Shown here one piece after another: positions 1 through 64,000 of a DNA stretch of 64,000 nucleotides (the first letter of the stretch is position 1; each line of letters opens with the position of its first letter). The position numbers and the translations under genes were made by a program. The notes below the pieces were generated by a model. It was not told where the DNA came from, did not search any database, and was given only the letters and a program-made list of their open reading frames with translations. The DNA is from Paramacrobiotus metropolitanus (lineage: Eukaryota; Tardigrada; Eutardigrada; Parachela; Macrobiotidae): the NCBI RefSeq assembly GCF_019649055.1, contig NW_026570228.1:186001-250000 (forward strand), written 5' to 3'.

Positions 1-100
1 AACTGTATTTACCTAGCGCAATTCCAACGTGTATAGCGTTATTGTATATAGCGCAATTCAAATAGAAACGAATATAAAGGCACACAAAAAATTATGAAAC

Positions 101-523
101 CTTTTTGTAGTAGAATGGCATGACAATGGCGACGAATCGATTGGCCGCCAGGAACACCGCTGACCAGTTGCCAACAAAGACAAACAGCATTTGCAGAAAC
201 TGCACCGTGCGGCAGTCTATGGGCGTGAACCGCCCACTCTGCACTTGCAGGATGGTGGCGTTCTGTACAATGTTTAGAATTGTGCAGATAATGAAGTCGA
301 CAATTTGCGAGTGGGCGATCATGATGCCGGAGCCGGTTTGGAATTTGTTGAGAACGATCATAATCATCAGCAGACAACAGGTAAATATTGCGCCAATAGC
401 GCCGACTACTATAGTTACGGTGAACCATGCATACAGTTCCTGCTGGCTGACCAATCGCGGTCGCGTGAAATTTGCCAACTCGGAAGTCAGATTGGAGAAG
501 TTCGCGGTCGACATGTTTCGCAC
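101..523 (-). CDS. Rhodopsin-like GPCR, first exon only (gene runs off the left edge)
   Basis: The frame from the ATG at 523 encodes an N-terminus with several N-glycosylation sequons (NFS, NLT, NFT), then three hydrophobic segments that fit TM1-TM3. It ends just after NRFVAIVMPFYY, the place of the DRY motif and second intracellular loop in class A receptors, here with N in place of the acidic residue. The frame closes at 92, but a possible donor (AAAAAG|GTTTCA, weak) at 101/100 would splice to exons left of the window. TM4-TM7 are therefore missing. The receptor would act in the plasma membrane; its ligand is unknown. NR(F/L/I) also occurs in the two complete receptors at 13.4-16.4 kb, so they may be distant relatives. 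Confidence 0.6.
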
Positions 524-619
524 AACGATTTTTGGGACAAATGTGCCGTGCGGTGCAATAAGCTAACGAATTTACTTGAACAGGAATATACAACAAATTT
601 TGATATTATTTTTCTGACG

Positions 620-691
620 CCTTATACATGTGTTACTGACTCTGATGATGACGGTACCGTGATCATCAGAGCCAGTAACACATGTATAAGG
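620..691. repeat. 72-bp near-perfect palindrome
   Basis: The two arms read CCTTATACATGTGTTACTG and its reverse complement, centred on ACGGTACCGT at 651-660, with only two mismatched pairs. It could form a long hairpin and abuts a second palindrome. No coding potential. Confidence 0.85.
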
Positions 692-711
692 AGGCTGCAT
701 TACAGTGTACG

Positions 712-787
712 TAATTAGAGGCTGCATTACAGTGTACGTAATTTAAACCGGTTTAAATTACGTACACTGTAATGCAGCCTCTAATTA
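712..787. repeat. 76-bp perfect palindrome plus 27-bp direct repeat
   Basis: A perfect inverted repeat is centred between 749 and 750 (core AAACCGGTTT) and runs from TAATTAGAGG to CCTCTAATTA. Its left arm is also directly repeated: 691-717 matches 718-744 almost exactly. With the palindrome at 620-691 this looks like a compound foldback element or a miniature inverted-repeat element. The function is unknown. Confidence 0.85.
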
Positions 788-1923
788 GTAATTACATTAC
801 AGACCGTACTTTATAATTAAAGGCTTGGCTAGTCATCTTTCCTGGCCGACGTTTTTGTCCGTAGGCAGTTTAGGTTTCGGCGCGTTCTGTGAGTTCAATT
901 ATGTTTGCAATTTTTGATAGAAGTATATCACGTGCCAGATCAATTTTGTTTACGGTAGACCTTTGAGGTATACCGTTATCACTATCCCGCTACCCGGTGC
1001 TTTGAGAAAAAACATTACAAATACAAATAGCAATTTAGCAAATGCGCACTTACTTAATTTTGCTTAAAAATTGAGTTCAGATTTAAAAAAATAATCCCGA
1101 TAATGTCTAAACAATTTTATTTTTTTTTATTACTGTAGTAAAATCCTTCATTACGTCCCGACCCTGGTTAGGTAATAGGTGGGCTAGTCTGACACGCTCT
1201 GGTTACATTCGGGATAATTTGACAATCAATCATGTGCTGACTCATTCCAAATGATAGGTTGTGACGAACCTACCCGTTACGAAAACGCACTTCAAATCAC
1301 CATAGCGAATTGTGGTTTTCAGCGTTTGTCATTTATTCAGCTGCACAATGCCAAAACTAGAGTAGCAACCAGATAAGGCACACCTTTCTGCATCAAACAC
1401 TAAGTTAAAGAATCGAAATGTAAAATGTCTACACTCGGTAAGATGCTTTTTGAGCGAACACAGGAGAAACGGTCCACTCAGTTTCTGAAGCAGAGAATCA
1501 GTATTGCTTTAATGCGAGGCAATGCTGCTTGTGTACAGGAAACGTTCATTATCGGTAAGAGGTTGGACGAAGTGTATTACGTACTGAAGTGATTTACTGC
1601 CTAGTTTTCTGTTTCATTTACTTATGTAAAGAACCGATTAAACTCATAAAATCGCTAAGTCAAACATTAACAGTGAGCAGAAACATCGGTTCCCGAACTT
1701 CTCGCGTCCGGTGGTTGTCAAATTTGTGACTAAAATAATGTTGTTGCTGTGCGCAACGTAATCGTTCAGTTACAGTCAAGACATTTGCGAAATCATCCAT
1801 TACTTGTGTAAAGAAAGGCAAATAAAATAAAATCTGCACAGATTCCCATGGAAGAAATTACATGATTGATTAACAGGAAGATTGGCTTTAGACATCATTT
1901 GTTCCTGTCTTCTACGTATAACG
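788..1923. other. Intergenic, no gene seen
   Basis: AT-rich sequence between the palindromes and the last exon of the first chemoreceptor-like gene. I see no exon-like open frame with splice sites and no RNA gene. Confidence 0.5.
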
Positions 1924-3645
1924 TCATGTATAAAAATACACCGACTGATTCTGGAAAGTCCGATCAACCGTCTTAAGAAGCCAGTTAACAGACGGCTTTC
2001 GGTTTTCGTGTCCAAGTTCAGCAAATAGTACCACATTGGCAAATATGGTCCCGGCTGCCTGTTGAAATCGGTTGGTCAGAAATAATAACTGATATCGTTT
2101 TCCTGATAATTATATCGTAAAGTGATATCTTAAAACTGCAGGCACTGAAATTACGCGGTACGTGTACCTCAAAGCAGATTTCATACGTAATGACGACCCC
2201 AGCCATGGAGAAACCCATCGGATCCTCTTTCACTTTCCGTGCTAACTGGTCAAAATTTCCGAACTCAGTCCCGTACTTGAATGCAAACTTGCGCAATGTT
2301 GGAAGTACAGCGACCATCTACGTAATAATTATAAAAATCATTTTCCATAATATAAGGCATTTCCGCTGTTCTTTGCGCGCAAATGATGCGCGAGGATAGT
2401 TACCTTACGAGAAATAAAAATCGCATAAAAACCTCAAAATTAAATTGTTCTTTAGGTTTCTCGAGATCCACTTTCAAATTCGAAAAAAGGTTGAATTCCT
2501 GTAAAAGTATTGGGAAAAAAAGTTGAGTGCGCGAAAGCAAAACTTGCCATATAGGCACACGAATTTGGTACCCTGTACTGTGTACTGACTACTGACTATT
2601 TCCTTTAACGAACTATTAGCAATTTAATAATAGCAAAGGAAAGCTAAAATCTTAGCCAAATACTGCGATTAAGCCACTGATACTGGCAAATATTGCTTAA
2701 AAGTGATGCTACACGTACGTTTCGGTGACACGTTACAAAAACCACAGCAACAATCACCAGTGAGGCCATGTTCCGAACAATGACGTAGAAGCCGGACGAT
2801 CCAACCGTCTGGGTATCCGCATAGGACTTCCCCAAGGAATACATATACACCAACAATAAAGCAAAGTAATGCAAGGTATATAAAAAGTTGAAGGTGGAGA
2901 ACTGTTTCCCGAATTTCATAATGTTTTGCCGAATATGCTCGTATCGCTGAATGGACAGAACAGCGTCGGTTACACAAGCTGCGGTGCCCGCTTTAGCGCA
3001 GATCGAAGAAGCCAGTTTCGTTAACATAATCATTGTAAACCATATCAAAGTCTGAAGAAGCATTTTGTTTAAAAAGCATATACGCCAGTACGCATAGTAC
3101 ACAGCAGTCAAGATATAACATGTTCTCAAGCGGCAACTGTTCGTTCCCATGTCAAGATAATAAGGCACGTCGATGAGCGCAATATCTGTAACTGTTACAC
3201 TTAGGTTAAACATCACAGCTATGCAGAGAAGATAGACAGCGTTACGCTTCTCTCGTGCCGAGATATAATAGCCGAACTCCGCCTCTGTCGTCGCAACCAG
3301 TTGGTAATGCGGCCGGACGGTTTTCCATCCCACCAGGCACGCATAGATGAGGACAATGGAATAAAGAGTGTTGGACGCGTATCCAAAGATGTCGTGGAAA
3401 CTAGTGGCTCTCCCCAGCGCTACGGTATCAAATACCATGTAGCACACCTGACTGGCTACATTTGCTGCGGCTTGTACGAGTCCGAATGAACTGGCCGCTG
3501 CCGTCAGCAGCGAACCAGTAGAAAACAACTCTTGAGGAAATTGACTGAATCCCATTATCCACAATACTGTCATCAAGATTTCGTAGATCCGGCTTATAAA
3601 GCCGGTAGCTGGAGCGTTTTTGTGCATTTTATTGGTAAGGGTCAT
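1924..3645 (-). CDS. Seven-helix chemoreceptor-like protein, copy A (3 exons)
   Basis: The exons are 3645-2719, 2317-2168 and 2058-1924. Donors are GTACGT and GTACAC and acceptors end in TAG/CAG. All junctions are phase 0, giving about 403 residues. Exon 1 (309 codons) has about six hydrophobic segments and family motifs such as FISRIY, MGFSQFPQE, VGWKTVRP, AVYYAYWR and FNFLYTLHYF. Exon 2 carries DPMGFSMAG, and exon 3 starts AAGTIFANVV, the last membrane segment. Length, topology and the exon layout near the C-terminus recall invertebrate gustatory-receptor-like (7tm_7) proteins, but I do not see the insect TYhhhhhQF signature, so the family name is inference. It would act in the plasma membrane of sensory or other cells. 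Tandem copies lie at 4.4-5.9 and 7.2-8.6 kb. Confidence 0.75.
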
Positions 3646-4413
3646 TGCTCTCTAAATATTAACGAATCAAACAGATGGAATAATCAGCTAATTCGCTTAT
3701 ACCGAATTCCTGATCGCAACGCTAAGCATTTTTTGATTTGAGCGGTTTCCGCTGGTCCACCGCATAATACGGGCGCGTTATTGATGTAATTCTATATATC
3801 TGTACGTTTGTTTGACAGAACTTGACATTACTGAACCAGCAGCGGAGTCGAATGTCCGAAGTGTGCTCATGGTGTGCACCAACAACGATTGTCATTTAAA
3901 CCCGTCAACCGGAAATGGACTCCTCAAATTTCCTTCGGGTTTCACAGAAAGCATATTTTTCCAACATCCACTCCAAACTACCGATTAAGTTTAATGATAA
4001 ATGTTCTTTCGAAATATCACTGTCAACAGCTCGTATGCGGCATGCAAAAAACCGTCCATGCACTCACATTAATATTATGTTAGACATTATTTCTAGTTTT
4101 TGTTTTGCATAACCACACGAAATCGTGCACCATAATGCCGGTACATTGCAGCAGTGACGCAGTCTTAACATTTTGTCGTGATGTTGCCGATAAAAACAAT
4201 TCATCTGTATTTGAATCGTACAACTCAATGCGATCGCAACTTTTGAAAACACAGAACCAAACTTTTAAATAACCCGTTGTCTGTGATATGCATATGCAAA
4301 AAGAGTTTAAAAAACGTTCGAACAACCGTGTCTGTATATTAATTGCACCAGAAAATGCCGAGTTAAAACTAGATACCGAATAGCAGTAACAAGAATTTCA
4401 GTCATTCCTTATA
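3646..4413. other. Intergenic between chemoreceptor copies A and B
   Basis: AT-rich, with only short frames lacking protein-like composition. It presumably holds the promoter of copy A and the 3' end of copy B. Confidence 0.5.
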
Positions 4414-5865
4414 TTACCAAGGAACCGGCCGACTGGTTCCTGATAACTGTCGCAAAGCTTTCAAGGAACCAGTAAGAAGATGGTTCTCGTGTCCCAGTTC
4501 AGCAAAAAGCACCACGTTAGCAAATATAATGCCAGCCGCCTGTTAAAAGTGGTTTTACAATGGAGATATCCTTTGAATCAACTCAAATAGACATAAGAAT
4601 ACACTATAATTTGTTTGTTTATCGCTTACCTCGAAACATAGGTCAAATGTAATGGTTACCCCTCCCATGGAAAAGCCAACAGGATCATTCTTAACCTTGT
4701 CCGCCAACTGTTGAAAGTTAGCTGATCTGAAGCTTTTCCCATATTTAAATATCAGTCTGCTTATTACTGGAAGAACTGCTGTCATCTGTCACGATAAAAG
4801 GCAATCAGTTTATTTTAGCATTCGAATCACAAATGTAGAGATAGGTCAAATATTGGGGCAGCATATAGCAAATGATGTTCAATAAACCAGGCTACTGTAA
4901 TATATCTGTAGATGCTACGCTCAGCAGCTTACATTTTCATGGCTGGTAACAAATACCGTTGCGATAGTTGCCAGTACAAATGCACTGCGGGTAAAAAAGT
5001 AGAAGTTAGACCAATCGATCGTCTGAGTTACCGCATAGTCCTTGCCAAGAGAATACGAATTTGTCAGCAACAAGACGAAATAATGCAGAGTATACAGGAA
5101 ATTAAAGACAGAAAACTGTTTTCCGAATTGCATGGTTTGTTGGCGAATGTGTTCGTAGCGCTTTATGGACAGACCAACGAAGTCTGGACTTGTGCCGTTG
5201 AAAGCGTCAGCTTCAACGCTGACAACACGGGCCAACCTCGTCAACATAATCATTGTGAACCACAACAAAATTTGTAAAAACATTTTGGAAAAAAAGCATA
5301 CGCGCCAGTACGCATAATACACGGCAATCAATACAAAACAGATCTTAGAGCGACAACTGGCCGTTCCCGCGCTTTGATACAGAGGAACATCGCTCAGCAC
5401 AATATCGAGAACGGTTCCACTGATGTTGACCACTAATGCCACGCCCAGAACAATCAGAGCGCTGCGCTGCACACGTGCAGGAATATGATGGATAAATTGC
5501 GTATCGATGGTCTTAACCAACTGGTACGACGGTCGAACAGTTTTCCATCCAATTAGACAAGCGTAAATCATTACAAACGAGTACAGAATCTGAGACGCGT
5601 ATTCAATCAGATCGTTGAAACTAGTTTCCGTTGTCAACGGCGCGGAATCAAAGAGCATAAAATACAGTTGACTGATAATATTCGCTGCTGCTTGTACGGC
5701 TCCGAAAACGGTAGCGGCTGCCGTCAGCATTGGACGGGTGGAGTAAACTTCCTGAGGAAACTGGCTGAATCCCATCATCCACAGAACCGTCATATAGATT
5801 CCGTATATCCGGCTGATAAAACCGGTGGACGGTACATCGTTGTGCGATGCATTTATAGAAGTCAT
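4414..5865 (-). CDS. Seven-helix chemoreceptor-like protein, copy B (3 exons, altered tail)
   Basis: The exons are 5865-4933, 4785-4630 and 4539-4414. Both donors are GTAAGC, the acceptors are CAG, and all junctions are phase 0, giving about 404 residues. Exon 1 shares FISRIYGIYMTVLWMMGF, GWKTVRPSYQLV, AVYYAYWRV and FNFLYTLHYF with copies A and C; exon 2 carries DPVGFSMGGVTITFDLC. Exon 3 starts AAGIIFANVVLFAELGHEN as in copy C, but after this the frame differs from the paralogues. A paralogue-like tail (WFLESF...IRNQ) can be read in another frame of the same DNA, so a small indel has replaced the last ~22 residues. The protein may still work, since only the cytoplasmic or extracellular tail is altered, or this may be a young pseudogene. 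Confidence 0.72.
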
Positions 5866-7207
5866 CCTTGATAACTTGATAAGTTCGTTAAAGTGTTCAT
5901 CTAGCGGACGAGCAGATACAATGTTCCTGATTACCGAAGAAAAATTGTCTAAGTCGAAAGAGTTTCCGAGGCATCAGTGCATGATACCGAGACGTTGTTA
6001 GCTGTACTGACGTGATGTTATAGTTCCACGAATGATGCCAATCGTGATTCACCAAACAAAAAACTTACAAAATATTTGCATCAGCTGCCACGCCAACCAG
6101 TCATGTGTTAGGTTTCTCAAATTTCCTTTGAGTTGTGTCAGAAAATGTACAATACTATATATAGGTTCGAAAATAAATGTCCCTGCCAAAGGATCTTGTT
6201 AGGTGGTTAACCTCGCAATCTGATACGCAAGAAAAGAGTAAGAGGTTATAATTAGCATGTTGATAGAAAGTTCTTGAAAATTGCCGCCGGCATTAATTTG
6301 CGTTCTGAATAATTTCCCAATGGGTATACAGCTACGCTAACGTTAAGATGAGCGATCAAAATTAATGCGCTCTGACTTGAGCCTTTTTATCCGGCAAAGC
6401 ACAACATAATGAGCACAACTTTCTGGTAGCATTTGTAACCGATAAAAACAGGAAACGAGGAAAGTGCACTCATTTTTGGAGGGCTTGACCGAAACGTGGC
6501 AGGGACACATGATAAACGAAGGTTAGTGCTGGCGGCAGCGCGGTTTAATTTGTTTTCTACAGAGAAACAGCAAATTTGCATATTTGTTACGAAGCTCAGT
6601 AAAAGCCTGTAAACGGCAAAACGACCTAACATGTATGTTGTAACTACATATTTGGACATGCCACTGCCACTGGGCGCTGATGGACTGCGCAAACTCGTTG
6701 AAGTTTCAACGGAAAACATCTGTTTTAAAATTTCCACTCCTAATTAATGAAAAGCTTTGATAACTAATAATAGGTGCTGAATGTTCTTTCAAAATTCTTA
6801 TCCTTGACAGATGCAAAGTCATGCAACCACTTACATAGCCTACCTACCATTCATCACTTACCTACCATTCATCATGCTGAATTTGTTTTCGTAGTTGTTT
6901 TGAAGAACATAAATAAACGGAATCACCCACGCTAATGCCGGCATCTGCATGGGTAACGTAATACGAGCAGATTATTCTTACCGGTAACCGGTGACAGTTT
7001 TACGTCTTACGTAGTTAAGCAATCACAATTTGAGAACATACAGTACATACCTACCAGACTTGATCCCGTCTTCCGATCTGTTTTACCTAACCTTATCACA
7101 TCAGTACAATCATGTTACCGTATTATTGCGCCGGGCGAAAATGATAGTCACAAATAAAAAATGCACGTAGCCGTGACACAGGGACAAAGATTCCACAGTT
7201 CTTTATT
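5866..7207. other. Intergenic, no gene seen
   Basis: 1.3 kb of AT-rich DNA between copies B and C. A 116-codon minus-strand frame near 6.4-6.7 kb has no recognisable features and no clear splice partners. It contains a short local repeat (CCTACCATTCATCA twice near 6.84-6.87 kb). Confidence 0.45.
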
Positions 7208-8638
7208 TTAGGAAAACACAACAGACTGATTTCTCATAACCGCCTCAAAGCTGTCCAGGAACCAGTCAGGAGACGGCATTCGATTCTCGTGCCCGAGTTC
7301 AGCAAAAAGCACCACGTTCGCAAATATTATGCCAGCTGCCTGTTAAAATTATTTATTAGTTTTGGATTAGAGCGCCTCCTTTTTAGCAACTCAGATAGAC
7401 AAAATAAAAGAGCCAGCCATTTTGTTTATGTATCACTTACCTCGAAACACAATTCAAAAGTAATGGTAACTCCTCCCATGGAAAAGCCAAGAGGGTTGCT
7501 CTGTACCTTTTCTGCCAGCTGCTGGAATTTTACTGCTCCGAAGCTCTTCCCAAATTCAGATCTAAGTTTGCGTAGCACTGGAAGAATTGCTGTCATCTGT
7601 TGCGACAAAGGTCACCATTTTACGTGGAATACTTGTGCTTTGGCTTTGCTTGCTTGATAACCTAAGTCTTTCTTACGGCTGTTAAGGATATTGTATTTAG
7701 TCGCTTACATTTTCGTGGCAGGTAACGAATACCGTTGCGATAGTTGCCAAAACAAACGCACTGCGGGCAAAATAATAAAAATCGGACCAATCGATCGTCT
7801 CAGTTTCTGCGTAGTCCTTGCCAAGAAAGTACGCACTTGTCAGCAATAAGACAAAATAATGCAGAGTATAAAGGAAATTGAACATGGAAAACTGTTTTCC
7901 GACTTGTATAACATGGTGTCGAATGTACTCGTAGCGCTTAATGGACAGGACAGTGTCGGCTGGACCGTCTTTGTCAGCGCCGACATCAGCGCTAACAACA
8001 CGAGCCAATCTTGTCAGCGTTATCATGGTGAACCATATCAAAGTTTGTAAGAGCATCTTGGAGAAATAACATACGCGCCAGTAAGCATAATACACGGCGA
8101 TCAAGACAAAACAGCTGGTGGAGCGGCATCTGGCTGTTCCCGCGCCCCTGTACAGAGGGACATCGTTCTGCATTATGTCGAATACGGTTCCGGTGATGTT
8201 AAACGCCAGCGCCACACCGAGAAGAAAGAGGGTATTGCGCGGTACGCGGGCCGGAATATAATGCGCAAACTGCGCAGTCATGGTATTGACTGTCTTGTAA
8301 GACGGTCGCACAGTCTTCCATCCAATCAGACAAGCGAACATCAGAACGATCGAATACACAATTTCGAACGCGTAATTAATTAGGTCATTAAAACTGTGGT
8401 TTTTTGTCAACGGTACGGAGTCGAAAGTCATATAGTATACTTGGCTGGCTAAATTCGCTGCTGCTTGTGCGACGCCAAAAGCGGTAGCGGTTGCCGTTAC
8501 AAACGGACCGGTGGAGAATACTTCTTGGGGAAACTGACTGAATCCCATTATCCACAAAACCGTCATACAGATTCCGTAGATCCGGCTGATAAAGCCGGTG
8601 GGTGTTATGCTGGAGTGCGGCTTAACAGCAAAAGTCAT
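7208..8638 (-). CDS. Seven-helix chemoreceptor-like protein, copy C (3 exons)
   Basis: The exons are 8638-7709, 7596-7441 and 7339-7208. Donors are GTAAGC and GTAAGT, the acceptors are CAG, and all junctions are phase 0, giving about 405 residues. It is the best-preserved copy. Exon 1 has FISRIYGICMTVLWIMGF, IGWKTVRPSYK, AVYYAYWRV, FNFLYTLHYFVLLL and SAFVLATIATVFVTCHEN. Exon 2 has NPLGFSMGGVTITFELC. Exon 3 carries the last helix AAGIIFANVVLFAELGHEN and the tail MPSPDWFLDSFEAVMRNQ. It is closest to copy B. The start ATG at 8638 aligns with the start of the other copies. Confidence 0.78.
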
Positions 8639-9551
8639 TTTCCAGGTAATTTGAAGGTGAACTTAACTAACACGCTGAGAATGTTCGGTATAATTATGCA
8701 GAAGATAGCACAAAGGGAAATTTTGGCGGTAGCACGACACAATAGTAACACGTTGTGGCGTTATTCTCGTGAACTTTTTATTTCACGGATTACGGCGATA
8801 CTCTTACTGAGCCAACGAATGGCTGGCTGTTATAGCGGCCTTGTGTCTGCGTACATCAGCCTCCAGAATTATAAGCCTGTCACTTCGTGTTGGGTTACTC
8901 AAATTTCTTTATAGGTGTGGCAGAAATAATGACTAGAAAGTGTGCACAATGACAATGCACACGCCTTAAATAGCTATTTGCAACATAAGCTTCCATGAGG
9001 TCCGAATTTCGAGTAGCGATTCGACATTAGCCGCTGTGTTATTTATGCTGGAACTGCATGGATGTTGCACAACTGAACTGACAATTTTCCCGAATAAAGA
9101 ATACATACCGAGTTGTGACCGGTATGACACGTACGTTTTTCTTTGCGAATCCAAAAGCTAGCCTTCTACGATTGCTATGGGAAATGCAGTTAGCGTCGCG
9201 GGGTTACGAAAAATAACACCGCCGCATAACAAGCTCAAACACACGCAATGAAAAGGTCAAACCGACGAAAATCGCGTCACACAAGCATACGTAACTGGGA
9301 CGCACCGATGCCTTTACCGAAGTACGGACCATTGCTTCAGTGGGAAGCTTTCGCAACACGTTTATAACAATGGTGAACCACTTTTAACAATAATTATTTA
9401 TGATGTGCCGCAATGTAACGGAATGAAAGGAATGAACTCCCAGATCAAAGAGCAACAAGAATTTACACACCGCAAAATTACACACAAGACACAGATCTGA
9501 ATGGAATTATTGCTGGCAGATTAAGGCTGGGCTTAAACGTCCAACGCATAC
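8639..9551. other. Intergenic, no gene seen
   Basis: Contains only short open frames in both strands. It probably holds the promoter of copy C and the 3' untranslated region of the Ly6-like gene. Confidence 0.45.
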
Positions 9552-12008
<2,457 letters not shown>

Positions 12009-13408
12009 TCCGATAAGAAAACTTGCCGTACCACACGCGGTCATGTATAATAACTAGAAGTATAGGAAAAATGTTTAAGCTGCTTTAATTCTGCCGGATC
12101 GAGTTTCTGATGAATTTGGTTCGATGTCAGAGTTTTACACAATTAGGGACAAAATATTTTTTGAGTACAGAGTACAACCTTGGAAAACTACAAATAACAT
12201 GAATACCACTGCGAAATAAATGCAAGTATGGCAAAGTGCACGCAAAATTTCAAGGGTCAGAAGATGCACCGATTTTTGAAGTTGGAGTACTGTAATACAG
12301 AGCTGGTAGTGTTTGTGTCAGCCCATAGCGCATGAAACTGATGCAAGAATTCTACCCTACAGAAAGTATTAGTACTTCAGAAATTTTGAAATTTGCACAG
12401 GCAGAACTAAGTAAGTACAATAGCATTATTGGTTTCCACTGCATTCATATAGTTATCGGTGCCAGGCAACACGAGAAAATTAATAGTACTCGTACTACAA
12501 TCAAAATAAAGTAACTGTTTTTGCGTCAGCCGATCAGGATAGAAATCCAACGAAGAAACGCAGCATCTAGCCCGGGACAGCTCCACCGGTGACCGACTGC
12601 AAAGTTAGAGGATATTTTGGCTGCTATTATGTAGATCGCCTCTATAATAGTAGTCTACTGCTGTGGAAATCGCTGTCTGCTTTATAGTTGCGATGATTTT
12701 AGGGAAGTGTGAAAAATGAAACATTAGTGCCGGTAATTAGATAAAGTACTCTGCAACGAAAAACAAAGTAACTATGCCGCCTGTGCGGTGCTATGTTCGT
12801 ATCGTTAATAAGCGGTTTGGTTTGTATCGTTTGGTAATTAGTAAGTAATTTATGGATGTGATAAGTACTTAGCTGTCTTACGTACGAGTTTTAGCCGCAA
12901 AACGTGTACTACACATCTTACTTTCAGTAGAGCAATACGTACTCAAAGGTGCTGTAGCGGCTCCATCAGATTGTACAGCTGAGTTTATGTACGGGAAACG
13001 AGCACCAAAAATCCAGTATAAAGCTCAAGTGCAACAGCGTTTTATGCCGCAACTAATTTCACTTGTATACGTGATGCGAAAGTGAACTGTGAAACCGGTG
13101 CAAGTTTTCAAGGTGACAAAACCTTGTGACATCTGTTGCTTCTTTACTTTTTGCGGTTTACCACATCTACCGTCCCATCTGTTAGTACATTAGAATGATA
13201 TAGGACATCTTAATGAAACTGATACAGAGATTTTCCAAACAAGCTGATAAGAAAAGCTTGTAGCCGTACGTACTGGCAGCGGTGCAGTAACCACCCTGCA
13301 ATTAAAGAGATACCGAGCAAAGTAGATAAGTAAACAACTGTCGGTTAGGGTCCCATAACGGTTACGATTGCCAGTTATAAAAACCGTCTGTTACCGTAAG
13401 GCATTTAT
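12009..13408. other. Intergenic, no gene seen
   Basis: 1.4 kb of AT-rich DNA with no convincing exon. A 60-codon plus-strand frame near 12.3-12.5 kb has no features. Confidence 0.45.
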
Positions 13409-14365
13409 CTAGGATAATCTAAGGCTTTTACGCAGCTCCTTGGTAGTTAGTACAATCAGAATCGGATCGAGAACCGGTTGTATTAAATACAGTACCAGAC
13501 AAGCGCTAACAAAACGCTTATGCGTTTCACTCAGATCGACAAACGCCATCGCCGTATAATACGCTTCGTACGGCGTCCAGCAGACAATCGCACTAATCGT
13601 CAAAGCCGAGTATACCAGAAATCCTTTACTATAGCGCTTCGACTTGTCGTTAACCGGCTGCTTCATGGGTTCATCGGCATCAATAGTTCCATTCTGCGTC
13701 AACGCCCGCATCCTGTTGCTAGCATTGCGGATTTTAATACTACGTCTTCTCTGGATGAACAACAAGTATATCCACGTGATCGCCATAAAAATCTCCGGGA
13801 ATAGATAAATCAGTAGCATTACGGTGCGATTCCACTGCCGCATAGAGTAATCGATGTCGTTGATATTGCAGCCGTGTTTCTCCGCTGGTAAACGATAGTA
13901 TAAGGCATTAAGTATCACACCCGGCAAACACGTAACGTGCACATAAATGATCGTCATCAGCACCAGAAGTAACGAGGTTTTGACGGAATGGTGATTACGG
14001 TAGGATACCGGGAAGGCCATGGCCCATAACCGGTTAAAAGTTATAAGAACGTGAAGGTTTAGCGGAATTCCCGTGATCACCCAGGAAACATATAGCCGAA
14101 AATCGCACAAACGATGGCTTAGCATTAAATACGGATAGCATTTTTTGATGACGCTCAAGCAGCCGTGAATACTGGAGACGGTGTTGGACAGCAGCAGCGC
14201 CACGAGATACGCGGTAAAGGATGAGCGGTACGCTGGTCGGAGCAAAAAGGCTAAGGCTAATGAGGAGTTTAAAATGAATACTAAGATACTGCAGACGGCG
14301 GTAAGGATCACGTCCGATGTCCATAAAGAGGCACCCGAAATTTTAGTAGAATTTGTATAATTCAT
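13409..14365 (-). CDS. Class A (rhodopsin-like) GPCR, single exon, 318 aa
   Basis: The complete frame has seven hydrophobic segments, N-glycosylation sites at the N-terminus (NYT, NST) and class A landmarks. A conserved Cys lies before TM3 (HRLCDFR). NRLWAMAFPVSYRNHHS stands in the DRY/loop-2 position, and CWTPYE in TM6. LDPILIVLT in TM7 stands in place of NPxxY, with D as in many class A receptors. Intracellular loop 3 is basic (QRRRS...KSKRYSKG). It is a plasma-membrane receptor coupled to an unknown G protein. The acidic residue of DRY is replaced by Asn here and in the paralogue at 15.4-16.4 kb, which may alter basal activity. It lacks introns, and the start at 14365 matches the paralogue. 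Confidence 0.85.
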   Translation of the reverse strand: MNYTNSTKISGASLWTSDVILTAVCSILVFILNSSLALAFLLRPAYRSSFTAYLVALLLSNTVSSIHGCLSVIKKCYPYLMLSHRLCDFRLYVSWVITGIPLNLHVLITFNRLWAMAFPVSYRNHHSVKTSLLLVLMTIIYVHVTCLPGVILNALYYRLPAEKHGCNINDIDYSMRQWNRTVMLLIYLFPEIFMAITWIYLLFIQRRRSIKIRNASNRMRALTQNGTIDADEPMKQPVNDKSKRYSKGFLVYSALTISAIVCWTPYEAYYTAMAFVDLSETHKRFVSACLVLYLIQPVLDPILIVLTTKELRKSLRLS

Positions 14366-15400
14366 CTTTAGTGTCTGCCGCTATCTCGGCCCTTTTAATT
14401 GAAGCTGATGTATATGTATATATGAAGCTGATGTATATAATTATGACGGTATCGAAACGATAGAGTCTGACAAGATCCAACCGGCAATATGTACTTTACG
14501 TGTGCTGCAAATGGCATGGCAAATAAATCGTCTGTATTGCGGAGGTTGTACCTGTGCAGGTAACGTCGTTAGTCGTTGCAGAAATTTTTCTACTGTGATT
14601 TGCCGAACGTGACGATAAACAGGTTGACCAGCTAATTTAATCAACTGTGAATCTGTGATATGCTTACCGCAGTTTGCTTTGAAGGTATCGTGTTCCAAGC
14701 ATGACAGAAACTTTTACAGGACTTTAAAGTCCGGGTATGGTTTGAGATCCAACTTACTTAACGCTCAAGCATCGATTATAATGCATGGAATTTGATTTGA
14801 GATCTCGTATATTTACATGTTAAGGATGTCACAACTACCAGCTGCCAGGTGGTCGATTAGGTTTGATCTACCGTAATTGGTTACGTAAATTTGTTCGCCT
14901 CCTGAGCACCACTGCACGCTAATAAGACCACTTGTGATAGCAGGACATAAGGCTAAACGTGACAGACCATTTTCGCAGTGTCATCAACAAAAGTCGATTT
15001 AGTTTTCTTCGTTCTGCTCCGCAATTTTAATTTTTACTCTCCTAAATTTCTAGTGCTACGTATTAGTGCGGAGTGAAAACTCACCTCGCTTTGTGTCAGA
15101 AACTTTGAGTATTTGACAGCCTGTTATTTTTCGAAGGCGTTAATTATAGTACGTAATGGTGCCGCTTTACCTGTTGGCGCAGCTAATATACCGAGAATTT
15201 ATTCGTAAAGTATCTTTCAATTTACAAAATAAACGCGGTGTTTAACTTCAGAGTATATTCAGAGAAGCGGCAAATCCCAAAAATTTCCGATCCGAGCTCT
15301 TTCAAATCCCGAATAATTTCCGTATATATAGGAAATACACAGCCTGTGAATGCATTCCGTAATGTACAGTACAAAAGTTACAGGGAAAGTCTGGTGACCT
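14366..15400. other. Intergenic between the two GPCRs
   Basis: AT-rich, with a short direct repeat (GAAGCTGATGTATAT twice at about 14.40-14.44 kb). An 85-codon minus-strand frame at 14.44-14.70 kb has no recognisable domain and I do not call it. Confidence 0.5.
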
Positions 15401-16414
15401 TCATGTCCGGGTAAATACCGACGTCAGTTTACTCAAAATCCCCTTAATCGTCCACCGCAAATCCGGCATAGTTAGCACAATGAGAATGGGATCCAGAACC
15501 GGTTGGATTAAGTACAATCCCAGACACAACATAATAAAGCGTCGATCCGTTTCATTCAAATCCACAAACGCCCAGATAACATAATACGTCTCATATGGTG
15601 TCCAGCACAGAAGCGCGCTGAGCGTTAACGTAGAGAAGACAATAAATCCTCGGGTAAACCGTCTCCTCTTTGACCGCACCTTCCCGCTGTGGGCATGCTC
15701 GTGAGGATTGGATCCGTCATTGTTCGTCGCCACTGTCGCCATGGTTATCGCCGCCACCGTGTTTCTTTGCCGTCGCTGTTTCGCTAGCAAGTAAATCCAG
15801 GAAATCCCAATGAAAACAATAGGGAATTCGTATATAAGCAGCATGGCCATTTGGTTCCAGCGCGGCATCGCCAGACTGTTAATCGAACAGCCTTTCTCCG
15901 GCGGCATTCGATAGTATAGCACATCTAACAAAACACCCGGCAAACACACAACATGCACATAAACCACCACCGACGCGACAAGAAGCCAGGCTAACCGCGG
16001 AGAATGCCGGTTACGGTACGAAACCGGGAAGGCGATGGCCCAGATGCGGTTGATCGTAATTAAAATATGAAGATTCAAAGGGATTCCGGTTATCACCCAG
16101 GAAACATATAAGCGGAAATCGCATAAACGTTGATTGCGCATATACACGGGATAGCGCGATTTGACGACGTTAAGAAATCCGTGGATGGAAACCAGGGCGT
16201 TGAAAATGAGGAGGGCGGTTAGATAGGATGCAAAAGAAGAGCGCAAATCAGGTTTGCTGAGGAATACGGCAGCCAGCACCGAGTTTAGGATGGCCATGAG
16301 GATGCTGCAGGTTAAAGTCATTATGGAGTCGAACGGCCATATTACACGCGGCGGTGATGTAAGGGTTTGATTGGAAAAACTGGAGGAGAAATTTACGCTG
16401 GTGCTGTTGAACAT
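15401..16414 (-). CDS. Class A (rhodopsin-like) GPCR, single exon, 337 aa
   Basis: A paralogue of the receptor at 13.4-14.4 kb, in the same orientation and also intronless. The N-terminus has several sequons (NST, NFS, NQT). Seven hydrophobic segments follow, with QRLCDFRLYVSWVITGIPLN before TM3, NRIWAIAFPVSYRNRHS after TM3, CWTPYE in TM6 and LDPILIVLT in TM7. Loop 3 is longer than in the paralogue and carries a His/Asn/Ser-rich stretch before RSKRRRFTRG. The two genes form a tandem duplicate pair; a shared or related ligand is inference. Confidence 0.86.
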   Translation of the reverse strand: MFNSTSVNFSSSFSNQTLTSPPRVIWPFDSIMTLTCSILMAILNSVLAAVFLSKPDLRSSFASYLTALLIFNALVSIHGFLNVVKSRYPVYMRNQRLCDFRLYVSWVITGIPLNLHILITINRIWAIAFPVSYRNRHSPRLAWLLVASVVVYVHVVCLPGVLLDVLYYRMPPEKGCSINSLAMPRWNQMAMLLIYEFPIVFIGISWIYLLAKQRRQRNTVAAITMATVATNNDGSNPHEHAHSGKVRSKRRRFTRGFIVFSTLTLSALLCWTPYETYYVIWAFVDLNETDRRFIMLCLGLYLIQPVLDPILIVLTMPDLRWTIKGILSKLTSVFTRT

Positions 16415-18220
16415 GGCTGTGACGAGGAAATAACGGAATAAACATTTTCTATAAGTTTCTGTGTTTTATAGCGGTGCAACCGGGAAAATCCGTGGTTGCA
16501 GAAATATAAGGCGATATTGTCCGCAATCAATGCCAGGCAAATAATGCATTTTCAGCAACGATGGCGTAGAAGATCACAGGAAGGTATGTTGCTCTCGGAC
16601 TAGGTATTTCAGTCCGGTAATCAAATAGCTCGGACAACAGAGTGCGACAAAAGCTGGGATCCATCTAATGCAGTTATAATGGCATAGTCCCACGCAGAGA
16701 TACCGATATGATATTATGTAAATAATTAAATAAAGTCACTCGCTGCAAGATCAAACGACCATGGGAAGACTAACGAGGGCATAAATACCTGACCGATGGA
16801 TCGAACGGAAGTCCGTTTCGTCCGCCGTTTATCTTTGCAACAACCAACAGAAACTTTCACAACAACTGGTTGCGGAACAAAGCGGCACTGCCATCGCCGG
16901 AAGACGAAGACGAGACGGTTGTGCGTGCTCTTTGTTAATTATCTCAAAAGGCATTTTCGGATGGATTTCGAGAAAATCAAACTATCTCGTAGGTCACACG
17001 CGGGAAACGGTGATCGCGTCATCAAGAGCAGCTGATTACCTGATGGTACTGATTATAATACCAATAACAACGATAACAGCTAATTGACCGTAGCTCCATA
17101 TGAAGAGAAGGACCGCTTCTGCATGCTGTGCGGAATGTATTGCGTTTATAATCTTGGCGTATTAGAGCCATTGTGCAAGCCAGACAAAATTATCGATTCC
17201 GCGATATTACTGAGTACTTATAAACAGCCCGTACAACTTCCGCCGCCGATCGCTACTCTGTACAGATATATGCCGCCATGATACTACCAAGCTGATCGAA
17301 AAATAGGCAGCAATTGTTTTTATGGCTTTGGTCAGATTAATAACAATATTGTACCTGTCAAAAAACATATTAATAGGTGTTCACTATAAACGGAGTGCCA
17401 CTCCGGCACGAAACTATGAAATATTTAAACCATGCGATCGCGCATGAATTTGATACCGGAAAGATTAAGCCTGTTTCTATTCGAACACAATCCTCATTTG
17501 TGTAGGAAGGCCACTATCACTTTGTGACTATGTACTAAGAGGCTGTCCACGTGACCTTAAATTTTTGCAATAATAATTTTTTATGTTCGCTTGGAAAGTG
17601 ATTTACAAGGATCGTTAGCTTAATTTGGGCGCTGGTAAAAGAGATGAAACCATATTGATATTGCTGCCGAAGCCTAGAATAAGTTTCTTGTGGATTCGGT
17701 ATTGTATTTTTTAAGGCCAAAGCTTGGGAGCGGTGGATAATGCGCGCCTTTAATGGGAAACATGCTAACTGTCATATTGTATAGAACATTAGGATTACAG
17801 AATACATACTGTATCTGTAGACTGTAATCAACTAAAACTGATACTTCTATAGCCTGTAATTGTTATTAAAGTAAGGCTGATGCGAAGTTCTCTTATTCCC
17901 ATAAGTATGACATATTTCCCGGCCTGAACCTCCTCTACGCAAGCAGGACTTAAGGGAGGGCTATTTACACAAACACAATTTACATTCGCAAATGTCCCAT
18001 ATACGTAATCGAGTTGCTTTGCCGATCATCTTTACAAATATAAACGCTCCTGCCATCGGCAGCAATGCAGCAACATGATCACGCTTTTGCATCGTGTAAG
18101 TATATAACAACTCAACTCCTCAGTTATTTTTCGATAATACAGAGAACCACAAAAAGACACGGATAGTGGCGGCTCATTTGCGTAAGATCCTTGAAAATTA
18201 ATTTCTAATCGGCTATCAGT
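16415..18220. other. Intergenic, no gene seen
   Basis: 1.8 kb with only short frames. The last ~180 bp before 18221 recur in diverged form before the pseudogene at about 20.02-20.20 kb. The duplication therefore included the upstream region of the plus-strand chemoreceptor. Confidence 0.5.
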
Positions 18221-19605
18221 ATGACCATGACGCGGACCAGTCCAATGCTGTTAAACGAAACCAAACCTTTTACAAAAGGTTTTATTAGCAAAACGTACCG
18301 ATATCTTCTGGTAGTGCTATGGATGATGGGCTTTACCAACTTTCCGGATGACATTTTTTCGTCCCGCTTATTAACTTGGGCGTGCAAAGCGTTCGCTGCC
18401 TTACAAGCTACGATTGTGGTGTCCGTTCAGTGTTACTTACTATACGATTATACCGTTGGCTACGAGTTCATTAATTTTATTGAAGTTGTTATGTACGCTT
18501 CGGACGTCGTCAGTGCCGGTACCGTACTGTATGCTGTGCGAGCGGGATGGAGATTAGGGGAGATCGTTCGGCGTGTAATGGGCGATGTTGACGCCAAGTA
18601 CAGTCAATTCTTCGATAAACAAGACAAGCTGAAATTGTTTTTACTGTTCGCCGCTTGGTTAATATTCCAGTCGATTACGCAGTTTTACTGCTGTTGTTTG
18701 TATGACCTCCAAGAATATTATTTGGCCGTGGCAGAACCATGCAACGTGATCTGTTACGTTCTTACGACTCTCTACTACATATTTTGGAGAGTTCATTTTC
18801 TTTGGAAGCGGATATTGGAAACTCTAGTCCTGTTTTCGGCCGCTTTAATTATTCAGTTGGTAAACAAAATTAATTGGAAATTTGAAACAACGCAGAAGTC
18901 ACTGACTGATTTTTGTCGAGAGTGGAATGATGTGCTTTGCTGTGTGAACATCTTGAACCAGGAATTCTGCTGGTTTACCCTTCTTACTGCTTTTCAGTAC
19001 TTGTATTATGTGATAACACCAGCATATTATGTGGGACAATCATTTGCTAATGAGAAATTAATCGATGGATATTACCCGGTTTTGTTGGGCAATGCCACGG
19101 TATCACTGGGTGTGATGGGTGCGCTGTTCGTGGCGCTTCGTGAATATGTATGAAGAAAATTCCCAGAATCAAGCAGAACATGATCATCAAAATTTACACC
19201 AAAAATATTTATTTTATTTAAAATGTCCAATTTTTCTGTAGATGACCTCCGCCTTACCGACACTGAATTTTCATTCGGCAAATGCCACTGACAGCAGTCA
19301 AGACATTCAGAGACTGGTAAAACGTCTGAGAACGGAAGCGCGTACTTTTTCCATCGGGGGATTATGTCTGACCAGAGATTTATATTTGGGGGTATGTTTT
19401 CTCATACTGCCTTGGTTTCTTATTTGGCTGTTTCTCATCGTTAAACTTTCAGCTGGCTGGAACGATTTTCGCCAACGCTGTGATGTTTGCCGAAATTGGA
19501 CATGATAGAGGACGACCAAATGTTGACTGGTTCTTGGAACAAATAACGCTGCTCTCTGGACAGAGTACCACAATTAAGCCGGATAATAGCCATTTGTTCT
19601 TCTGA
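18221..19605 (+). CDS. Seven-helix chemoreceptor-like protein, copy D (3 exons)
   Basis: The exons are 18221-19147, 19242-19391 and 19453-19605. Donors are GTATGA and GTATGT, acceptors CTGTAG and TTTCAG, all phase 0, giving 409 residues. Exon 1 is 927 bp, the same length as in copy A, and carries diverged forms of the family motifs (FISKTYRYLLVVLWMMGF, TLYYIFWRVHF, FAALREY-type end). Exon 2 has RTFSIGGLCLTRDLY at the place of the FSMGG motif. Exon 3 holds LAGTIFANAVMFAEIGHD, matching AAG(T/I)IFANVV of copies A-C. Identical intron positions tie this plus-strand gene to the minus-strand cluster. It would be a plasma-membrane protein; its ligand is unknown. Confidence 0.77.
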
Positions 19606-20203
19606 TGTTTTTTTTTTCATAAAAGATTATTGTTGCTGTTCTCGTAAACAACAAATATTAGAATAAACAGGGAACCAAAAGCTTCTTGCAAAAATGAAAG
19701 ACTGGATACATAAGACCGGATCTGCACAAGGCGCGACCTTAACAATTTATCTTTGAAAAACTTGATGGACTACCGTATGCATTCATACTTCCATGCCGAG
19801 CACCAATTTTTTCAAACAGTTCTACACTATTTCTGTGCGCAAACATGACTGTGGTATATGAGGGCATCCGCTCTCCAGCATCCAGAATGTTCGCGGTAAA
19901 CGTACACAACGAGAAATTTACAAACTTAAACAGTGTTCGCCATGCAAACCCTACTACAGGTCAACCACGATATCTGACTTTTGTTGAAGGGTATTGACGC
20001 GAATAAACACTCACGAACCCTGCTGTCATAAGCAACATTCCAGCACCATTCTCACGGTTTTGCATCACGCAGAAGATCCAGTGATTAACTCAGCTCCTAA
20101 GTTATTTGTCAACAGTACGGAAAGTCATAAAGCGACACGACTAATGACGGCGCATTTTGCAAAACTCTTTGAAAATCTTTTGTAACTTCTTACTGCTAAT
20201 CGG

Positions 20204-21690
20204 TATGACCATGGCAAGAGCACAGGGAAAGCTGTAGAACGGTAGTAAACCTTTAAAAAGGGCTTTATCATGGAAATGGAAACTCAAGTCTTTTTTTGGC
20301 CGTTTTAATTATCCAGTTGGCAAACAAAATTTAGCGGAAACCTGAAGCAGCGCAGAAGTCATGGACTGATTTGTGTCGACAGTGGAATGACGCACTTTTT
20401 TGTGTGAACGTCTTGAACGAGGAACTCTGCTGGTTCACCATTCTTACCGCCTGACAGTATCTGTGTTATATATTTTTCATTAGAACGTGTTGGTATGTTA
20501 TGGTAGTTTTATGGATCCCTGGGCACTCCTCTTTTGATCTTTTGCCCCGTGTAATAACACGGCGTGTGTCTTGCGCGCCTGTATTGTGTGTCCGTTCAGT
20601 GCTGTACTTAGTGTACGATTATATCTCTAGTTGCGCTTTCATAAACTTTCTTGAAATTATTTTGTATGTGTTGGATGTAATCAGTGCCGGGATTGTTTTG
20701 TACGCTGGTATGTTGTGTGATGGGGATTAAAGGAAAACGTTCGACGTTAATAATGTGGACTCAGTTTACCGCTCTTGGTAGCTTCGTTATTGTCCCAGCC
20801 AGCAACGCTTTTGTATGAATGACCTTGCAGAATTCTATAACGTAGTGGCAGGGAAGTGTGGCACCGTCCGTTATGTTTTTGCGACTCTGTGCTGTGTGTT
20901 CTGGATAGTTCATTTCCTCTGGAAACGGATACTGGAGAGTATTGTCCTGTTTTCGGCCATCTTATTTAATCAGCTGACAAAAACAGCTTTAAACAGGCCT
21001 TCGAAGCACGTCAGAAGACTTTGGCGGACTTTTGTAGAGAGTGGAATGACGTGTTAAACGGTATCACCATCCTGAGCCACGAATTCGGCTGGTTAAACTT
21101 ACTTCTTTCTTCCTTTCGGTACTTCTTCGGTACTTCTATTATATGATCACACCAGCATACTATATTGGGCTATGGGCAGTCATTTTACCAATGAGAAAGT
21201 TATTGACGGATTCAATCTGGTTCTGTTGAGCAATGCAGCGGTGCCACTGCGTGTGATGGGTGCGCTAATCGTAGCTACTGCTTCGCGAACGTGTATGGAC
21301 TAGGGAATACGAGAAGATCGATATTCTGCTGCAACATCATCCCCAAACCGCCACACCACTTAAAAATATTTTATTAGCAGCGTGTGGTTTTTCTTGTAGA
21401 TTACCTAAGACACTGAAAAGCTCGTCAAACGTCTTCGAACGGAATCGTGTACCTTTTCCATCGAATGGATGATGAATGACCAGAGATCTGTAATTGGGGG
21501 TACCGGGTACGCTTTTCGCTGCATTGCTATGTGCTATTTAGTACTTTCGATGCTGATCGTTATTAGATTTTTAGGTACTTGGAACGGTTTTTGCCAACGC
21601 TGTGATGTTTGCCGAAGTTGAACACGATAGTCGACGGCCAACTGATATCTGGCTCTTGGAACAAATAACGCCTGCTATCCGCACAAAATA
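20204..21690 (+). pseudogene. Scrambled pseudogene of chemoreceptor copy D
   Basis: An ATG context at 20204 matches the start of copy D, and the upstream DNA also matches. Soon after, the match jumps to the part equivalent to 18.82-19.00 kb (20.28-20.48 kb, with an in-frame TGA). It then returns to an early part (20.49-20.74 kb), continues through the VHFLWKRILE region (20.8-21.3 kb), and ends with counterparts of exon 2 (about 21.39-21.50) and exon 3 (about 21.58-21.69, TVFANAVMFAEVEHD). Stops and frame changes occur throughout. The order suggests either a deletion copy nested in a second copy, or two overlapping decayed duplicates. Confidence 0.8.
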
Positions 21691-22075
21691 CTTGTTACTT
21701 CTGTGCTCCGGCTTTTGCCAATTTGACACTAGCCGATCGGACCTTCATCCAGGGTCACTCACAAATTTCGCTGTACAAACCTATGGAACTGCGGGGCCAT
21801 TAAAAGCGCTATGGAATAGTACACAACCGCCCACCGATTTTTCTACATGGATACATGGTTTTTTTTGAAGGTGGCACTTGCATTGCTTTGAGCACGCTGT
21901 CTACCGCTGGTTTTGTTTTGGTGACGGTCAGCCATATCAATTTGTCAAGCCTTGTTTTTCGGACGAGTATGCTGCAAACCAAACTTTTACGCAGACGCTT
22001 GCGTTAAGTGATAACTACTTATTTGAATTTGTTGAATCAAAAAGGTAACACGGAATTTCGATCACTGCAGGCACC

Positions 22076-22780
22076 GTGACATTTCGCCGCGGACAACTAG
22101 TCGCAGCACTTTCGGTCGCAGACATTTCGCCGCAAGGCCATTTCGCCCCGCGACGATTCGTCGCAGGACATTTCGTCGGTAGGACTTTACGCCGCGAGAC
22201 TTTCCGTCGCATGGCCGTTTCGAAGCAAGGAAATTTCGCCGCAAGGTTATCTCGACGCAGCGACATTTCGACAAACCGATAAATAATTTACTAAGCTAAC
22301 TCCAAGAGTCAGTATAGGGAAAAATAAAAAAACAACAAAATCACGCGAACAACCTAAGAAACCCAAGAAACCTAAAAAACCTAAAAAAGCTAAGAAACCT
22401 AAGAAACCTAAGAAACCTAAGAAACCTAAGAAACCTAAGAAACCTAAGAAACCTAAGAACATCTAAAAAAGCACGAGAAGACCTATGAAAGTCTAAGAAA
22501 GACTAAGGAAGCCTAAGAAAAACTTAGAACAAGCTTAAAAAACTGAAAAACTATTGAGAATTAAGCGCGGTGAATTACTTTGCGGCGATTAGTCGCATCG
22601 TTCGAAATGTCCCTAGACGATTTGTCCGCGACCAGATGTCTTGCGTCGAAATGTCGTAAAGGTAAAATGTCTCAAAGCATGATGTCCCAAACCGAAGTGT
22701 CCCAGCGTCTGAATGTCCGGCGGCGAAACGTCTTCTAGGCGAAAAGTCGCGCGTCGAGTTTAAGTGCGGCGAAATGTCAC
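22076..22780. mobile_element. Possible foldback/MITE-like element with 15-bp terminal inverted repeats
   Basis: The left end GTGACATTTCGCCGC and the right end GCGGCGAAATGTCAC are exact reverse complements. Both flanks are made of many degenerate copies of a short unit (GACATTTCGCCGC on the left, its reverse complement on the right), so the arms form a long imperfect inverted repeat of about 200 bp each. A minisatellite fills the centre. No transposase is present and I could not find a target duplication. The true end may lie a little further right, near 22.8 kb. Confidence 0.6.
22350..22460. repeat. 9-bp minisatellite (AAGAAACCT)n
   Basis: About 11-12 copies of a 9-bp unit with small variants. 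It lies in the middle of the inverted-repeat element and creates a false FLG-repeat frame on the minus strand. Confidence 0.93.
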
Positions 22781-25336
22781 ACTCCCAATTGTCCGGGTGC
22801 GGTTTTGAATCGTTCAAAACATCGAATTGCTATACGTACCAAATAAAAAGAAACTACTTTCCGAGATTGCCGGGATACGTTTCCGCGATTCGCTCATAGA
22901 CTGTACCGTGGTCCGTGGTAGCGTCTTCATATTCACGAGAGCACAGGTACCGCGGCTTAATGCTAGCTTCAGCCCTCGGCAGTCCAGTTCTGCAAAGGCA
23001 CAGTGCTGTCGGCTCTGCATGGTCGCGGGGGACCATGCATGGTCGTGCGGTGTACGTACTTACAGCAAGGCAGAGCCTGTTAGTACGAGTATCATTACTC
23101 ACAGTTCACTACAGAGCGCTGCAGCCGCTGCACTGTCACAGTGAGTGTCCCCGGCTGCACAACATTATACGGTTGTTGTTGCTTGGTCGTCCTTATTCGT
23201 TAGCGATTCTTTTAACAAATCTCCACCGTTTCAGAATTTTTTTTAAATCTGATTCAAGAATAATTTTTTATACTCATTTTTGTGCGAGGAACAGGGACGG
23301 TTTTCATTAGTAGTTATTACTGCTGACCGGAAGTGGACACTGTTTGAAAAAGAACGAAAGGTACGAATTAATTTAGTTCCTTAATAACGGAGCAATCTTG
23401 AGAAAGTTTTTAAACATAAGCTAGCTACTCTGCTTGTTTCATACGTGACCAGTGTTGGTCAGAGTTAGAGCCGGCATGCAGTCGTAGTGATTTCAGGCAG
23501 TTACAAAAGAAACCAGTCGATAAACATCGTAGATAAACTAGCAGCAGTTGCAATGTCATAAATTCGTTAAACATTGTTCTTTTGTCAATTGTTTTAATTA
23601 AGCGTTACCTATTTAAATATTAGTGTTGTATAACGGTTTTTAATTTACTGTTCTAGCGCAGAAGGTGTGTAACCAGTATTAGTGTCAGAAAATAAAACTC
23701 GCGAAAGTGGTTTTTTGTATGGCCACATATCAGACCAGGACAGCAGATTACTGAAGGTTCTGATTGCTTTATCGTTATTATCTTGTGTATTTTTAATAAT
23801 TTAATACAAACAACGTCTTGTTATAATGAGACTGCAAGAGATATGTGTTGCTGTGAATTCTGTATGACTTTTCGGTATGTCAGGATGCTGTAGCACAGTG
23901 GCTGACGGATCCAAACACAATCAGAGGCTTCAGAGCTGTTGTACAATTTTGCAAGTTGCTTTCAGAATTAGGATTACAGAGAGGTCATCTATGTCTACAG
24001 TGCTAGATGACGGGGGAAATTTCACTGTGCTGTTGTTTTAGTTGTTTGAGAATACATGTACTACATGCGTGCCATGGGTTTTGTACTGTGGATTGTATGG
24101 AAGAAGATTACTCTGTAGTAGAAAATGGAAGTACAGAGTATAGTATTTCGCCGCAAGCTTGCCTGTTTTGTAGGAAAGGGGTGCAAAAAGATTTGACAAT
24201 TGCATAGGCAATAATAGGAATTGCTTTGGAAGTAACGTTACTATCATCCCAAGTAGCATAAATAGGATCTTTCTATACCCAGAATGCGTCGCTCGTTGCA
24301 TGGCAGAACAGGTTTCTAAAGCTTCACTCCCGCTTGCCGTTACCATCCGTAAATTAGTACGAACAACTTCACTATCGCCGATCGCGAGACTAAAAGAAAT
24401 GGAGCGCTTTTTTCGAAAACCGCTATTTAGCTTGCTGCTACATGGCAGCCTGCCTGGCAGCAGGTAGCTGCTGCTACATCGTCGCTGTCTGGTCCCCGAA
24501 GTTTGGCGTGAGACGTTAAAAAAATACTGCAAAGAAATGTCAGTCGCATGGCGTGGGAAAGTCCGGTAGGCAAGCTTTGTCCTGTCTGTTTGTTGTATCG
24601 TAACGCAGTAATAAAACAAGCCGGCTGTTTGGGCAGCGCAAGGCTGGCTACACGGCGGCACCTTTGACCTTTGAAGAGCCGCTATCACTCGTGGGGGATG
24701 CGAGCAGCTAAGTACAGAGTAACCACGATTTTGGTTGAATCTCGGCTTTAACTTCTAAGTAAAGTGGCATAACAAGCCGAAAGCGCAGCTGCGGTCAGTT
24801 TATTAAGCTCTTCGTCGCTTTAAAATACCGGGTGGTGTGTTGTATGATTTTCACAAATTAAGATAATGGCAGAGCATCCCGCCAAGCGGCGCCCTGGCCA
24901 TGAAACAAAACGCAAAAGCGCGTAAACATACACTGACTTCACTTTTAAGGTTAAAGTTAGATTTTCGAAATCTATAGTTTTTTAAGAATACTGTAATTCC
25001 GTATGAAGTTTGATGGATAATGAAACTGCATTCATTCCAGCAAATTGCTAAATCTCTAGCTTTTGCTTCTGTAATTGGCTCGCTTTCGAACATTCAGCGC
25101 AACCCAATGACAGCCTTCCAGAGGTGCAAATTTTGTTGATGATAGTGAATGCCAGAATAACGGCACTGAGCTAAAGTTAATCTGTTAATGTAAAACATAG
25201 TAATAATTATCCGCAATAAATCCGTGGACTGCGTACAACGCTGCTCGTACTTACCTCTATTTGACATTGGTTACTGATTATGACAGTGTAGTACGGTTGT
25301 TGTCGAGGAAATAAGTTTGTGACACATTTCCTGTAG
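22781..25336. other. 2.5 kb without a firm gene
   Basis: Only weak candidates. A plus-strand frame starting MAEQVSKASLPLAVTIRKLV at 24300 runs 55 codons and has protein-like composition, so it could be a first exon. A 216-codon minus-strand frame over the same DNA looks like its shadow. GC-rich patches near 22.95-23.10 kb hold short inverted copies of CATGGTC. I call nothing here. Confidence 0.4.
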
Positions 25337-26191
25337 ATGGCGACTGGCAGTAATATCTTGGAAACCGGCAAGAAGGATGTGGGGAGTGGCGTGGCGCGGC
25401 TGCGGGCCATGTGGGAGGACCGCGGGAAAGAAGACAAGTTTTTGGTAGTGGTGACAAGAAGTGAGATCTTGCAGTGCTGTGAAACACAATTACTATGTAC
25501 TGTACATAAATGTCATAATGTCATGTACTTTGTAACGAAGCGATTAACTATGCTCTGCATTTCGAAATATTTTCGTCTAGTGGAAGCGGCTAGATTGGAT
25601 GAGATTGCCAAGAAACGCACGCTGCGCAGTTTTGCACTCATGCGGAAAGGGCGCACTGATGGGCCAGTACGCCCATTGTTGGCGCTTTTGTGCCATGGGA
25701 CAGATGCTCACCTAATTCCATTTAAAAAAGAGCTGAAAACTCATGAGTAAAAACTAAAACTTATCTGCACTTATGCGCGTTTTTTTGCGTTTCGTGAAGC
25801 GTTGTGTTTTGCTTGTTTTCATAGCTTGTTCCGTACCCACGACTTAAAATTCTTCGCTGACGTGGACTTCCATGCCACGAGTCCATATTTTGGTCCATGT
25901 CGCACAACGGGCACCTTCCAGATGAATCAGCGCCTGGAAAGTGCGGCAAAGCATGCATGGAACGACTTGCACGTCTTGAACGTCAACTATGATTTGGCCA
26001 CTCAAATCGGTACGCGATAGGATGACCCTGGGTTGCAAACTGTATGTTTTTAGCATTTTCGAATATTCAAGTAATGTAAATTTGTGTACCATTGTGCTGC
26101 AGCATCCCAATACAGAGAAAACCTGGACGTGCTGAGCGAGCAGTATGGACTGACCAGGGTCGAGATCGAAGGTGATAATTTCCACAACTGA
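25337..26191 (+). CDS. Unrecognised plus-strand gene, exons only partly resolved
   Basis: Two exon-like blocks join well. The first starts at 25825 after an acceptor TTTTCATAG and encodes LFRTHDLKFFADVDFHATSP...NYDLATQI, ending before a GTACGC donor near 26007. The second starts after CTGCAG near 26107, encodes SQYRENLDVLSEQYGLTRVE and closes at a TGA at about 26190. The phases (1/2) match. A possible upstream exon begins with the ATG at 25337 (MATGSNILETGKKDVGSG), but I could not find a donor in the right phase. I do not recognise the protein. The helical, charged end could continue into the PDZ gene downstream if GAAG|GTGATA is a real donor. Confidence 0.4.
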
Positions 26192-26377
26192 CTTTTGAAA
26201 ACTTCTGCAATTACAACCTCTTTTATGAAGGACCTGATGCTATCCTAGTACTGTCATTTAAGTACCATTTCTTGGTAGTCAGCTTGGTAGTTAATGCACT
26301 ACAATTAATAAGTATCACGATGCAAGTACAAACAAAGTGCACACTAAAATACAGGTCATGAAAAGAACAACACGGAG

Positions 26378-28427
26378 ATGCGATTAGATAAGAACAAAAC
26401 TTTACGGCTCCTTAGAGGAAAACGCCCACTCACGCACCATTTATCTGGAGTGAACATTTTCTCGGTTGTCGGTATCGCTGGCATAGGAACCATAGTTAAT
26501 ACTGTTTGCTACAAGGTGAGAAGATGCGCTGAGCGTAATGGCAGCACTAGCTGATGACACGTACCACTACAGTGACTACACACACTGTATTTATTAACGT
26601 AAATAATGCGTTCCGGTGTACTATGTTTACGCGAAAGTTTCGCCGCTTGCGTTTAAGAAAGCAAGACGCTAATCTAAATAACCGTTGCAAACTGTAGGTA
26701 CTGCAGAACCGGGGAATTCATTTGCGGTTAAGCAGAAACTCGAAGGAATAATCGAATTGGCGAAATCGCGGGTTGCTAATGAGGGCGATTTTGACGTGTT
26801 CCATCTCAGCGTTCCTAAAACCGACGGAAATCAGTTAGGATTTGATCTGCGAATGCCTCACAGTGGCGACGCTGGTGGACCCTTCCCACTGGTGAGAAAA
26901 ACTTTCCTGCGTTAAAGTTTGACATATGTATGTGTTGCCAGCTCAGCGAGTTTTTTTGGTTCTTGCTCCGTACTTATGATATTCCAGTTAGAGTCTTTCA
27001 GTAACCAGCGTACAAATTTATAAATTTATTGCTTTTAATGTACTGTAGCCGCGCGATGAGTTTGCAACACAGAGTCTGGTATACGGAAAACGTCGCACAC
27101 GCTATAGCACGTTCTGTGTAACGTGTTCGCTGTCCGACCGGAGGCAGGCAGCGCCCGGACCTAAAAGTGGTACGAACTCATCGCGCGGCTACAGTATGTG
27201 CTGTTTCCATATCTTTTTTATGAGGGCGGACACAAATGTCGGCATGTTGTTAACCGTTGGAAGAGGTCAGAGCCCAACTATTTCTTAAGCCATTGCCGGC
27301 TTCCGTCCCCAGCGCGTAAAACCTTTTATTTGACTTCCGGCAGATAAGATAGCACAGCATGGTAATGATTAATTGTAGATCATTGCAGATCCTAAAATTT
27401 TCACCGCCGTAGTGGCGTAAAAAGCAGAAAGTGCTAGTAGCGGAACGAAAAAATGTTCCAGATAGAACTCGCATATTAATACCAATAAAGCTTGTTTAAG
27501 TGGGCCATCCGAAGGCTTAAACTAAAGCCAGGGAACGTGCAATGCACATTTCGAGTATGTTCTTAGTACTGTTTTTGTGGAAAGTTGCGCCCATTGCGTT
27601 TATAACATTAGATTGAACGTTTGTCGTTTTGCCAGTGCTTTCGCAAGTACAATGTAGGACTAAATGGTCGCATAGCCCCATACCCAGCATTCTGTACGCA
27701 AGCGGTGCAGTGCACTTATACGAAACGGATATTTTGAACTCAGTCGTACAGTGCACTGCGCTGCATTCGTACTGAATGTGGAGATGTTGGGTATGCGACC
27801 ATTTTGTCCTAAGCTGTATTCTGGTAAGAAGAACCTCGATAATCATTAATCAGGCTGTAAGAAAAACTGCTTAGTCTGTATCGAAAGCGCCGCTATCGAG
27901 CGACTTTCTTACTGTTGCAATGCCGCTGTCGCGCGCTGCATAACCTGCATTTGTGAATCACTGACAAGGTAACTGAACAGTGCTTAAATGGATGCTACCA
28001 ATCTTTATCATCGTCGTTTTCCTATGCTGTTTGGATGTATTGTAAATTGTAAAGAAACAAAAGCTTTGATGAAAACAACAGAAACAATCGTTTCCAAAGA
28101 AATCGTACTTCTATATTTACGCATCGTTGCTTCGTTTCGCAGTAAGGTTGCAAGGGATGGTTATTTAAGGCATGTTAATTAGTTATTTAAGGCATGGGTG
28201 AAGATAATTCCAATAAGCAGTGCTGACATGTTTTACAGGTTCATGCACTGGTTGAGAATTCTGCGGCTAGCCGCCTCCTTGTCACTGGGGACTGGCTGAT
28301 GTATGTGTACGTTCAAGGGGTCCCTATGCGCACAGAAGACTTGCCGGTAGCGGATGTTATTGCCATGGTCGAAGGGGAACCGAAAGAGGTGCGCCTGGTC
28401 ATTGCCCGCAACCAGACACCCAAGTAA
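26378..28427 (+). CDS. Small PDZ-domain protein (3 exons)
   Basis: The proposed exons are 26378-26515 (donor AAG|GTGAGA), 26733-26891 (weak AAG acceptor, donor CTG|GTGAGA) and 28239-28427 (acceptor TTTTACAG). All are phase 0, giving about 161 residues. The PDZ fold spans exons 2-3. FDVFHLSVPK starts the first strand; LGFDLRM is the carboxylate-binding-loop region with a GLGF-like sequence; VHALVENSAASRLLVTGDWL is the conserved 'hyper-variable ligand, low point, GD' block; VIAMVEGEPKEVRLVIA ends the domain. The N-terminal exon has one hydrophobic stretch (NIFSVVGIAGIGTIV). PDZ domains bind C-terminal peptides of partners, often at membranes; the partner here is unknown. The exon 2 start is the least certain point. 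Confidence 0.6.
27041..27196. mobile_element. MITE of about 150 bp with TA flanks, in the PDZ-gene intron
   Basis: CTGTAGCCGCGCGATGAGTT at the left end and its reverse complement at the right end are exact. Each is preceded or followed by TA, as expected for a Tc1/mariner-type target duplication. The inner ~110 bp have no coding capacity. Confidence 0.75.
27648..27830. repeat. Imperfect inverted repeat of about 180 bp
   Basis: The left arm (…AGGACTAAATGGTCGCATA…CAGTGCAC…) matches the reverse complement of the right arm (TGGTCGCATACCC, GCAGTGCACTG). It is another foldback structure in the same intron, unrelated in sequence to the MITE at 27.0-27.2 kb. Confidence 0.75.
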
Positions 28428-29215
28428 CTGATCGTCCAAACGAGGCTCAACAGTTTAATTAGTTTTTTACTCCTAGCATTATGGGAGTCAATAATGTGCA
28501 ATAATTTCAACCACTTGCCTTACGAAAACTGACGCTTCTTTGGTTACATTTTGCCCAGATTGCACTGTCGTTGTTCAAATTAGTACTAAAGCTCCTTCTT
28601 GCAGTGCTCCGGCCATAATTGCTCCTTCTTGCAAAGCTCTTGCCATAATTAATTTTCTTAAGTTTACTGTACAGTCTCTGTACATACTTCCTTACTATAA
28701 CAATTTTTTCGTTTCTGTTTTTTTTTCAAGTTGGTTGTAGAGACTGTCAGTGACTCTTGTTTAAAAATATAAAAAAATAGTAAGCAGTTAGTGTTTGATT
28801 CGTTGTTTATCCTAGAAAAATGCACGTTGGCGTGCATTGGCAGACGGGAGCGAGGTTTAAGCGAAATTTCGTCCGGGGTGGGCACACACAGAGGTGATAA
28901 TCCACGAAATGTACCACACAGTGGGCTGACGAAAAATGGTATCTATAAATACATGCTCCAAAGTTAATTTACTACAGAGTTGCTCTTTTTATTGTAATGT
29001 TAACTTCCAAATTTGTTGCAAATAACACTTCTCTAAGAAATATGTTTAGAAAGATATGGTCAAAAACTGAGAGAAATCCAGTTCGCGGTAAAGTACGGAG
29101 TCATAATATACATACGTAATATACCGTAATTTATTAGGCTCTAAGGTCACTTTACTGGCATTGGCATAAAGGGACTACACGTAAAGGTAAGGAAGCGGAA
29201 GAGGTAGTGCTCAAG
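28428..29215. other. Intergenic, no gene seen
   Basis: AT-rich DNA between the PDZ gene and the giant retroelement. It has a small direct repeat (GCTCCTTCTTGCA near 28.59 and 28.62 kb). Confidence 0.5.
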
Positions 29216-29219
29216 CTGT
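29216..29219. repeat. Target-site duplication CTGT (left)
   Basis: CTGT directly precedes the TG of the left LTR and is repeated directly after the CA of the right LTR. A 4-bp duplication is within the range made by gypsy-type integrases. Confidence 0.85.
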
Positions 29220-29600
29220 TGTCAGATATGACACAGAAGCAGATGGAAAATGGGGCAAATAGCCTTTATTGTGAAACAATAAAGCAACCACAAACAAACA
29301 CAGAAAAAGCCAATGCGGCATATGCTGTGGAAAGTAGCTGCCAGCGAGCTCGTAAGAATCGTGATAATGATTCGGCGTGCTGCAGGTATGCAACAGCTGA
29401 TGTCGTAAAGCATAGAATCGCTCGTAAACGCTGGGCTACGCCCCCAAGAGTGCAGAAATACGCTGATTGGTCAGCGTAGACAAAGTATACGCTGAGTGAG
29501 CAGCGTAATAGCGCGGCACGAATGGAGTAGCCATGTGCGGGCGGGCGACAGAGCAAAGCCACAAGAGGTGTCTACCGCCTCGAGTGTGCGGTCTCTGACA
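29220..29600 (-). repeat. 3' LTR (left copy)
   Basis: 381 bp, starting TGTCAG and ending CTGACA. Reading along both copies I found no difference from the right LTR. On the element's strand it has a CCAAT box (29466-29470 on the other strand as ATTGG), several CAGCGTAT-type repeats and an AATAAA polyadenylation signal at 29270-29265, about 46 bp before the LTR end. The adjacent polypurine tract is poor: only AGAGG and a few purines precede the LTR on the minus strand. Confidence 0.93.
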
Positions 29601-30765
29601 TGCCTCTGGGCGGGAGTGGGAGCTCCTGCGAGCACCTTCCGACTCTGCCCCTGGCCAACCCGGTAGGGTGCCAGGATCCGATACCCGGTAGGGCCGGATG
29701 CCACTTTGTCTCTAAACCCGTTAGGGTCGGTTGCTCCAGACCCGCGGTGCAGTGCACCGAACGGCCGAAATCTGGAGTGCACTCTGGTTGCAGGGGGTTC
29801 AAGTGTGGTTTGAAGGCTTGGTTTGGTCGAACAGTTAAAATAATAAAGTTTATAAGGCTCATTGGTTAAACATCGAAATAGAAAAATCACAATTTCGGTG
29901 AGAATTTAAGAAAGTAAGATCATAGTTAGAGATCCCAAAGCCAATTCCTTTGGTTATTTGGCTAAATAAAAACATCAATTTCTTTGGTTAATAAAGTCTA
30001 GAAAAACCAGGTTTGGTTAAAAAACTAGACGAAAAATGGCTTATTCCGACTAGGTTTACCACAGGGCAGATTCTGTCCACACGGGTCCTAGTCAACGGTC
30101 CGCTTTATCCGATAGGATTGGTCTGGTCCTGTAGATCCGGGGCGACGGTTCCCAGAGATGTCCACAGGGATCCAGTAAAGTAAATCCAGCGGTGCGGTAT
30201 ATGGAAGGCACGGTTGCATGCGCAAGGACAAGTTGTCCCCTTCCTTGTTAAAGTATGGTGGACCAAGCCCGGTTGGGCGGTCCATGATGGGCCAAAGTGA
30301 TGCCTCTGGACAGGAGAGGTGCTCTTGTGACCAAATTAGTGTGCTTGGACCGATTCCGTTAGGATGGCCATGCTTTGGTCTGACATGCCTCTGTTGGACC
30401 TGACCCGTTAGGGTTGTCCCTGGTGTGGCGGGAGTGGGAGTCCTGTCGGATTCCTTCCCAGTGGCCAAAATTGGTGCTTTGGACCAGTCCCGTTAAGGTG
30501 GTCCATTTTGGTCGGGTTTGGCCCTTCATGCCGGTTTGGTCATGCACCTCGGGCCAAAAATCTTCTAAGTCCAGGAGGGCCATAATGGAAAAATTTTCTA
30601 AGTCCCAGGACCGAAGTGGTATAGAGGACCAAACCCGTTAGGGCGGTCCAAACTCGGTTTTGACATGCCTTGGGCGGGATCCTAGGTTCCATTGTAATGG
30701 GGCTTACCTCTGGCAGGTGTTGGACACGGAAGTCCGATGTGGCCAGGTTTTGGCTCTCCGATGTG

Positions 30766-30985
30766 GACTTAGTCGTTTTTTGATGAGCCACATCGTTGGA
30801 CGGGCCAAAAGACTTAGTCTTTTTCGACGGTCCAAAATTGGTGGCGGGCCAAATGGACTTAGTCGTTTTTTCGACGGTCCAAGGTTGATGGCGGGCCAAA
30901 TGGACTTAGTCGTTTTTTTGACGGTCCAAGGTTGATGGCGGGCCAAATGGACTTAGTCGTTTTTTCGACGGTCCAAAGTTACGGA
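30766..30985 (-). repeat. 45-47-bp tandem array, about 4.7 copies
   Basis: Units begin with GACTTAGTCGTTTTTT at 30766, 30811, 30856, 30903 and 30950, followed by CGACGGTCCAA and GGCGGGCCAAATG. The last two full units are nearly identical. Confidence 0.92.
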
Positions 30986-31365
30986 CTTGTTAGGTCTGGT
31001 CCGTCTCACTGGCCGTGGGCCATGAGTTAGCTACCATGTCCGATGAGTCAGATAGGCAATTTTCCTTGAGACCGTGGTTATAACAAAATTAAGTGGCTTC
31101 TGACGAAAACGTCAGGTTAGCCGGGCCAAACTCCAAAAAATTAAGTTGTGGGCGCCGGTAGGCGTTTTCCACAAAGGAGTCGGTCTGCTGACTAGAAGCA
31201 TCCTCATTTGGCCTCTGGGCGGTCCGTGGCGAGGATGTTGGACGTGGCATGCAAAGTGGGTGTACCACAACTTCTATGTGGCTCCCTTACTTACTTATCC
31301 TAGTTGCCTGGTATGGCAACTAAACTCGTGAGCCGCATATGGTCCGTTGGACACACAGCGGGCCT

Positions 31366-31510
31366 GGTCCAACTTCTATGGGCCAGGACTTGGCCTTGGC
31401 TTGTCGCAACTTCTATGCGGGCCAGGCTGATCCTTGGCTTGTCGCAACTTCTATGCGGGCCAGGATCGATCCACGGCTTGTCGCAACTTCTATGCGGGCC
31501 GTCGCCGCCT
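31366..31510 (-). repeat. 38-39-bp tandem array, about 3-4 copies
   Basis: GTCGCAACTTCTATGCGGGC recurs at 31403, 31441 and 31480, with a diverged copy at about 31366. Confidence 0.88.
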
Positions 31511-31814
31511 TCTGGGCGCTGGATCCTTTCCATGCCGGTGAACCAGGCCTTGCGCCAAGTTCGGTCCGGTGGACTCCGTCGGATGGTCTGGGATGGCCGA
31601 GCCAAATTCATGGTCCCAGCCGCTAAGCCTAAGCCTATCCGGGGAATCCGGTTAAGATCCAGGGATTAAGGTCCGGTGAGGTAGACGATACATGGCCGTA
31701 AGCCACGTTTGTTAGGCGAGGGTAACAACCGTTGGATTGTACCCATGGTGTTCAAGTCTGGTTCAGCCGATGTCGGTCCATTTCTAGGGCCGACATGCAG
31801 GAATGGCCGTTGGC

Positions 31815-33755
31815 CTAATCCTGCCCTTCTTGTCCAGCTTGGTCGCCGTCGCCCAACCCTGGGTTGAGTGGGTCAACGACGCTTTCCTCCATGTCCGCCA
31901 ATTCCTGTTCAGTAAGGTTATGTTGATGTTGGCTGGAGGTGCTGGTCGGCTGGACTTCTGGGCCAGACTGTTCGGCCTGGGTCTGGACGTGTGCGGACGA
32001 TCCTGTTGAGGATCGTTGAGTGCGAAACTTCGTTGGAAGTTTCCGCGCTGCCGTTCGATTAACGAACGCTTCCGCTCCGTCGTCGAAGTCCGTTGGATGT
32101 CGATAACGGTAGTCTTTGGCGCGGCTCCTGAAAACGTTCAGGGCACTCTGGATTTTGACTCCCGCTTCGATTTCATGGACTTGGTTTCCAAGGAGAGCCA
32201 CCTGAGTCAGTAATCGAGGGATGATCTTCCCTTGCCGGTAGGCAACTTCAAGGTCCCAGTGGCACCGTAGGTGTCCCAGTCTGGCGGCAAAGATGCGTAT
32301 CATCGTGCCGTTGTACGAGTAAGTGTACGTCCCTGGGGCCTCCTTGTGATCGGCCGGCTTGCATGGGATTTCCATGGCGGCTCGTGAGGCTGCGACTATA
32401 AAGCTGGCGTTTGCGTCCGGTAGGACAAACTGGGCCAGGTATTTGACGACATCGAGTTGGTCGTCCTTTATGTGCAGTTGGCCCAAGTCGTTCCAGTCCG
32501 GTCGGGTGATAAGCTGTCCAAGTAAGTTCACGTCCGTGATGCTCGATAGAGCATTGTCGCGGACCATTGGATAGCCCTCGCGGTTTTCGGTGTGTTCCGC
32601 CATGCTGAAAGCACGGGGCCACTCCTTTTTCTGCATCTCCATTTCGAGGCCGGACCGGATGACGAAGGTTTGCAAGTTCTGGACCATGGCGTTAAGTTGG
32701 GCCCATCGCTCCCTAGGGTATGGGATAGCGCCCATGATGTAGTCCGTCACCTCCCGATGGGGACGTGGCCGGATATTGATGCCCTGGTCCTCAGCATGTT
32801 TATATGGGTCAAAGTCCGTGGCACTGACGCTTGCGTCTTATCGGGCCGGTGGGTCCGATGACGGCGGTGCGGACTCCGTATCCATTGGGAACTGGATGCT
32901 AATGTTGTGGGCCACCGAGCTGACACTTCGTTCTGGTCGCTTGGTAGACTGAGCGACAACCAAGTTGGACTCTGCCTCGCTCCGTTTTCCGGGTGATGTG
33001 CGCGTTTGGCGCTCCTCGGGCTGGCTACGGCGGCCCGTTTGGTCCTGGTTGCGGCTCTGTATCTGGTGACGTAAGTCATCTGGGTTTCGCGGTAGCGGTG
33101 CCACTGGCGCATACTGTTCGGTACGCGCTGGCGGATACTGTCCTTTCAGGGCGTCCAACAATCCACCTTCCATCAGCTGCTTGGCCACCTGGTCAACCAT
33201 GGCTTTGTTGATGTTTTCCAGGATCTGGTTATATGCCGTCGGTGTGGGCATCTCATATCCGTAGGATCGAGAGCCTGACGATGGCCGCCGCTGATGTCCA
33301 TATGTTTTCGGGGCGGCCGTTGGGCCGCGCCCTGAGGACTGGTCAGAACCCGTGTTACGGGCTCGGCGTTCCCGGTCTCGTTGCTCTTTCCGTTCTCGAG
33401 CCGATTGGCTGAGTGGAGGAATCTGAGTTCCGGTGCTGCTCCAGCCAGGTTGTCGGTTGCCACTGCGTTGCATATAGAGATCGTAGATCTCTATCTGCTC
33501 ATGGTCCCTCAGTAGGGGAAACAGGTGGCTTCCATCTTGGCTGGTCATGTGGCAGTATGCATCAAAGTTGCCTCTCACCACTTCCAAGTAGAAGCAGTAG
33601 GCTCTATCACTCTCGTCGCGGAAGCCCGGCCGCAGATGATATGCGCAAGGGAACAATTCCCGTGGGGCGTTGTCCCGGCGGTTTAAATGGTCTCCGCTGT
33701 TGCGCCTGCAGTCCGAACATCGCGGTTCATACTTCTGCTGTGGTGTAAGTCCCAT
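31815..33755 (-). CDS. Retroelement accessory block 2 (about 646 codons, one in-frame stop)
   Basis: One frame runs from the ATG at 33755 to the stop at 31815, with a single TAA at 32838-32840. The codons after this TAA (starting DASVSATDFDPYK) look as protein-like as those before it. The N-terminal part has a CSDCRR and further Cys/His (CAYH, AYCHM) that could bind zinc. A Ser/Arg/Gln-rich linker follows, then a compact domain with LLGQLITRPDWNDLGQLHI. That line resembles GLLVRTHRDWNNMMELHV in block 1 (34838-36103), so the two blocks share a domain. The C-terminus is acidic and Gln-rich. There is no membrane segment, so this is not an envelope protein. I do not recognise a family. Confidence 0.6.
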
Positions 33756-33945
33756 TCTCTGTGGTAACAGAAATGAAACTTGCAGAATGAGGTTAAGTCC
33801 ACTTTCTATGACGAGTCCCTATGATAATTACGCCCTATATTTTACGTCCCTATGATTTTAAGTGTGATTTGTTAACTAGGCTTTCCTTGCCCGGTGAATT
33901 ATATCGGGTTCACCCCCTAGACCCTATGCGAATTCTACGCCTAGG
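33756..33945 (-). other. AT-rich spacer between accessory blocks
   Basis: About 190 bp with stops in all minus-strand frames and lower GC than the coding blocks on both sides. It may be an intron or an intercistronic spacer. Confidence 0.55.
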
Positions 33946-34741
33946 TCACTGATGGTAAGTACGCCGCTTCTTCTTGGACTTGGTTGAGGCCAAGGAGGCG
34001 GGTCCGGTGGGACGAGGGCCGTATCGGTCTGGTGGGTTATTCTTCATCCGGTACCGCTGCTGGGCTTCTGGCTCGTCAACAGTTTGCTCGAGCCAGCCTT
34101 CGCGCAGCATCTTTTTGACGATGTATCGCACGTCCTCGCTGAGGTAGTACAACCCGTTGCGGCGACTAGGGGGATATTCATTCCCGTCACTCAGCTGAGG
34201 ATCGTACGTCGAAAGTTGTACGTCGTATCGTCCAAGGAGTTGATTGGCCATTTCGCCTCTTGTCAGGCCCAAGGGATGTTGCGTGGTGGTCAGTACCGCC
34301 AAGATGGCATTCCGCCATTCCCAGTAGCCTTGAGGCGCATCGTCACGTCTTTCCGGTGGGAACGTGTAGAACATCTGCATGTTGGGCAGATGGGTTCGAA
34401 GGATGGCTCCTTCTTCATAGGCCGTTCTAATGTATTTCATCACCTTGGACTTGGTGACTGGTGGGCCATTCCATTTCTGGATAAGTTGGAATGCCAAGCC
34501 TCCTGTAGCAAGGGTTGTACCCGTTTGGGACAACACCTTTAAGGCTGCCTTAATATATGCCCACGTCTCGTCCGTATTGGAGATCTTCGGCTTCTTTGAT
34601 GGATCTCCGCCGTACCCATTTCCTCGCCACATTGGTCCTTGGTGGCGGCACATAGTCTATGCGCGGTTTGGCCGGGCATGGGTCGGGTAAAGTCCACTGA
34701 ATCTCACCGTTATTCGATTCTAGTGAGGTGGAGTCTCGCAC
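33946..34741 (-). CDS. Accessory block 1, C-terminal part with two winged-helix-like modules
   Basis: The frame ending at 33946 (open from 34653) encodes two helical modules. The first runs from about TWAYIKAALKVLSQTG to YEEGAILRTHLP. The second runs from NAILAVLTTTQHPLGLTRGE to IVKKMLREGWLEQTV. Each ends in a helix followed by a 'wing'-like polar turn, the pattern of winged-helix DNA-binding domains. The tail is basic (KSKKKRRTYHQ). The preceding coding sequence (34741-34550, ...NVARKWVRRRSIKEAEDL) is in another frame, so a frame change lies near 34.56-34.62 kb. The winged-helix assignment is inference from pattern only. Confidence 0.5.
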
Positions 34742-37033
34742 TCTGTCCCGTTCGGGCTGTGCACCGCTTCCACTTGGCTCAGCGTCTCCTACGCTGGCCT
34801 GACTTTCCCGATCGGCGCCTTCTGCGCTACTTTGATCCTAACTGGCGCCTTCTGCGCCGCCCTGGTCCTCCATGTCCTGGTCACCGTTAGGTGGCTGATT
34901 TTCATCACCAGGTGGGATTTCCATGTCGTGGTCCGGTGCGACGTCAATGGTAAGTTTACCAGGGCTCTGATCATCATCGTCGTCCGAGTCGGACTTTTGG
35001 GATTCCATAGTTTGGTCCTGGTCCGGCTCTTCTTGTTGTTCCTCCTCCGAGTCCTCCGGTTCGGAGTCCTCAGAGTCCGATACGTCTCGGCCCGGTGGTG
35101 GTGGGCCCTTCCTCCCGCTCCTTTTTCCAGCCATGGCCTTTGTGGCCGTGGTCTTTCGACTCTTAGTTGATGTGGCTGATGGAGTCGGTGAAGGAGGTCT
35201 GGACTGGCCAGCTGCGTTAGGCAGTGACACAGTGTCCCTTGGCACGGGTCGGATTCCGGCCGCGCGCATTTCATCTTCGGCTTCTTGCCGTGCAGCCTTC
35301 TCCCTTCTAGTGACCGATGGTCGAGGAGGCTTTTCGACCGGCAAGTTCTTTGGACCTGGCAGTTTGGCCTCTTGGGAGATTAAGTAAGCCTCCTTGGCTC
35401 TGCCGGTCAGCTTGTCCTTCGGCGGTCCAACCGCTTTCTTTCTGTCCGGATCCCATTCTGTGTCAACGTCGTGTGACACGTACAGAGACCGTTGGGTCTT
35501 CTGTGGGATGAATCCCGGGATGGTGAAGCGAATTGGTTCCGCCCTGTGTGCGTTGGTCGTTTCTAGGGTTCCTTCCCTAACCAGCGCAATTAGCTCATCG
35601 GCCAGTCTGGTAATGAGTTTATCCAGGTTCTCTTCTCCCTGGTAATAGAGGGCATTGAGTGTCCTGGCGATATCGGTCAGGTTGGACCCTCTTGGGTTGT
35701 GCAGGTAAGCGATGGTCCTGCATATCTGATGGAAAGGAAAGTCCCTGCTACGGGAAAGTCCTGCTGGCCGATGGGCCACATGTAATTCCATCATATTGTT
35801 CCAATCGCGGTGTGTGCGAACCAAAAGTCCCATGTCCGGAATCCGAGATACCATCCGCCGCATAAAGGGTGCCGTTAGTACACGGTCCGCCGGCGGTAGG
35901 CCTTGGTATTCTTCCTTATACTTCATACGGGACCGGAGGACGCAGACGAGGCATTGGTACATGTCTCGTCCTGTTGCGCGCCTCATAGCCCTGGCGGCTG
36001 CCACGGTTAATCGCACATAGTGATCCGCTGGGACCTCTATGTGTGTGGCCTCCGGTCCAGGATCCGGTAGCTCGGCCTCATCGTCCCAGGGCGAGGGAAG
36101 CATGACTTCTTCTGAGGGCGGTTCTGTCCCGAAGCGTGGTTCATACTCCTCGTCCCGCCGTGAGCGATTTAGTGCGGGCTCTGCGGGTTTGTCTGGACTG
36201 TCCGATAGGACTTGGACATCTTCATCGCCTGACAGCCGCTTTTCAAGCTAGGCGATTTTGGCCTCTTGACTTTTCTTGTCCTTGGCCGCTTGCTTCTTTT
36301 GGCGGTTCCTTTCGGCCTCTGGATCAGATGTTGGCCGAGGTTTGGCCGCCTGGCTTCCACTCGGTTGAGGGGAGTTTGGACGAGTGGTCAGTTTGGCCCT
36401 CGGTTGAAGAGAAGTTGGACGAGAGGCCGGTCTGGCCCTCTCTGGGTTTTTGGCTTTTCTCGGCTGCTTATTCCGTTGGGAATTAACTGAGTGGATCACT
36501 CCCATGCCAAGTGCCAAGGCGTCCAATGTCCCGGTTACGGGGAAGGTTACTGGACGGCCAAAAGGTATGTCGTCGACACTGGCGGGCATGTTCGTCAATA
36601 TTGTCGGAGCAGCGGCCGTTGGCCCTGTTCCGGACTGGCTTTGGCCTGCCGATTCTTGTGCCGACAAAGTGGCCTTCGGTGGCTCCTCCTGTTGGACCGG
36701 TTTTGGCTGTGGCTCTACGGCCACAGGTCCGGACGGAGAAGTATCCATTGGCTCTGAAGCCGCTGGTGCCTGCGTTTTTGGCGGTACAACAATCAGTGGG
36801 GCACTTGACAACAGGGCTTCAGTCATCATTGGGTCTTGCTCCGGTGGGGGAAAGGCCCTTTGATTGCGACGGGTCCGGTAATCTTTTACCGTTCGGTAAA
36901 TTAATGGCGCGAGCATCTCGGATAACATGTCATATTCTTCCATGTTATTCTGCTCCTTCGCCTCCTGCCTCTTTGTTAGCAGAAATCGATATCGCCGTCG
37001 CTCGTTTTGGTCTGCATGGATGTATAGGTGTCT
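34742..37033 (-). CDS. Accessory block 1, middle part (two in-frame TAG stops)
   Basis: One frame stays protein-like from the TAG at 37034 down to about 34.6 kb, crossing TAGs at 36248-36250 and 34838-34840. In order it has a basic helical start (NERRRYRFLLTKRQEAKEQ), a Pro/Ala/Ser/Gln linker and a folded region with PADHYVRLTVAAARAMRR. GLLVRTHRDWNNMMELHV, shared with block 2, comes next. A winged-helix-like module (SNLTDIARTLNALYYQ...ELIALVREGTLE) follows, then a Lys/Pro-rich linker and a strongly acidic tail (DSEDSEPEDSEEEQQEEPDQ). There are no membrane segments. Role unknown; the shared DWN-LH domain and acidic and basic stretches suggest a nucleic-acid or chromatin partner, which is inference. 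Confidence 0.55.
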
Positions 37034-39116
37034 CTACTCGGTAGGAGTGAGAGCACTCATGGGCATCAGGGCCGTGTCAAGTTCCACTTCTTGGTCCGAG
37101 ACGGCCGGAGTTATCTGCACCGTCATTCTGGCCGATTCTGTGACCACTGGTGCAGGAGTTCTGACCGTGACCGTTACTGGCTCCAGTGATGAACCTGCAG
37201 ACACAGTAGGTGCTGCGATTCGTTCCACAGTAATGGTCATGGTTGGCTGCTGAGGAGGTGTGGTGTCCATCCTCTCTTTGGTCGGGGACTTGCCTGGCCG
37301 GCTCGGTGTGAACCTGGCGGGAGCCGGTTCGATGGCCGGCATGCTGGGCATTCGCGCCGGGGTTGATGTGGCGCGTCCAGGAGAAGTCCTTTTTGACGGC
37401 CTTCGTTGAAGGTGGCCGGACCTGACTGGTCTCATATAACGCCCTTTGGATATGTTCGTCTAAATCTTCTTCATTCTCCGACTCCTCGCTAAACGAGACG
37501 CCCCAGAAGGCCGCAGGCAGTTGAGGACGTTCGTCCTCGCTTTCTGCCTCTTCCGGTGGAAGTTCGTCTTCCACTGGCTGGCCTGGTCGTGGGCGCGGTT
37601 CAACTGTCCATGCCCTTGGATTAATATGTGGGCCTCGTATATAGATGGCGTGCTCAATAATTTCGCTAGGCAACTTGCGTTGGCGAAGGGCCTGGCTTTT
37701 GCTCCGCATGGCCATCAGTTTTCTGATGAGGATTGTCCGTTCTTTGACCATCAATTGACAACCTCGGCTGATGCGGTCAATCTCACGGTCCGTTAGTGCT
37801 GGATCGCCGGCGCGTAGTCGTTGGCGCATGTCCTCCTCAGTCAGATTTAAGCGTAGGTCAACTTCTATGATCTCGCTTACAGCCCTGTTATGCGGGTCAT
37901 CCCATGACTCCGTTTGAGTCAATCGAATGCGATGCCTCGTGGAGGTTCGTCCCGCAATGGCTGAGTTATTCCTGACGGAATTGCTGGTGCTTCCGGTGGG
38001 GAAAGCACGTGTCCCTTGCCAGGAAAGTTCTTCGGCGGCGACTTCTTCTTCTTGGCCGGTAGGCCACGAAGCGTCAAAGTCGGTGGTTCCGCCTTCTTCG
38101 GTTTGAGTATGGACGGGCCAGGCCTGGGAGGGCCGGGAACGTCTAAGTCCTTTGGCAGACCACTCCACGCTGGTAGAGTGGGCCTAGTTGGACGGTTAAG
38201 TTCCAGGTTTTCACGCGGTCCTCTCCAAGGTGGGAGTGACCGCTGCGAAGGAGGCTCCTCGGCTTCTGGGGGAGTCCTCTTCTTCTTTTTGAACCTGGGC
38301 GACTGTGGACCGCTTGTTGTGGCAGGAGCGGCTGGTTCTGGCCTTCCTCCTGTGGATTTCCTGTCCGTTGGTCGAACAACAAGGGTGCCACCAGATGTGT
38401 CGCCTTCGATTGGTTTCGGGGTGGGCGGTGATGACACCGTTGGTGCATCAACAGCCATTGGACTTGTCGGTTCATCAGCCGGTTGGACTGGTGTCGACTC
38501 CAATTCGACCGGCTTTTCCGGCGAAAGGTCGAAGGTTTTATCAGGCAGGCTCACGTCCATTTCGACGTCCTGCGGTGGAATTTCTATGCTGCTGTTCGGT
38601 GTAGCAGCTCCAGCAGTGTCCACAGTTTGGCTTGATGTTGGACCAGGCACCGTTAGGGCCTGGGCCAAATCAGCTGGAATTGGCTGTCCAACTGATGTTG
38701 AGGCGGCCGGTTCGTATGTCAGGGCCAAAAGTGCTGGCGCAGACACTGGTGATGGTCGCCATTCATTTACTGGGTCGAAGTCCTTGGGGCGTGCCGTCGT
38801 TGACGGGCCAGGTCGTTGGACCTTCCAGTAATCTTTGATAAATTCTCGGATCCATCTTGTGGTGTAGTCCAAAACAGTTAACGATTGGCCGGTAGGCATC
38901 GTACTGTTCGGAGTGAGTTCCTTGAGCAGAACCAACTGTTGGGTAGGGCTCTGTTGCTGTTCTGTCAGCCTGACCGCTTCTGGGTCGAATGGGCTGAGAT
39001 CTTGGATCCGGTTAGTTCGGCGACGATCGATGTCCTCGGCATCTCTAATAAGGTTCTATTTCTCATAGCCTGAGGATCGTCATCCTAATGGGTCCGGTGT
39101 CAGCATCGCGCAACCG
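37034..39116 (-). CDS. Accessory block 1, second part (several frame changes)
   Basis: The coding signal moves between frames. A frame open to 37919 (from about 39.03 kb; NLIRDAEDIDRRRTNRIQDL, then Pro/Thr/Ser-rich sequence, then PKKKRTPPE and AKKKKSPPK basic clusters) gives way to another frame. That frame runs from about 37.93 to 37.40 kb (VDLRLNLTEEDMRQRLRAGD, EIDRISRGCQLMVKERTILI, acidic ESEDERPQLP). The signal then returns to the first frame down to the TAG at 37034. Each switch replaces one clean, biased amino-acid composition by another without overlap of good sequence, so these look like single-base indels or recoding sites. Two lysine-rich clusters could be nuclear localisation signals. 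Function unknown. Confidence 0.5.
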
Positions 39117-41511
39117 TTAGTCCGCTGCTGCTTGTTCTTCGTCCCACTGTTGGCGTAAAGTCCGAGGGGTCGATTGATTGTCGTTAACCAGTTGGTTTAA
39201 CACAGGAAAGTCGTCCGCATAAGCTGGTCTGCCTTGCGTAACGTTGGCCCTCATTATTTGAGCCAACCGTTCCCGTGTTTCCTCTGGGGCCGCGTATATG
39301 GGACCAACGTCTTCGTCCGGTGGGACTGCAAGGCCAGGTACTGGTATAGGATCTGGCATGTCGAACCATTCAATATCGCTGTCGGTTTCTGTGTCCGGCG
39401 CGCTGGCTGGTCGACTAAGTGCCGGTCCGGCTGCGAATGGTTCAGCCGGGATCCGCATGATTCTCAAAAACCGCATCCCCAATTCTTCTGCCGGTTGGCG
39501 TGTTGAGGAAAGTGTCGGCGTGAGAAGTCCAGTTTGTCCGACACGTGTTGGCTGCCCCGGTCGGGGTTTAGGCAACACGCGCCTAAGTGCTTCATCGATC
39601 AGGCCAAGCTGGTATTGTCGGTTACGGAAGCGCGCAGTGCTGGCGCGTCATTGGCCGTATTTAATGGCTTGTCCATAAACCGCAGCATGGCCCGTCGGAT
39701 CCTGGTTATGTATTCCAGGACGCGTTGGAATTCTAAGTCCAACGCGACTTTTCTCCGTATAATGGCGATGTCCACGCCTTTCAGACTGCTGATAGTCTTG
39801 CGGATTTCCTCTTCTAGGACTTCCGCGGCGTGAAGTTCGCGCTCCAAGGGCGGTATATCCGGGTAAGCACTCAGGTCGTACGGAGAGGATGCTGGTTCTC
39901 GCAGTTCCAATCCAGTGGCCGTTAACATTGCCTCGTCGGTAGACGTAAGCTGGGCTACCGGTGGCGCGGAAGGTTCCCCTGTCGTAGCGGTAACTGCGAC
40001 TGTTGGGTTCTGTGGGGGAGGCGGTGCTTACGGTGCTGGTGGCGGACGTGTTGGTGCTGCGGATCCTTCTGTCCTCAGCTGTCTGTCCGTCCGGTGCTGT
40101 ACCAGCTGATCCCTCAGCCTGCGAGATGCCGCCAGCAATGCCTGACCGGTTTTATCTCGTACTGAACCTGGCGGGTCGCAATTTCCTCGCTAAGTTCATG
40201 TGCGAGGCGCCGGAATTCTTCTTGGTCGAGGAGGATGCGCTGGACCAACTCACGGTAGTTAAGGCTGCGCCTGTCCAACTCTCGAATCATGGCCTCCAGT
40301 TCTTGGATGGCATTCTCTACATCCTTCAGATTGTCCTGAAGTTGATAGAGTGGAGTCCGGCCGTCGGCCAAAAGTTCGGTAGGGGATTCGATCCTCATTG
40401 GCGGGGTAACTGGATCCAACTGGACGTCCCCTTCATCTTTCTCTTCGTCTGGAATTGGCGATGACACAGGTTCTGTCGGTGGGACAGTCTGGTCGCGCCC
40501 GGCCAACACTGGGTTCAGTGCTGGCCCTGCCGCTGGTTCCGGTTCGGCTAGGCCAAGTAGGGCCGCCAATTCTGGTGGAACCTCTTCTGGCCGGCTGTAA
40601 ACTCTAAGTCGTCCGTCCACGAATACCCGTAATGGGTAATCACGTAACCCGTCGGGCCGTGATGTACTTGGCTGGGGTTCCGGCGGCGCTGGAGTTCGAT
40701 ACGCTTCCGATCCCGCTCGTGGGGGCTCAATGGATGAGTCAGACGGCGCCTGGCCCGTAGGGTCAGGTTGTGCCGCTGAAGGTGGGCTATACGGCGGTTG
40801 GCCGTATGCTCCATATCCGCCATAAGGCGGTGGATATCCATAAGGTCCAGGCGGATACATCCACGGTGGTGGGTATCGCCATTGGTTTGGATCTGGCTGC
40901 GGCTGGTTTGAAGGTCCAGGCGCAGGATACGGTGGATACCCATAATGTGGATTGTAGTATGGCGGCGGGGTAAACTGTGGCCGCGGTCCAGTGTGGAAAG
41001 GCGTAGTCGTGACCGTTGGCCCGACTGCCGCAGTTGTAAAAACCGGCTGACTTGCCGAAATGGTCGGTAGGCCACCATACAGAATTGGTTGAGGTGGGCC
41101 TGTTTGGCCACGAGGATAACATCGGACCGTTTGGCCCGACGTAGAGCTTGGCTGGCTGCCAGCTACTGCTGCGTTCACCAGGAGTCCGGTATCGTCAGAG
41201 AATGTCCCTGGCGGCCAAAGTTGTGGCGGAATGGCTCGAGGTGGCAGAGGCTGGGACCGCGGTAGCGGTGTGTCGGCCCGTGAACTGGGGCCGACTGACA
41301 TAGTAGCCAGCTGCTCAGCGGTTAGAATGGCCCTAATGTTAGGTACCTGTACACTCGGAGGCCGGTTAGACGACCGAGTGGAAGATCCGCCCGACCGGGA
41401 TTCCGGTTGTGAATATGGATGTGATCGGTTGCTTCGGTCGGAGTCATCTAAGCGATCAGTACGTCGACGTCCTTCCATCGTTGAATGGGGCGCTGTCACG
41501 AGACGAATCAC
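39117..41511 (-). CDS. Accessory block 1, N-terminal part: Pro/Tyr/Gly-rich protein with coiled coil
   Basis: The block starts with the ATG at 41511, after a 210-bp spacer behind pol. It has a basic, Ser-rich start, then about 130 residues rich in Pro, Tyr and Gly (PPPYYNPHYGYPPYP, YPPPYGGYGAYGQPPY), like low-complexity, phase-separating or capsid-associated sequences. A linker (YPLRVFVDGRLRVYSRPEEV) and a long charged helix (QLQDNLKDVENAIQELEAMI...EFRRLAHELSEEI) that should form a coiled coil follow. The frame changes at about 40.14 kb, meets a TAA at 40028-40030, goes on to about 39.60 kb (ERELHAAEVLEEEIRKTISS), and changes again into the frame that closes at 39117 (DSDIEWFDMPDPIPVPG). Confidence 0.55.
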
Positions 41512-41725
41512 GCGGTGTTAGACTCCTACCTACTTGATTAATACGGCTAGCTACTTCTAAGCTACCATGTCGAGTATCGGGCCAGATTAAGCTACTTCTA
41601 AGCTACTGGTCATTTAGGGTTAGGTTAGTTGATTTTTAGGTTAGTTAGTTTCGATAGCAGATCACGGTAGCGATCGTGGGACTTTAAGGTTAGTTAGACT
41701 AATTCTAAGTCTACCATGTCAGATA
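41512..41725 (-). other. Spacer between pol and the accessory block
   Basis: AT-rich, with repeats of GTTAGGTTAGTT and of AGCTACTTCTAAGCTAC. Two copies of CTACCATGTC (also seen next to the 5' LTR at 54.90 kb) lie at about 41.56 and 41.71 kb; the second is followed by AGATATTAT. This could be a leftover or an internal copy of the LTR junction sequence. Confidence 0.6.
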
Positions 41726-44428
41726 TTATTTTACTATTTCAGAATGACGTAAAACACTTTGTCCAGCCTTATCAACCGCCTTGTCCAGTACATTCGGTGG
41801 GACTGTACTGGACTTGTCCGATACGCCCGGTGGGTGCGTATTGGACTTCTGCTTTTTGCCCTTTGAGACTTTCTCAGATTTTTCCCGTCCCGTGGTTATA
41901 CGGGTGAGTAAGTCTTTATCCGCCTCATTATCAGCAACTACGTCCTCTTCTAGGACTTGCTGGGCCGTAAGGGTTGCCTTAGGCTTCTTGGGCGTCTTTG
42001 GTCTTTTGGGCTTCTCTTTGGGCGCCGTGGCCACCTTTGGCTCTGCGGTCACCGCTGGCTTGTCCGTGACGGATGTCCCTTTTTCTGGTTCCGCCGGGGC
42101 CAAAGTTGGGTCAATGACGGTTAATGGCTGGTTTTGAAGCTTGGTCAGCGCTGGTGTCTCGAAATCCGGTTTGGCCTTTCGAGGTCGGCCTGGGCCACGC
42201 TTCACTGTTGTTGAGTCTGAAGTCTTTGGGTCAGGTGGGCCATAGCCTGGGATTTGCAGCTTCTTTTGCTGCTCCGCCACGAGTTTTTTGGACGGGCCCT
42301 TTCCGGGCTTCTGCTTCCTCAGCAGCTCCTCCAATTTACTCTGGGCCTGTGGGAGCTCTGCGTTTTGTCCCGGCTCTGCCTTGTTGTTGCACCTTTCCGA
42401 CTCTGTGGGTTGAAGTTCCGCGTCGCCGCCCTTCTTTTTGGTTGAGCGAGTTATTCTGCGACTCGGGCCTTCCGGGTTAAGGTATGGCTTTAGGCGATCG
42501 ACACATACGGTGTGTTCCACACCGGTGTCCCGCTCTCGGATCCAGTAAGTGTTCGGCTTGGGTATGCCGATGACGATGTAGACGCCTTCGAACTTGTTTG
42601 GGTTGGTCGGGTCGTCTACCATATTCTTCAGGGTGATCAAGTCCCGCTTCTTGAACTCGGCCTGCGACTTCTTTTTGTTGTAGATGGCCGCGTCCCTGAG
42701 GAATCCTTCTTCAATCCGCGTTTTCCCAATTTCATGCGCCCGGTTCAGGCGCTGTTGCATCCTCTGGACATAACGTTCGTTAGTCGTAAATATTTCTGGG
42801 ACGTTGGTCCCAGCGAGGACGTCTTGTGGTATGGTCATTTCTCGTCCATATAGCATGTGATACGGCGAGAATCCAGTGGTTGCGTGAACGGCACGGTTCA
42901 TGCCGGAAATCACGTAAGGTAGGGCCCGGTGCCAACGATGTTCGTCGCCGGCGCCGCCAAAGTTACGAATTCCGTCCCAGATCGTTTGCATCTGGCGTTC
43001 GACTTGGCCTTGGCCCTCTGGGTGGTAAGCGGATCCGAAGGTCTGCTCGATGCCGAAGATTTTCGCCACTTTGGCGAAGGATTTTGCCTTAAAATGCGTG
43101 CCCCGGTCGGAGTGCATTGTATGTGGCATGCCGTACTTTAGTACGACTTCTTCGACAAAGAACTTCTCAAATTCCTTGGCCGAGTTTGTCTTGGTCGGCC
43201 GGGCTATGGTGAACTTCGTCATTTGGTCGACCAGCACAGCGATGTACCGGTATTTCTTAGTTTGGGTGACCGGTACAGGTCCTTTGAAGTCGGCGAAGAC
43301 GCGGTACCAAGGTGCAACAGCTTCGGTCGGCTGCAGCTTACCGTAGGTAGCTCGCCGCGGTACTTTGCCAAAAATATACGTCTGACATCGATCGATGTAG
43401 TCGTGTATGTCGCAGCTCAAGCGGTCCCAGTAGTACCTGAGTTTGGCTGCTTCAATCGTCTTGCGGTATCGAAAATGGTTCCCTGTTTTTCCATCGTGGA
43501 GGGACTGGATAATGTTTTTCCACATAAACAGAGGGACAACGAATCTCCTTTCGAGTTTCGCATTGATTTCGGTGAGTCGGTAGAGCACACCTTTGTCCAT
43601 CTGGTAATGTTCAGGTAATTTGGACCTTTTGTCCATTTCGCTTTGATGTTCCAACTCATGGATTTTCTTGGCCAGAGTTGGATCGCGATGTTGCATCCGT
43701 CGCAGTTCTTGCGCGGTGCGGTCCGTGACTTTTTCTGGACACGGTGGGACTTCGGGCTCTGGCTCTCCCGGTGTGGGCGCCGGTACATTGATGACCCGTA
43801 TGTCCGCCGTGCTGAATTCATTCCAATCACTGATTGCGTTACAATCAAGTAGGAGAGGCTTGTCCCATTCATCTGCGCGGTCCTCGTCAGTTACTTGCAG
43901 CCTGCGCACCTTTATAATGCGTACTGGGATCTCGTCTTTATATTCCTCGAAGTTAGGGACTTGGTCCAACTCTTCGTGTGGGCCTTTGTCATCGTCCCGT
44001 TCGAGTGGCCATCTGGACAAAGCGTCAGCATTGTCACAGAATGTGCCTGGCTTGTACTCGATGGTGATGTCCCGTCCCTGTAAGGCGAGGGCCCATCGAG
44101 TAAGACGAGGGTTGATGCCGGGCCGGTTTGACTCGCATCTGAGCAGATTGGTTAGGGCTCTGTGGTCCGTCCTTACTGTGAAAGGTCCGTGGTCAATGTA
44201 ATGCTTAAACTTTTGGACGGCCCACACTACGGCTAAGCATTCCCATTCGGTCACGCCATAGTTCTTCTCAGCTCCATGTAGGACACGGCTTGCATATGTA
44301 ATTGGCCTCGAGTCCTGGCTGAGTATGGCTCCTATGCCAGCGCCACTTGCATCACATTCGATGGTGGTCTGCTTGGTTGCATCGAATTTGGCGCTTCCGT
44401 TAGGGCCTTTTGATTTCGTTGAACTCAT
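41726..44428 (-). CDS. pol: RNase H, integrase and AT-hook tail of the retroelement Pol
   Basis: A 900-codon open frame. RNase H lies at about residues 20-140, with acidic residues at D26 (ECDASGAG), E63 and D88 (RTDHRAL). Integrase has a zinc module with H311, H318 and C348, but the fourth ligand is Tyr351 (CQTY in place of CxxC). The DDE core is intact by eye: D380 (VFADFKGP), D441 (HSDRGTHF) and E477 (QGQVERQ). A GPY/F-like module follows near residues 630-670 (KFEGVYIVI...VDRLKPY). The last ~230 residues are Lys/Pro-rich with an AT-hook (KRGPGRPRK) that could guide the element to AT-rich or chromatin targets. The start is not a true N-terminus: the frame is entered from the RT end by a frame change at 44.40-44.43 kb. 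Confidence 0.9.
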   Translation of the reverse strand: MSSTKSKGPNGSAKFDATKQTTIECDASGAGIGAILSQDSRPITYASRVLHGAEKNYGVTEWECLAVVWAVQKFKHYIDHGPFTVRTDHRALTNLLRCESNRPGINPRLTRWALALQGRDITIEYKPGTFCDNADALSRWPLERDDDKGPHEELDQVPNFEEYKDEIPVRIIKVRRLQVTDEDRADEWDKPLLLDCNAISDWNEFSTADIRVINVPAPTPGEPEPEVPPCPEKVTDRTAQELRRMQHRDPTLAKKIHELEHQSEMDKRSKLPEHYQMDKGVLYRLTEINAKLERRFVVPLFMWKNIIQSLHDGKTGNHFRYRKTIEAAKLRYYWDRLSCDIHDYIDRCQTYIFGKVPRRATYGKLQPTEAVAPWYRVFADFKGPVPVTQTKKYRYIAVLVDQMTKFTIARPTKTNSAKEFEKFFVEEVVLKYGMPHTMHSDRGTHFKAKSFAKVAKIFGIEQTFGSAYHPEGQGQVERQMQTIWDGIRNFGGAGDEHRWHRALPYVISGMNRAVHATTGFSPYHMLYGREMTIPQDVLAGTNVPEIFTTNERYVQRMQQRLNRAHEIGKTRIEEGFLRDAAIYNKKKSQAEFKKRDLITLKNMVDDPTNPNKFEGVYIVIGIPKPNTYWIRERDTGVEHTVCVDRLKPYLNPEGPSRRITRSTKKKGGDAELQPTESERCNNKAEPGQNAELPQAQSKLEELLRKQKPGKGPSKKLVAEQQKKLQIPGYGPPDPKTSDSTTVKRGPGRPRKAKPDFETPALTKLQNQPLTVIDPTLAPAEPEKGTSVTDKPAVTAEPKVATAPKEKPKRPKTPKKPKATLTAQQVLEEDVVADNEADKDLLTRITTGREKSEKVSKGKKQKSNTHPPGVSDKSSTVPPNVLDKAVDKAGQSVLRHSEIVK

Positions 44429-44530
44429 CGGTGTGGGCGTCAGTCCAGTCGTTTTTCACTGAACTTTCCTTCCGCAGGAGTTCATACATCTTGGAAGTCT
44501 TTTGGGCGTAGCCCTGGATGAACTTTCGGT
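44400..44530 (-). CDS. pol: End of the reverse transcriptase, cut off by the inserted DNA element
   Basis: After the inserted element the RT reading continues with the classic YRKFIQGYAQK...LYELL-like line (MYELLRKESSVKNDW) and ends NEIKRP at a TAA at 44400. Without the 1,310-bp insertion and its 3-bp duplication this would join in frame to the RT frame on the other side. The RNase H frame starts one frame away over the same bases (44428), so there is also a frame change here. Confidence 0.85.
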
Positions 44531-44533
44531 AAT
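44531..44533. repeat. Target-site duplication AAT (left end of the DNA element)
   Basis: AAT precedes the left terminal inverted repeat and also follows the right one at 45844-45846. The short length makes chance possible, but the uninterrupted RT sequence across the site supports it. Confidence 0.75.
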
Positions 44534-45843
44534 AGATTGTAGTCGCAAGTGAAAAAGACCTTACGATAGACGGTACGATATACGGTAGGCTCTTGCACGT
44601 CATCACGGCGTACCCTTATCGGACCGTTTGACGATAAGTAAGACGGTACGCGGCGATCCTATCGTATCGTTTCTGTGGGCGTAACGTTTGTCCCTGCGAA
44701 ACTGCAGCCGCCTTCGGCGATATGTACGTGAATGTGCGTTCTGCTCGATCCAACGAAATCAAGAATTCTGATTGGTTGTTTACAGATTCCCATACTTTGC
44801 TGTGTAATGTGAACAAAGCATTTTCTGATGAATTTTTGTGGAAGTTCTTTACTTCGTTGAAGCTCCTGCCAAAAGTTTTTTGTTTTTTCGCTGTATGTTC
44901 AAGAAAATCTGCTGAAATAGCAGCCTTCGAAAATATATTTTCGGTAATTAATTGTGTCTGTGAGGCCTTCGCAATGGATGCTGTTACTGGTGAATCAACT
45001 GCAGATATCCGTAATGTGCGATTTGTGGAATGTCGATTTTTGGCACTCTTGGATTTGATTAAACACTACAATCCGTACGTTTCCGCCAACAAAACTGCTG
45101 CATGGAAAGATGTTGTGCGTTCGCTTAATGAAACGAAGGTACTTACTACTTTGTAATTAAAGCCTTGAATGTCGTGACATGCAAGCGTTTATTTGTGTAG
45201 CACAGCGTGTAATGCTAACTTTACAACATCGTAGATTTTCGTGAAGCATGTTTCTGACAGAGGTGTGAAGGAGCGCTTTGCGAACCTGGTAGCCTGGTTC
45301 AAGGTGCAAGACCTGCGCAACAAAAGCCGTAGCGGAACAGAAGAACAGTACGGAAAAATGGAAGCTCTTCTCACAGAGTTGTGCGAGCTCATCAGAGGAT
45401 GTGAAGAAGCGGAGGCGGAGAAGAAGCGCGCAGCCACGGAAGCGCAGGAAGAACGCCAGGAGATATCGAAGGTTATGAAAGCTGCAGGTGAACACGGTCG
45501 CAACATTCCCACGGACGAAGAAGATCATCCTGTCTGTTTTTTTACGAGTCTTAACGCAGCAAACTGTTTTCTGTCTATTCTTCTTGTCCTCAGTAAGTTA
45601 GCAATAATAAAAAATCGCATTTTATCTTCAGAACATTTACATGCGTTTGAACTGAAAAGCGTGTTGCAAAATCATTTAAAAACTACGATGGAGAAAAATA
45701 AAAACATCTTAACAGTTGATCTTATACCGTACGACCGCAGACGCCTGCGACTACACAAAGCACTTGCCGGTGCACTTCCGATGCGGTCGGCACTCACCGT
45801 ACATCGTCTACCGTCTATCGGAGCTTTATGGCGACTACAATCT
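44534..45843 (+). mobile_element. 1,310-bp DNA element inserted in the reverse transcriptase
   Basis: The ends are AGATTGTAGTCGC and its reverse complement (13 bp exact). The similarity then continues, with gaps, through GATAGACGGTA and ACGGT motifs for about 60 bp at both ends. It is flanked by AAT at 44531-44533 and 45844-45846, a 3-bp target duplication. It interrupts the RT between the residues ANY and YRKF. Three-base duplications occur in PIF/Harbinger and a few other DNA transposon groups, but no transposase is present. The only gene is a spliced SANT-like frame. The element is thus non-autonomous or incomplete. Confidence 0.85.
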
Positions 45844-45852
45844 AATAATTAG
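44722..45852 (+). CDS. SANT/Myb-like protein gene of the inserted DNA element (2 exons)
   Basis: Exon 1 is 44722-45138 (donor AAG|GTACTT) and exon 2 starts at 45235 (acceptor CATCGTAG); both are phase 0. The joined protein has a tryptophan-containing helical region (FLALLDLIKHYNPYVSA...TAAWKDVVRSLNE), continued across the intron by VSDRGVKERFANLVAWFKVQ and then a charged coiled helix (LCELIRGCEEAEAEKKRA). This is the layout of Myb/SANT- or MADF-like DNA-binding proteins carried by some DNA transposons. The frame stays open through the right terminal repeat and closes at a TAG in the flanking DNA (45850). The true C-terminus may use another intron or an earlier stop. Confidence 0.6.
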
Positions 45853-47800
45853 CGAGTCCAAGGAACGAGCGAAGTTGACGCTCGGTCTTGGGCGGTAGTT
45901 TCTCGGCGATGGCCGCTACCTTCTCGGGATCAGTATGGACACCGTCCTTGCTGAGGATGTGTCCAAGGAGTTTTTCCATTCCGAATTCGCATTTCGACGG
46001 TTTTATCGTGAACCCGGCGTCTCTGAGGCAGAGGAGCGTGTTTCTGAACGCTTTTATGAATTCCTCGAATGTCTTGCCGAAGAATATCACGTCGTCGATG
46101 TATGCGAAGACGCCGCCTTGCTTTCGTGCTGGCGCCATAATCTTGTCCATAGTTATTTGGAATGTGGCTGGCCCATTGCAGACGCCAAACGGCATTCGTT
46201 TGAACCGGAACATCCTTTCTGGAGTCACGAAGGTAGTGTAGTCCATGGACGCTGGGTCCATAGGGATTTGCCAGAATCCGGACTGACAATCTACCTTGCC
46301 ATAGTAGGCGTTTCCTGCGCATTGATCCAGAAGTTCGTCTGGATTGGGCAATGGGTAATTGTTCTTCTTGGTCACCGTGTTTAGCTTTATATAGTTTATG
46401 CAGAACCTGGTGCCCATGGTCCCGTCGCCGTTTTTCTTCGAAGCGAGGACCACTGGAAAACTCCACGCTGCCATGGACGGTTCAATCACGCCTTGGTCCA
46501 ACATTTCTTGGACGTGCTTATTTATGAACTCTCGTTCCTTCCAACTCGTTCGGGTTGGGTTCATTTTAATTGGTGCAGCGTCGCCAACTTCTATGACGTG
46601 GGTCACTCCTTTGACGTCACCATAAGGCTTTTTGGACGTCGGGAATATGGCCCTGAGTTCCCATAAGTCCTGACGGAGCAGAGCGGTCTGCTCCTCAGTC
46701 AGGTGGTCGCCAAAATGTGCGTTGGCGATGTGGACGCGGATTTCGCGCTCCACTTCTGGATCTTCCTCTCCGGTTTGGAGGGAATTAATTCGGGCGTATT
46801 CTTCGTCCGAGATTTCCTCGTATGGCTCCACTTGGCCCATGTTAACTCCTTTCCGGAGTATATGGGGCTCTTTGGAGTAGTTTGACACCAGTATGGTGAA
46901 ACTAGTGCCGTTATGCTGGACTGGTCCGTCGAGCATGGCCAGACTCCGTTTGGTGTCTTGGCTTCCGAGGTACATAAGTTTCTGTCTCGGATCGACAGGA
47001 AAGTCAATGCTAACTTGGACCGGGGTGACGGACTCCGGTGGGAGTTCCACTTTTACAGTTGCCTGGACCATAGCATGGTCATTAATGGTGCGGTACCGAT
47101 TTGGGTTGTTCCCTGCCACTTTTGGCCATGGTAAGGCATCGGCATTAGGAATGGACCAATTTACGCCGTCGTCCTTGATGTCCGGCTCATATATGTCACT
47201 GTAGTACATATGGCCAATCTTTGCACCTTTGTAGAGGATTTGGTCACGTCGGGATTTATTTTGGACCTGGATCCACGCATGTGCGCTATTTCGAGTTTGG
47301 ACCTCCGCTTCGATCGGTAAAATCAAGCGGCGTGGTCGTCTTAGCGATTTAAAGTGGATTGGCCGTCCCGGGTCCATAGTCCGATAGGACCGGACCTTAA
47401 TCCAGCAGGTTGAGTAGGCTGGTAGAGTGTACCGCTGATGAACGAAGACAACTTCTCTCTCCTCCTTAAGGCAGTCCGTTGGACGTTCGGTCCGCAGTTT
47501 GCGGATTATCGGTGCCTCGGCCCGGAGTTGGAGAATTTCTGTGTCCTCTTCGTCATCACTTGACTCCTCCGATGATTGGTTATCGGAGTCCGTGTCCGGT
47601 GAGTCACTTGAGCTTTGGACGTCCGAATCGGTAGACTCGGGTTTATCGTCCTGCTCAGGTTTTGGCACGCCATTGTCCTCGTTAGAGGCTGGCGGCCTGC
47701 CGGTCACCGTTGGTGCCGGTGTGGTCATAAGATCCACTTTTTGGATCTCTGGCGTCCCGGTTGTGATTTCCTGTTTCTCAGGTTCATCCGGTTCCGCCAA
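45844..47800 (-). CDS. pol: Reverse transcriptase of the retroelement, with a long acidic N-terminal region
   Basis: The first ~100 residues from the ATG at 47800 are acidic and Ser/Asp-rich. About 300 residues of unassigned sequence follow (FHV-like VVFVHQRYTLPAYSTCWIKV, a possible dUTPase-like or structural insert that I cannot name). RT starts near residue 400: MLDQGVIEPSMAAWSFPVVL, RFCINYIKLN (canonical RFCIDY, here Asn), KVDCQSGFWQIP with the first catalytic Asp, MPFGVCNGPATFQ, and AYIDDVIFF (about 567-570) with the two others. The frame ends at ANY followed by TAG, where the TAG is formed by the inserted DNA element. The catalytic residues are all present. This frame differs from that of the protease, so a frame change is needed at about 47.8 kb. 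Confidence 0.9.
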
Positions 47801-49467
47801 GTGGTTGGACGGCTCCCGTTAGGGAGTGGCGAGGCTGGTCGGCCTCCTGCCCAACGTTGGGCCGAACAAGTCTGTATGGCCCGTATTACCGCCTCAACGC
47901 CGTCTCCACAAAGAGGACAAGTCAGTTGGACTTCCTCCGATGAAGGGTCCTGTTTGTTCTGGCTGGTGTCCCTTCGATGGCCTCCCTGTTCCGGGTATGG
48001 GCCATCATTGAAGCGCACTTTTGTCGCTATATGCGGTGCTGCTTCTGGCAATGGTTCTGGTATGGTCCTAACGTTGGTCAGGCTCAAGTCATACTTTGGC
48101 CATATGCTGACGGTTAAGCCAGGATGTTGGGCCACTTGTCTTCAAAGTGTTATTATGTCATCGAAGAGATCCGTGCACATCTTTTGGAGTGCTTTCGGAG
48201 CTTCCATGTGGTACTCTCTGTATTCCCACACGAGGGCTAGACGTTCTTCCTCCCATAAAGCTCCTTCTTGGACCAAGTCGTCCAGTTCTTGGGCGAATGG
48301 TCCGTATTGTTCGGCAATTTGCGGCCACGTTAGTGGTTCGCCTTTTTCTTCAAGCCAGCTCTCTTCTAGAGCAAGGAGTTGGTTAACGCGGTATTCCAGG
48401 AAATTTCTTACTCCTGTAAACCAAGTTTTATAGCGCTGGACCAGGTTCTCCTTAATTTCTCTGTCAGGCACCGGCCGTTGGCCCGGTGCCTCTGGTATCG
48501 GGATAGTCTTTACTATCCCGTGATTTGGCTTGAGTATGCCTGCACGGAATTGGGTCATGTAACGCTCGATTGCATTATGGACGCGCAGCTCCCCTATGAG
48601 GCTTTCAATGGTGTCCAGGCATTGCCAGCAGGTAGAAGGAAAACTTTTCGGGTGATCAAGCCGATTAACTCTCACTTCATCCTCGGGTCCCGGTGCCTCT
48701 GGTATCGGGATTGACTTTACCGCGTCCCAAACGATTTCTTCGTTTGGCTTGAGAATAAACGTAAACTTGGACTGAAGATAGTCACAGCCAAGTAATACGT
48801 GCACGTCCGTTAACGTCGGTTGGACGAAGAACGTGTGGTGGCTCTTGTATCCTTGCAGTGTCACCGGTACGGTGCAGCAGTGGGAGACCACAAAGGCGGT
48901 TTGTCCGCCAACACCAAGGATTTTGGTGTTCCGTCCTAATGGCTCTGTTTAGATGCCATTGGCGGTGCAGAATTGCTGGCTGATGAGGGATGTCTCCGCT
49001 CCAGTGTCCAGCATAGCGAGCGTGTGGACTGGTCCAATTTGGACTTTGTGTGTCCATGCTCTAACGGTTTTTGGTTTACGATTTTCAGCGAGGCCAACTG
49101 TCACTTCCCGCATCACCGGTACAATGTGGATTAGCGACACTGGTCCTGGGTCATCAGGAGCATACTGGGGTGCTGAAGGCTCCTGTTGGACAGATTCTCC
49201 CTGCGGTGATGTTTCCGCTACCCGTAGGGTCGAAAACATATTTTTGGTGTTCAGGAAGGTCCGTGAGCTGTTGATGGTTCGCACCGTTGGTGTGGTGCCG
49301 AGGGGTCGTCCACCGGTCTGGGGCCAGCAGGTGCGGGGACTTGACGCCCCAAGAGGTTCGGCTGTCCACTCTTCTAGTGATCCGACCTCACTGTCCGTAT
49401 TTTCTACGGACCATCCTTCCGTTGCGCTGTCGGAGGATGTGTCTGACGCCGATTTAGGATACGTCAT
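47801..49467 (-). CDS. pro: Aspartic protease region with two in-frame stops
   Basis: One frame, starting from the ATG at 49467, carries the retropepsin signature LAMLDTGAETSLIS. It then hits a TAA at 48949-48951 and continues with ILGVGGQTAFVV and HVLLGCDYLQ, the second and third conserved retropepsin lines. The stop therefore sits in the middle of the enzyme. The same frame goes on for about 230 codons of unassigned helical sequence to a TGA at 48142-48144. Beyond it lies a segment with CPLCGDGVEAVIRAIQTC, a possible zinc site. As written the protease cannot fold without readthrough of the TAA. Confidence 0.82.
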
Positions 49468-49721
49468 GTTCGTGGTGCGACGTCTCGCTTTGCCACGTAG
49501 TCGGTTGGCCTTAAGGTTGGTTGAGGCTCCGAGTTTTGGTGATCGGTTGGCCTTAGGGTTAGTTGAGGCTCCGAAAATCGACTTGGTCGAACTGTACAGG
49601 GGTTATATCCGGCGGTTTAGGCTCCGGTATTAGGTCGGGTGAGTTGCCGATACTCCCCGACCTTAAGCGTTTCCCGCGGTTGGGCTGGCCCGGTTAGGGC
49701 CGCCGCCGTTGCCGTTTGGCT
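49468..49721 (-). other. Gag-protease junction with a 43-bp direct repeat
   Basis: Two copies of GGTTGGCCTTA(A/G)GGTT(G/A)GTTGAGGCTCCGA lie at about 49503 and 49546. The gag frame ends at a TGA at 49722 and the protease frame starts at 49467, one frame away. A programmed frameshift or readthrough may normally join them, but I see no classic slippery heptamer. Confidence 0.55.
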
Positions 49722-51202
49722 TCACCAGCTGGTCCGGTATGGGTGGTAGCGCTGGCCTTTCGTTGGCTGGCGTTTGGTATCCCTGTTTTGGACCGTTCTG
49801 GCGATTGCTGCCACCAGACCCATTTCCTGAGCCGGTGGACTGTCTTCGGCTGCCATTCCTCCACTACCACGTTGTGGTCTGGGTTGTTTGGGTGGCACTA
49901 AGCCGAAGCGGTTAGGGTTTGCTGACCCGGTAGGGTAGCCCTTTGTGTAACGGCTCCGCCAATCCAAGTACCACTTTCGGTTTGGATTTTCGCCGTATGG
50001 TCTGTTTGCATAGCCACAGCCTTCGGTTGTGTGGTTTCCCCACAGGCAGTGGCTGCAAGTGATTATTCCGTCTTTGGCCCATCGTTCGAACATGCGCTCG
50101 ACTCGGTCGGTGTACATTTCCTCTTGTTTGCGGGCCTGTTCGGGGGTTAATGTTTGACGTTGGCCGGTTTGGCCCTCGCCATTCCCCTGGCTTCGGTTTT
50201 TTCCTCCGTAGCCGCCTTGGCTTCCGGTGAAGCTGGCGTTTTGGCCTTTGGAGAAATTGCCTTTTGGTCCTCCACCGCCGTTGCCCTGGCTATAGCCAAA
50301 GTTGCCCTGGTTCCGGGCCTGGCCATAGCCACCACCACCGCCGTTTGGCGGTGTGGGCCCACGCTGTGGGGAGGCCAAGTTCAAAGCCGCGATAGCGGCG
50401 TATGCTGCCTTCATTTGGGCCTGTGTCGGCGTCAGCGTTTGCGGAGGGTAGAATGCCGGTTGTTGTGGTACGACTTGGGCCGGTGACGTTTGTGTGGCCA
50501 TACGGATGATTGATCCGCGGCCCGTCCTTACCTCGTACTCCGGCTTTCCCATGGTATATTGCCGGACATAGTCCCGGAATTCTGCCGGTGACTTCGGTAT
50601 CCGGATATCCAGAGCGCGGCGTAGTTCTAGCTCTTTCACATTCTCTCTCAAGAAGTGAAGGGTCATTGTGTCGTCCAAGCCGGCACGCGTCTGGAGTGTC
50701 AGCATGGCGTCGTAGTACTGCTCTGGGGTTTCGAACCCGTGTTGGTAACACCGGTGTGTGATTTCCCCCATGGCAGTGGCCTGCTGATTATCGTCGCCGT
50801 AGCGAGTGGCGAATTTCTGAAGCCACTGTTCCACTGTCCAGCCGTCTTCGTCTTCACGATTGGCCCTGATTATCGTCGCCGTAGCGAGTGGCGAATTTCG
50901 TACTGTTCCACAGCCGTCTTCGTCTTCACGATTGGCTTGGCCAGTGTACCATTCCTTTACAGGGTCCGACAGCTCATAAAGTCCGGATCTGGTTTATTCA
51001 GATCGGACGACTGCTTACAGATCCGTCGGACCTGAGCAAGCCATCCTTTCACCATTGTTTTGTTGCCGTCAAATTTTGGCAACGCGGTGCGGACTTGAGC
51101 TCTCGCATTTGCTTTTCCTATCTCCTGGGCCATCTCCTTAATTTGCTCTCGGGTTGTGAGAGCTGGGCTGGCCGGTGGTGACGGGGCAGGTGTTAGCTGC
51201 AA
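49722..51202 (-). CDS. gag: Gag capsid and nucleocapsid, interrupted by a tandem duplication
   Basis: The capsid starts in the frame 51202-50957 (LPKFDGNKTMVKGWLAQVRR, the usual retrotransposon gag entry) and continues in another frame from 50834 (EQWLQKFATRYGD...PEQYYDAMLTLQTRAG). Between them a stretch of about 75-85 bp (from ATTATCGTCGCC to CACGATTGGC) is present twice, at about 50786 and 50869, with small differences. It shifts the frame. After the capsid come a Gly/Asn-rich linker and one CCHC zinc knuckle, C260-x2-C263-x4-H268-x4-C273, for RNA binding. The frame ends at a TGA at 49722. Confidence 0.85.
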
Positions 51203-52050
51203 TTATATCTGCGGCACCTGCTGGGGTTGAGCCAACATTGGCTGTCCCGGTATTATCTGGATGGCCCCGTTGGACGCCATCCATCCGTATGCTTCGTTTG
51301 GGAGTTGGACCAGCATGGGCGCATTCTGGCCCAAGCCTGGTTGGGCTGCGGGTCCTAGTGGCGTGGCCGCTGTTGGCGGTACGCCTGGTGGTTGGGGCAC
51401 GCTTTGGCCCATGGGCACATTCTGGCCCGTCTGCGGCTGAGCTTGGCCCGTTTGGGCTGCCGCCGAGATGGGAGGGCCAAATAGGCTTAGTTGGCCTACC
51501 AATGGTTGTTGCACCGTTGGTGTACCACTTTGGCCTCCCATCTGTCCTTGTGTGGCCGGTGGTCCGAACATTGGGCTCAGCGGGTTGGTCCGGTTTGGAT
51601 CCACGCCGCTGGTATGAGCCTGGCTTGTGGCCGGATGTGGACTGAAGTTAAAGTCCATGTTCGGGAATATAGACGGATACAAGGACGGGTACAGTGGCCT
51701 TGACCCAAAGTGGCTGTGGCTGGGTATTGCCTGGCTTGGGTCAAAGCCTGGCCCGCTTGACGTAGACAGATAAGTCTGCGTTGCGGGTGTCACTATCGTC
51801 GTTGGACCAATAGTGATGGATGTGGTGACCGAGATCGGTGGTGGCGGCAGCGTTACTGTCGCCGTTGATGTTCCACGGTCCACTGGACTGGGAGGTGTCG
51901 GTATGGTTGGCCCCGTTGGGGGATGTCCAACCGATGGTCCTTCCACAGCCATGTTTACATGGTAGTTTTGCTGATGATACACTGGCTCGCGGTAGAAGCG
52001 TTGGCCCTGCCGCAGAGCCTCGTCGACTTTTCTTGTCGACGTTGTGTATC
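51203..52050 (-). CDS. gag: Gag, Pro/Gln/Thr-rich region
   Basis: Open from about 52.03 kb (VDEALRQGQRFYREP) to a TAA at 51203-51205. Directly behind the TAA the same frame carries the capsid start. Composition: Pro, Gln, Thr, Gly with repeated PPTGP, GQPQTGQ and QNAPM-like patterns. It is probably a flexible spacer between the coiled coil and the capsid, as p12-like regions are in other Gag proteins. Confidence 0.7.
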
Positions 52051-53174
52051 CGAGTCCGGAAAAGTGTGGTAGGACGGTGGTTCTGCGGACAACTCGGAGT
52101 TTAGGTCTACGAGATGTGATTTTTCCGCATCTAAGCAGGCGTTCTCCGTGCTTAGCTTTTCCAGGTCCTCGTTCAGCTCAGTTATACGTTGGGTGGCCGC
52201 CTGGTAGTCTTTGACAAGCCGGCATTAGTGGCCTCCAATGTGATGATCCGGTCATGCTAGCCCTGGATCACCTGTTTGGCTTGTGCGAAGGCCTGCTCCA
52301 ATTGGACAAAGTTTTGATGTCCAATGGCGCTGTTTTGCTCAAGTTGGACCCGAATGGTTGATTCGGTCTTGAGCTGGCTCTGGAGGGCAACGATCTGTTG
52401 CTGGAGTTGCACGTTCTGTGCCTCCTTTTGTTGAACCGTTTGGCTCAACAGTCCTCCTTGTTGAATCGTCTTCATGAGATTTTGGTGGCTCTCATAAAGA
52501 AGATTATATCCGTTCCGCAGGCGGTTGATTTCGTCCTGCAGATTGGACATGTCGTCGGTAAGACGCTCATTTTCATTCAAGAGGCGGTCCGCCTCTGAAT
52601 CGGTTTCGTCAATGGTGGTCCGGGCCGCAGTCAGGTCATCCCTGGCTTTGGCTAGCTCAGTCCACGTGGAGGTGAGCAAGGCTTCGAGTCCCGCCACTGC
52701 CATTTCTAGGCTGTGGATTGTCCTGTTGAACTGGTCTCGCTCAGCATTGGGACATGGTGACAACTTGAGCTGAGTCAGCTCAAGTTGGGTCTGGGCCAGT
52801 ATGGCCGAGACACGTTTAGCCTCTACGTCCGATTTGGACGCAAGGTCTTTATGTTTGCAGATCTCGTCCTGCATCCAACGTTCGGATGACAGGGCTGCTT
52901 CTGCTATGTCCGCCAGCAGTTTGGTCAGGTCCCGTACTGTGGTCCGGAGTTGGTCGACTTCGTCGATCTCCTCGGGCCGGGTTGCCTGGATCAGCTTTGG
53001 CGGGCTGACGTTGGCGCTGTTTGTGTACCAGGTGGGCTGATTCAGGTCCATCCTGGCTGTGGCCCTGTTAAGTTGGGCCAGGTCCACAATTGGCTCTCGG
53101 TCCTGTTTGGACTGGCCAGGCGCGCCGGTGACGTCATTGGTTGGCGATGGCGTTGCTTGTGTTGAGCCATCGAC
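52051..53174 (-). CDS. gag: Gag, long coiled coil
   Basis: A 276-codon frame to the TAG at 52257, entered from upstream in the same frame, with heptad-like helices over nearly its whole length (QLRTTVRDLTKLLADIAEAA, RLTDDMSNLQDEINRLRNGY, QLQQQIVALQSQLKTE). Helical sequence goes on past the TAG and, after a frame change near 52.2 kb, as KDYQAATQRITELNEDLEKL. Long coiled coils in Gag occur in spumavirus-like and some giant elements, where they drive assembly. No other domain is seen. Confidence 0.75.
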
Positions 53175-53890
53175 TTAAAACATGATTGGCGACTGACTCA
53201 CGGGCTGTTGGCCCTGGTCATGTGCCTTTGGACCAGCCTTTTTGGCTTGGCACTTTGCCTTGCGTCCACCTTTAGCCACCGTTGGTGCCTCAGGTCGGAT
53301 CTGGTCCAAGCCCGGTAGGGTTGGACTTGTTGTCAGATCCTGGACGTCAAGGTTGGACCGGGCCAAGTTGTTTGGCCCTGGTCCATCGGTGCGTGTCTTG
53401 TCCTCACTTGTGGCCGCCGTTGGCGCCTCAAGTTGGACTTGGCCCGAGCCAGGTATGGCCGGTTGTTGTGCCAAGTCCTGAGGGACACTGTTGGCCTGGG
53501 CCCGTTTATCGGCGCCAGGTTGGCTGTCCTGAAGCTGGTTGGCCTCGGACAACCGGTCGGACGCTTCCAGGAATGTGTCGTCCCGGGTGGCGTCCAGACT
53601 TTCGTCGCTTGTCTCCAGGTCGGCCGGCAGGATTTGGTTGTCCCGCTTGGCTCTGCCTCGACCGAACTCGTAGAGCCGGCCGAGTTTGGCTCGTCCGGGT
53701 CAGAACTGGTTGGCCTGGCGCTACGAAGCCCGTAAGGCCCCGTTGGTTCGCGCAGGGCGTAGTTCTTCCCGCGAGGCTTGGCATAATCGTTTTGCTGGCG
53801 CCTGTCCATAGGACTGAGCAATCTCCGTTGGAGTTGCTCATGGCTGGTGTAAGGCATCACCTTGGCCAAGGCGCTTTGAGTTTGGCCCAT
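53175..53890 (-). CDS. gag: Gag N-terminus with a myristoylation-like signal
   Basis: The first ATG after the leader that opens a coding-like frame is at 53890. It gives MGQTQSALAKVMPY, with Gly2 and Ser6, the rule for N-myristoylation, as at the N-terminus of retroviral matrix proteins. The coding signal leaves this frame near 53.64 kb. It continues in another (DLETSDESLDATRD..., then Gln/Ala-rich sequence and a basic KGGRKAKCQAKKAG) down to a TAA at 53175-53177. Myristoylated Gag in a non-enveloped-type element would be unusual; the call rests on the short motif only. Confidence 0.6.
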
Positions 53891-54888
53891 GGTATTGGGA
53901 CTTAGAGAATTTCTTTGGTCTTGGTCCGGACCGGAACGTTGGGTTAGATCGCTGTCGGTGCTGGTCAGGTACGCTAGAGCTCAGGTTTAGCGTTAGCTTC
54001 CTATGGCCCTATGTTACGTTACTCACCAGCGTGACGTCAGTTACAAAATGGTCTTGCAATTAGCTCTACGTCACGAGTAGCGTGCCGTGAGCAAAATTCA
54101 AAAAATAATATGAGTCACTACGACTGTTATAACACGGGGACGTTTTCCACGTGTTCTGATTGGTTAGAATTTTATGGAAAGTTACCACACTGACGTCACG
54201 CGACTTTTTTGCGAAAATTCCGGCTGGACAAAATGGCGGTTGTTTTTCGCCGAAAATTCAGTAAAAATCAGGAAAAATTTTCTCGAGAGTTCTGTTACAC
54301 AATTCTAGTGCAGAATTCTACGAGGAATCCGAAAAAGCTATTTTTATAAGCGGTTCAAAAGTTATAGAATTTTGAAGTGTGGTTCTACGCGGAAACCTCG
54401 AAATTTTCGAAAGTTCTACGAAAACCTACGACGCCACAGCAGGTCTTACCGGTCGTTTTTCGATTCAGACAATGCTGCTCCGTCGTTCCACTTCACCCTC
54501 TTCTTCCGTGAGGGCCGCAGCGCACCCGATAGGGCGTTATGTGTGACAGAACCGTACCAAACGCAGTTTTTGCGCCGGGAGCCAAAGCTGCGGGGGACCT
54601 ACTTATAGGCACCGACCCGTATCAACGCAACCCGGTAGGGCGTTTATTTGGTCAACAGGATCGTACCCAACACAGTTTTTGTGCGGGGAGCCAAAGCTGC
54701 GGGAGGCTTACTTATAAGCCTGACCCGTATGATTATTCCGTCGCGCTGCAGGTTTCCACTGAAACCTGTATGATGCAGGAGACAGATGAAGGTCGCGGGT
54801 TGGCTGGCCTACTTACAGGCGATCAGCGTAGTTCGACCGAGATGATGCCTTCACTGGAAGATCAGAGGTTCGCAGGAAGGAAAACCGA
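53891..54888 (-). other. 5' leader of the retroelement
   Basis: About 1 kb between the primer binding site and the gag start. It holds a two-copy tandem repeat at 54.52-54.74 kb and two CRE-like sites (TGACGTCA, about 54032-54039 and 54192-54199). Stops occur in all frames. It probably carries packaging signals and perhaps internal promoter elements. Confidence 0.55.
54520..54738 (-). repeat. Two-copy tandem repeat in the leader, about 108 bp each
   Basis: Both copies contain ACCCG(A/G)TAGGGCG, CCAA(A/C)(C)ACAGTTTTTG-type sequence, GGGAGCCAAAGCTGCGGG and (A/G)CTTACTTATA, with the second copy starting near 54628. They differ by point changes and small indels. Confidence 0.85.
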
Positions 54889-54903
54889 GCGATACTGCTA
54901 CCA
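54886..54903 (-). promoter_or_regulatory. Primer binding site
   Basis: Directly next to the 5' LTR the element's strand reads TGGTAGCAGTATCGC. TGG pairs with the universal CCA end of tRNAs, and TGGTAGCAG is complementary to the 3' end of eukaryotic initiator methionine tRNAs. The match beyond nine bases depends on this host's tRNA, which I cannot see. Confidence 0.75.
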
Positions 54904-55284
54904 TGTCAGATATGACACAGAAGCAGATGGAAAATGGGGCAAATAGCCTTTATTGTGAAACAATAAAGCAACCACAAACAAACACAGAAAAAGCCAATGC
55001 GGCATATGCTGTGGAAAGTAGCTGCCAGCGAGCTCGTAAGAATCGTGATAATGATTCGGCGTGCTGCAGGTATGCAACAGCTGATGTCGTAAAGCATAGA
55101 ATCGCTCGTAAACGCTGGGCTACGCCCCCAAGAGTGCAGAAATACGCTGATTGGTCAGCGTAGACAAAGTATACGCTGAGTGAGCAGCGTAATAGCGCGG
55201 CACGAATGGAGTAGCCATGTGCGGGCGGGCGACAGAGCAAAGCCACAAGAGGTGTCTACCGCCTCGAGTGTGCGGTCTCTGACA
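54904..55284 (-). repeat. 5' LTR (right copy)
   Basis: 381 bp, which I read as identical to the left LTR, with the same TGTCAG/CTGACA ends, CCAAT box and AATAAA signal. It would drive transcription leftwards. Confidence 0.93.
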
Positions 55285-55288
55285 CTGT
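55285..55288. repeat. Target-site duplication CTGT (right)
   Basis: Matches the CTGT before the left LTR. Confidence 0.85.
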
Positions 55289-56575
55289 TTAGTGAGTTTG
55301 TTGAAAAAGCTGTGGATTAACCGAAAACTAGATGGAAGCGATTGGCGACCTTTAAAGTTCGAAAGCGTGTTAAAAAGATAATTTTGAAAAAGTCATATAC
55401 TATAATATCAACTACGAAAATACATGTAGATATACGAGTATTTTACTTTCAAATTGACAGACGAGGCAGCAGTCTAGTGGGTTCCATCTTACGGAGGCAG
55501 AAGGTGAAACTGTCTTATTGCAGACAGGGGCGATTATGACAAACAACAACTCTAAACCAGAAGCTTTGGCGTGATCGGCAAAAGTGACCCCCCCCCTCCC
55601 GCAGCAGTGTTTTCATGTTGTGAGTGTGCACTCTTGCCGTTTGTTTAAAATGTGACCGTTTGCTGGACTGTTCACCCTGATAATGCCCTTGGCTGACGAT
55701 CGTGGCGGTTTTTAATTTAAAAGGTGACCAATCAGCATTGATATGCAGCTCCTTAATTTCGCCATGACGACGAAATGGCTATAGTATTTCTGCAAAAATT
55801 ACGAACGGCGTTTGGAGCCCAGCGATAATGGGTCGGGTCGGCGCACGGGTCGGCGGTTACTCTCAGTGCGATTCAAATTCGAGCATGTAATCGTTGAATG
55901 AAACGTATCAAACGCGATTGCCGAACCAGAGGTGAGCATTACCATTGTGGCTAATTCTGCACAAATGCATTGCTATCCCAGCAGTGGCGACGGAGGAGAG
56001 ACAGAAAAATGTCCATGGGAATGTGTTTCTGGCGTAGACCATTAGTGCCAGTCACTAGTGTGCATCACGCAGTTGGAGGATGTATTTATACATCAAAGGT
56101 TATGCGCTATCTACGTAACGCACAGAAGTCAAGCGCTACAGTACCGCTGTACCCGCCCCGCTACGTCAAGGAAGCGAACAATGACGTCACAGACAGTGGC
56201 TTAGGTAACGTCATACTGTTACTTCCGTAACAAACTTCCGTAACGGATTTCCGTTTTCCGTAGCACTAGCCTTTAATATATAGGACCTCCTCGTCGCTCC
56301 GGTCGAAAGTAGTCCAGATTCCAAAAGGATCAAAGCAGTAATTTAGCATCGTACTCGTACTTTTATACCGCGTGTTGGCTCGAAAATAACAGCTTATTTT
56401 CTGCTGCACATGGCAACATGCTTGTATCGGACAAACATTTTCTGATAAACAATCTTATCTGGTTACGAAATCCAGAAATCGAAAAGGCTGTAGTGAGTAG
56501 TTTAATGTTATTTAACGAGACTTTGCAGAGAGAACAGTTTTAGTGGTTCTGCGTAAAACTAAGTTTTGTTCTACC
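55289..56575. other. Intergenic, no gene seen
   Basis: The flank right of the retroelement. An 86-codon plus-strand frame near 56.0-56.2 kb has no features. A TGACGTCA site lies at about 56.18 kb, followed by ACTTCCGTAACAAACTTCCGTAACGGATTTCCG, a short local repeat. Confidence 0.45.
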
Positions 56576-56579
56576 GCCC

Positions 56580-58218
56580 TTGGTGAAAGTTTTTGCGCAA
56601 TTCAAATTCAACGCGGTTAATCCACAATTTTAGCGACTGCTGTATCAAACAGGTGGATCTGGTGCAGCCCACTGTAGTCATTTCATTGGGTCATTTATAC
56701 CAATCAACACTTCACAGACTGTGCAGTTCAATTCAGTTCAAATCAAGGCTTGGAGTCGTCGAATTACCCGTCCGCCCCGTGGGCTTCATGACTAGTTACT
56801 AGGGATAACTACTTTGCGCCTTATCCTAAAAAATCCCAAAATAATATACTCAGTAGAAAGAGTAATTTTCGATTAGTGTCCTTCCTGGGTGCTGCCATGG
56901 GCCTCCGAAAAAACCTTCGGTGCATGCTAAAATGAGAGACGTCTCACCCATCTCGATCTGGTGGGCGGAGCTTAACCTCAGAATAGATCCCTCTATTCTT
57001 TCGTGCAATTCCTTTGATCGAGATATTCAGTAGCTGCTCTCCATGATGCATGCTTGTAGGTGGATCCACTCTACACCTATGCAAAAGAGGGCAGTTCCGA
57101 GCTGGTATCGCCAACATCACGACACTGCTGTTCGGCTAAAACTACGAGCACTTACATGCTACATAACAGATTTGTTTCACAAAAATGCTAGCTTTGAGTA
57201 ATGTTTTGTTAACTCGAAGTGTATATTAACTATTAAGTACAGTACTGTACACAATTATATCTCTACAATTTACATAGTAAATTGCCGCTATAAGGCTTGA
57301 AAAACCTTGCAAATATATCTTTCTGATAACAGCAGACAACGCAAAAACTTACAGAGGATGTTACAATTCCATGTTCTTACGGAACCTGACCAGCCGAAAG
57401 CTCAACCCGATGCGGTGAAGGTTTTCCACCCGCAGAAGCCCGTAGAAAACCAAGCCTGCCACAGTGAATAAGCCGCAGACTACGAAGCCCAAGAAGACCA
57501 AACCGGAACCGGTGGAACCACGTCGTACAGCAAGGGCGAACGCTGGAATTGCTCCCAAGCTGTTATTGCATGAGCAATAAGTTGTCTGTTTTGTTTGTGT
57601 TCGTGAAGTGGGTTCCTCACTTGGGAAAGCTGTCAGTGTAGCATAACAACAACATGTTGTACATATTTATACTTGATAGTCCACGATGATATTATGTTGT
57701 GATATTACATAATTAGTAAGAAGACGTCAGAGAACTAAGTAAAGTCATGACAGAGACAATCGAATAACTTGACATTTTGTACACGCGTATTCAGAGTAGC
57801 ATCGACACAATTCCACAACAGGACTGTTGCCAAGCAATGGGCGCCAGTACAGTACAAAGAACCACTTCCGCTCAAGTAAATTAATCATAATTAAATGCCA
57901 CATTTAATTGTACATTTAATTGTGACGACTATCAACGTTTACTAGCCAGTCCAACGTTATGGACATGCAAGAGAGCATAACGGCCAACTGCCTTGAGAAC
58001 ATGTACCAGTTTCCGGTTAAGTAGATTACTTTTGTGGATTTTGTTACGGACATCTGAATTCTGTGAATTAAAACGGGATTTTCCTCACAAAATTGTACAC
58101 CGTACGGGCGCGTTTGTATTTGCAATTTCACAGAGTTATTGCATCCGTCTCCACAAAAGCTGTGTGCATTGCCGCTTGCCTCTAACTGTCTGAGCTTGAG
58201 TCTGATTTTGAATGCCAA
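56580..58218 (-). pseudogene. Unit 1 of an unrecognised gene family (partial, probably decayed)
   Basis: Three blocks match unit 2 further right, in the same order. The frame 58218-57916 (NPVLIHRIQMSVTKSTKVIY, RQLAVMLSCMSITLDWLV) matches 60.9-61.1 kb. A block near 57.00-57.08 kb (VDPPTSMHHGEQLLNISIKG) matches 59.30-59.38 kb. A block near 56.58-56.66 kb (IQQSLKLWINRVEFELRKNF) matches 59.20-59.26 kb. The last two are adjacent in unit 2 but about 350 bp apart here, so this copy has an insertion. I do not recognise the protein; one motif region is hydrophobic (LAVMLSCMSI). Confidence 0.5.
57361..57558 (-). CDS. Possible exon with one membrane helix
   Basis: The 65-codon frame has a strongly hydrophobic stretch (GLVFLGFVVCGLFTVAGLVFYGLL) followed by basic residues (RFRKNM). 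It could be the last exon of a membrane protein. It lies between blocks of the family unit, so it may belong to it or be independent. Low confidence. Confidence 0.3.
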   Translation of the reverse strand: MGAIPAFALAVRRGSTGSGLVFLGFVVCGLFTVAGLVFYGLLRVENLHRIGLSFRLVRFRKNMEL

Positions 58219-59179
58219 AAGTCGAGTCCGAATAGTGACATTCTGATTCTGATTACTGAAGCTCTGAATCTGAAAACTGAAATTATGAATAATAAGACTC
58301 TGAATCCGGCCGGTGATAACCGAAGTCCGACAGAATCAGACTCACACTCAGACTTTCAGCGCAGACCAGAAAGGTCTCGATAAACTTACAGCGTGAAAAA
58401 GTTAATTACGTTTTTGCCATGTAAACCATACTATAGGTCAACTACGTAATCTGACTTTTGCCAAAGGTTACTGACTGATTTTAATTAACGAACGGATGAT
58501 ACAGCGGGATTGCTAACAATCTTCCAAGGGTCATGGAAAGTTCAAGTAGGTTGAATGCTAATCATTAAACATTATTATTTACTCAGTAAATAATAATAGT
58601 CTGTAGCTGTTCATGAACTTTCACTGGTAACTCTACAGACGAAACGGAAGGCAAGTATGACTCAAAATAAACAGGAAAAAAGTCACAAACCCGAGGGAGC
58701 ACAGCGTCAGAGCGGCCCCATCCGTGGAAAAAATAGGAGTGGTGGGCAGGAAGAAAATTTTAGAGTGAACGCAGACATTGAATGTAGCTAATGCACGCAG
58801 ACACTGTAGCTAATGAAAGATACATGCAAGTTATATATAGTGGGTTATGTCCGGTATGACCATCTCCGAATGTTGGGTCATTCATTGTCGAGCAAGGATG
58901 TAACAGGACAGCAATCAGGACATGGCATTCTCTGTCGGTTATAAGCAGATTGGTCTCGACAGACAAATCTTTCTCACCATCAGTAGTCGACTTGGTAAAG
59001 CCGATGGCACGCAGCACCATTATGAAAAGTATTTCAGTAATTTTGCGCAACCATTTTTATAGCAAATTTACTGCAGATTTTCCTGATTAATATAAAAAGA
59101 ATCGATTTTGTGCAAATAAAATAACCTTTTCGTTCCAAATACAATTTAGTTTTCCAGATAATACATCAGCTAACAAATG

Positions 59180-59386
59180 TGCGTAAAAAGGTTTGGTTCT
59201 ACACTTATTAGTTCAAGGATTTCGCCGTTCTGCGCAGTTGATATTCGACTTCATCCATCCATAACTTCAGTGAGTGCATTATCAAATTTCTTCGTGCAAT
59301 TCCCGCAAGCGAGATTTTTAGCAGTTGGTCCACATGCTGCATGCTGGTGGGTGCATCGACTCTCCATCTAAGCATCAAAACAATTC
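59180..59386 (-). CDS. Exon-like block of family unit 2
   Basis: After a TTAG acceptor-like site the minus strand reads VDAPTSMQHVDQLLKISLAG and then SLKLWMDEVEYQLRRTAKSL. It is conserved at the protein level with unit 1, with mostly silent or conservative differences, which argues for real coding sequence. Start, end and partner exons are not settled; the likely upstream part is the frame at 60.48-61.19 kb. Confidence 0.45.
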
Positions 59387-59439
59387 CAGGCTCTTAGTAA
59401 AAATGCTAAACTCCTACAGCTATGAATTAAATGTCCATT

Positions 59440-60375
59440 GTCTGTTAATTGGTTACTTGCCAGGGAACATACCGAGGCTATAAATTCAGAAAAATCTAAT
59501 TTTTGGCAGAAAGGCAGAACAACTATATAGGATGCTTGAAAAAATTATTTCATGTGCCATGACCAATGGGCGTGGCTAAAACAAAAATTTAAAAGTAAAT
59601 CCTACAGGATGCTGTAGCCTACAGGTAATGCACCGCTTCGTACGGTACAACGTCATGCTGAACCATCTTTACGGGTCAGATTACCTTTTCACATTTATTG
59701 TCTGTGCTGATCGCTTTTTGATTGTAGTTCACCGATTTTGGAGATATCTCCAGAAAAAGTTAGGTGTCAACTGTACCATCAGTTATACATTTTACACTTT
59801 CCTTTCTCAGTAGAAACGATTTACCTTAATTTGTGAAAACAAATTTTCGTATACAGGTATAAGTGTACGTCGTAACACAGAAGTATTCCCCATTCAGCCC
59901 TGCGAAACGGGTTTGTAAAGGGTGTGCAGCGCATGCTTTAACTTGTGTACGTCGAGATGGATCGGTACGCGCGTGTTACCTAGATTTTGTAACTAGCTGA
60001 AAAGTTGCTGACAAAAATTAATTGTAAAGAGCAGTGCAAACCGATCCAAAATCTAAACGATGATCTGCATAAAGGGAAACAGTTACTACTATAGCGAGCA
60101 GCACAGAGAAATCTTTTGAACGAGTAAGCTGCCTTCGTACAGATTGTCCAGTAACGTTGTAAGTCTTATAGCGTATGATGCAGTGCATTTCCAATAGGCT
60201 ACAGCACAGTGTAGAATTTATTTCTAAATTTTGGCTTGGCCACGCCCTATTGTCCATGGCACATGAATTAATTTTTTTAAGCATTCCGCATAGTTGTTCT
60301 ACCTTTCTGCAAAAAATGAGATTTTTTCGAATTTATAGCCTCGGTATGTGCCCTGGTTGGTTTCTGAAGTTTTAA
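59440..60375. repeat. Large imperfect inverted repeat (arms of about 300 bp)
   Basis: The left arm from about 59440 (CAGGGAACATACCGAGGCTATAAATTC... to about 59750) is a diverged reverse complement of the right arm (about 60030-60375). The spacer is about 300 bp. It lies between two exon blocks of family unit 2, presumably in an intron, and could fold into a long hairpin RNA. Confidence 0.8.
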
Positions 60376-60480
60376 CGACAACTAACCACGTAATAAATCT
60401 GCAGCGCTTTTCTTGAACTCACTGTTTAACCCATAAAACATGCTCGTAGTAGCGTACGTAATTGGCACATTACTATTTTC

Positions 60481-61191
60481 TTACTTAGAGAAGCAAAGGA
60501 ATAACGTATCCGAGAACGATGTTTTCCACATCTTCGCCTGACTGACAAACTGGCAAATTTTTGCGAAGCGCTCGATCATGTCTATACGGGTCTTAGCATT
60601 CCAAATTGGGCAGCAGTCGTTAAGACGATCAAAAAAGGCGTTTTGGAGTTTATCAGAAGGCTGTTCATCAAAGTTATAAATAAAATCCGGAACAATGATC
60701 AAAGGGCTTTTCTCGCCTGGACATCCCCAGCAATCGGCGAATGAATCGGAGAATAGATAATAAATATTAAGTGAGTAATCCTTGACTGCGATTCCTCGGC
60801 ATAGTTTGGGGAAGGAAAATGCTGACATATTTTCTGCGGTGTCAAATAATTCGGCGATGCAATCGTGACGGCCTCCAGTGATCACCAACCAGTTCAGTTT
60901 TATGGACATGCAAGAAAGCATAACCGCCAACGGCTTTAAGAAATGGTACCAGGTTCCGGTCACGTAAACTACTTTTGTATGTCTTGCTACGCTCATTTGA
61001 ATTCTGTGGATTAGAACTAGATTCGTCTCGAAGAAATCCCCAACACCATAGGGATTGTTTTCGCATGTGGAATTTCGCAGAGGGATTATAGTGTCCCGTC
61101 TCAAAAAAGGTGTATGCATTGCCTCTTGCCATAGGGTATTTACTCTGCCAAGGTTAGGAAAATAAGAAACAAGACGCTTAATTAGCAGCAA
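60481..61191 (-). CDS. Unrecognised protein, family unit 2 main frame (236 aa)
   Basis: A long open frame with protein-like composition: NLVLIHRIQMSVARHTKVVY, LKPLAVMLSCMSIKLNWLV, then a Cys-containing C-terminal part (FADCWGCPGEKSPLIIVPDF, RLNDCCPIWNAKTRIDMIER). The first half matches unit 1 (57.9-58.2 kb). Near 61.07 kb the similarity to unit 1 moves to another frame (ARGNAYTFFETGHYNPSAKF against ASGNAHSFCGDGCNNSVKLQ), so one of the units has an indel there. There is no signal peptide and no domain I know. Confidence 0.5.
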   Translation of the reverse strand: MLLIKRLVSYFPNLGRVNTLWQEAMHTPFLRRDTIIPLRNSTCENNPYGVGDFFETNLVLIHRIQMSVARHTKVVYVTGTWYHFLKPLAVMLSCMSIKLNWLVITGGRHDCIAELFDTAENMSAFSFPKLCRGIAVKDYSLNIYYLFSDSFADCWGCPGEKSPLIIVPDFIYNFDEQPSDKLQNAFFDRLNDCCPIWNAKTRIDMIERFAKICQFVSQAKMWKTSFSDTLFLCFSK

Positions 61192-61537
61192 TAGTAAAAT
61201 ACCTTCTCAGCAACTGCCGATCGTAAACATCGAAGTGGGAGAATATTTCCAGCTGTAAGAATATGGGGATATCTTGGAAGACCGTGCCGTTAGGCAGACC
61301 ATCTGAAAAGTAAACGGGTACAGTACTAAATAGCATAACATTTGGAAATACCGAATACGTATGATCATTATTTACAAAGAGTGACTACCATTGTATATTA
61401 TCCTATAAGAGCAGGCACTGAATCAGTATTGACGTAGTAGCTGAAATTTGTTGACGTTGAGTAAACGGTCCACAAACCAAAAAGGAAGACAGAATAAGTT
61501 TTCATTCTGAAACATAATTAAACGTTAATTAATATGA

Positions 61538-62380
61538 TTATTCACCGGCATTGTCCGAAGCAAAGTGCACCATACTCTGAACGAGCCTTCCTACGACTTC
61601 CGACAACATCCACGCGTCTGACCACATTGTACCAGAAATATAAGCATGGGCTAAAATCATCAAATCATTCCGGTGATGTTTTTTGAGCGAACCACGGCTC
61701 AACAGTTCCATACAACCATCAAAAGCTCCAATCAGGATCGTTCCGGAATGGCGCAGCCACTCTTTCTGAAAATTCCGACCCCGCACATAGTGTCGCAAAA
61801 TCACCACCCAACGCTCCGGAATTGGTATATAAGTTTTACAAAAAGTTTTTCGCGTTACATTGCTACTACAACCACCACGGTAGCGAATGCGTCGATTGAT
61901 CAACCCCCGCAGATCATTGTTGACCAAACATAGTTGCGGGTTTCCATCGGGTCCGGCCACCTGTACTTGCACTAGCTGCCATTCTAGTTCGGGTATGTAT
62001 GGCACTTCAAAACAATCCTCGTGCACGATGTGCGCTTTATGCCAAGTTGCTGGCTGACTATCACCGCGACTGATCAGCACTTCCATTGGGCGCTTGAGTG
62101 CCACATTCAGCCGATATTTTACGTAAGACCATAAAGTATAGGGATATACTATGAGGCGTTTGAAGGGTATCAGATGAGCAGTATCGTCAAACATGCTGGT
62201 CTTCACCAACAGTCCTTGATCTTCCAAATCACACACGTAACCACGGGTCAGAGTTTTACCATCACCGATTATATCCACTAAAAATTTGTCGTAAATATTC
62301 CGATCGCAGTGATACGGTATCGTGGTCAAGTTCAGCACTGGCGTCGCGCTCTTATCGAGAGGAGTGTGTGCGAACGGCAT
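61538..62380 (-). CDS. Unrecognised protein, about 280 aa
   Basis: An open frame. The likely start is the ATG at 62380 (MPFAHTPLDKSATPVLNLTT); an upstream ATG at 62425 is also in frame. The sequence has mixed alpha/beta character with YVKYRLNVALKRPMEVLISR, LEWQLVQVQVAGPDGNPQLC and RWVVILRHYVRGRNFQKEWL. It ends in a helical part (ILAHAYISGTMWSDAWMLSE). No membrane segment and no recognised motif. It is in the same orientation as the unit 2 frame 350 bp further left and might be an upstream gene or an exon of the same locus. Confidence 0.55.
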   Translation of the reverse strand: MPFAHTPLDKSATPVLNLTTIPYHCDRNIYDKFLVDIIGDGKTLTRGYVCDLEDQGLLVKTSMFDDTAHLIPFKRLIVYPYTLWSYVKYRLNVALKRPMEVLISRGDSQPATWHKAHIVHEDCFEVPYIPELEWQLVQVQVAGPDGNPQLCLVNNDLRGLINRRIRYRGGCSSNVTRKTFCKTYIPIPERWVVILRHYVRGRNFQKEWLRHSGTILIGAFDGCMELLSRGSLKKHHRNDLMILAHAYISGTMWSDAWMLSEVVGRLVQSMVHFASDNAGE

Positions 62381-62832
62381 GGCAGTGCACCTCAGCAATA
62401 CGGTTAATAAGCAGCTCCTTGACAAAAAACGCTACGATTATGGCAGCTCATAGTACTGCAGGAACAGGCGAAAATTTCTACGACGTAAGAATAAATTCTT
62501 TGGCGCATATAACGCTGGAAGTGGAAAAGATTGCAACCTTTTCGTCATAATACGGTAATTTATGGTATTCGAAAAATATTCTTAGCCAAATAAATCTAAA
62601 CAGTGACCCATATTCGCAGCAGTCCAGGCTTTTAGCCTTTCATTTGCGCTTCCTACTGCCCTCAAAACTGAGTTGATGGTGTATTTAAGATTGCACGCAT
62701 AGGTCTGCAACACGCGGTAAAATCGATTGCCTTTGCCGGGAACGCTACTCGTACTAGTATATGCGACTATGCAGATTGCAGACTATAGAGCATTTGTATA
62801 TTATACTATACTAGTATTCAGTATATTGTACA

Positions 62833-63102
62833 CTACTCGTTCACAACGAGCAAACCTGTACAGCCCTCTGAGCAAAAGTATGTAAATCGATACGGACCAC
62901 AAAGCATAGGATAATGTAAGTCCGGCAGCAGTGCTTTCTGTACTTCGCGGTCAACCCTGTGGAAAGTACGGTAGACCGGGCTTGTGATCCAGGACTGGCA
63001 ATCATAGCACTGTATTACTTTTACACTTTCTCCATTCGTAAAATGGATTTTGCCACACAGCGAGGTTAAATAAAGTTTCTTGACAGTTGACACTACTTTC
63101 AA
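62833..63102 (-). CDS. Small cysteine-rich frame, possible zinc-binding exon (89 aa)
   Basis: Contains CYDC, then CGPYRFTYFCSEGC near the end, an arrangement that could bind zinc (two Cys pairs about 40 residues apart). The frame closes at a TAG at 62833. Whether it starts at 63102 or is the last exon of a longer gene cannot be told. Confidence 0.4.
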   Translation of the reverse strand: MKVVSTVKKLYLTSLCGKIHFTNGESVKVIQCYDCQSWITSPVYRTFHRVDREVQKALLPDLHYPMLCGPYRFTYFCSEGCTGLLVVNE

Positions 63103-64000
63103 AATATTCGGAGCAAATAAAAATAAAAAGTTTTCTCTCTAAAACGTTTGTATTGAACGGCAGACGAGCTGGAATTACAAGCAAGATTATTTAGCATTCT
63201 TGATTAGTATCACTCCCCTCCTTAACGCATGTAAAATAAGGACACGCAAGTTTTCTATCATACATTTACGTAGTATGATGAGGCAGTTTTGTTGCGGAAA
63301 CAGTTTGTTTGAATCAGAGGAAGTTGTTACTAAATTTTTAGCTTGAAAATTTTCCGTATGATATTCAAAAGAATTTAAAACTTTTTATGATTGGCTAAAG
63401 TATGTGTGCATGCCTAGCGACTCACGAATGTCGGCATCATATAGTGCAGTTAAGTTGAATTAATTTCAGCGCTCTTCGTCGCTTTGCATACCTTGCAAAC
63501 CGTATTAATGCACAGATCTTTAGCCTAGATGCACTTTTTTAGTTTTCATAGGTTTAAACTGTACTTCGTTTTATTGTTCAAGCTGTAAGTTTTATTTGTA
63601 TGCAGTAAATAAACCTCGCAGCTGAACTTAATGTCGGTTTTTTCATTTGTAGACGTTGTACAGAGCGCAACAATATTCTCCGAAATGCAACGCAACAATA
63701 TTCTCCATTAAATTGGCAACATACTCCTATCTGGACGTTCACGATAGGAACTTGCCGAGAAGGTAAGTATGGGATGATATTAATACCAACCCCACATGTA
63801 CCTGATGTACGTACCATTATTTTCAGTAATTTTAATTGTGCGTACTATAGCACACATATTTCATCACGTCTTATATTGTACTCGTACACTGTAGAGTAAG
63901 TTCCGTCTGAAAAGCGGCACTGAGCACCGCTTTACTACACCGGAGCACCATAATTCCAATTCGACATGATAGTTTGGATAAGCCATAAGGTGCGAGGTTT
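63103..64000. other. Right end of the window, no gene seen
   Basis: AT-rich. A short direct repeat (CGCAACAATATTCTCC) occurs twice near 63.67-63.71 kb. The ~79-codon minus-strand frame here has no features. Confidence 0.45.

What the first reader, a model, noticed from the sequence alone, without database searches (positions are those of the whole stretch)
29220..55284. A 26-kb gypsy-type LTR retrotransposon with a long non-envelope coding block behind pol
Complete boundaries (identical-looking 381-bp LTRs, TG...CA ends, CTGT duplication, primer binding site) enclose gag-pro-pol plus about 9.5 kb of extra coding sequence. Most of the extra sequence is one quasi-continuous frame of about 2,500 codons, followed by a second of about 650. 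Giant gypsy elements are known in plants (Ogre) and flatworms (Burro). The extra block here has no membrane segment and no family I recognise, so it may represent a new lineage or new cargo.
Basis: partly seen in the sequence, partly recalled or inferred. Interest (0 to 1): 0.9.

Follow-up and report, generated by a model that had tools for sequence, protein, structure and literature searches.

The report
Giant tardigrade retrotransposon with orphan genes
A tardigrade genome carries a family of unusually long "copy-and-paste" elements (about 25,000 bases) that, besides the usual virus-like genes, keep two big extra genes of unknown ancestry under selection, which gives a new animal case for asking what such giant mobile elements need extra genes for.

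Summary
Window 29220-55284 is a minus-strand Ty3/gypsy LTR element: 381-bp LTRs identical at 381 of 381 positions, CTGT duplication, conserved PBS-like site, gag-pro-RT-RNaseH-IN, then 9.7 kb of sense-strand coding sequence. A 1,308-bp inverted-repeat insert splits RT from RNaseH; the element proper is about 24.75 kb.

The extra block is not a nested insertion. It is two genes, ORF-A (about 2,550 codons) and ORF-B (about 670), found in dozens of copies with dN/dS 0.20-0.21 and 0.09-0.19. Divergent relatives (33-47% identity) lie downstream of divergent integrases on the same strand (31 of 60, capped lists; controls 0 of 60). Pol-A-B is thus an old lineage-wide order. A word-limited search of 5.8 billion proteins found no ORF-B match; ORF-A's C-terminal part matched one, also P. 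metropolitanus.

ORF-B starts 3 nt behind a conserved splice-acceptor-like block. ORF-A's C-terminus is weakly winged-helix-like. Best guess: nuclear nucleic-acid-binding accessory proteins made from subgenomic RNAs, serving the huge genomic RNA. Function is untested. New lineage of a known kind (giant gypsy elements).

The parts
54904..55284 (-). 5' LTR (element orientation), 381 bp
   Evidence: identical to the other LTR; 40 matches in the genome among 40 scored, own two included
29220..29600 (-). 3' LTR, 381 bp
29216..29219 (.). target-site duplication CTGT (the other copy is at 55285-55288)
54886..54903 (-). primer-binding-site-like sequence TGGTAGCAGTATCGCTCG; tRNA not identified
   Evidence: first 14 nt identical in 5 of 5 five-prime ends; tRNA pattern search unanswered, an earlier pattern had 0 matches
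49725..53890 (-). gag (broken here): myristoylation-like start MGQT.S (motif recalled), coiled-coil-like part, one CX2CX4HX4C knuckle
   Evidence: read from L045 and window
48145..49602 (-). protease region of pol
   Evidence: LDTGAE; weak RVP hits in the window, PF13975 E 1.1e-7 in L045
45845..47818 (-). reverse transcriptase (YIDD)
   Evidence: PF00078 E 1.9e-25
44535..45842 (.). nested 1,308-bp insert with 12-bp TIRs and TAATA duplication; not part of the element proper
41729..44455 (-). RNase H and integrase with AT-hook-like tail (RGPGRPRKAKP; motif recalled)
33949..41517 (-). ORF-A: about 2,550 codons in intact copies; Pro-rich, mostly disordered-looking; two conserved C-terminal blocks; broken here by indels, five of them private deletions
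35462..36052 (-). ORF-A conserved block 1 (helical in a low-confidence model, fold unresolved)
34000..34611 (-). ORF-A conserved block 2 (winged-helix-like in a low-confidence model)
33759..33788 (-). conserved 3' splice-site-like block ending CAG, 3 nt before the ORF-B ATG
   Evidence: CAG in 18 of 19 aligned copies, CGG in 1; 28-nt invariant run
31818..33755 (-). ORF-B: 653-676 codons as read in other copies; one in-frame stop here; no homologue found outside this genome
29601..31817 (-). 3' non-coding stretch with tandem repeats (47 bp x 4.6; 39 bp x 3.4)

Best explanation
This is a copy of a giant Ty3/gypsy (Metaviridae-type) LTR retrotransposon lineage of the tardigrade Paramacrobiotus metropolitanus, organised LTR-gag-pro-RT-RNaseH-IN-ORF-A-ORF-B-LTR and about 24.75 kb long without its nested insert (shown; the species by inference). 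ORF-A and ORF-B are genuine element genes kept by purifying selection and present in old subfamilies (shown). Most likely they are made from subgenomic mRNAs, ORF-B from a spliced one using the conserved acceptor-like block at 33759-33788 (inferred). Most likely they act in the nucleus as nucleic-acid-binding accessory proteins, ORF-A as a mostly disordered scaffold with C-terminal winged-helix-like DNA/RNA-binding domains, helping export, packaging or chromatin delivery of a roughly 24-kb genomic RNA, in the manner of retroviral regulatory proteins or CERV of Cer1 (inferred, untested). Identity of the element: about 0.95. This function: about 0.35.
Confidence: 0.5

Rival explanations
1. ORF-A and ORF-B are structural: extra capsid-associated or tegument-like proteins that let particles hold a 24-kb RNA.
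For: Large size, Pro-rich composition; selection; genome length near the top of what is reported for LTR elements in PMC6431247 (passages).
Against: No clear similarity of ORF-A or ORF-B to this element's gag (best E 0.11 over 33 residues for ORF-A, none for ORF-B at E <= 1); ORF-A block 2 looks helix-turn-helix-like rather than capsid-like, weakly.
Confidence: 0.2
2. ORF-A and/or ORF-B replace an envelope and allow cell-to-cell spread.
For: Position behind pol, where env sits in retroviruses (recalled); Gag begins with a myristoylation-like motif (motif recalled); the divergent ORF-A protein P0009 has one stretch at 1.77.
Against: No 19-residue segment reaches 1.6 in P0001, P0003 or P0002. 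The hydrophobic short sense ORFs found (30 codons or more, score 1.7 or more) lie in the LTRs or in the nested insert.
Confidence: 0.05
3. ORF-A and ORF-B are captured host genes carried as passive cargo.
For: Retroelements can capture sequence (PMC6431247 passages); the homologue searches were word-limited, so an unsampled host origin is possible.
Against: Selection and deep conservation of order argue against passive cargo. The one homologue found by the protein search, P0009, is a P. metropolitanus protein, and divergent ORF-A rows form tens of copies.
Confidence: 0.1
4. The block is a nested insertion or an assembly artefact.
For: This copy's frames are broken, and one real nested insert exists between RT and RNaseH.
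Against: The same block occurs in the same place in dozens of copies on many contigs, some with open frames.
Confidence: 0.01

Closest known systems
Burro giant gypsy elements of planarians (as reviewed in PMC6431247; passages read)
   Same: Animal gypsy-like LTR element, internal region of up to 25 kb, extra coding capacity of uncertain role.
   Different: Burro is described with extra domains inside one giant ORF1 polyprotein (MATH/TRAF, BIR, BCL2-like, Env-like, dUTPase-like). Here the extra genes are separate ORFs behind pol, and Pfam scans of ORF-A, ORF-B, gag and the pol pieces showed none of those domains (E limits 0.01 to 10). LTRs here are 381 bp; the review gives Burro more than 30 kb in total with LTRs.
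Ogre elements of plants (PMC6431247 passages)
   Same: Giant gypsy elements with extra ORFs of unknown function.
   Different: Ogre is reported with an 11-13 kb internal region and long LTRs (1.9-6.5 kb); here the internal region is about 24 kb and the LTRs are 0.38 kb.
Retand lineage of plants (PMC11963269, abstract and list of sections read)
   Same: Long pol-to-3'LTR region with additional ORFs, one domain (TRP28) thought to bind DNA, tandem repeats.
   Different: Retand's extra ORFs are antisense and the region is 2.9-6.6 kb; here they are sense and the region is about 12 kb.
Cer1 of C. elegans with CERV (PMC10309623, abstract and list of sections read)
   Same: An LTR retrotransposon of an animal with an accessory protein encoded by a spliced mRNA; a model for what ORF-A or ORF-B might do (nuclear export of genomic RNA).
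   Different: No sequence link was tested; Cer1's size and CERV's sequence were not compared here.

Membership tests
Ty3/gypsy LTR retrotransposon (Metaviridae type) | LTRs with TG...CA, short target-site duplication | tested here: met
Ty3/gypsy LTR retrotransposon (Metaviridae type) | domain order protease-RT-RNaseH-integrase | tested here: met
   protease, PF00078, PF17917/PF17919, PF17921, PF00665 in that order
Ty3/gypsy LTR retrotransposon (Metaviridae type) | tRNA primer-binding site next to the 5' LTR | tested here: inconclusive
   conserved TGG-starting site; tRNA not identified (negative for one pattern; the later pattern did not complete)
Ty3/gypsy LTR retrotransposon (Metaviridae type) | polypurine tract before the 3' LTR | tested here: inconclusive
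   upstream 40 nt identical in 4 of 4 three-prime ends read (L010 = window, L011, L013, L016), but only a short purine run (CAGAGGCA)
Burro-type giant gypsy | extra domains within one ORF1 polyprotein together with gag and pol | tested here: not met
   extra ORFs lie behind pol as separate frames; gag (P0004) shows no such domains at E <= 10
Endogenous retrovirus / errantivirus | envelope gene with membrane segment behind pol | tested here: not met
   none in P0001, P0003, P0002; the divergent relative P0009 has one stretch at 1.77
Linker-histone / winged-helix family (for ORF-A) | significant profile or fold match | tested here: inconclusive

The most novel reading that the evidence does not exclude
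A tardigrade retroelement lineage has solved the 'size limit' of LTR elements by evolving a dedicated pair of nuclear proteins. One is a 2,500-3,300-residue disordered scaffold ending in tandem winged-helix domains, with no homologue found outside the lineage. The other is an orphan protein expressed by splicing. Together they form a new class of retroelement regulatory system.
Probability: 0.2. Interest if true: 0.8.

Novelty: new variant of a known kind. Interest (0 to 1): 0.6.

Why it matters
Giant gypsy elements in animals are few among the papers I saw, and their extra genes are unexplained. Here a whole lineage with many copies, several deep subfamilies and some open frames, in a 170-Mb tardigrade genome, keeps the same two orphan genes. 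This makes the questions 'what do extra genes do for an LTR element' and 'how are 24-kb genomic RNAs expressed and packaged' testable with long RNA reads and ordinary protein assays.

Tried and rejected
Rejected: nested-insertion origin of the extra block. Envelope reading, mainly. Linker-histone assignment of ORF-A block 1: Pfam E 0.054-0.25, with an unrelated family scoring 0.033. ORF0 as a separate gene: in the window it reads on into gag across the place where L045 breaks, so it looks like the N-terminus of Gag. Window frame breaks as mere sequencing noise: five frame-breaking deletions of 7-23 bp are shared by 0 of the 17-20 covering copies, and 3 of 11 frame-breaking differences to L027 (2 of 12 to L034) lie in homopolymers of 3 or more; some of the 1-bp ones may still be noise. 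A leader splice donor at the window's GGTGAGTAA: not kept in L045. ORF-A internal repeats: none by self-BLAST of P0001 and P0009.

Led nowhere: ORF-B against 5.8 billion proteins, none of 7,393 candidates at E <= 0.001. Solved-structure profile searches. AlphaFold of two blocks, low confidence. Foldseek, 0 at E <= 0.001. A tRNA pattern guessed for initiator Met, 0 matches. One search's ORF-B numbers are invalid because my slice was out of frame; they are not used. Its ORF-A numbers dropped codons in poorly aligned windows, which lowers dN. The D-D-35-E pattern returned nothing, so no DDE claim is made. One ORF-A list (26 rows) was picked by contig and held one mistyped row that could not count; one search repeats that test with the longer lists and gives the same 15 of 23.

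Rows used: one search took 50 of 59 integrase rows (one per place), 71 of 150 rows, 69 of 151 and 70 of 124 (the closer ones, fragments of one copy dropped), and had no control. One search took 60 of 108 rows, 74 of 150, 71 of 151 and 23 of 124 (the divergent ones). One search used 8 of the 10 long ORF-B frames (the other two failed my position filter). Searches aligned 18 of 20 stretches plus the window; L028 and L033 lacked the start motif that I searched for.

Literature: the listings showed no paper whose title or abstract start describes a giant gypsy element in a tardigrade. The passages of PMC11071193 found for gypsy/LTR/Ty3 mention Gypsy only as a superfamily in two other tardigrades. 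The passages of PMC11191345 hold no word beginning with 'transpos' or 'retro'. The library holds open-licence papers only.
Full report
What was checked. The two LTRs (29220-29600, 54904-55284) are 381 bp, identical at all 381 positions, start TG and end CA, and are flanked by CTGT on both sides. The element lies on the minus strand. GC is 0.538 inside against 0.420 in the rest of the window. RT, RNaseH and integrase are clear in the window. The protease is split and weak in the window and clear in copy L045 (PF13975 E 1.1e-7). Gag of L045 has one CX2CX4HX4C knuckle. A 1,308-bp insert with 12-bp inverted ends and a TAATA duplication sits between RT and RNaseH, so the element without it measures 24,752 bp.

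Which genome. Two relatives annotated as Paramacrobiotus metropolitanus lie on a contig of 4,484,719 bases, and contig C1 of the window's genome has exactly that length (table). The genome has 169.8 Mb in 533 contigs. A GPCR-like frame in the flank fits an animal. The identification is an inference, but a strong one.

Copies. The LTR gives 40 matches at 90-100%, own two included (40 of 236 candidates scored). Seven other same-strand pairs on one contig span 22.4-28.8 kb, four of them 24.8-25.1 kb (coordinates, lengths). A 1.4-kb piece of the extra block gives 40 matches at 80-100%, own copy included (40 of 74 scored). These are lower bounds.

The extra block is two genes. Of 20 stretches of up to 10 kb from other copies, 3 keep one open frame of 2,542-2,559 codons (ORF-A) and 10 keep a second frame of 653-676 codons as read (ORF-B), five of which run to the end of the stretch. 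The rest are broken to various degrees. Pairwise dN/dS is 0.200-0.210 for ORF-A (3 of 3 pairs) and 0.089-0.191 for ORF-B (28 of 28 pairs of 8 copies). The window's broken ORF-A pieces still give 0.176-0.200, after codons in poorly aligned windows were dropped, which lowers dN; this suggests that its breaks are recent. Five frame-breaking deletions of 7-23 bp are shared by 0 of the 17-20 copies that cover them. How a copy with identical LTRs came to hold so many private breaks is not explained; mobilisation in trans of an already broken copy, or LTR conversion, are possibilities.

Deep conservation. ORF-B's second half gives 124 rows, some of them pieces of one copy, down to 33-37% identity, with open frames up to 897 codons (119 of 493 candidates scored). 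The two ORF-A blocks give 150 rows (150 of 388 scored) and 151 rows (150 of 298 scored), with open frames up to 3,302 codons; 14 of the 150 rows lie in frames of at least 2,400. Of 50 integrase places, 32 have both ORF-A blocks and ORF-B downstream on the same strand, 36 have at least one, and 14 have none within the distances I set, six of these 14 having parts nearer than the limits (no control was run there). With a divergent integrase (P0012, 50% identical to the window's), 31 of 60 places have A and/or B downstream; the same test gives 0 of 60 on the opposite strand and 0 of 60 upstream. Of 23 divergent ORF-B places, 15 have ORF-A 2.0-3.7 kb upstream on the same strand; upstream opposite, downstream same and downstream opposite give 0 of 23 each. 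The lists are capped, so absences mean little.

Relatives elsewhere. ORF-B: none of 7,393 candidates at E <= 0.001 in a word-limited search of about 5.8 billion proteins. ORF-A residues 1900-2558: one protein of 7,708 candidates, LOC129594469 of P. metropolitanus, 36% identical in the best alignment. RNaseH-integrase: the best four hits are P. metropolitanus (45-50%), the next is Cryptotermes at 29%. In a tree of 61 integrase rows (the window and 60 of the 80 hits; those with short or no match dropped) the window and the four P. metropolitanus rows form one clade at 100/100 on a stem of 1.49. Named reference lineages were not available, so the place within gypsy is open.

Expression. In 19 aligned copies (the window and 18 of 20 stretches), the 30 nt that end 3 nt before the ORF-B start hold a 28-nt invariant run and end in CAG in 18 of 19 (CGG in one). 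This looks like a 3' splice site. Most of the rest of the gap is less conserved (0.92-0.97 per 30 columns), but one other 30-column block is nearly as conserved (0.996). A donor was not established. ORF-A is preceded by a conserved but less acceptor-like stretch in the 12 sequences aligned.

Mechanism proposed. The full-length RNA serves as genome and gag-pol message; ORF-A and ORF-B come from shorter RNAs; both act in the nucleus on nucleic acid, helping so long a genome to be exported, packaged or delivered. Shown: genes, selection, order, absence of membrane segments in the copies read. Inferred: splicing, nuclear role, nucleic-acid binding. The closest functional model, CERV of Cer1 (PMC10309623, abstract and list of sections read), is an analogy only.

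Known kinds. Giant gypsy elements are known in planarians (Burro) and plants (Ogre) (PMC6431247, passages read), and long pol-to-LTR regions in Retand (PMC11963269, abstract and list of sections read). This lineage differs in host, in 381-bp LTRs, and in two separate sense-strand orphan genes behind pol. I saw no description of it in the listings of seven literature searches.

Noticed in passing
window 53333-53890 (minus): Gag begins MGQT.S, a myristoylation-like start such as retroviral Gag proteins have (recalled); seen in the window and L045.
   Followed up: partly
window 33949-41517: Identical LTRs but five private frame-breaking deletions of 7-23 bp in ORF-A; the age given by the LTRs and the decay do not fit easily.
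   Followed up: partly
window 44535-45842: TIR insert with TAATA duplication and a plus-strand frame of about 200 codons; family not identified.
   Followed up: partly
window 42167-42199 (integrase tail) and P0010, P0012, P0013: AT-hook-like motif (recalled) in the integrase tail of the four proteins looked at (GRPRK in three, GRKRK in one).
   Followed up: no
window 54524-54730: 109-bp tandem duplication (1.9 copies) in the 5' leader.
   Followed up: no
window 15401-16414 and similar frames at 2644-19153: One 7tm_1 GPCR frame and several frames of about 310-337 codons nearby, three of which had no Pfam match at E 0.01; possibly a receptor cluster.
   Followed up: no
window 10604-10763: Perfect ATT microsatellite of 53 units.
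   Followed up: no
G000, RVT_1 rows: RT hits within open frames of up to 3,610 codons (e.g. C13, C76, C78), apparently other giant frames not studied here.
   Followed up: no
gap before ORF-B in 19 copies: A second nearly invariant 30-nt block (ATTCACCGGGCAAGGAAAGCCTAGTTAACA in the window) about 120 nt upstream of the acceptor-like block, role unknown.
   Followed up: no
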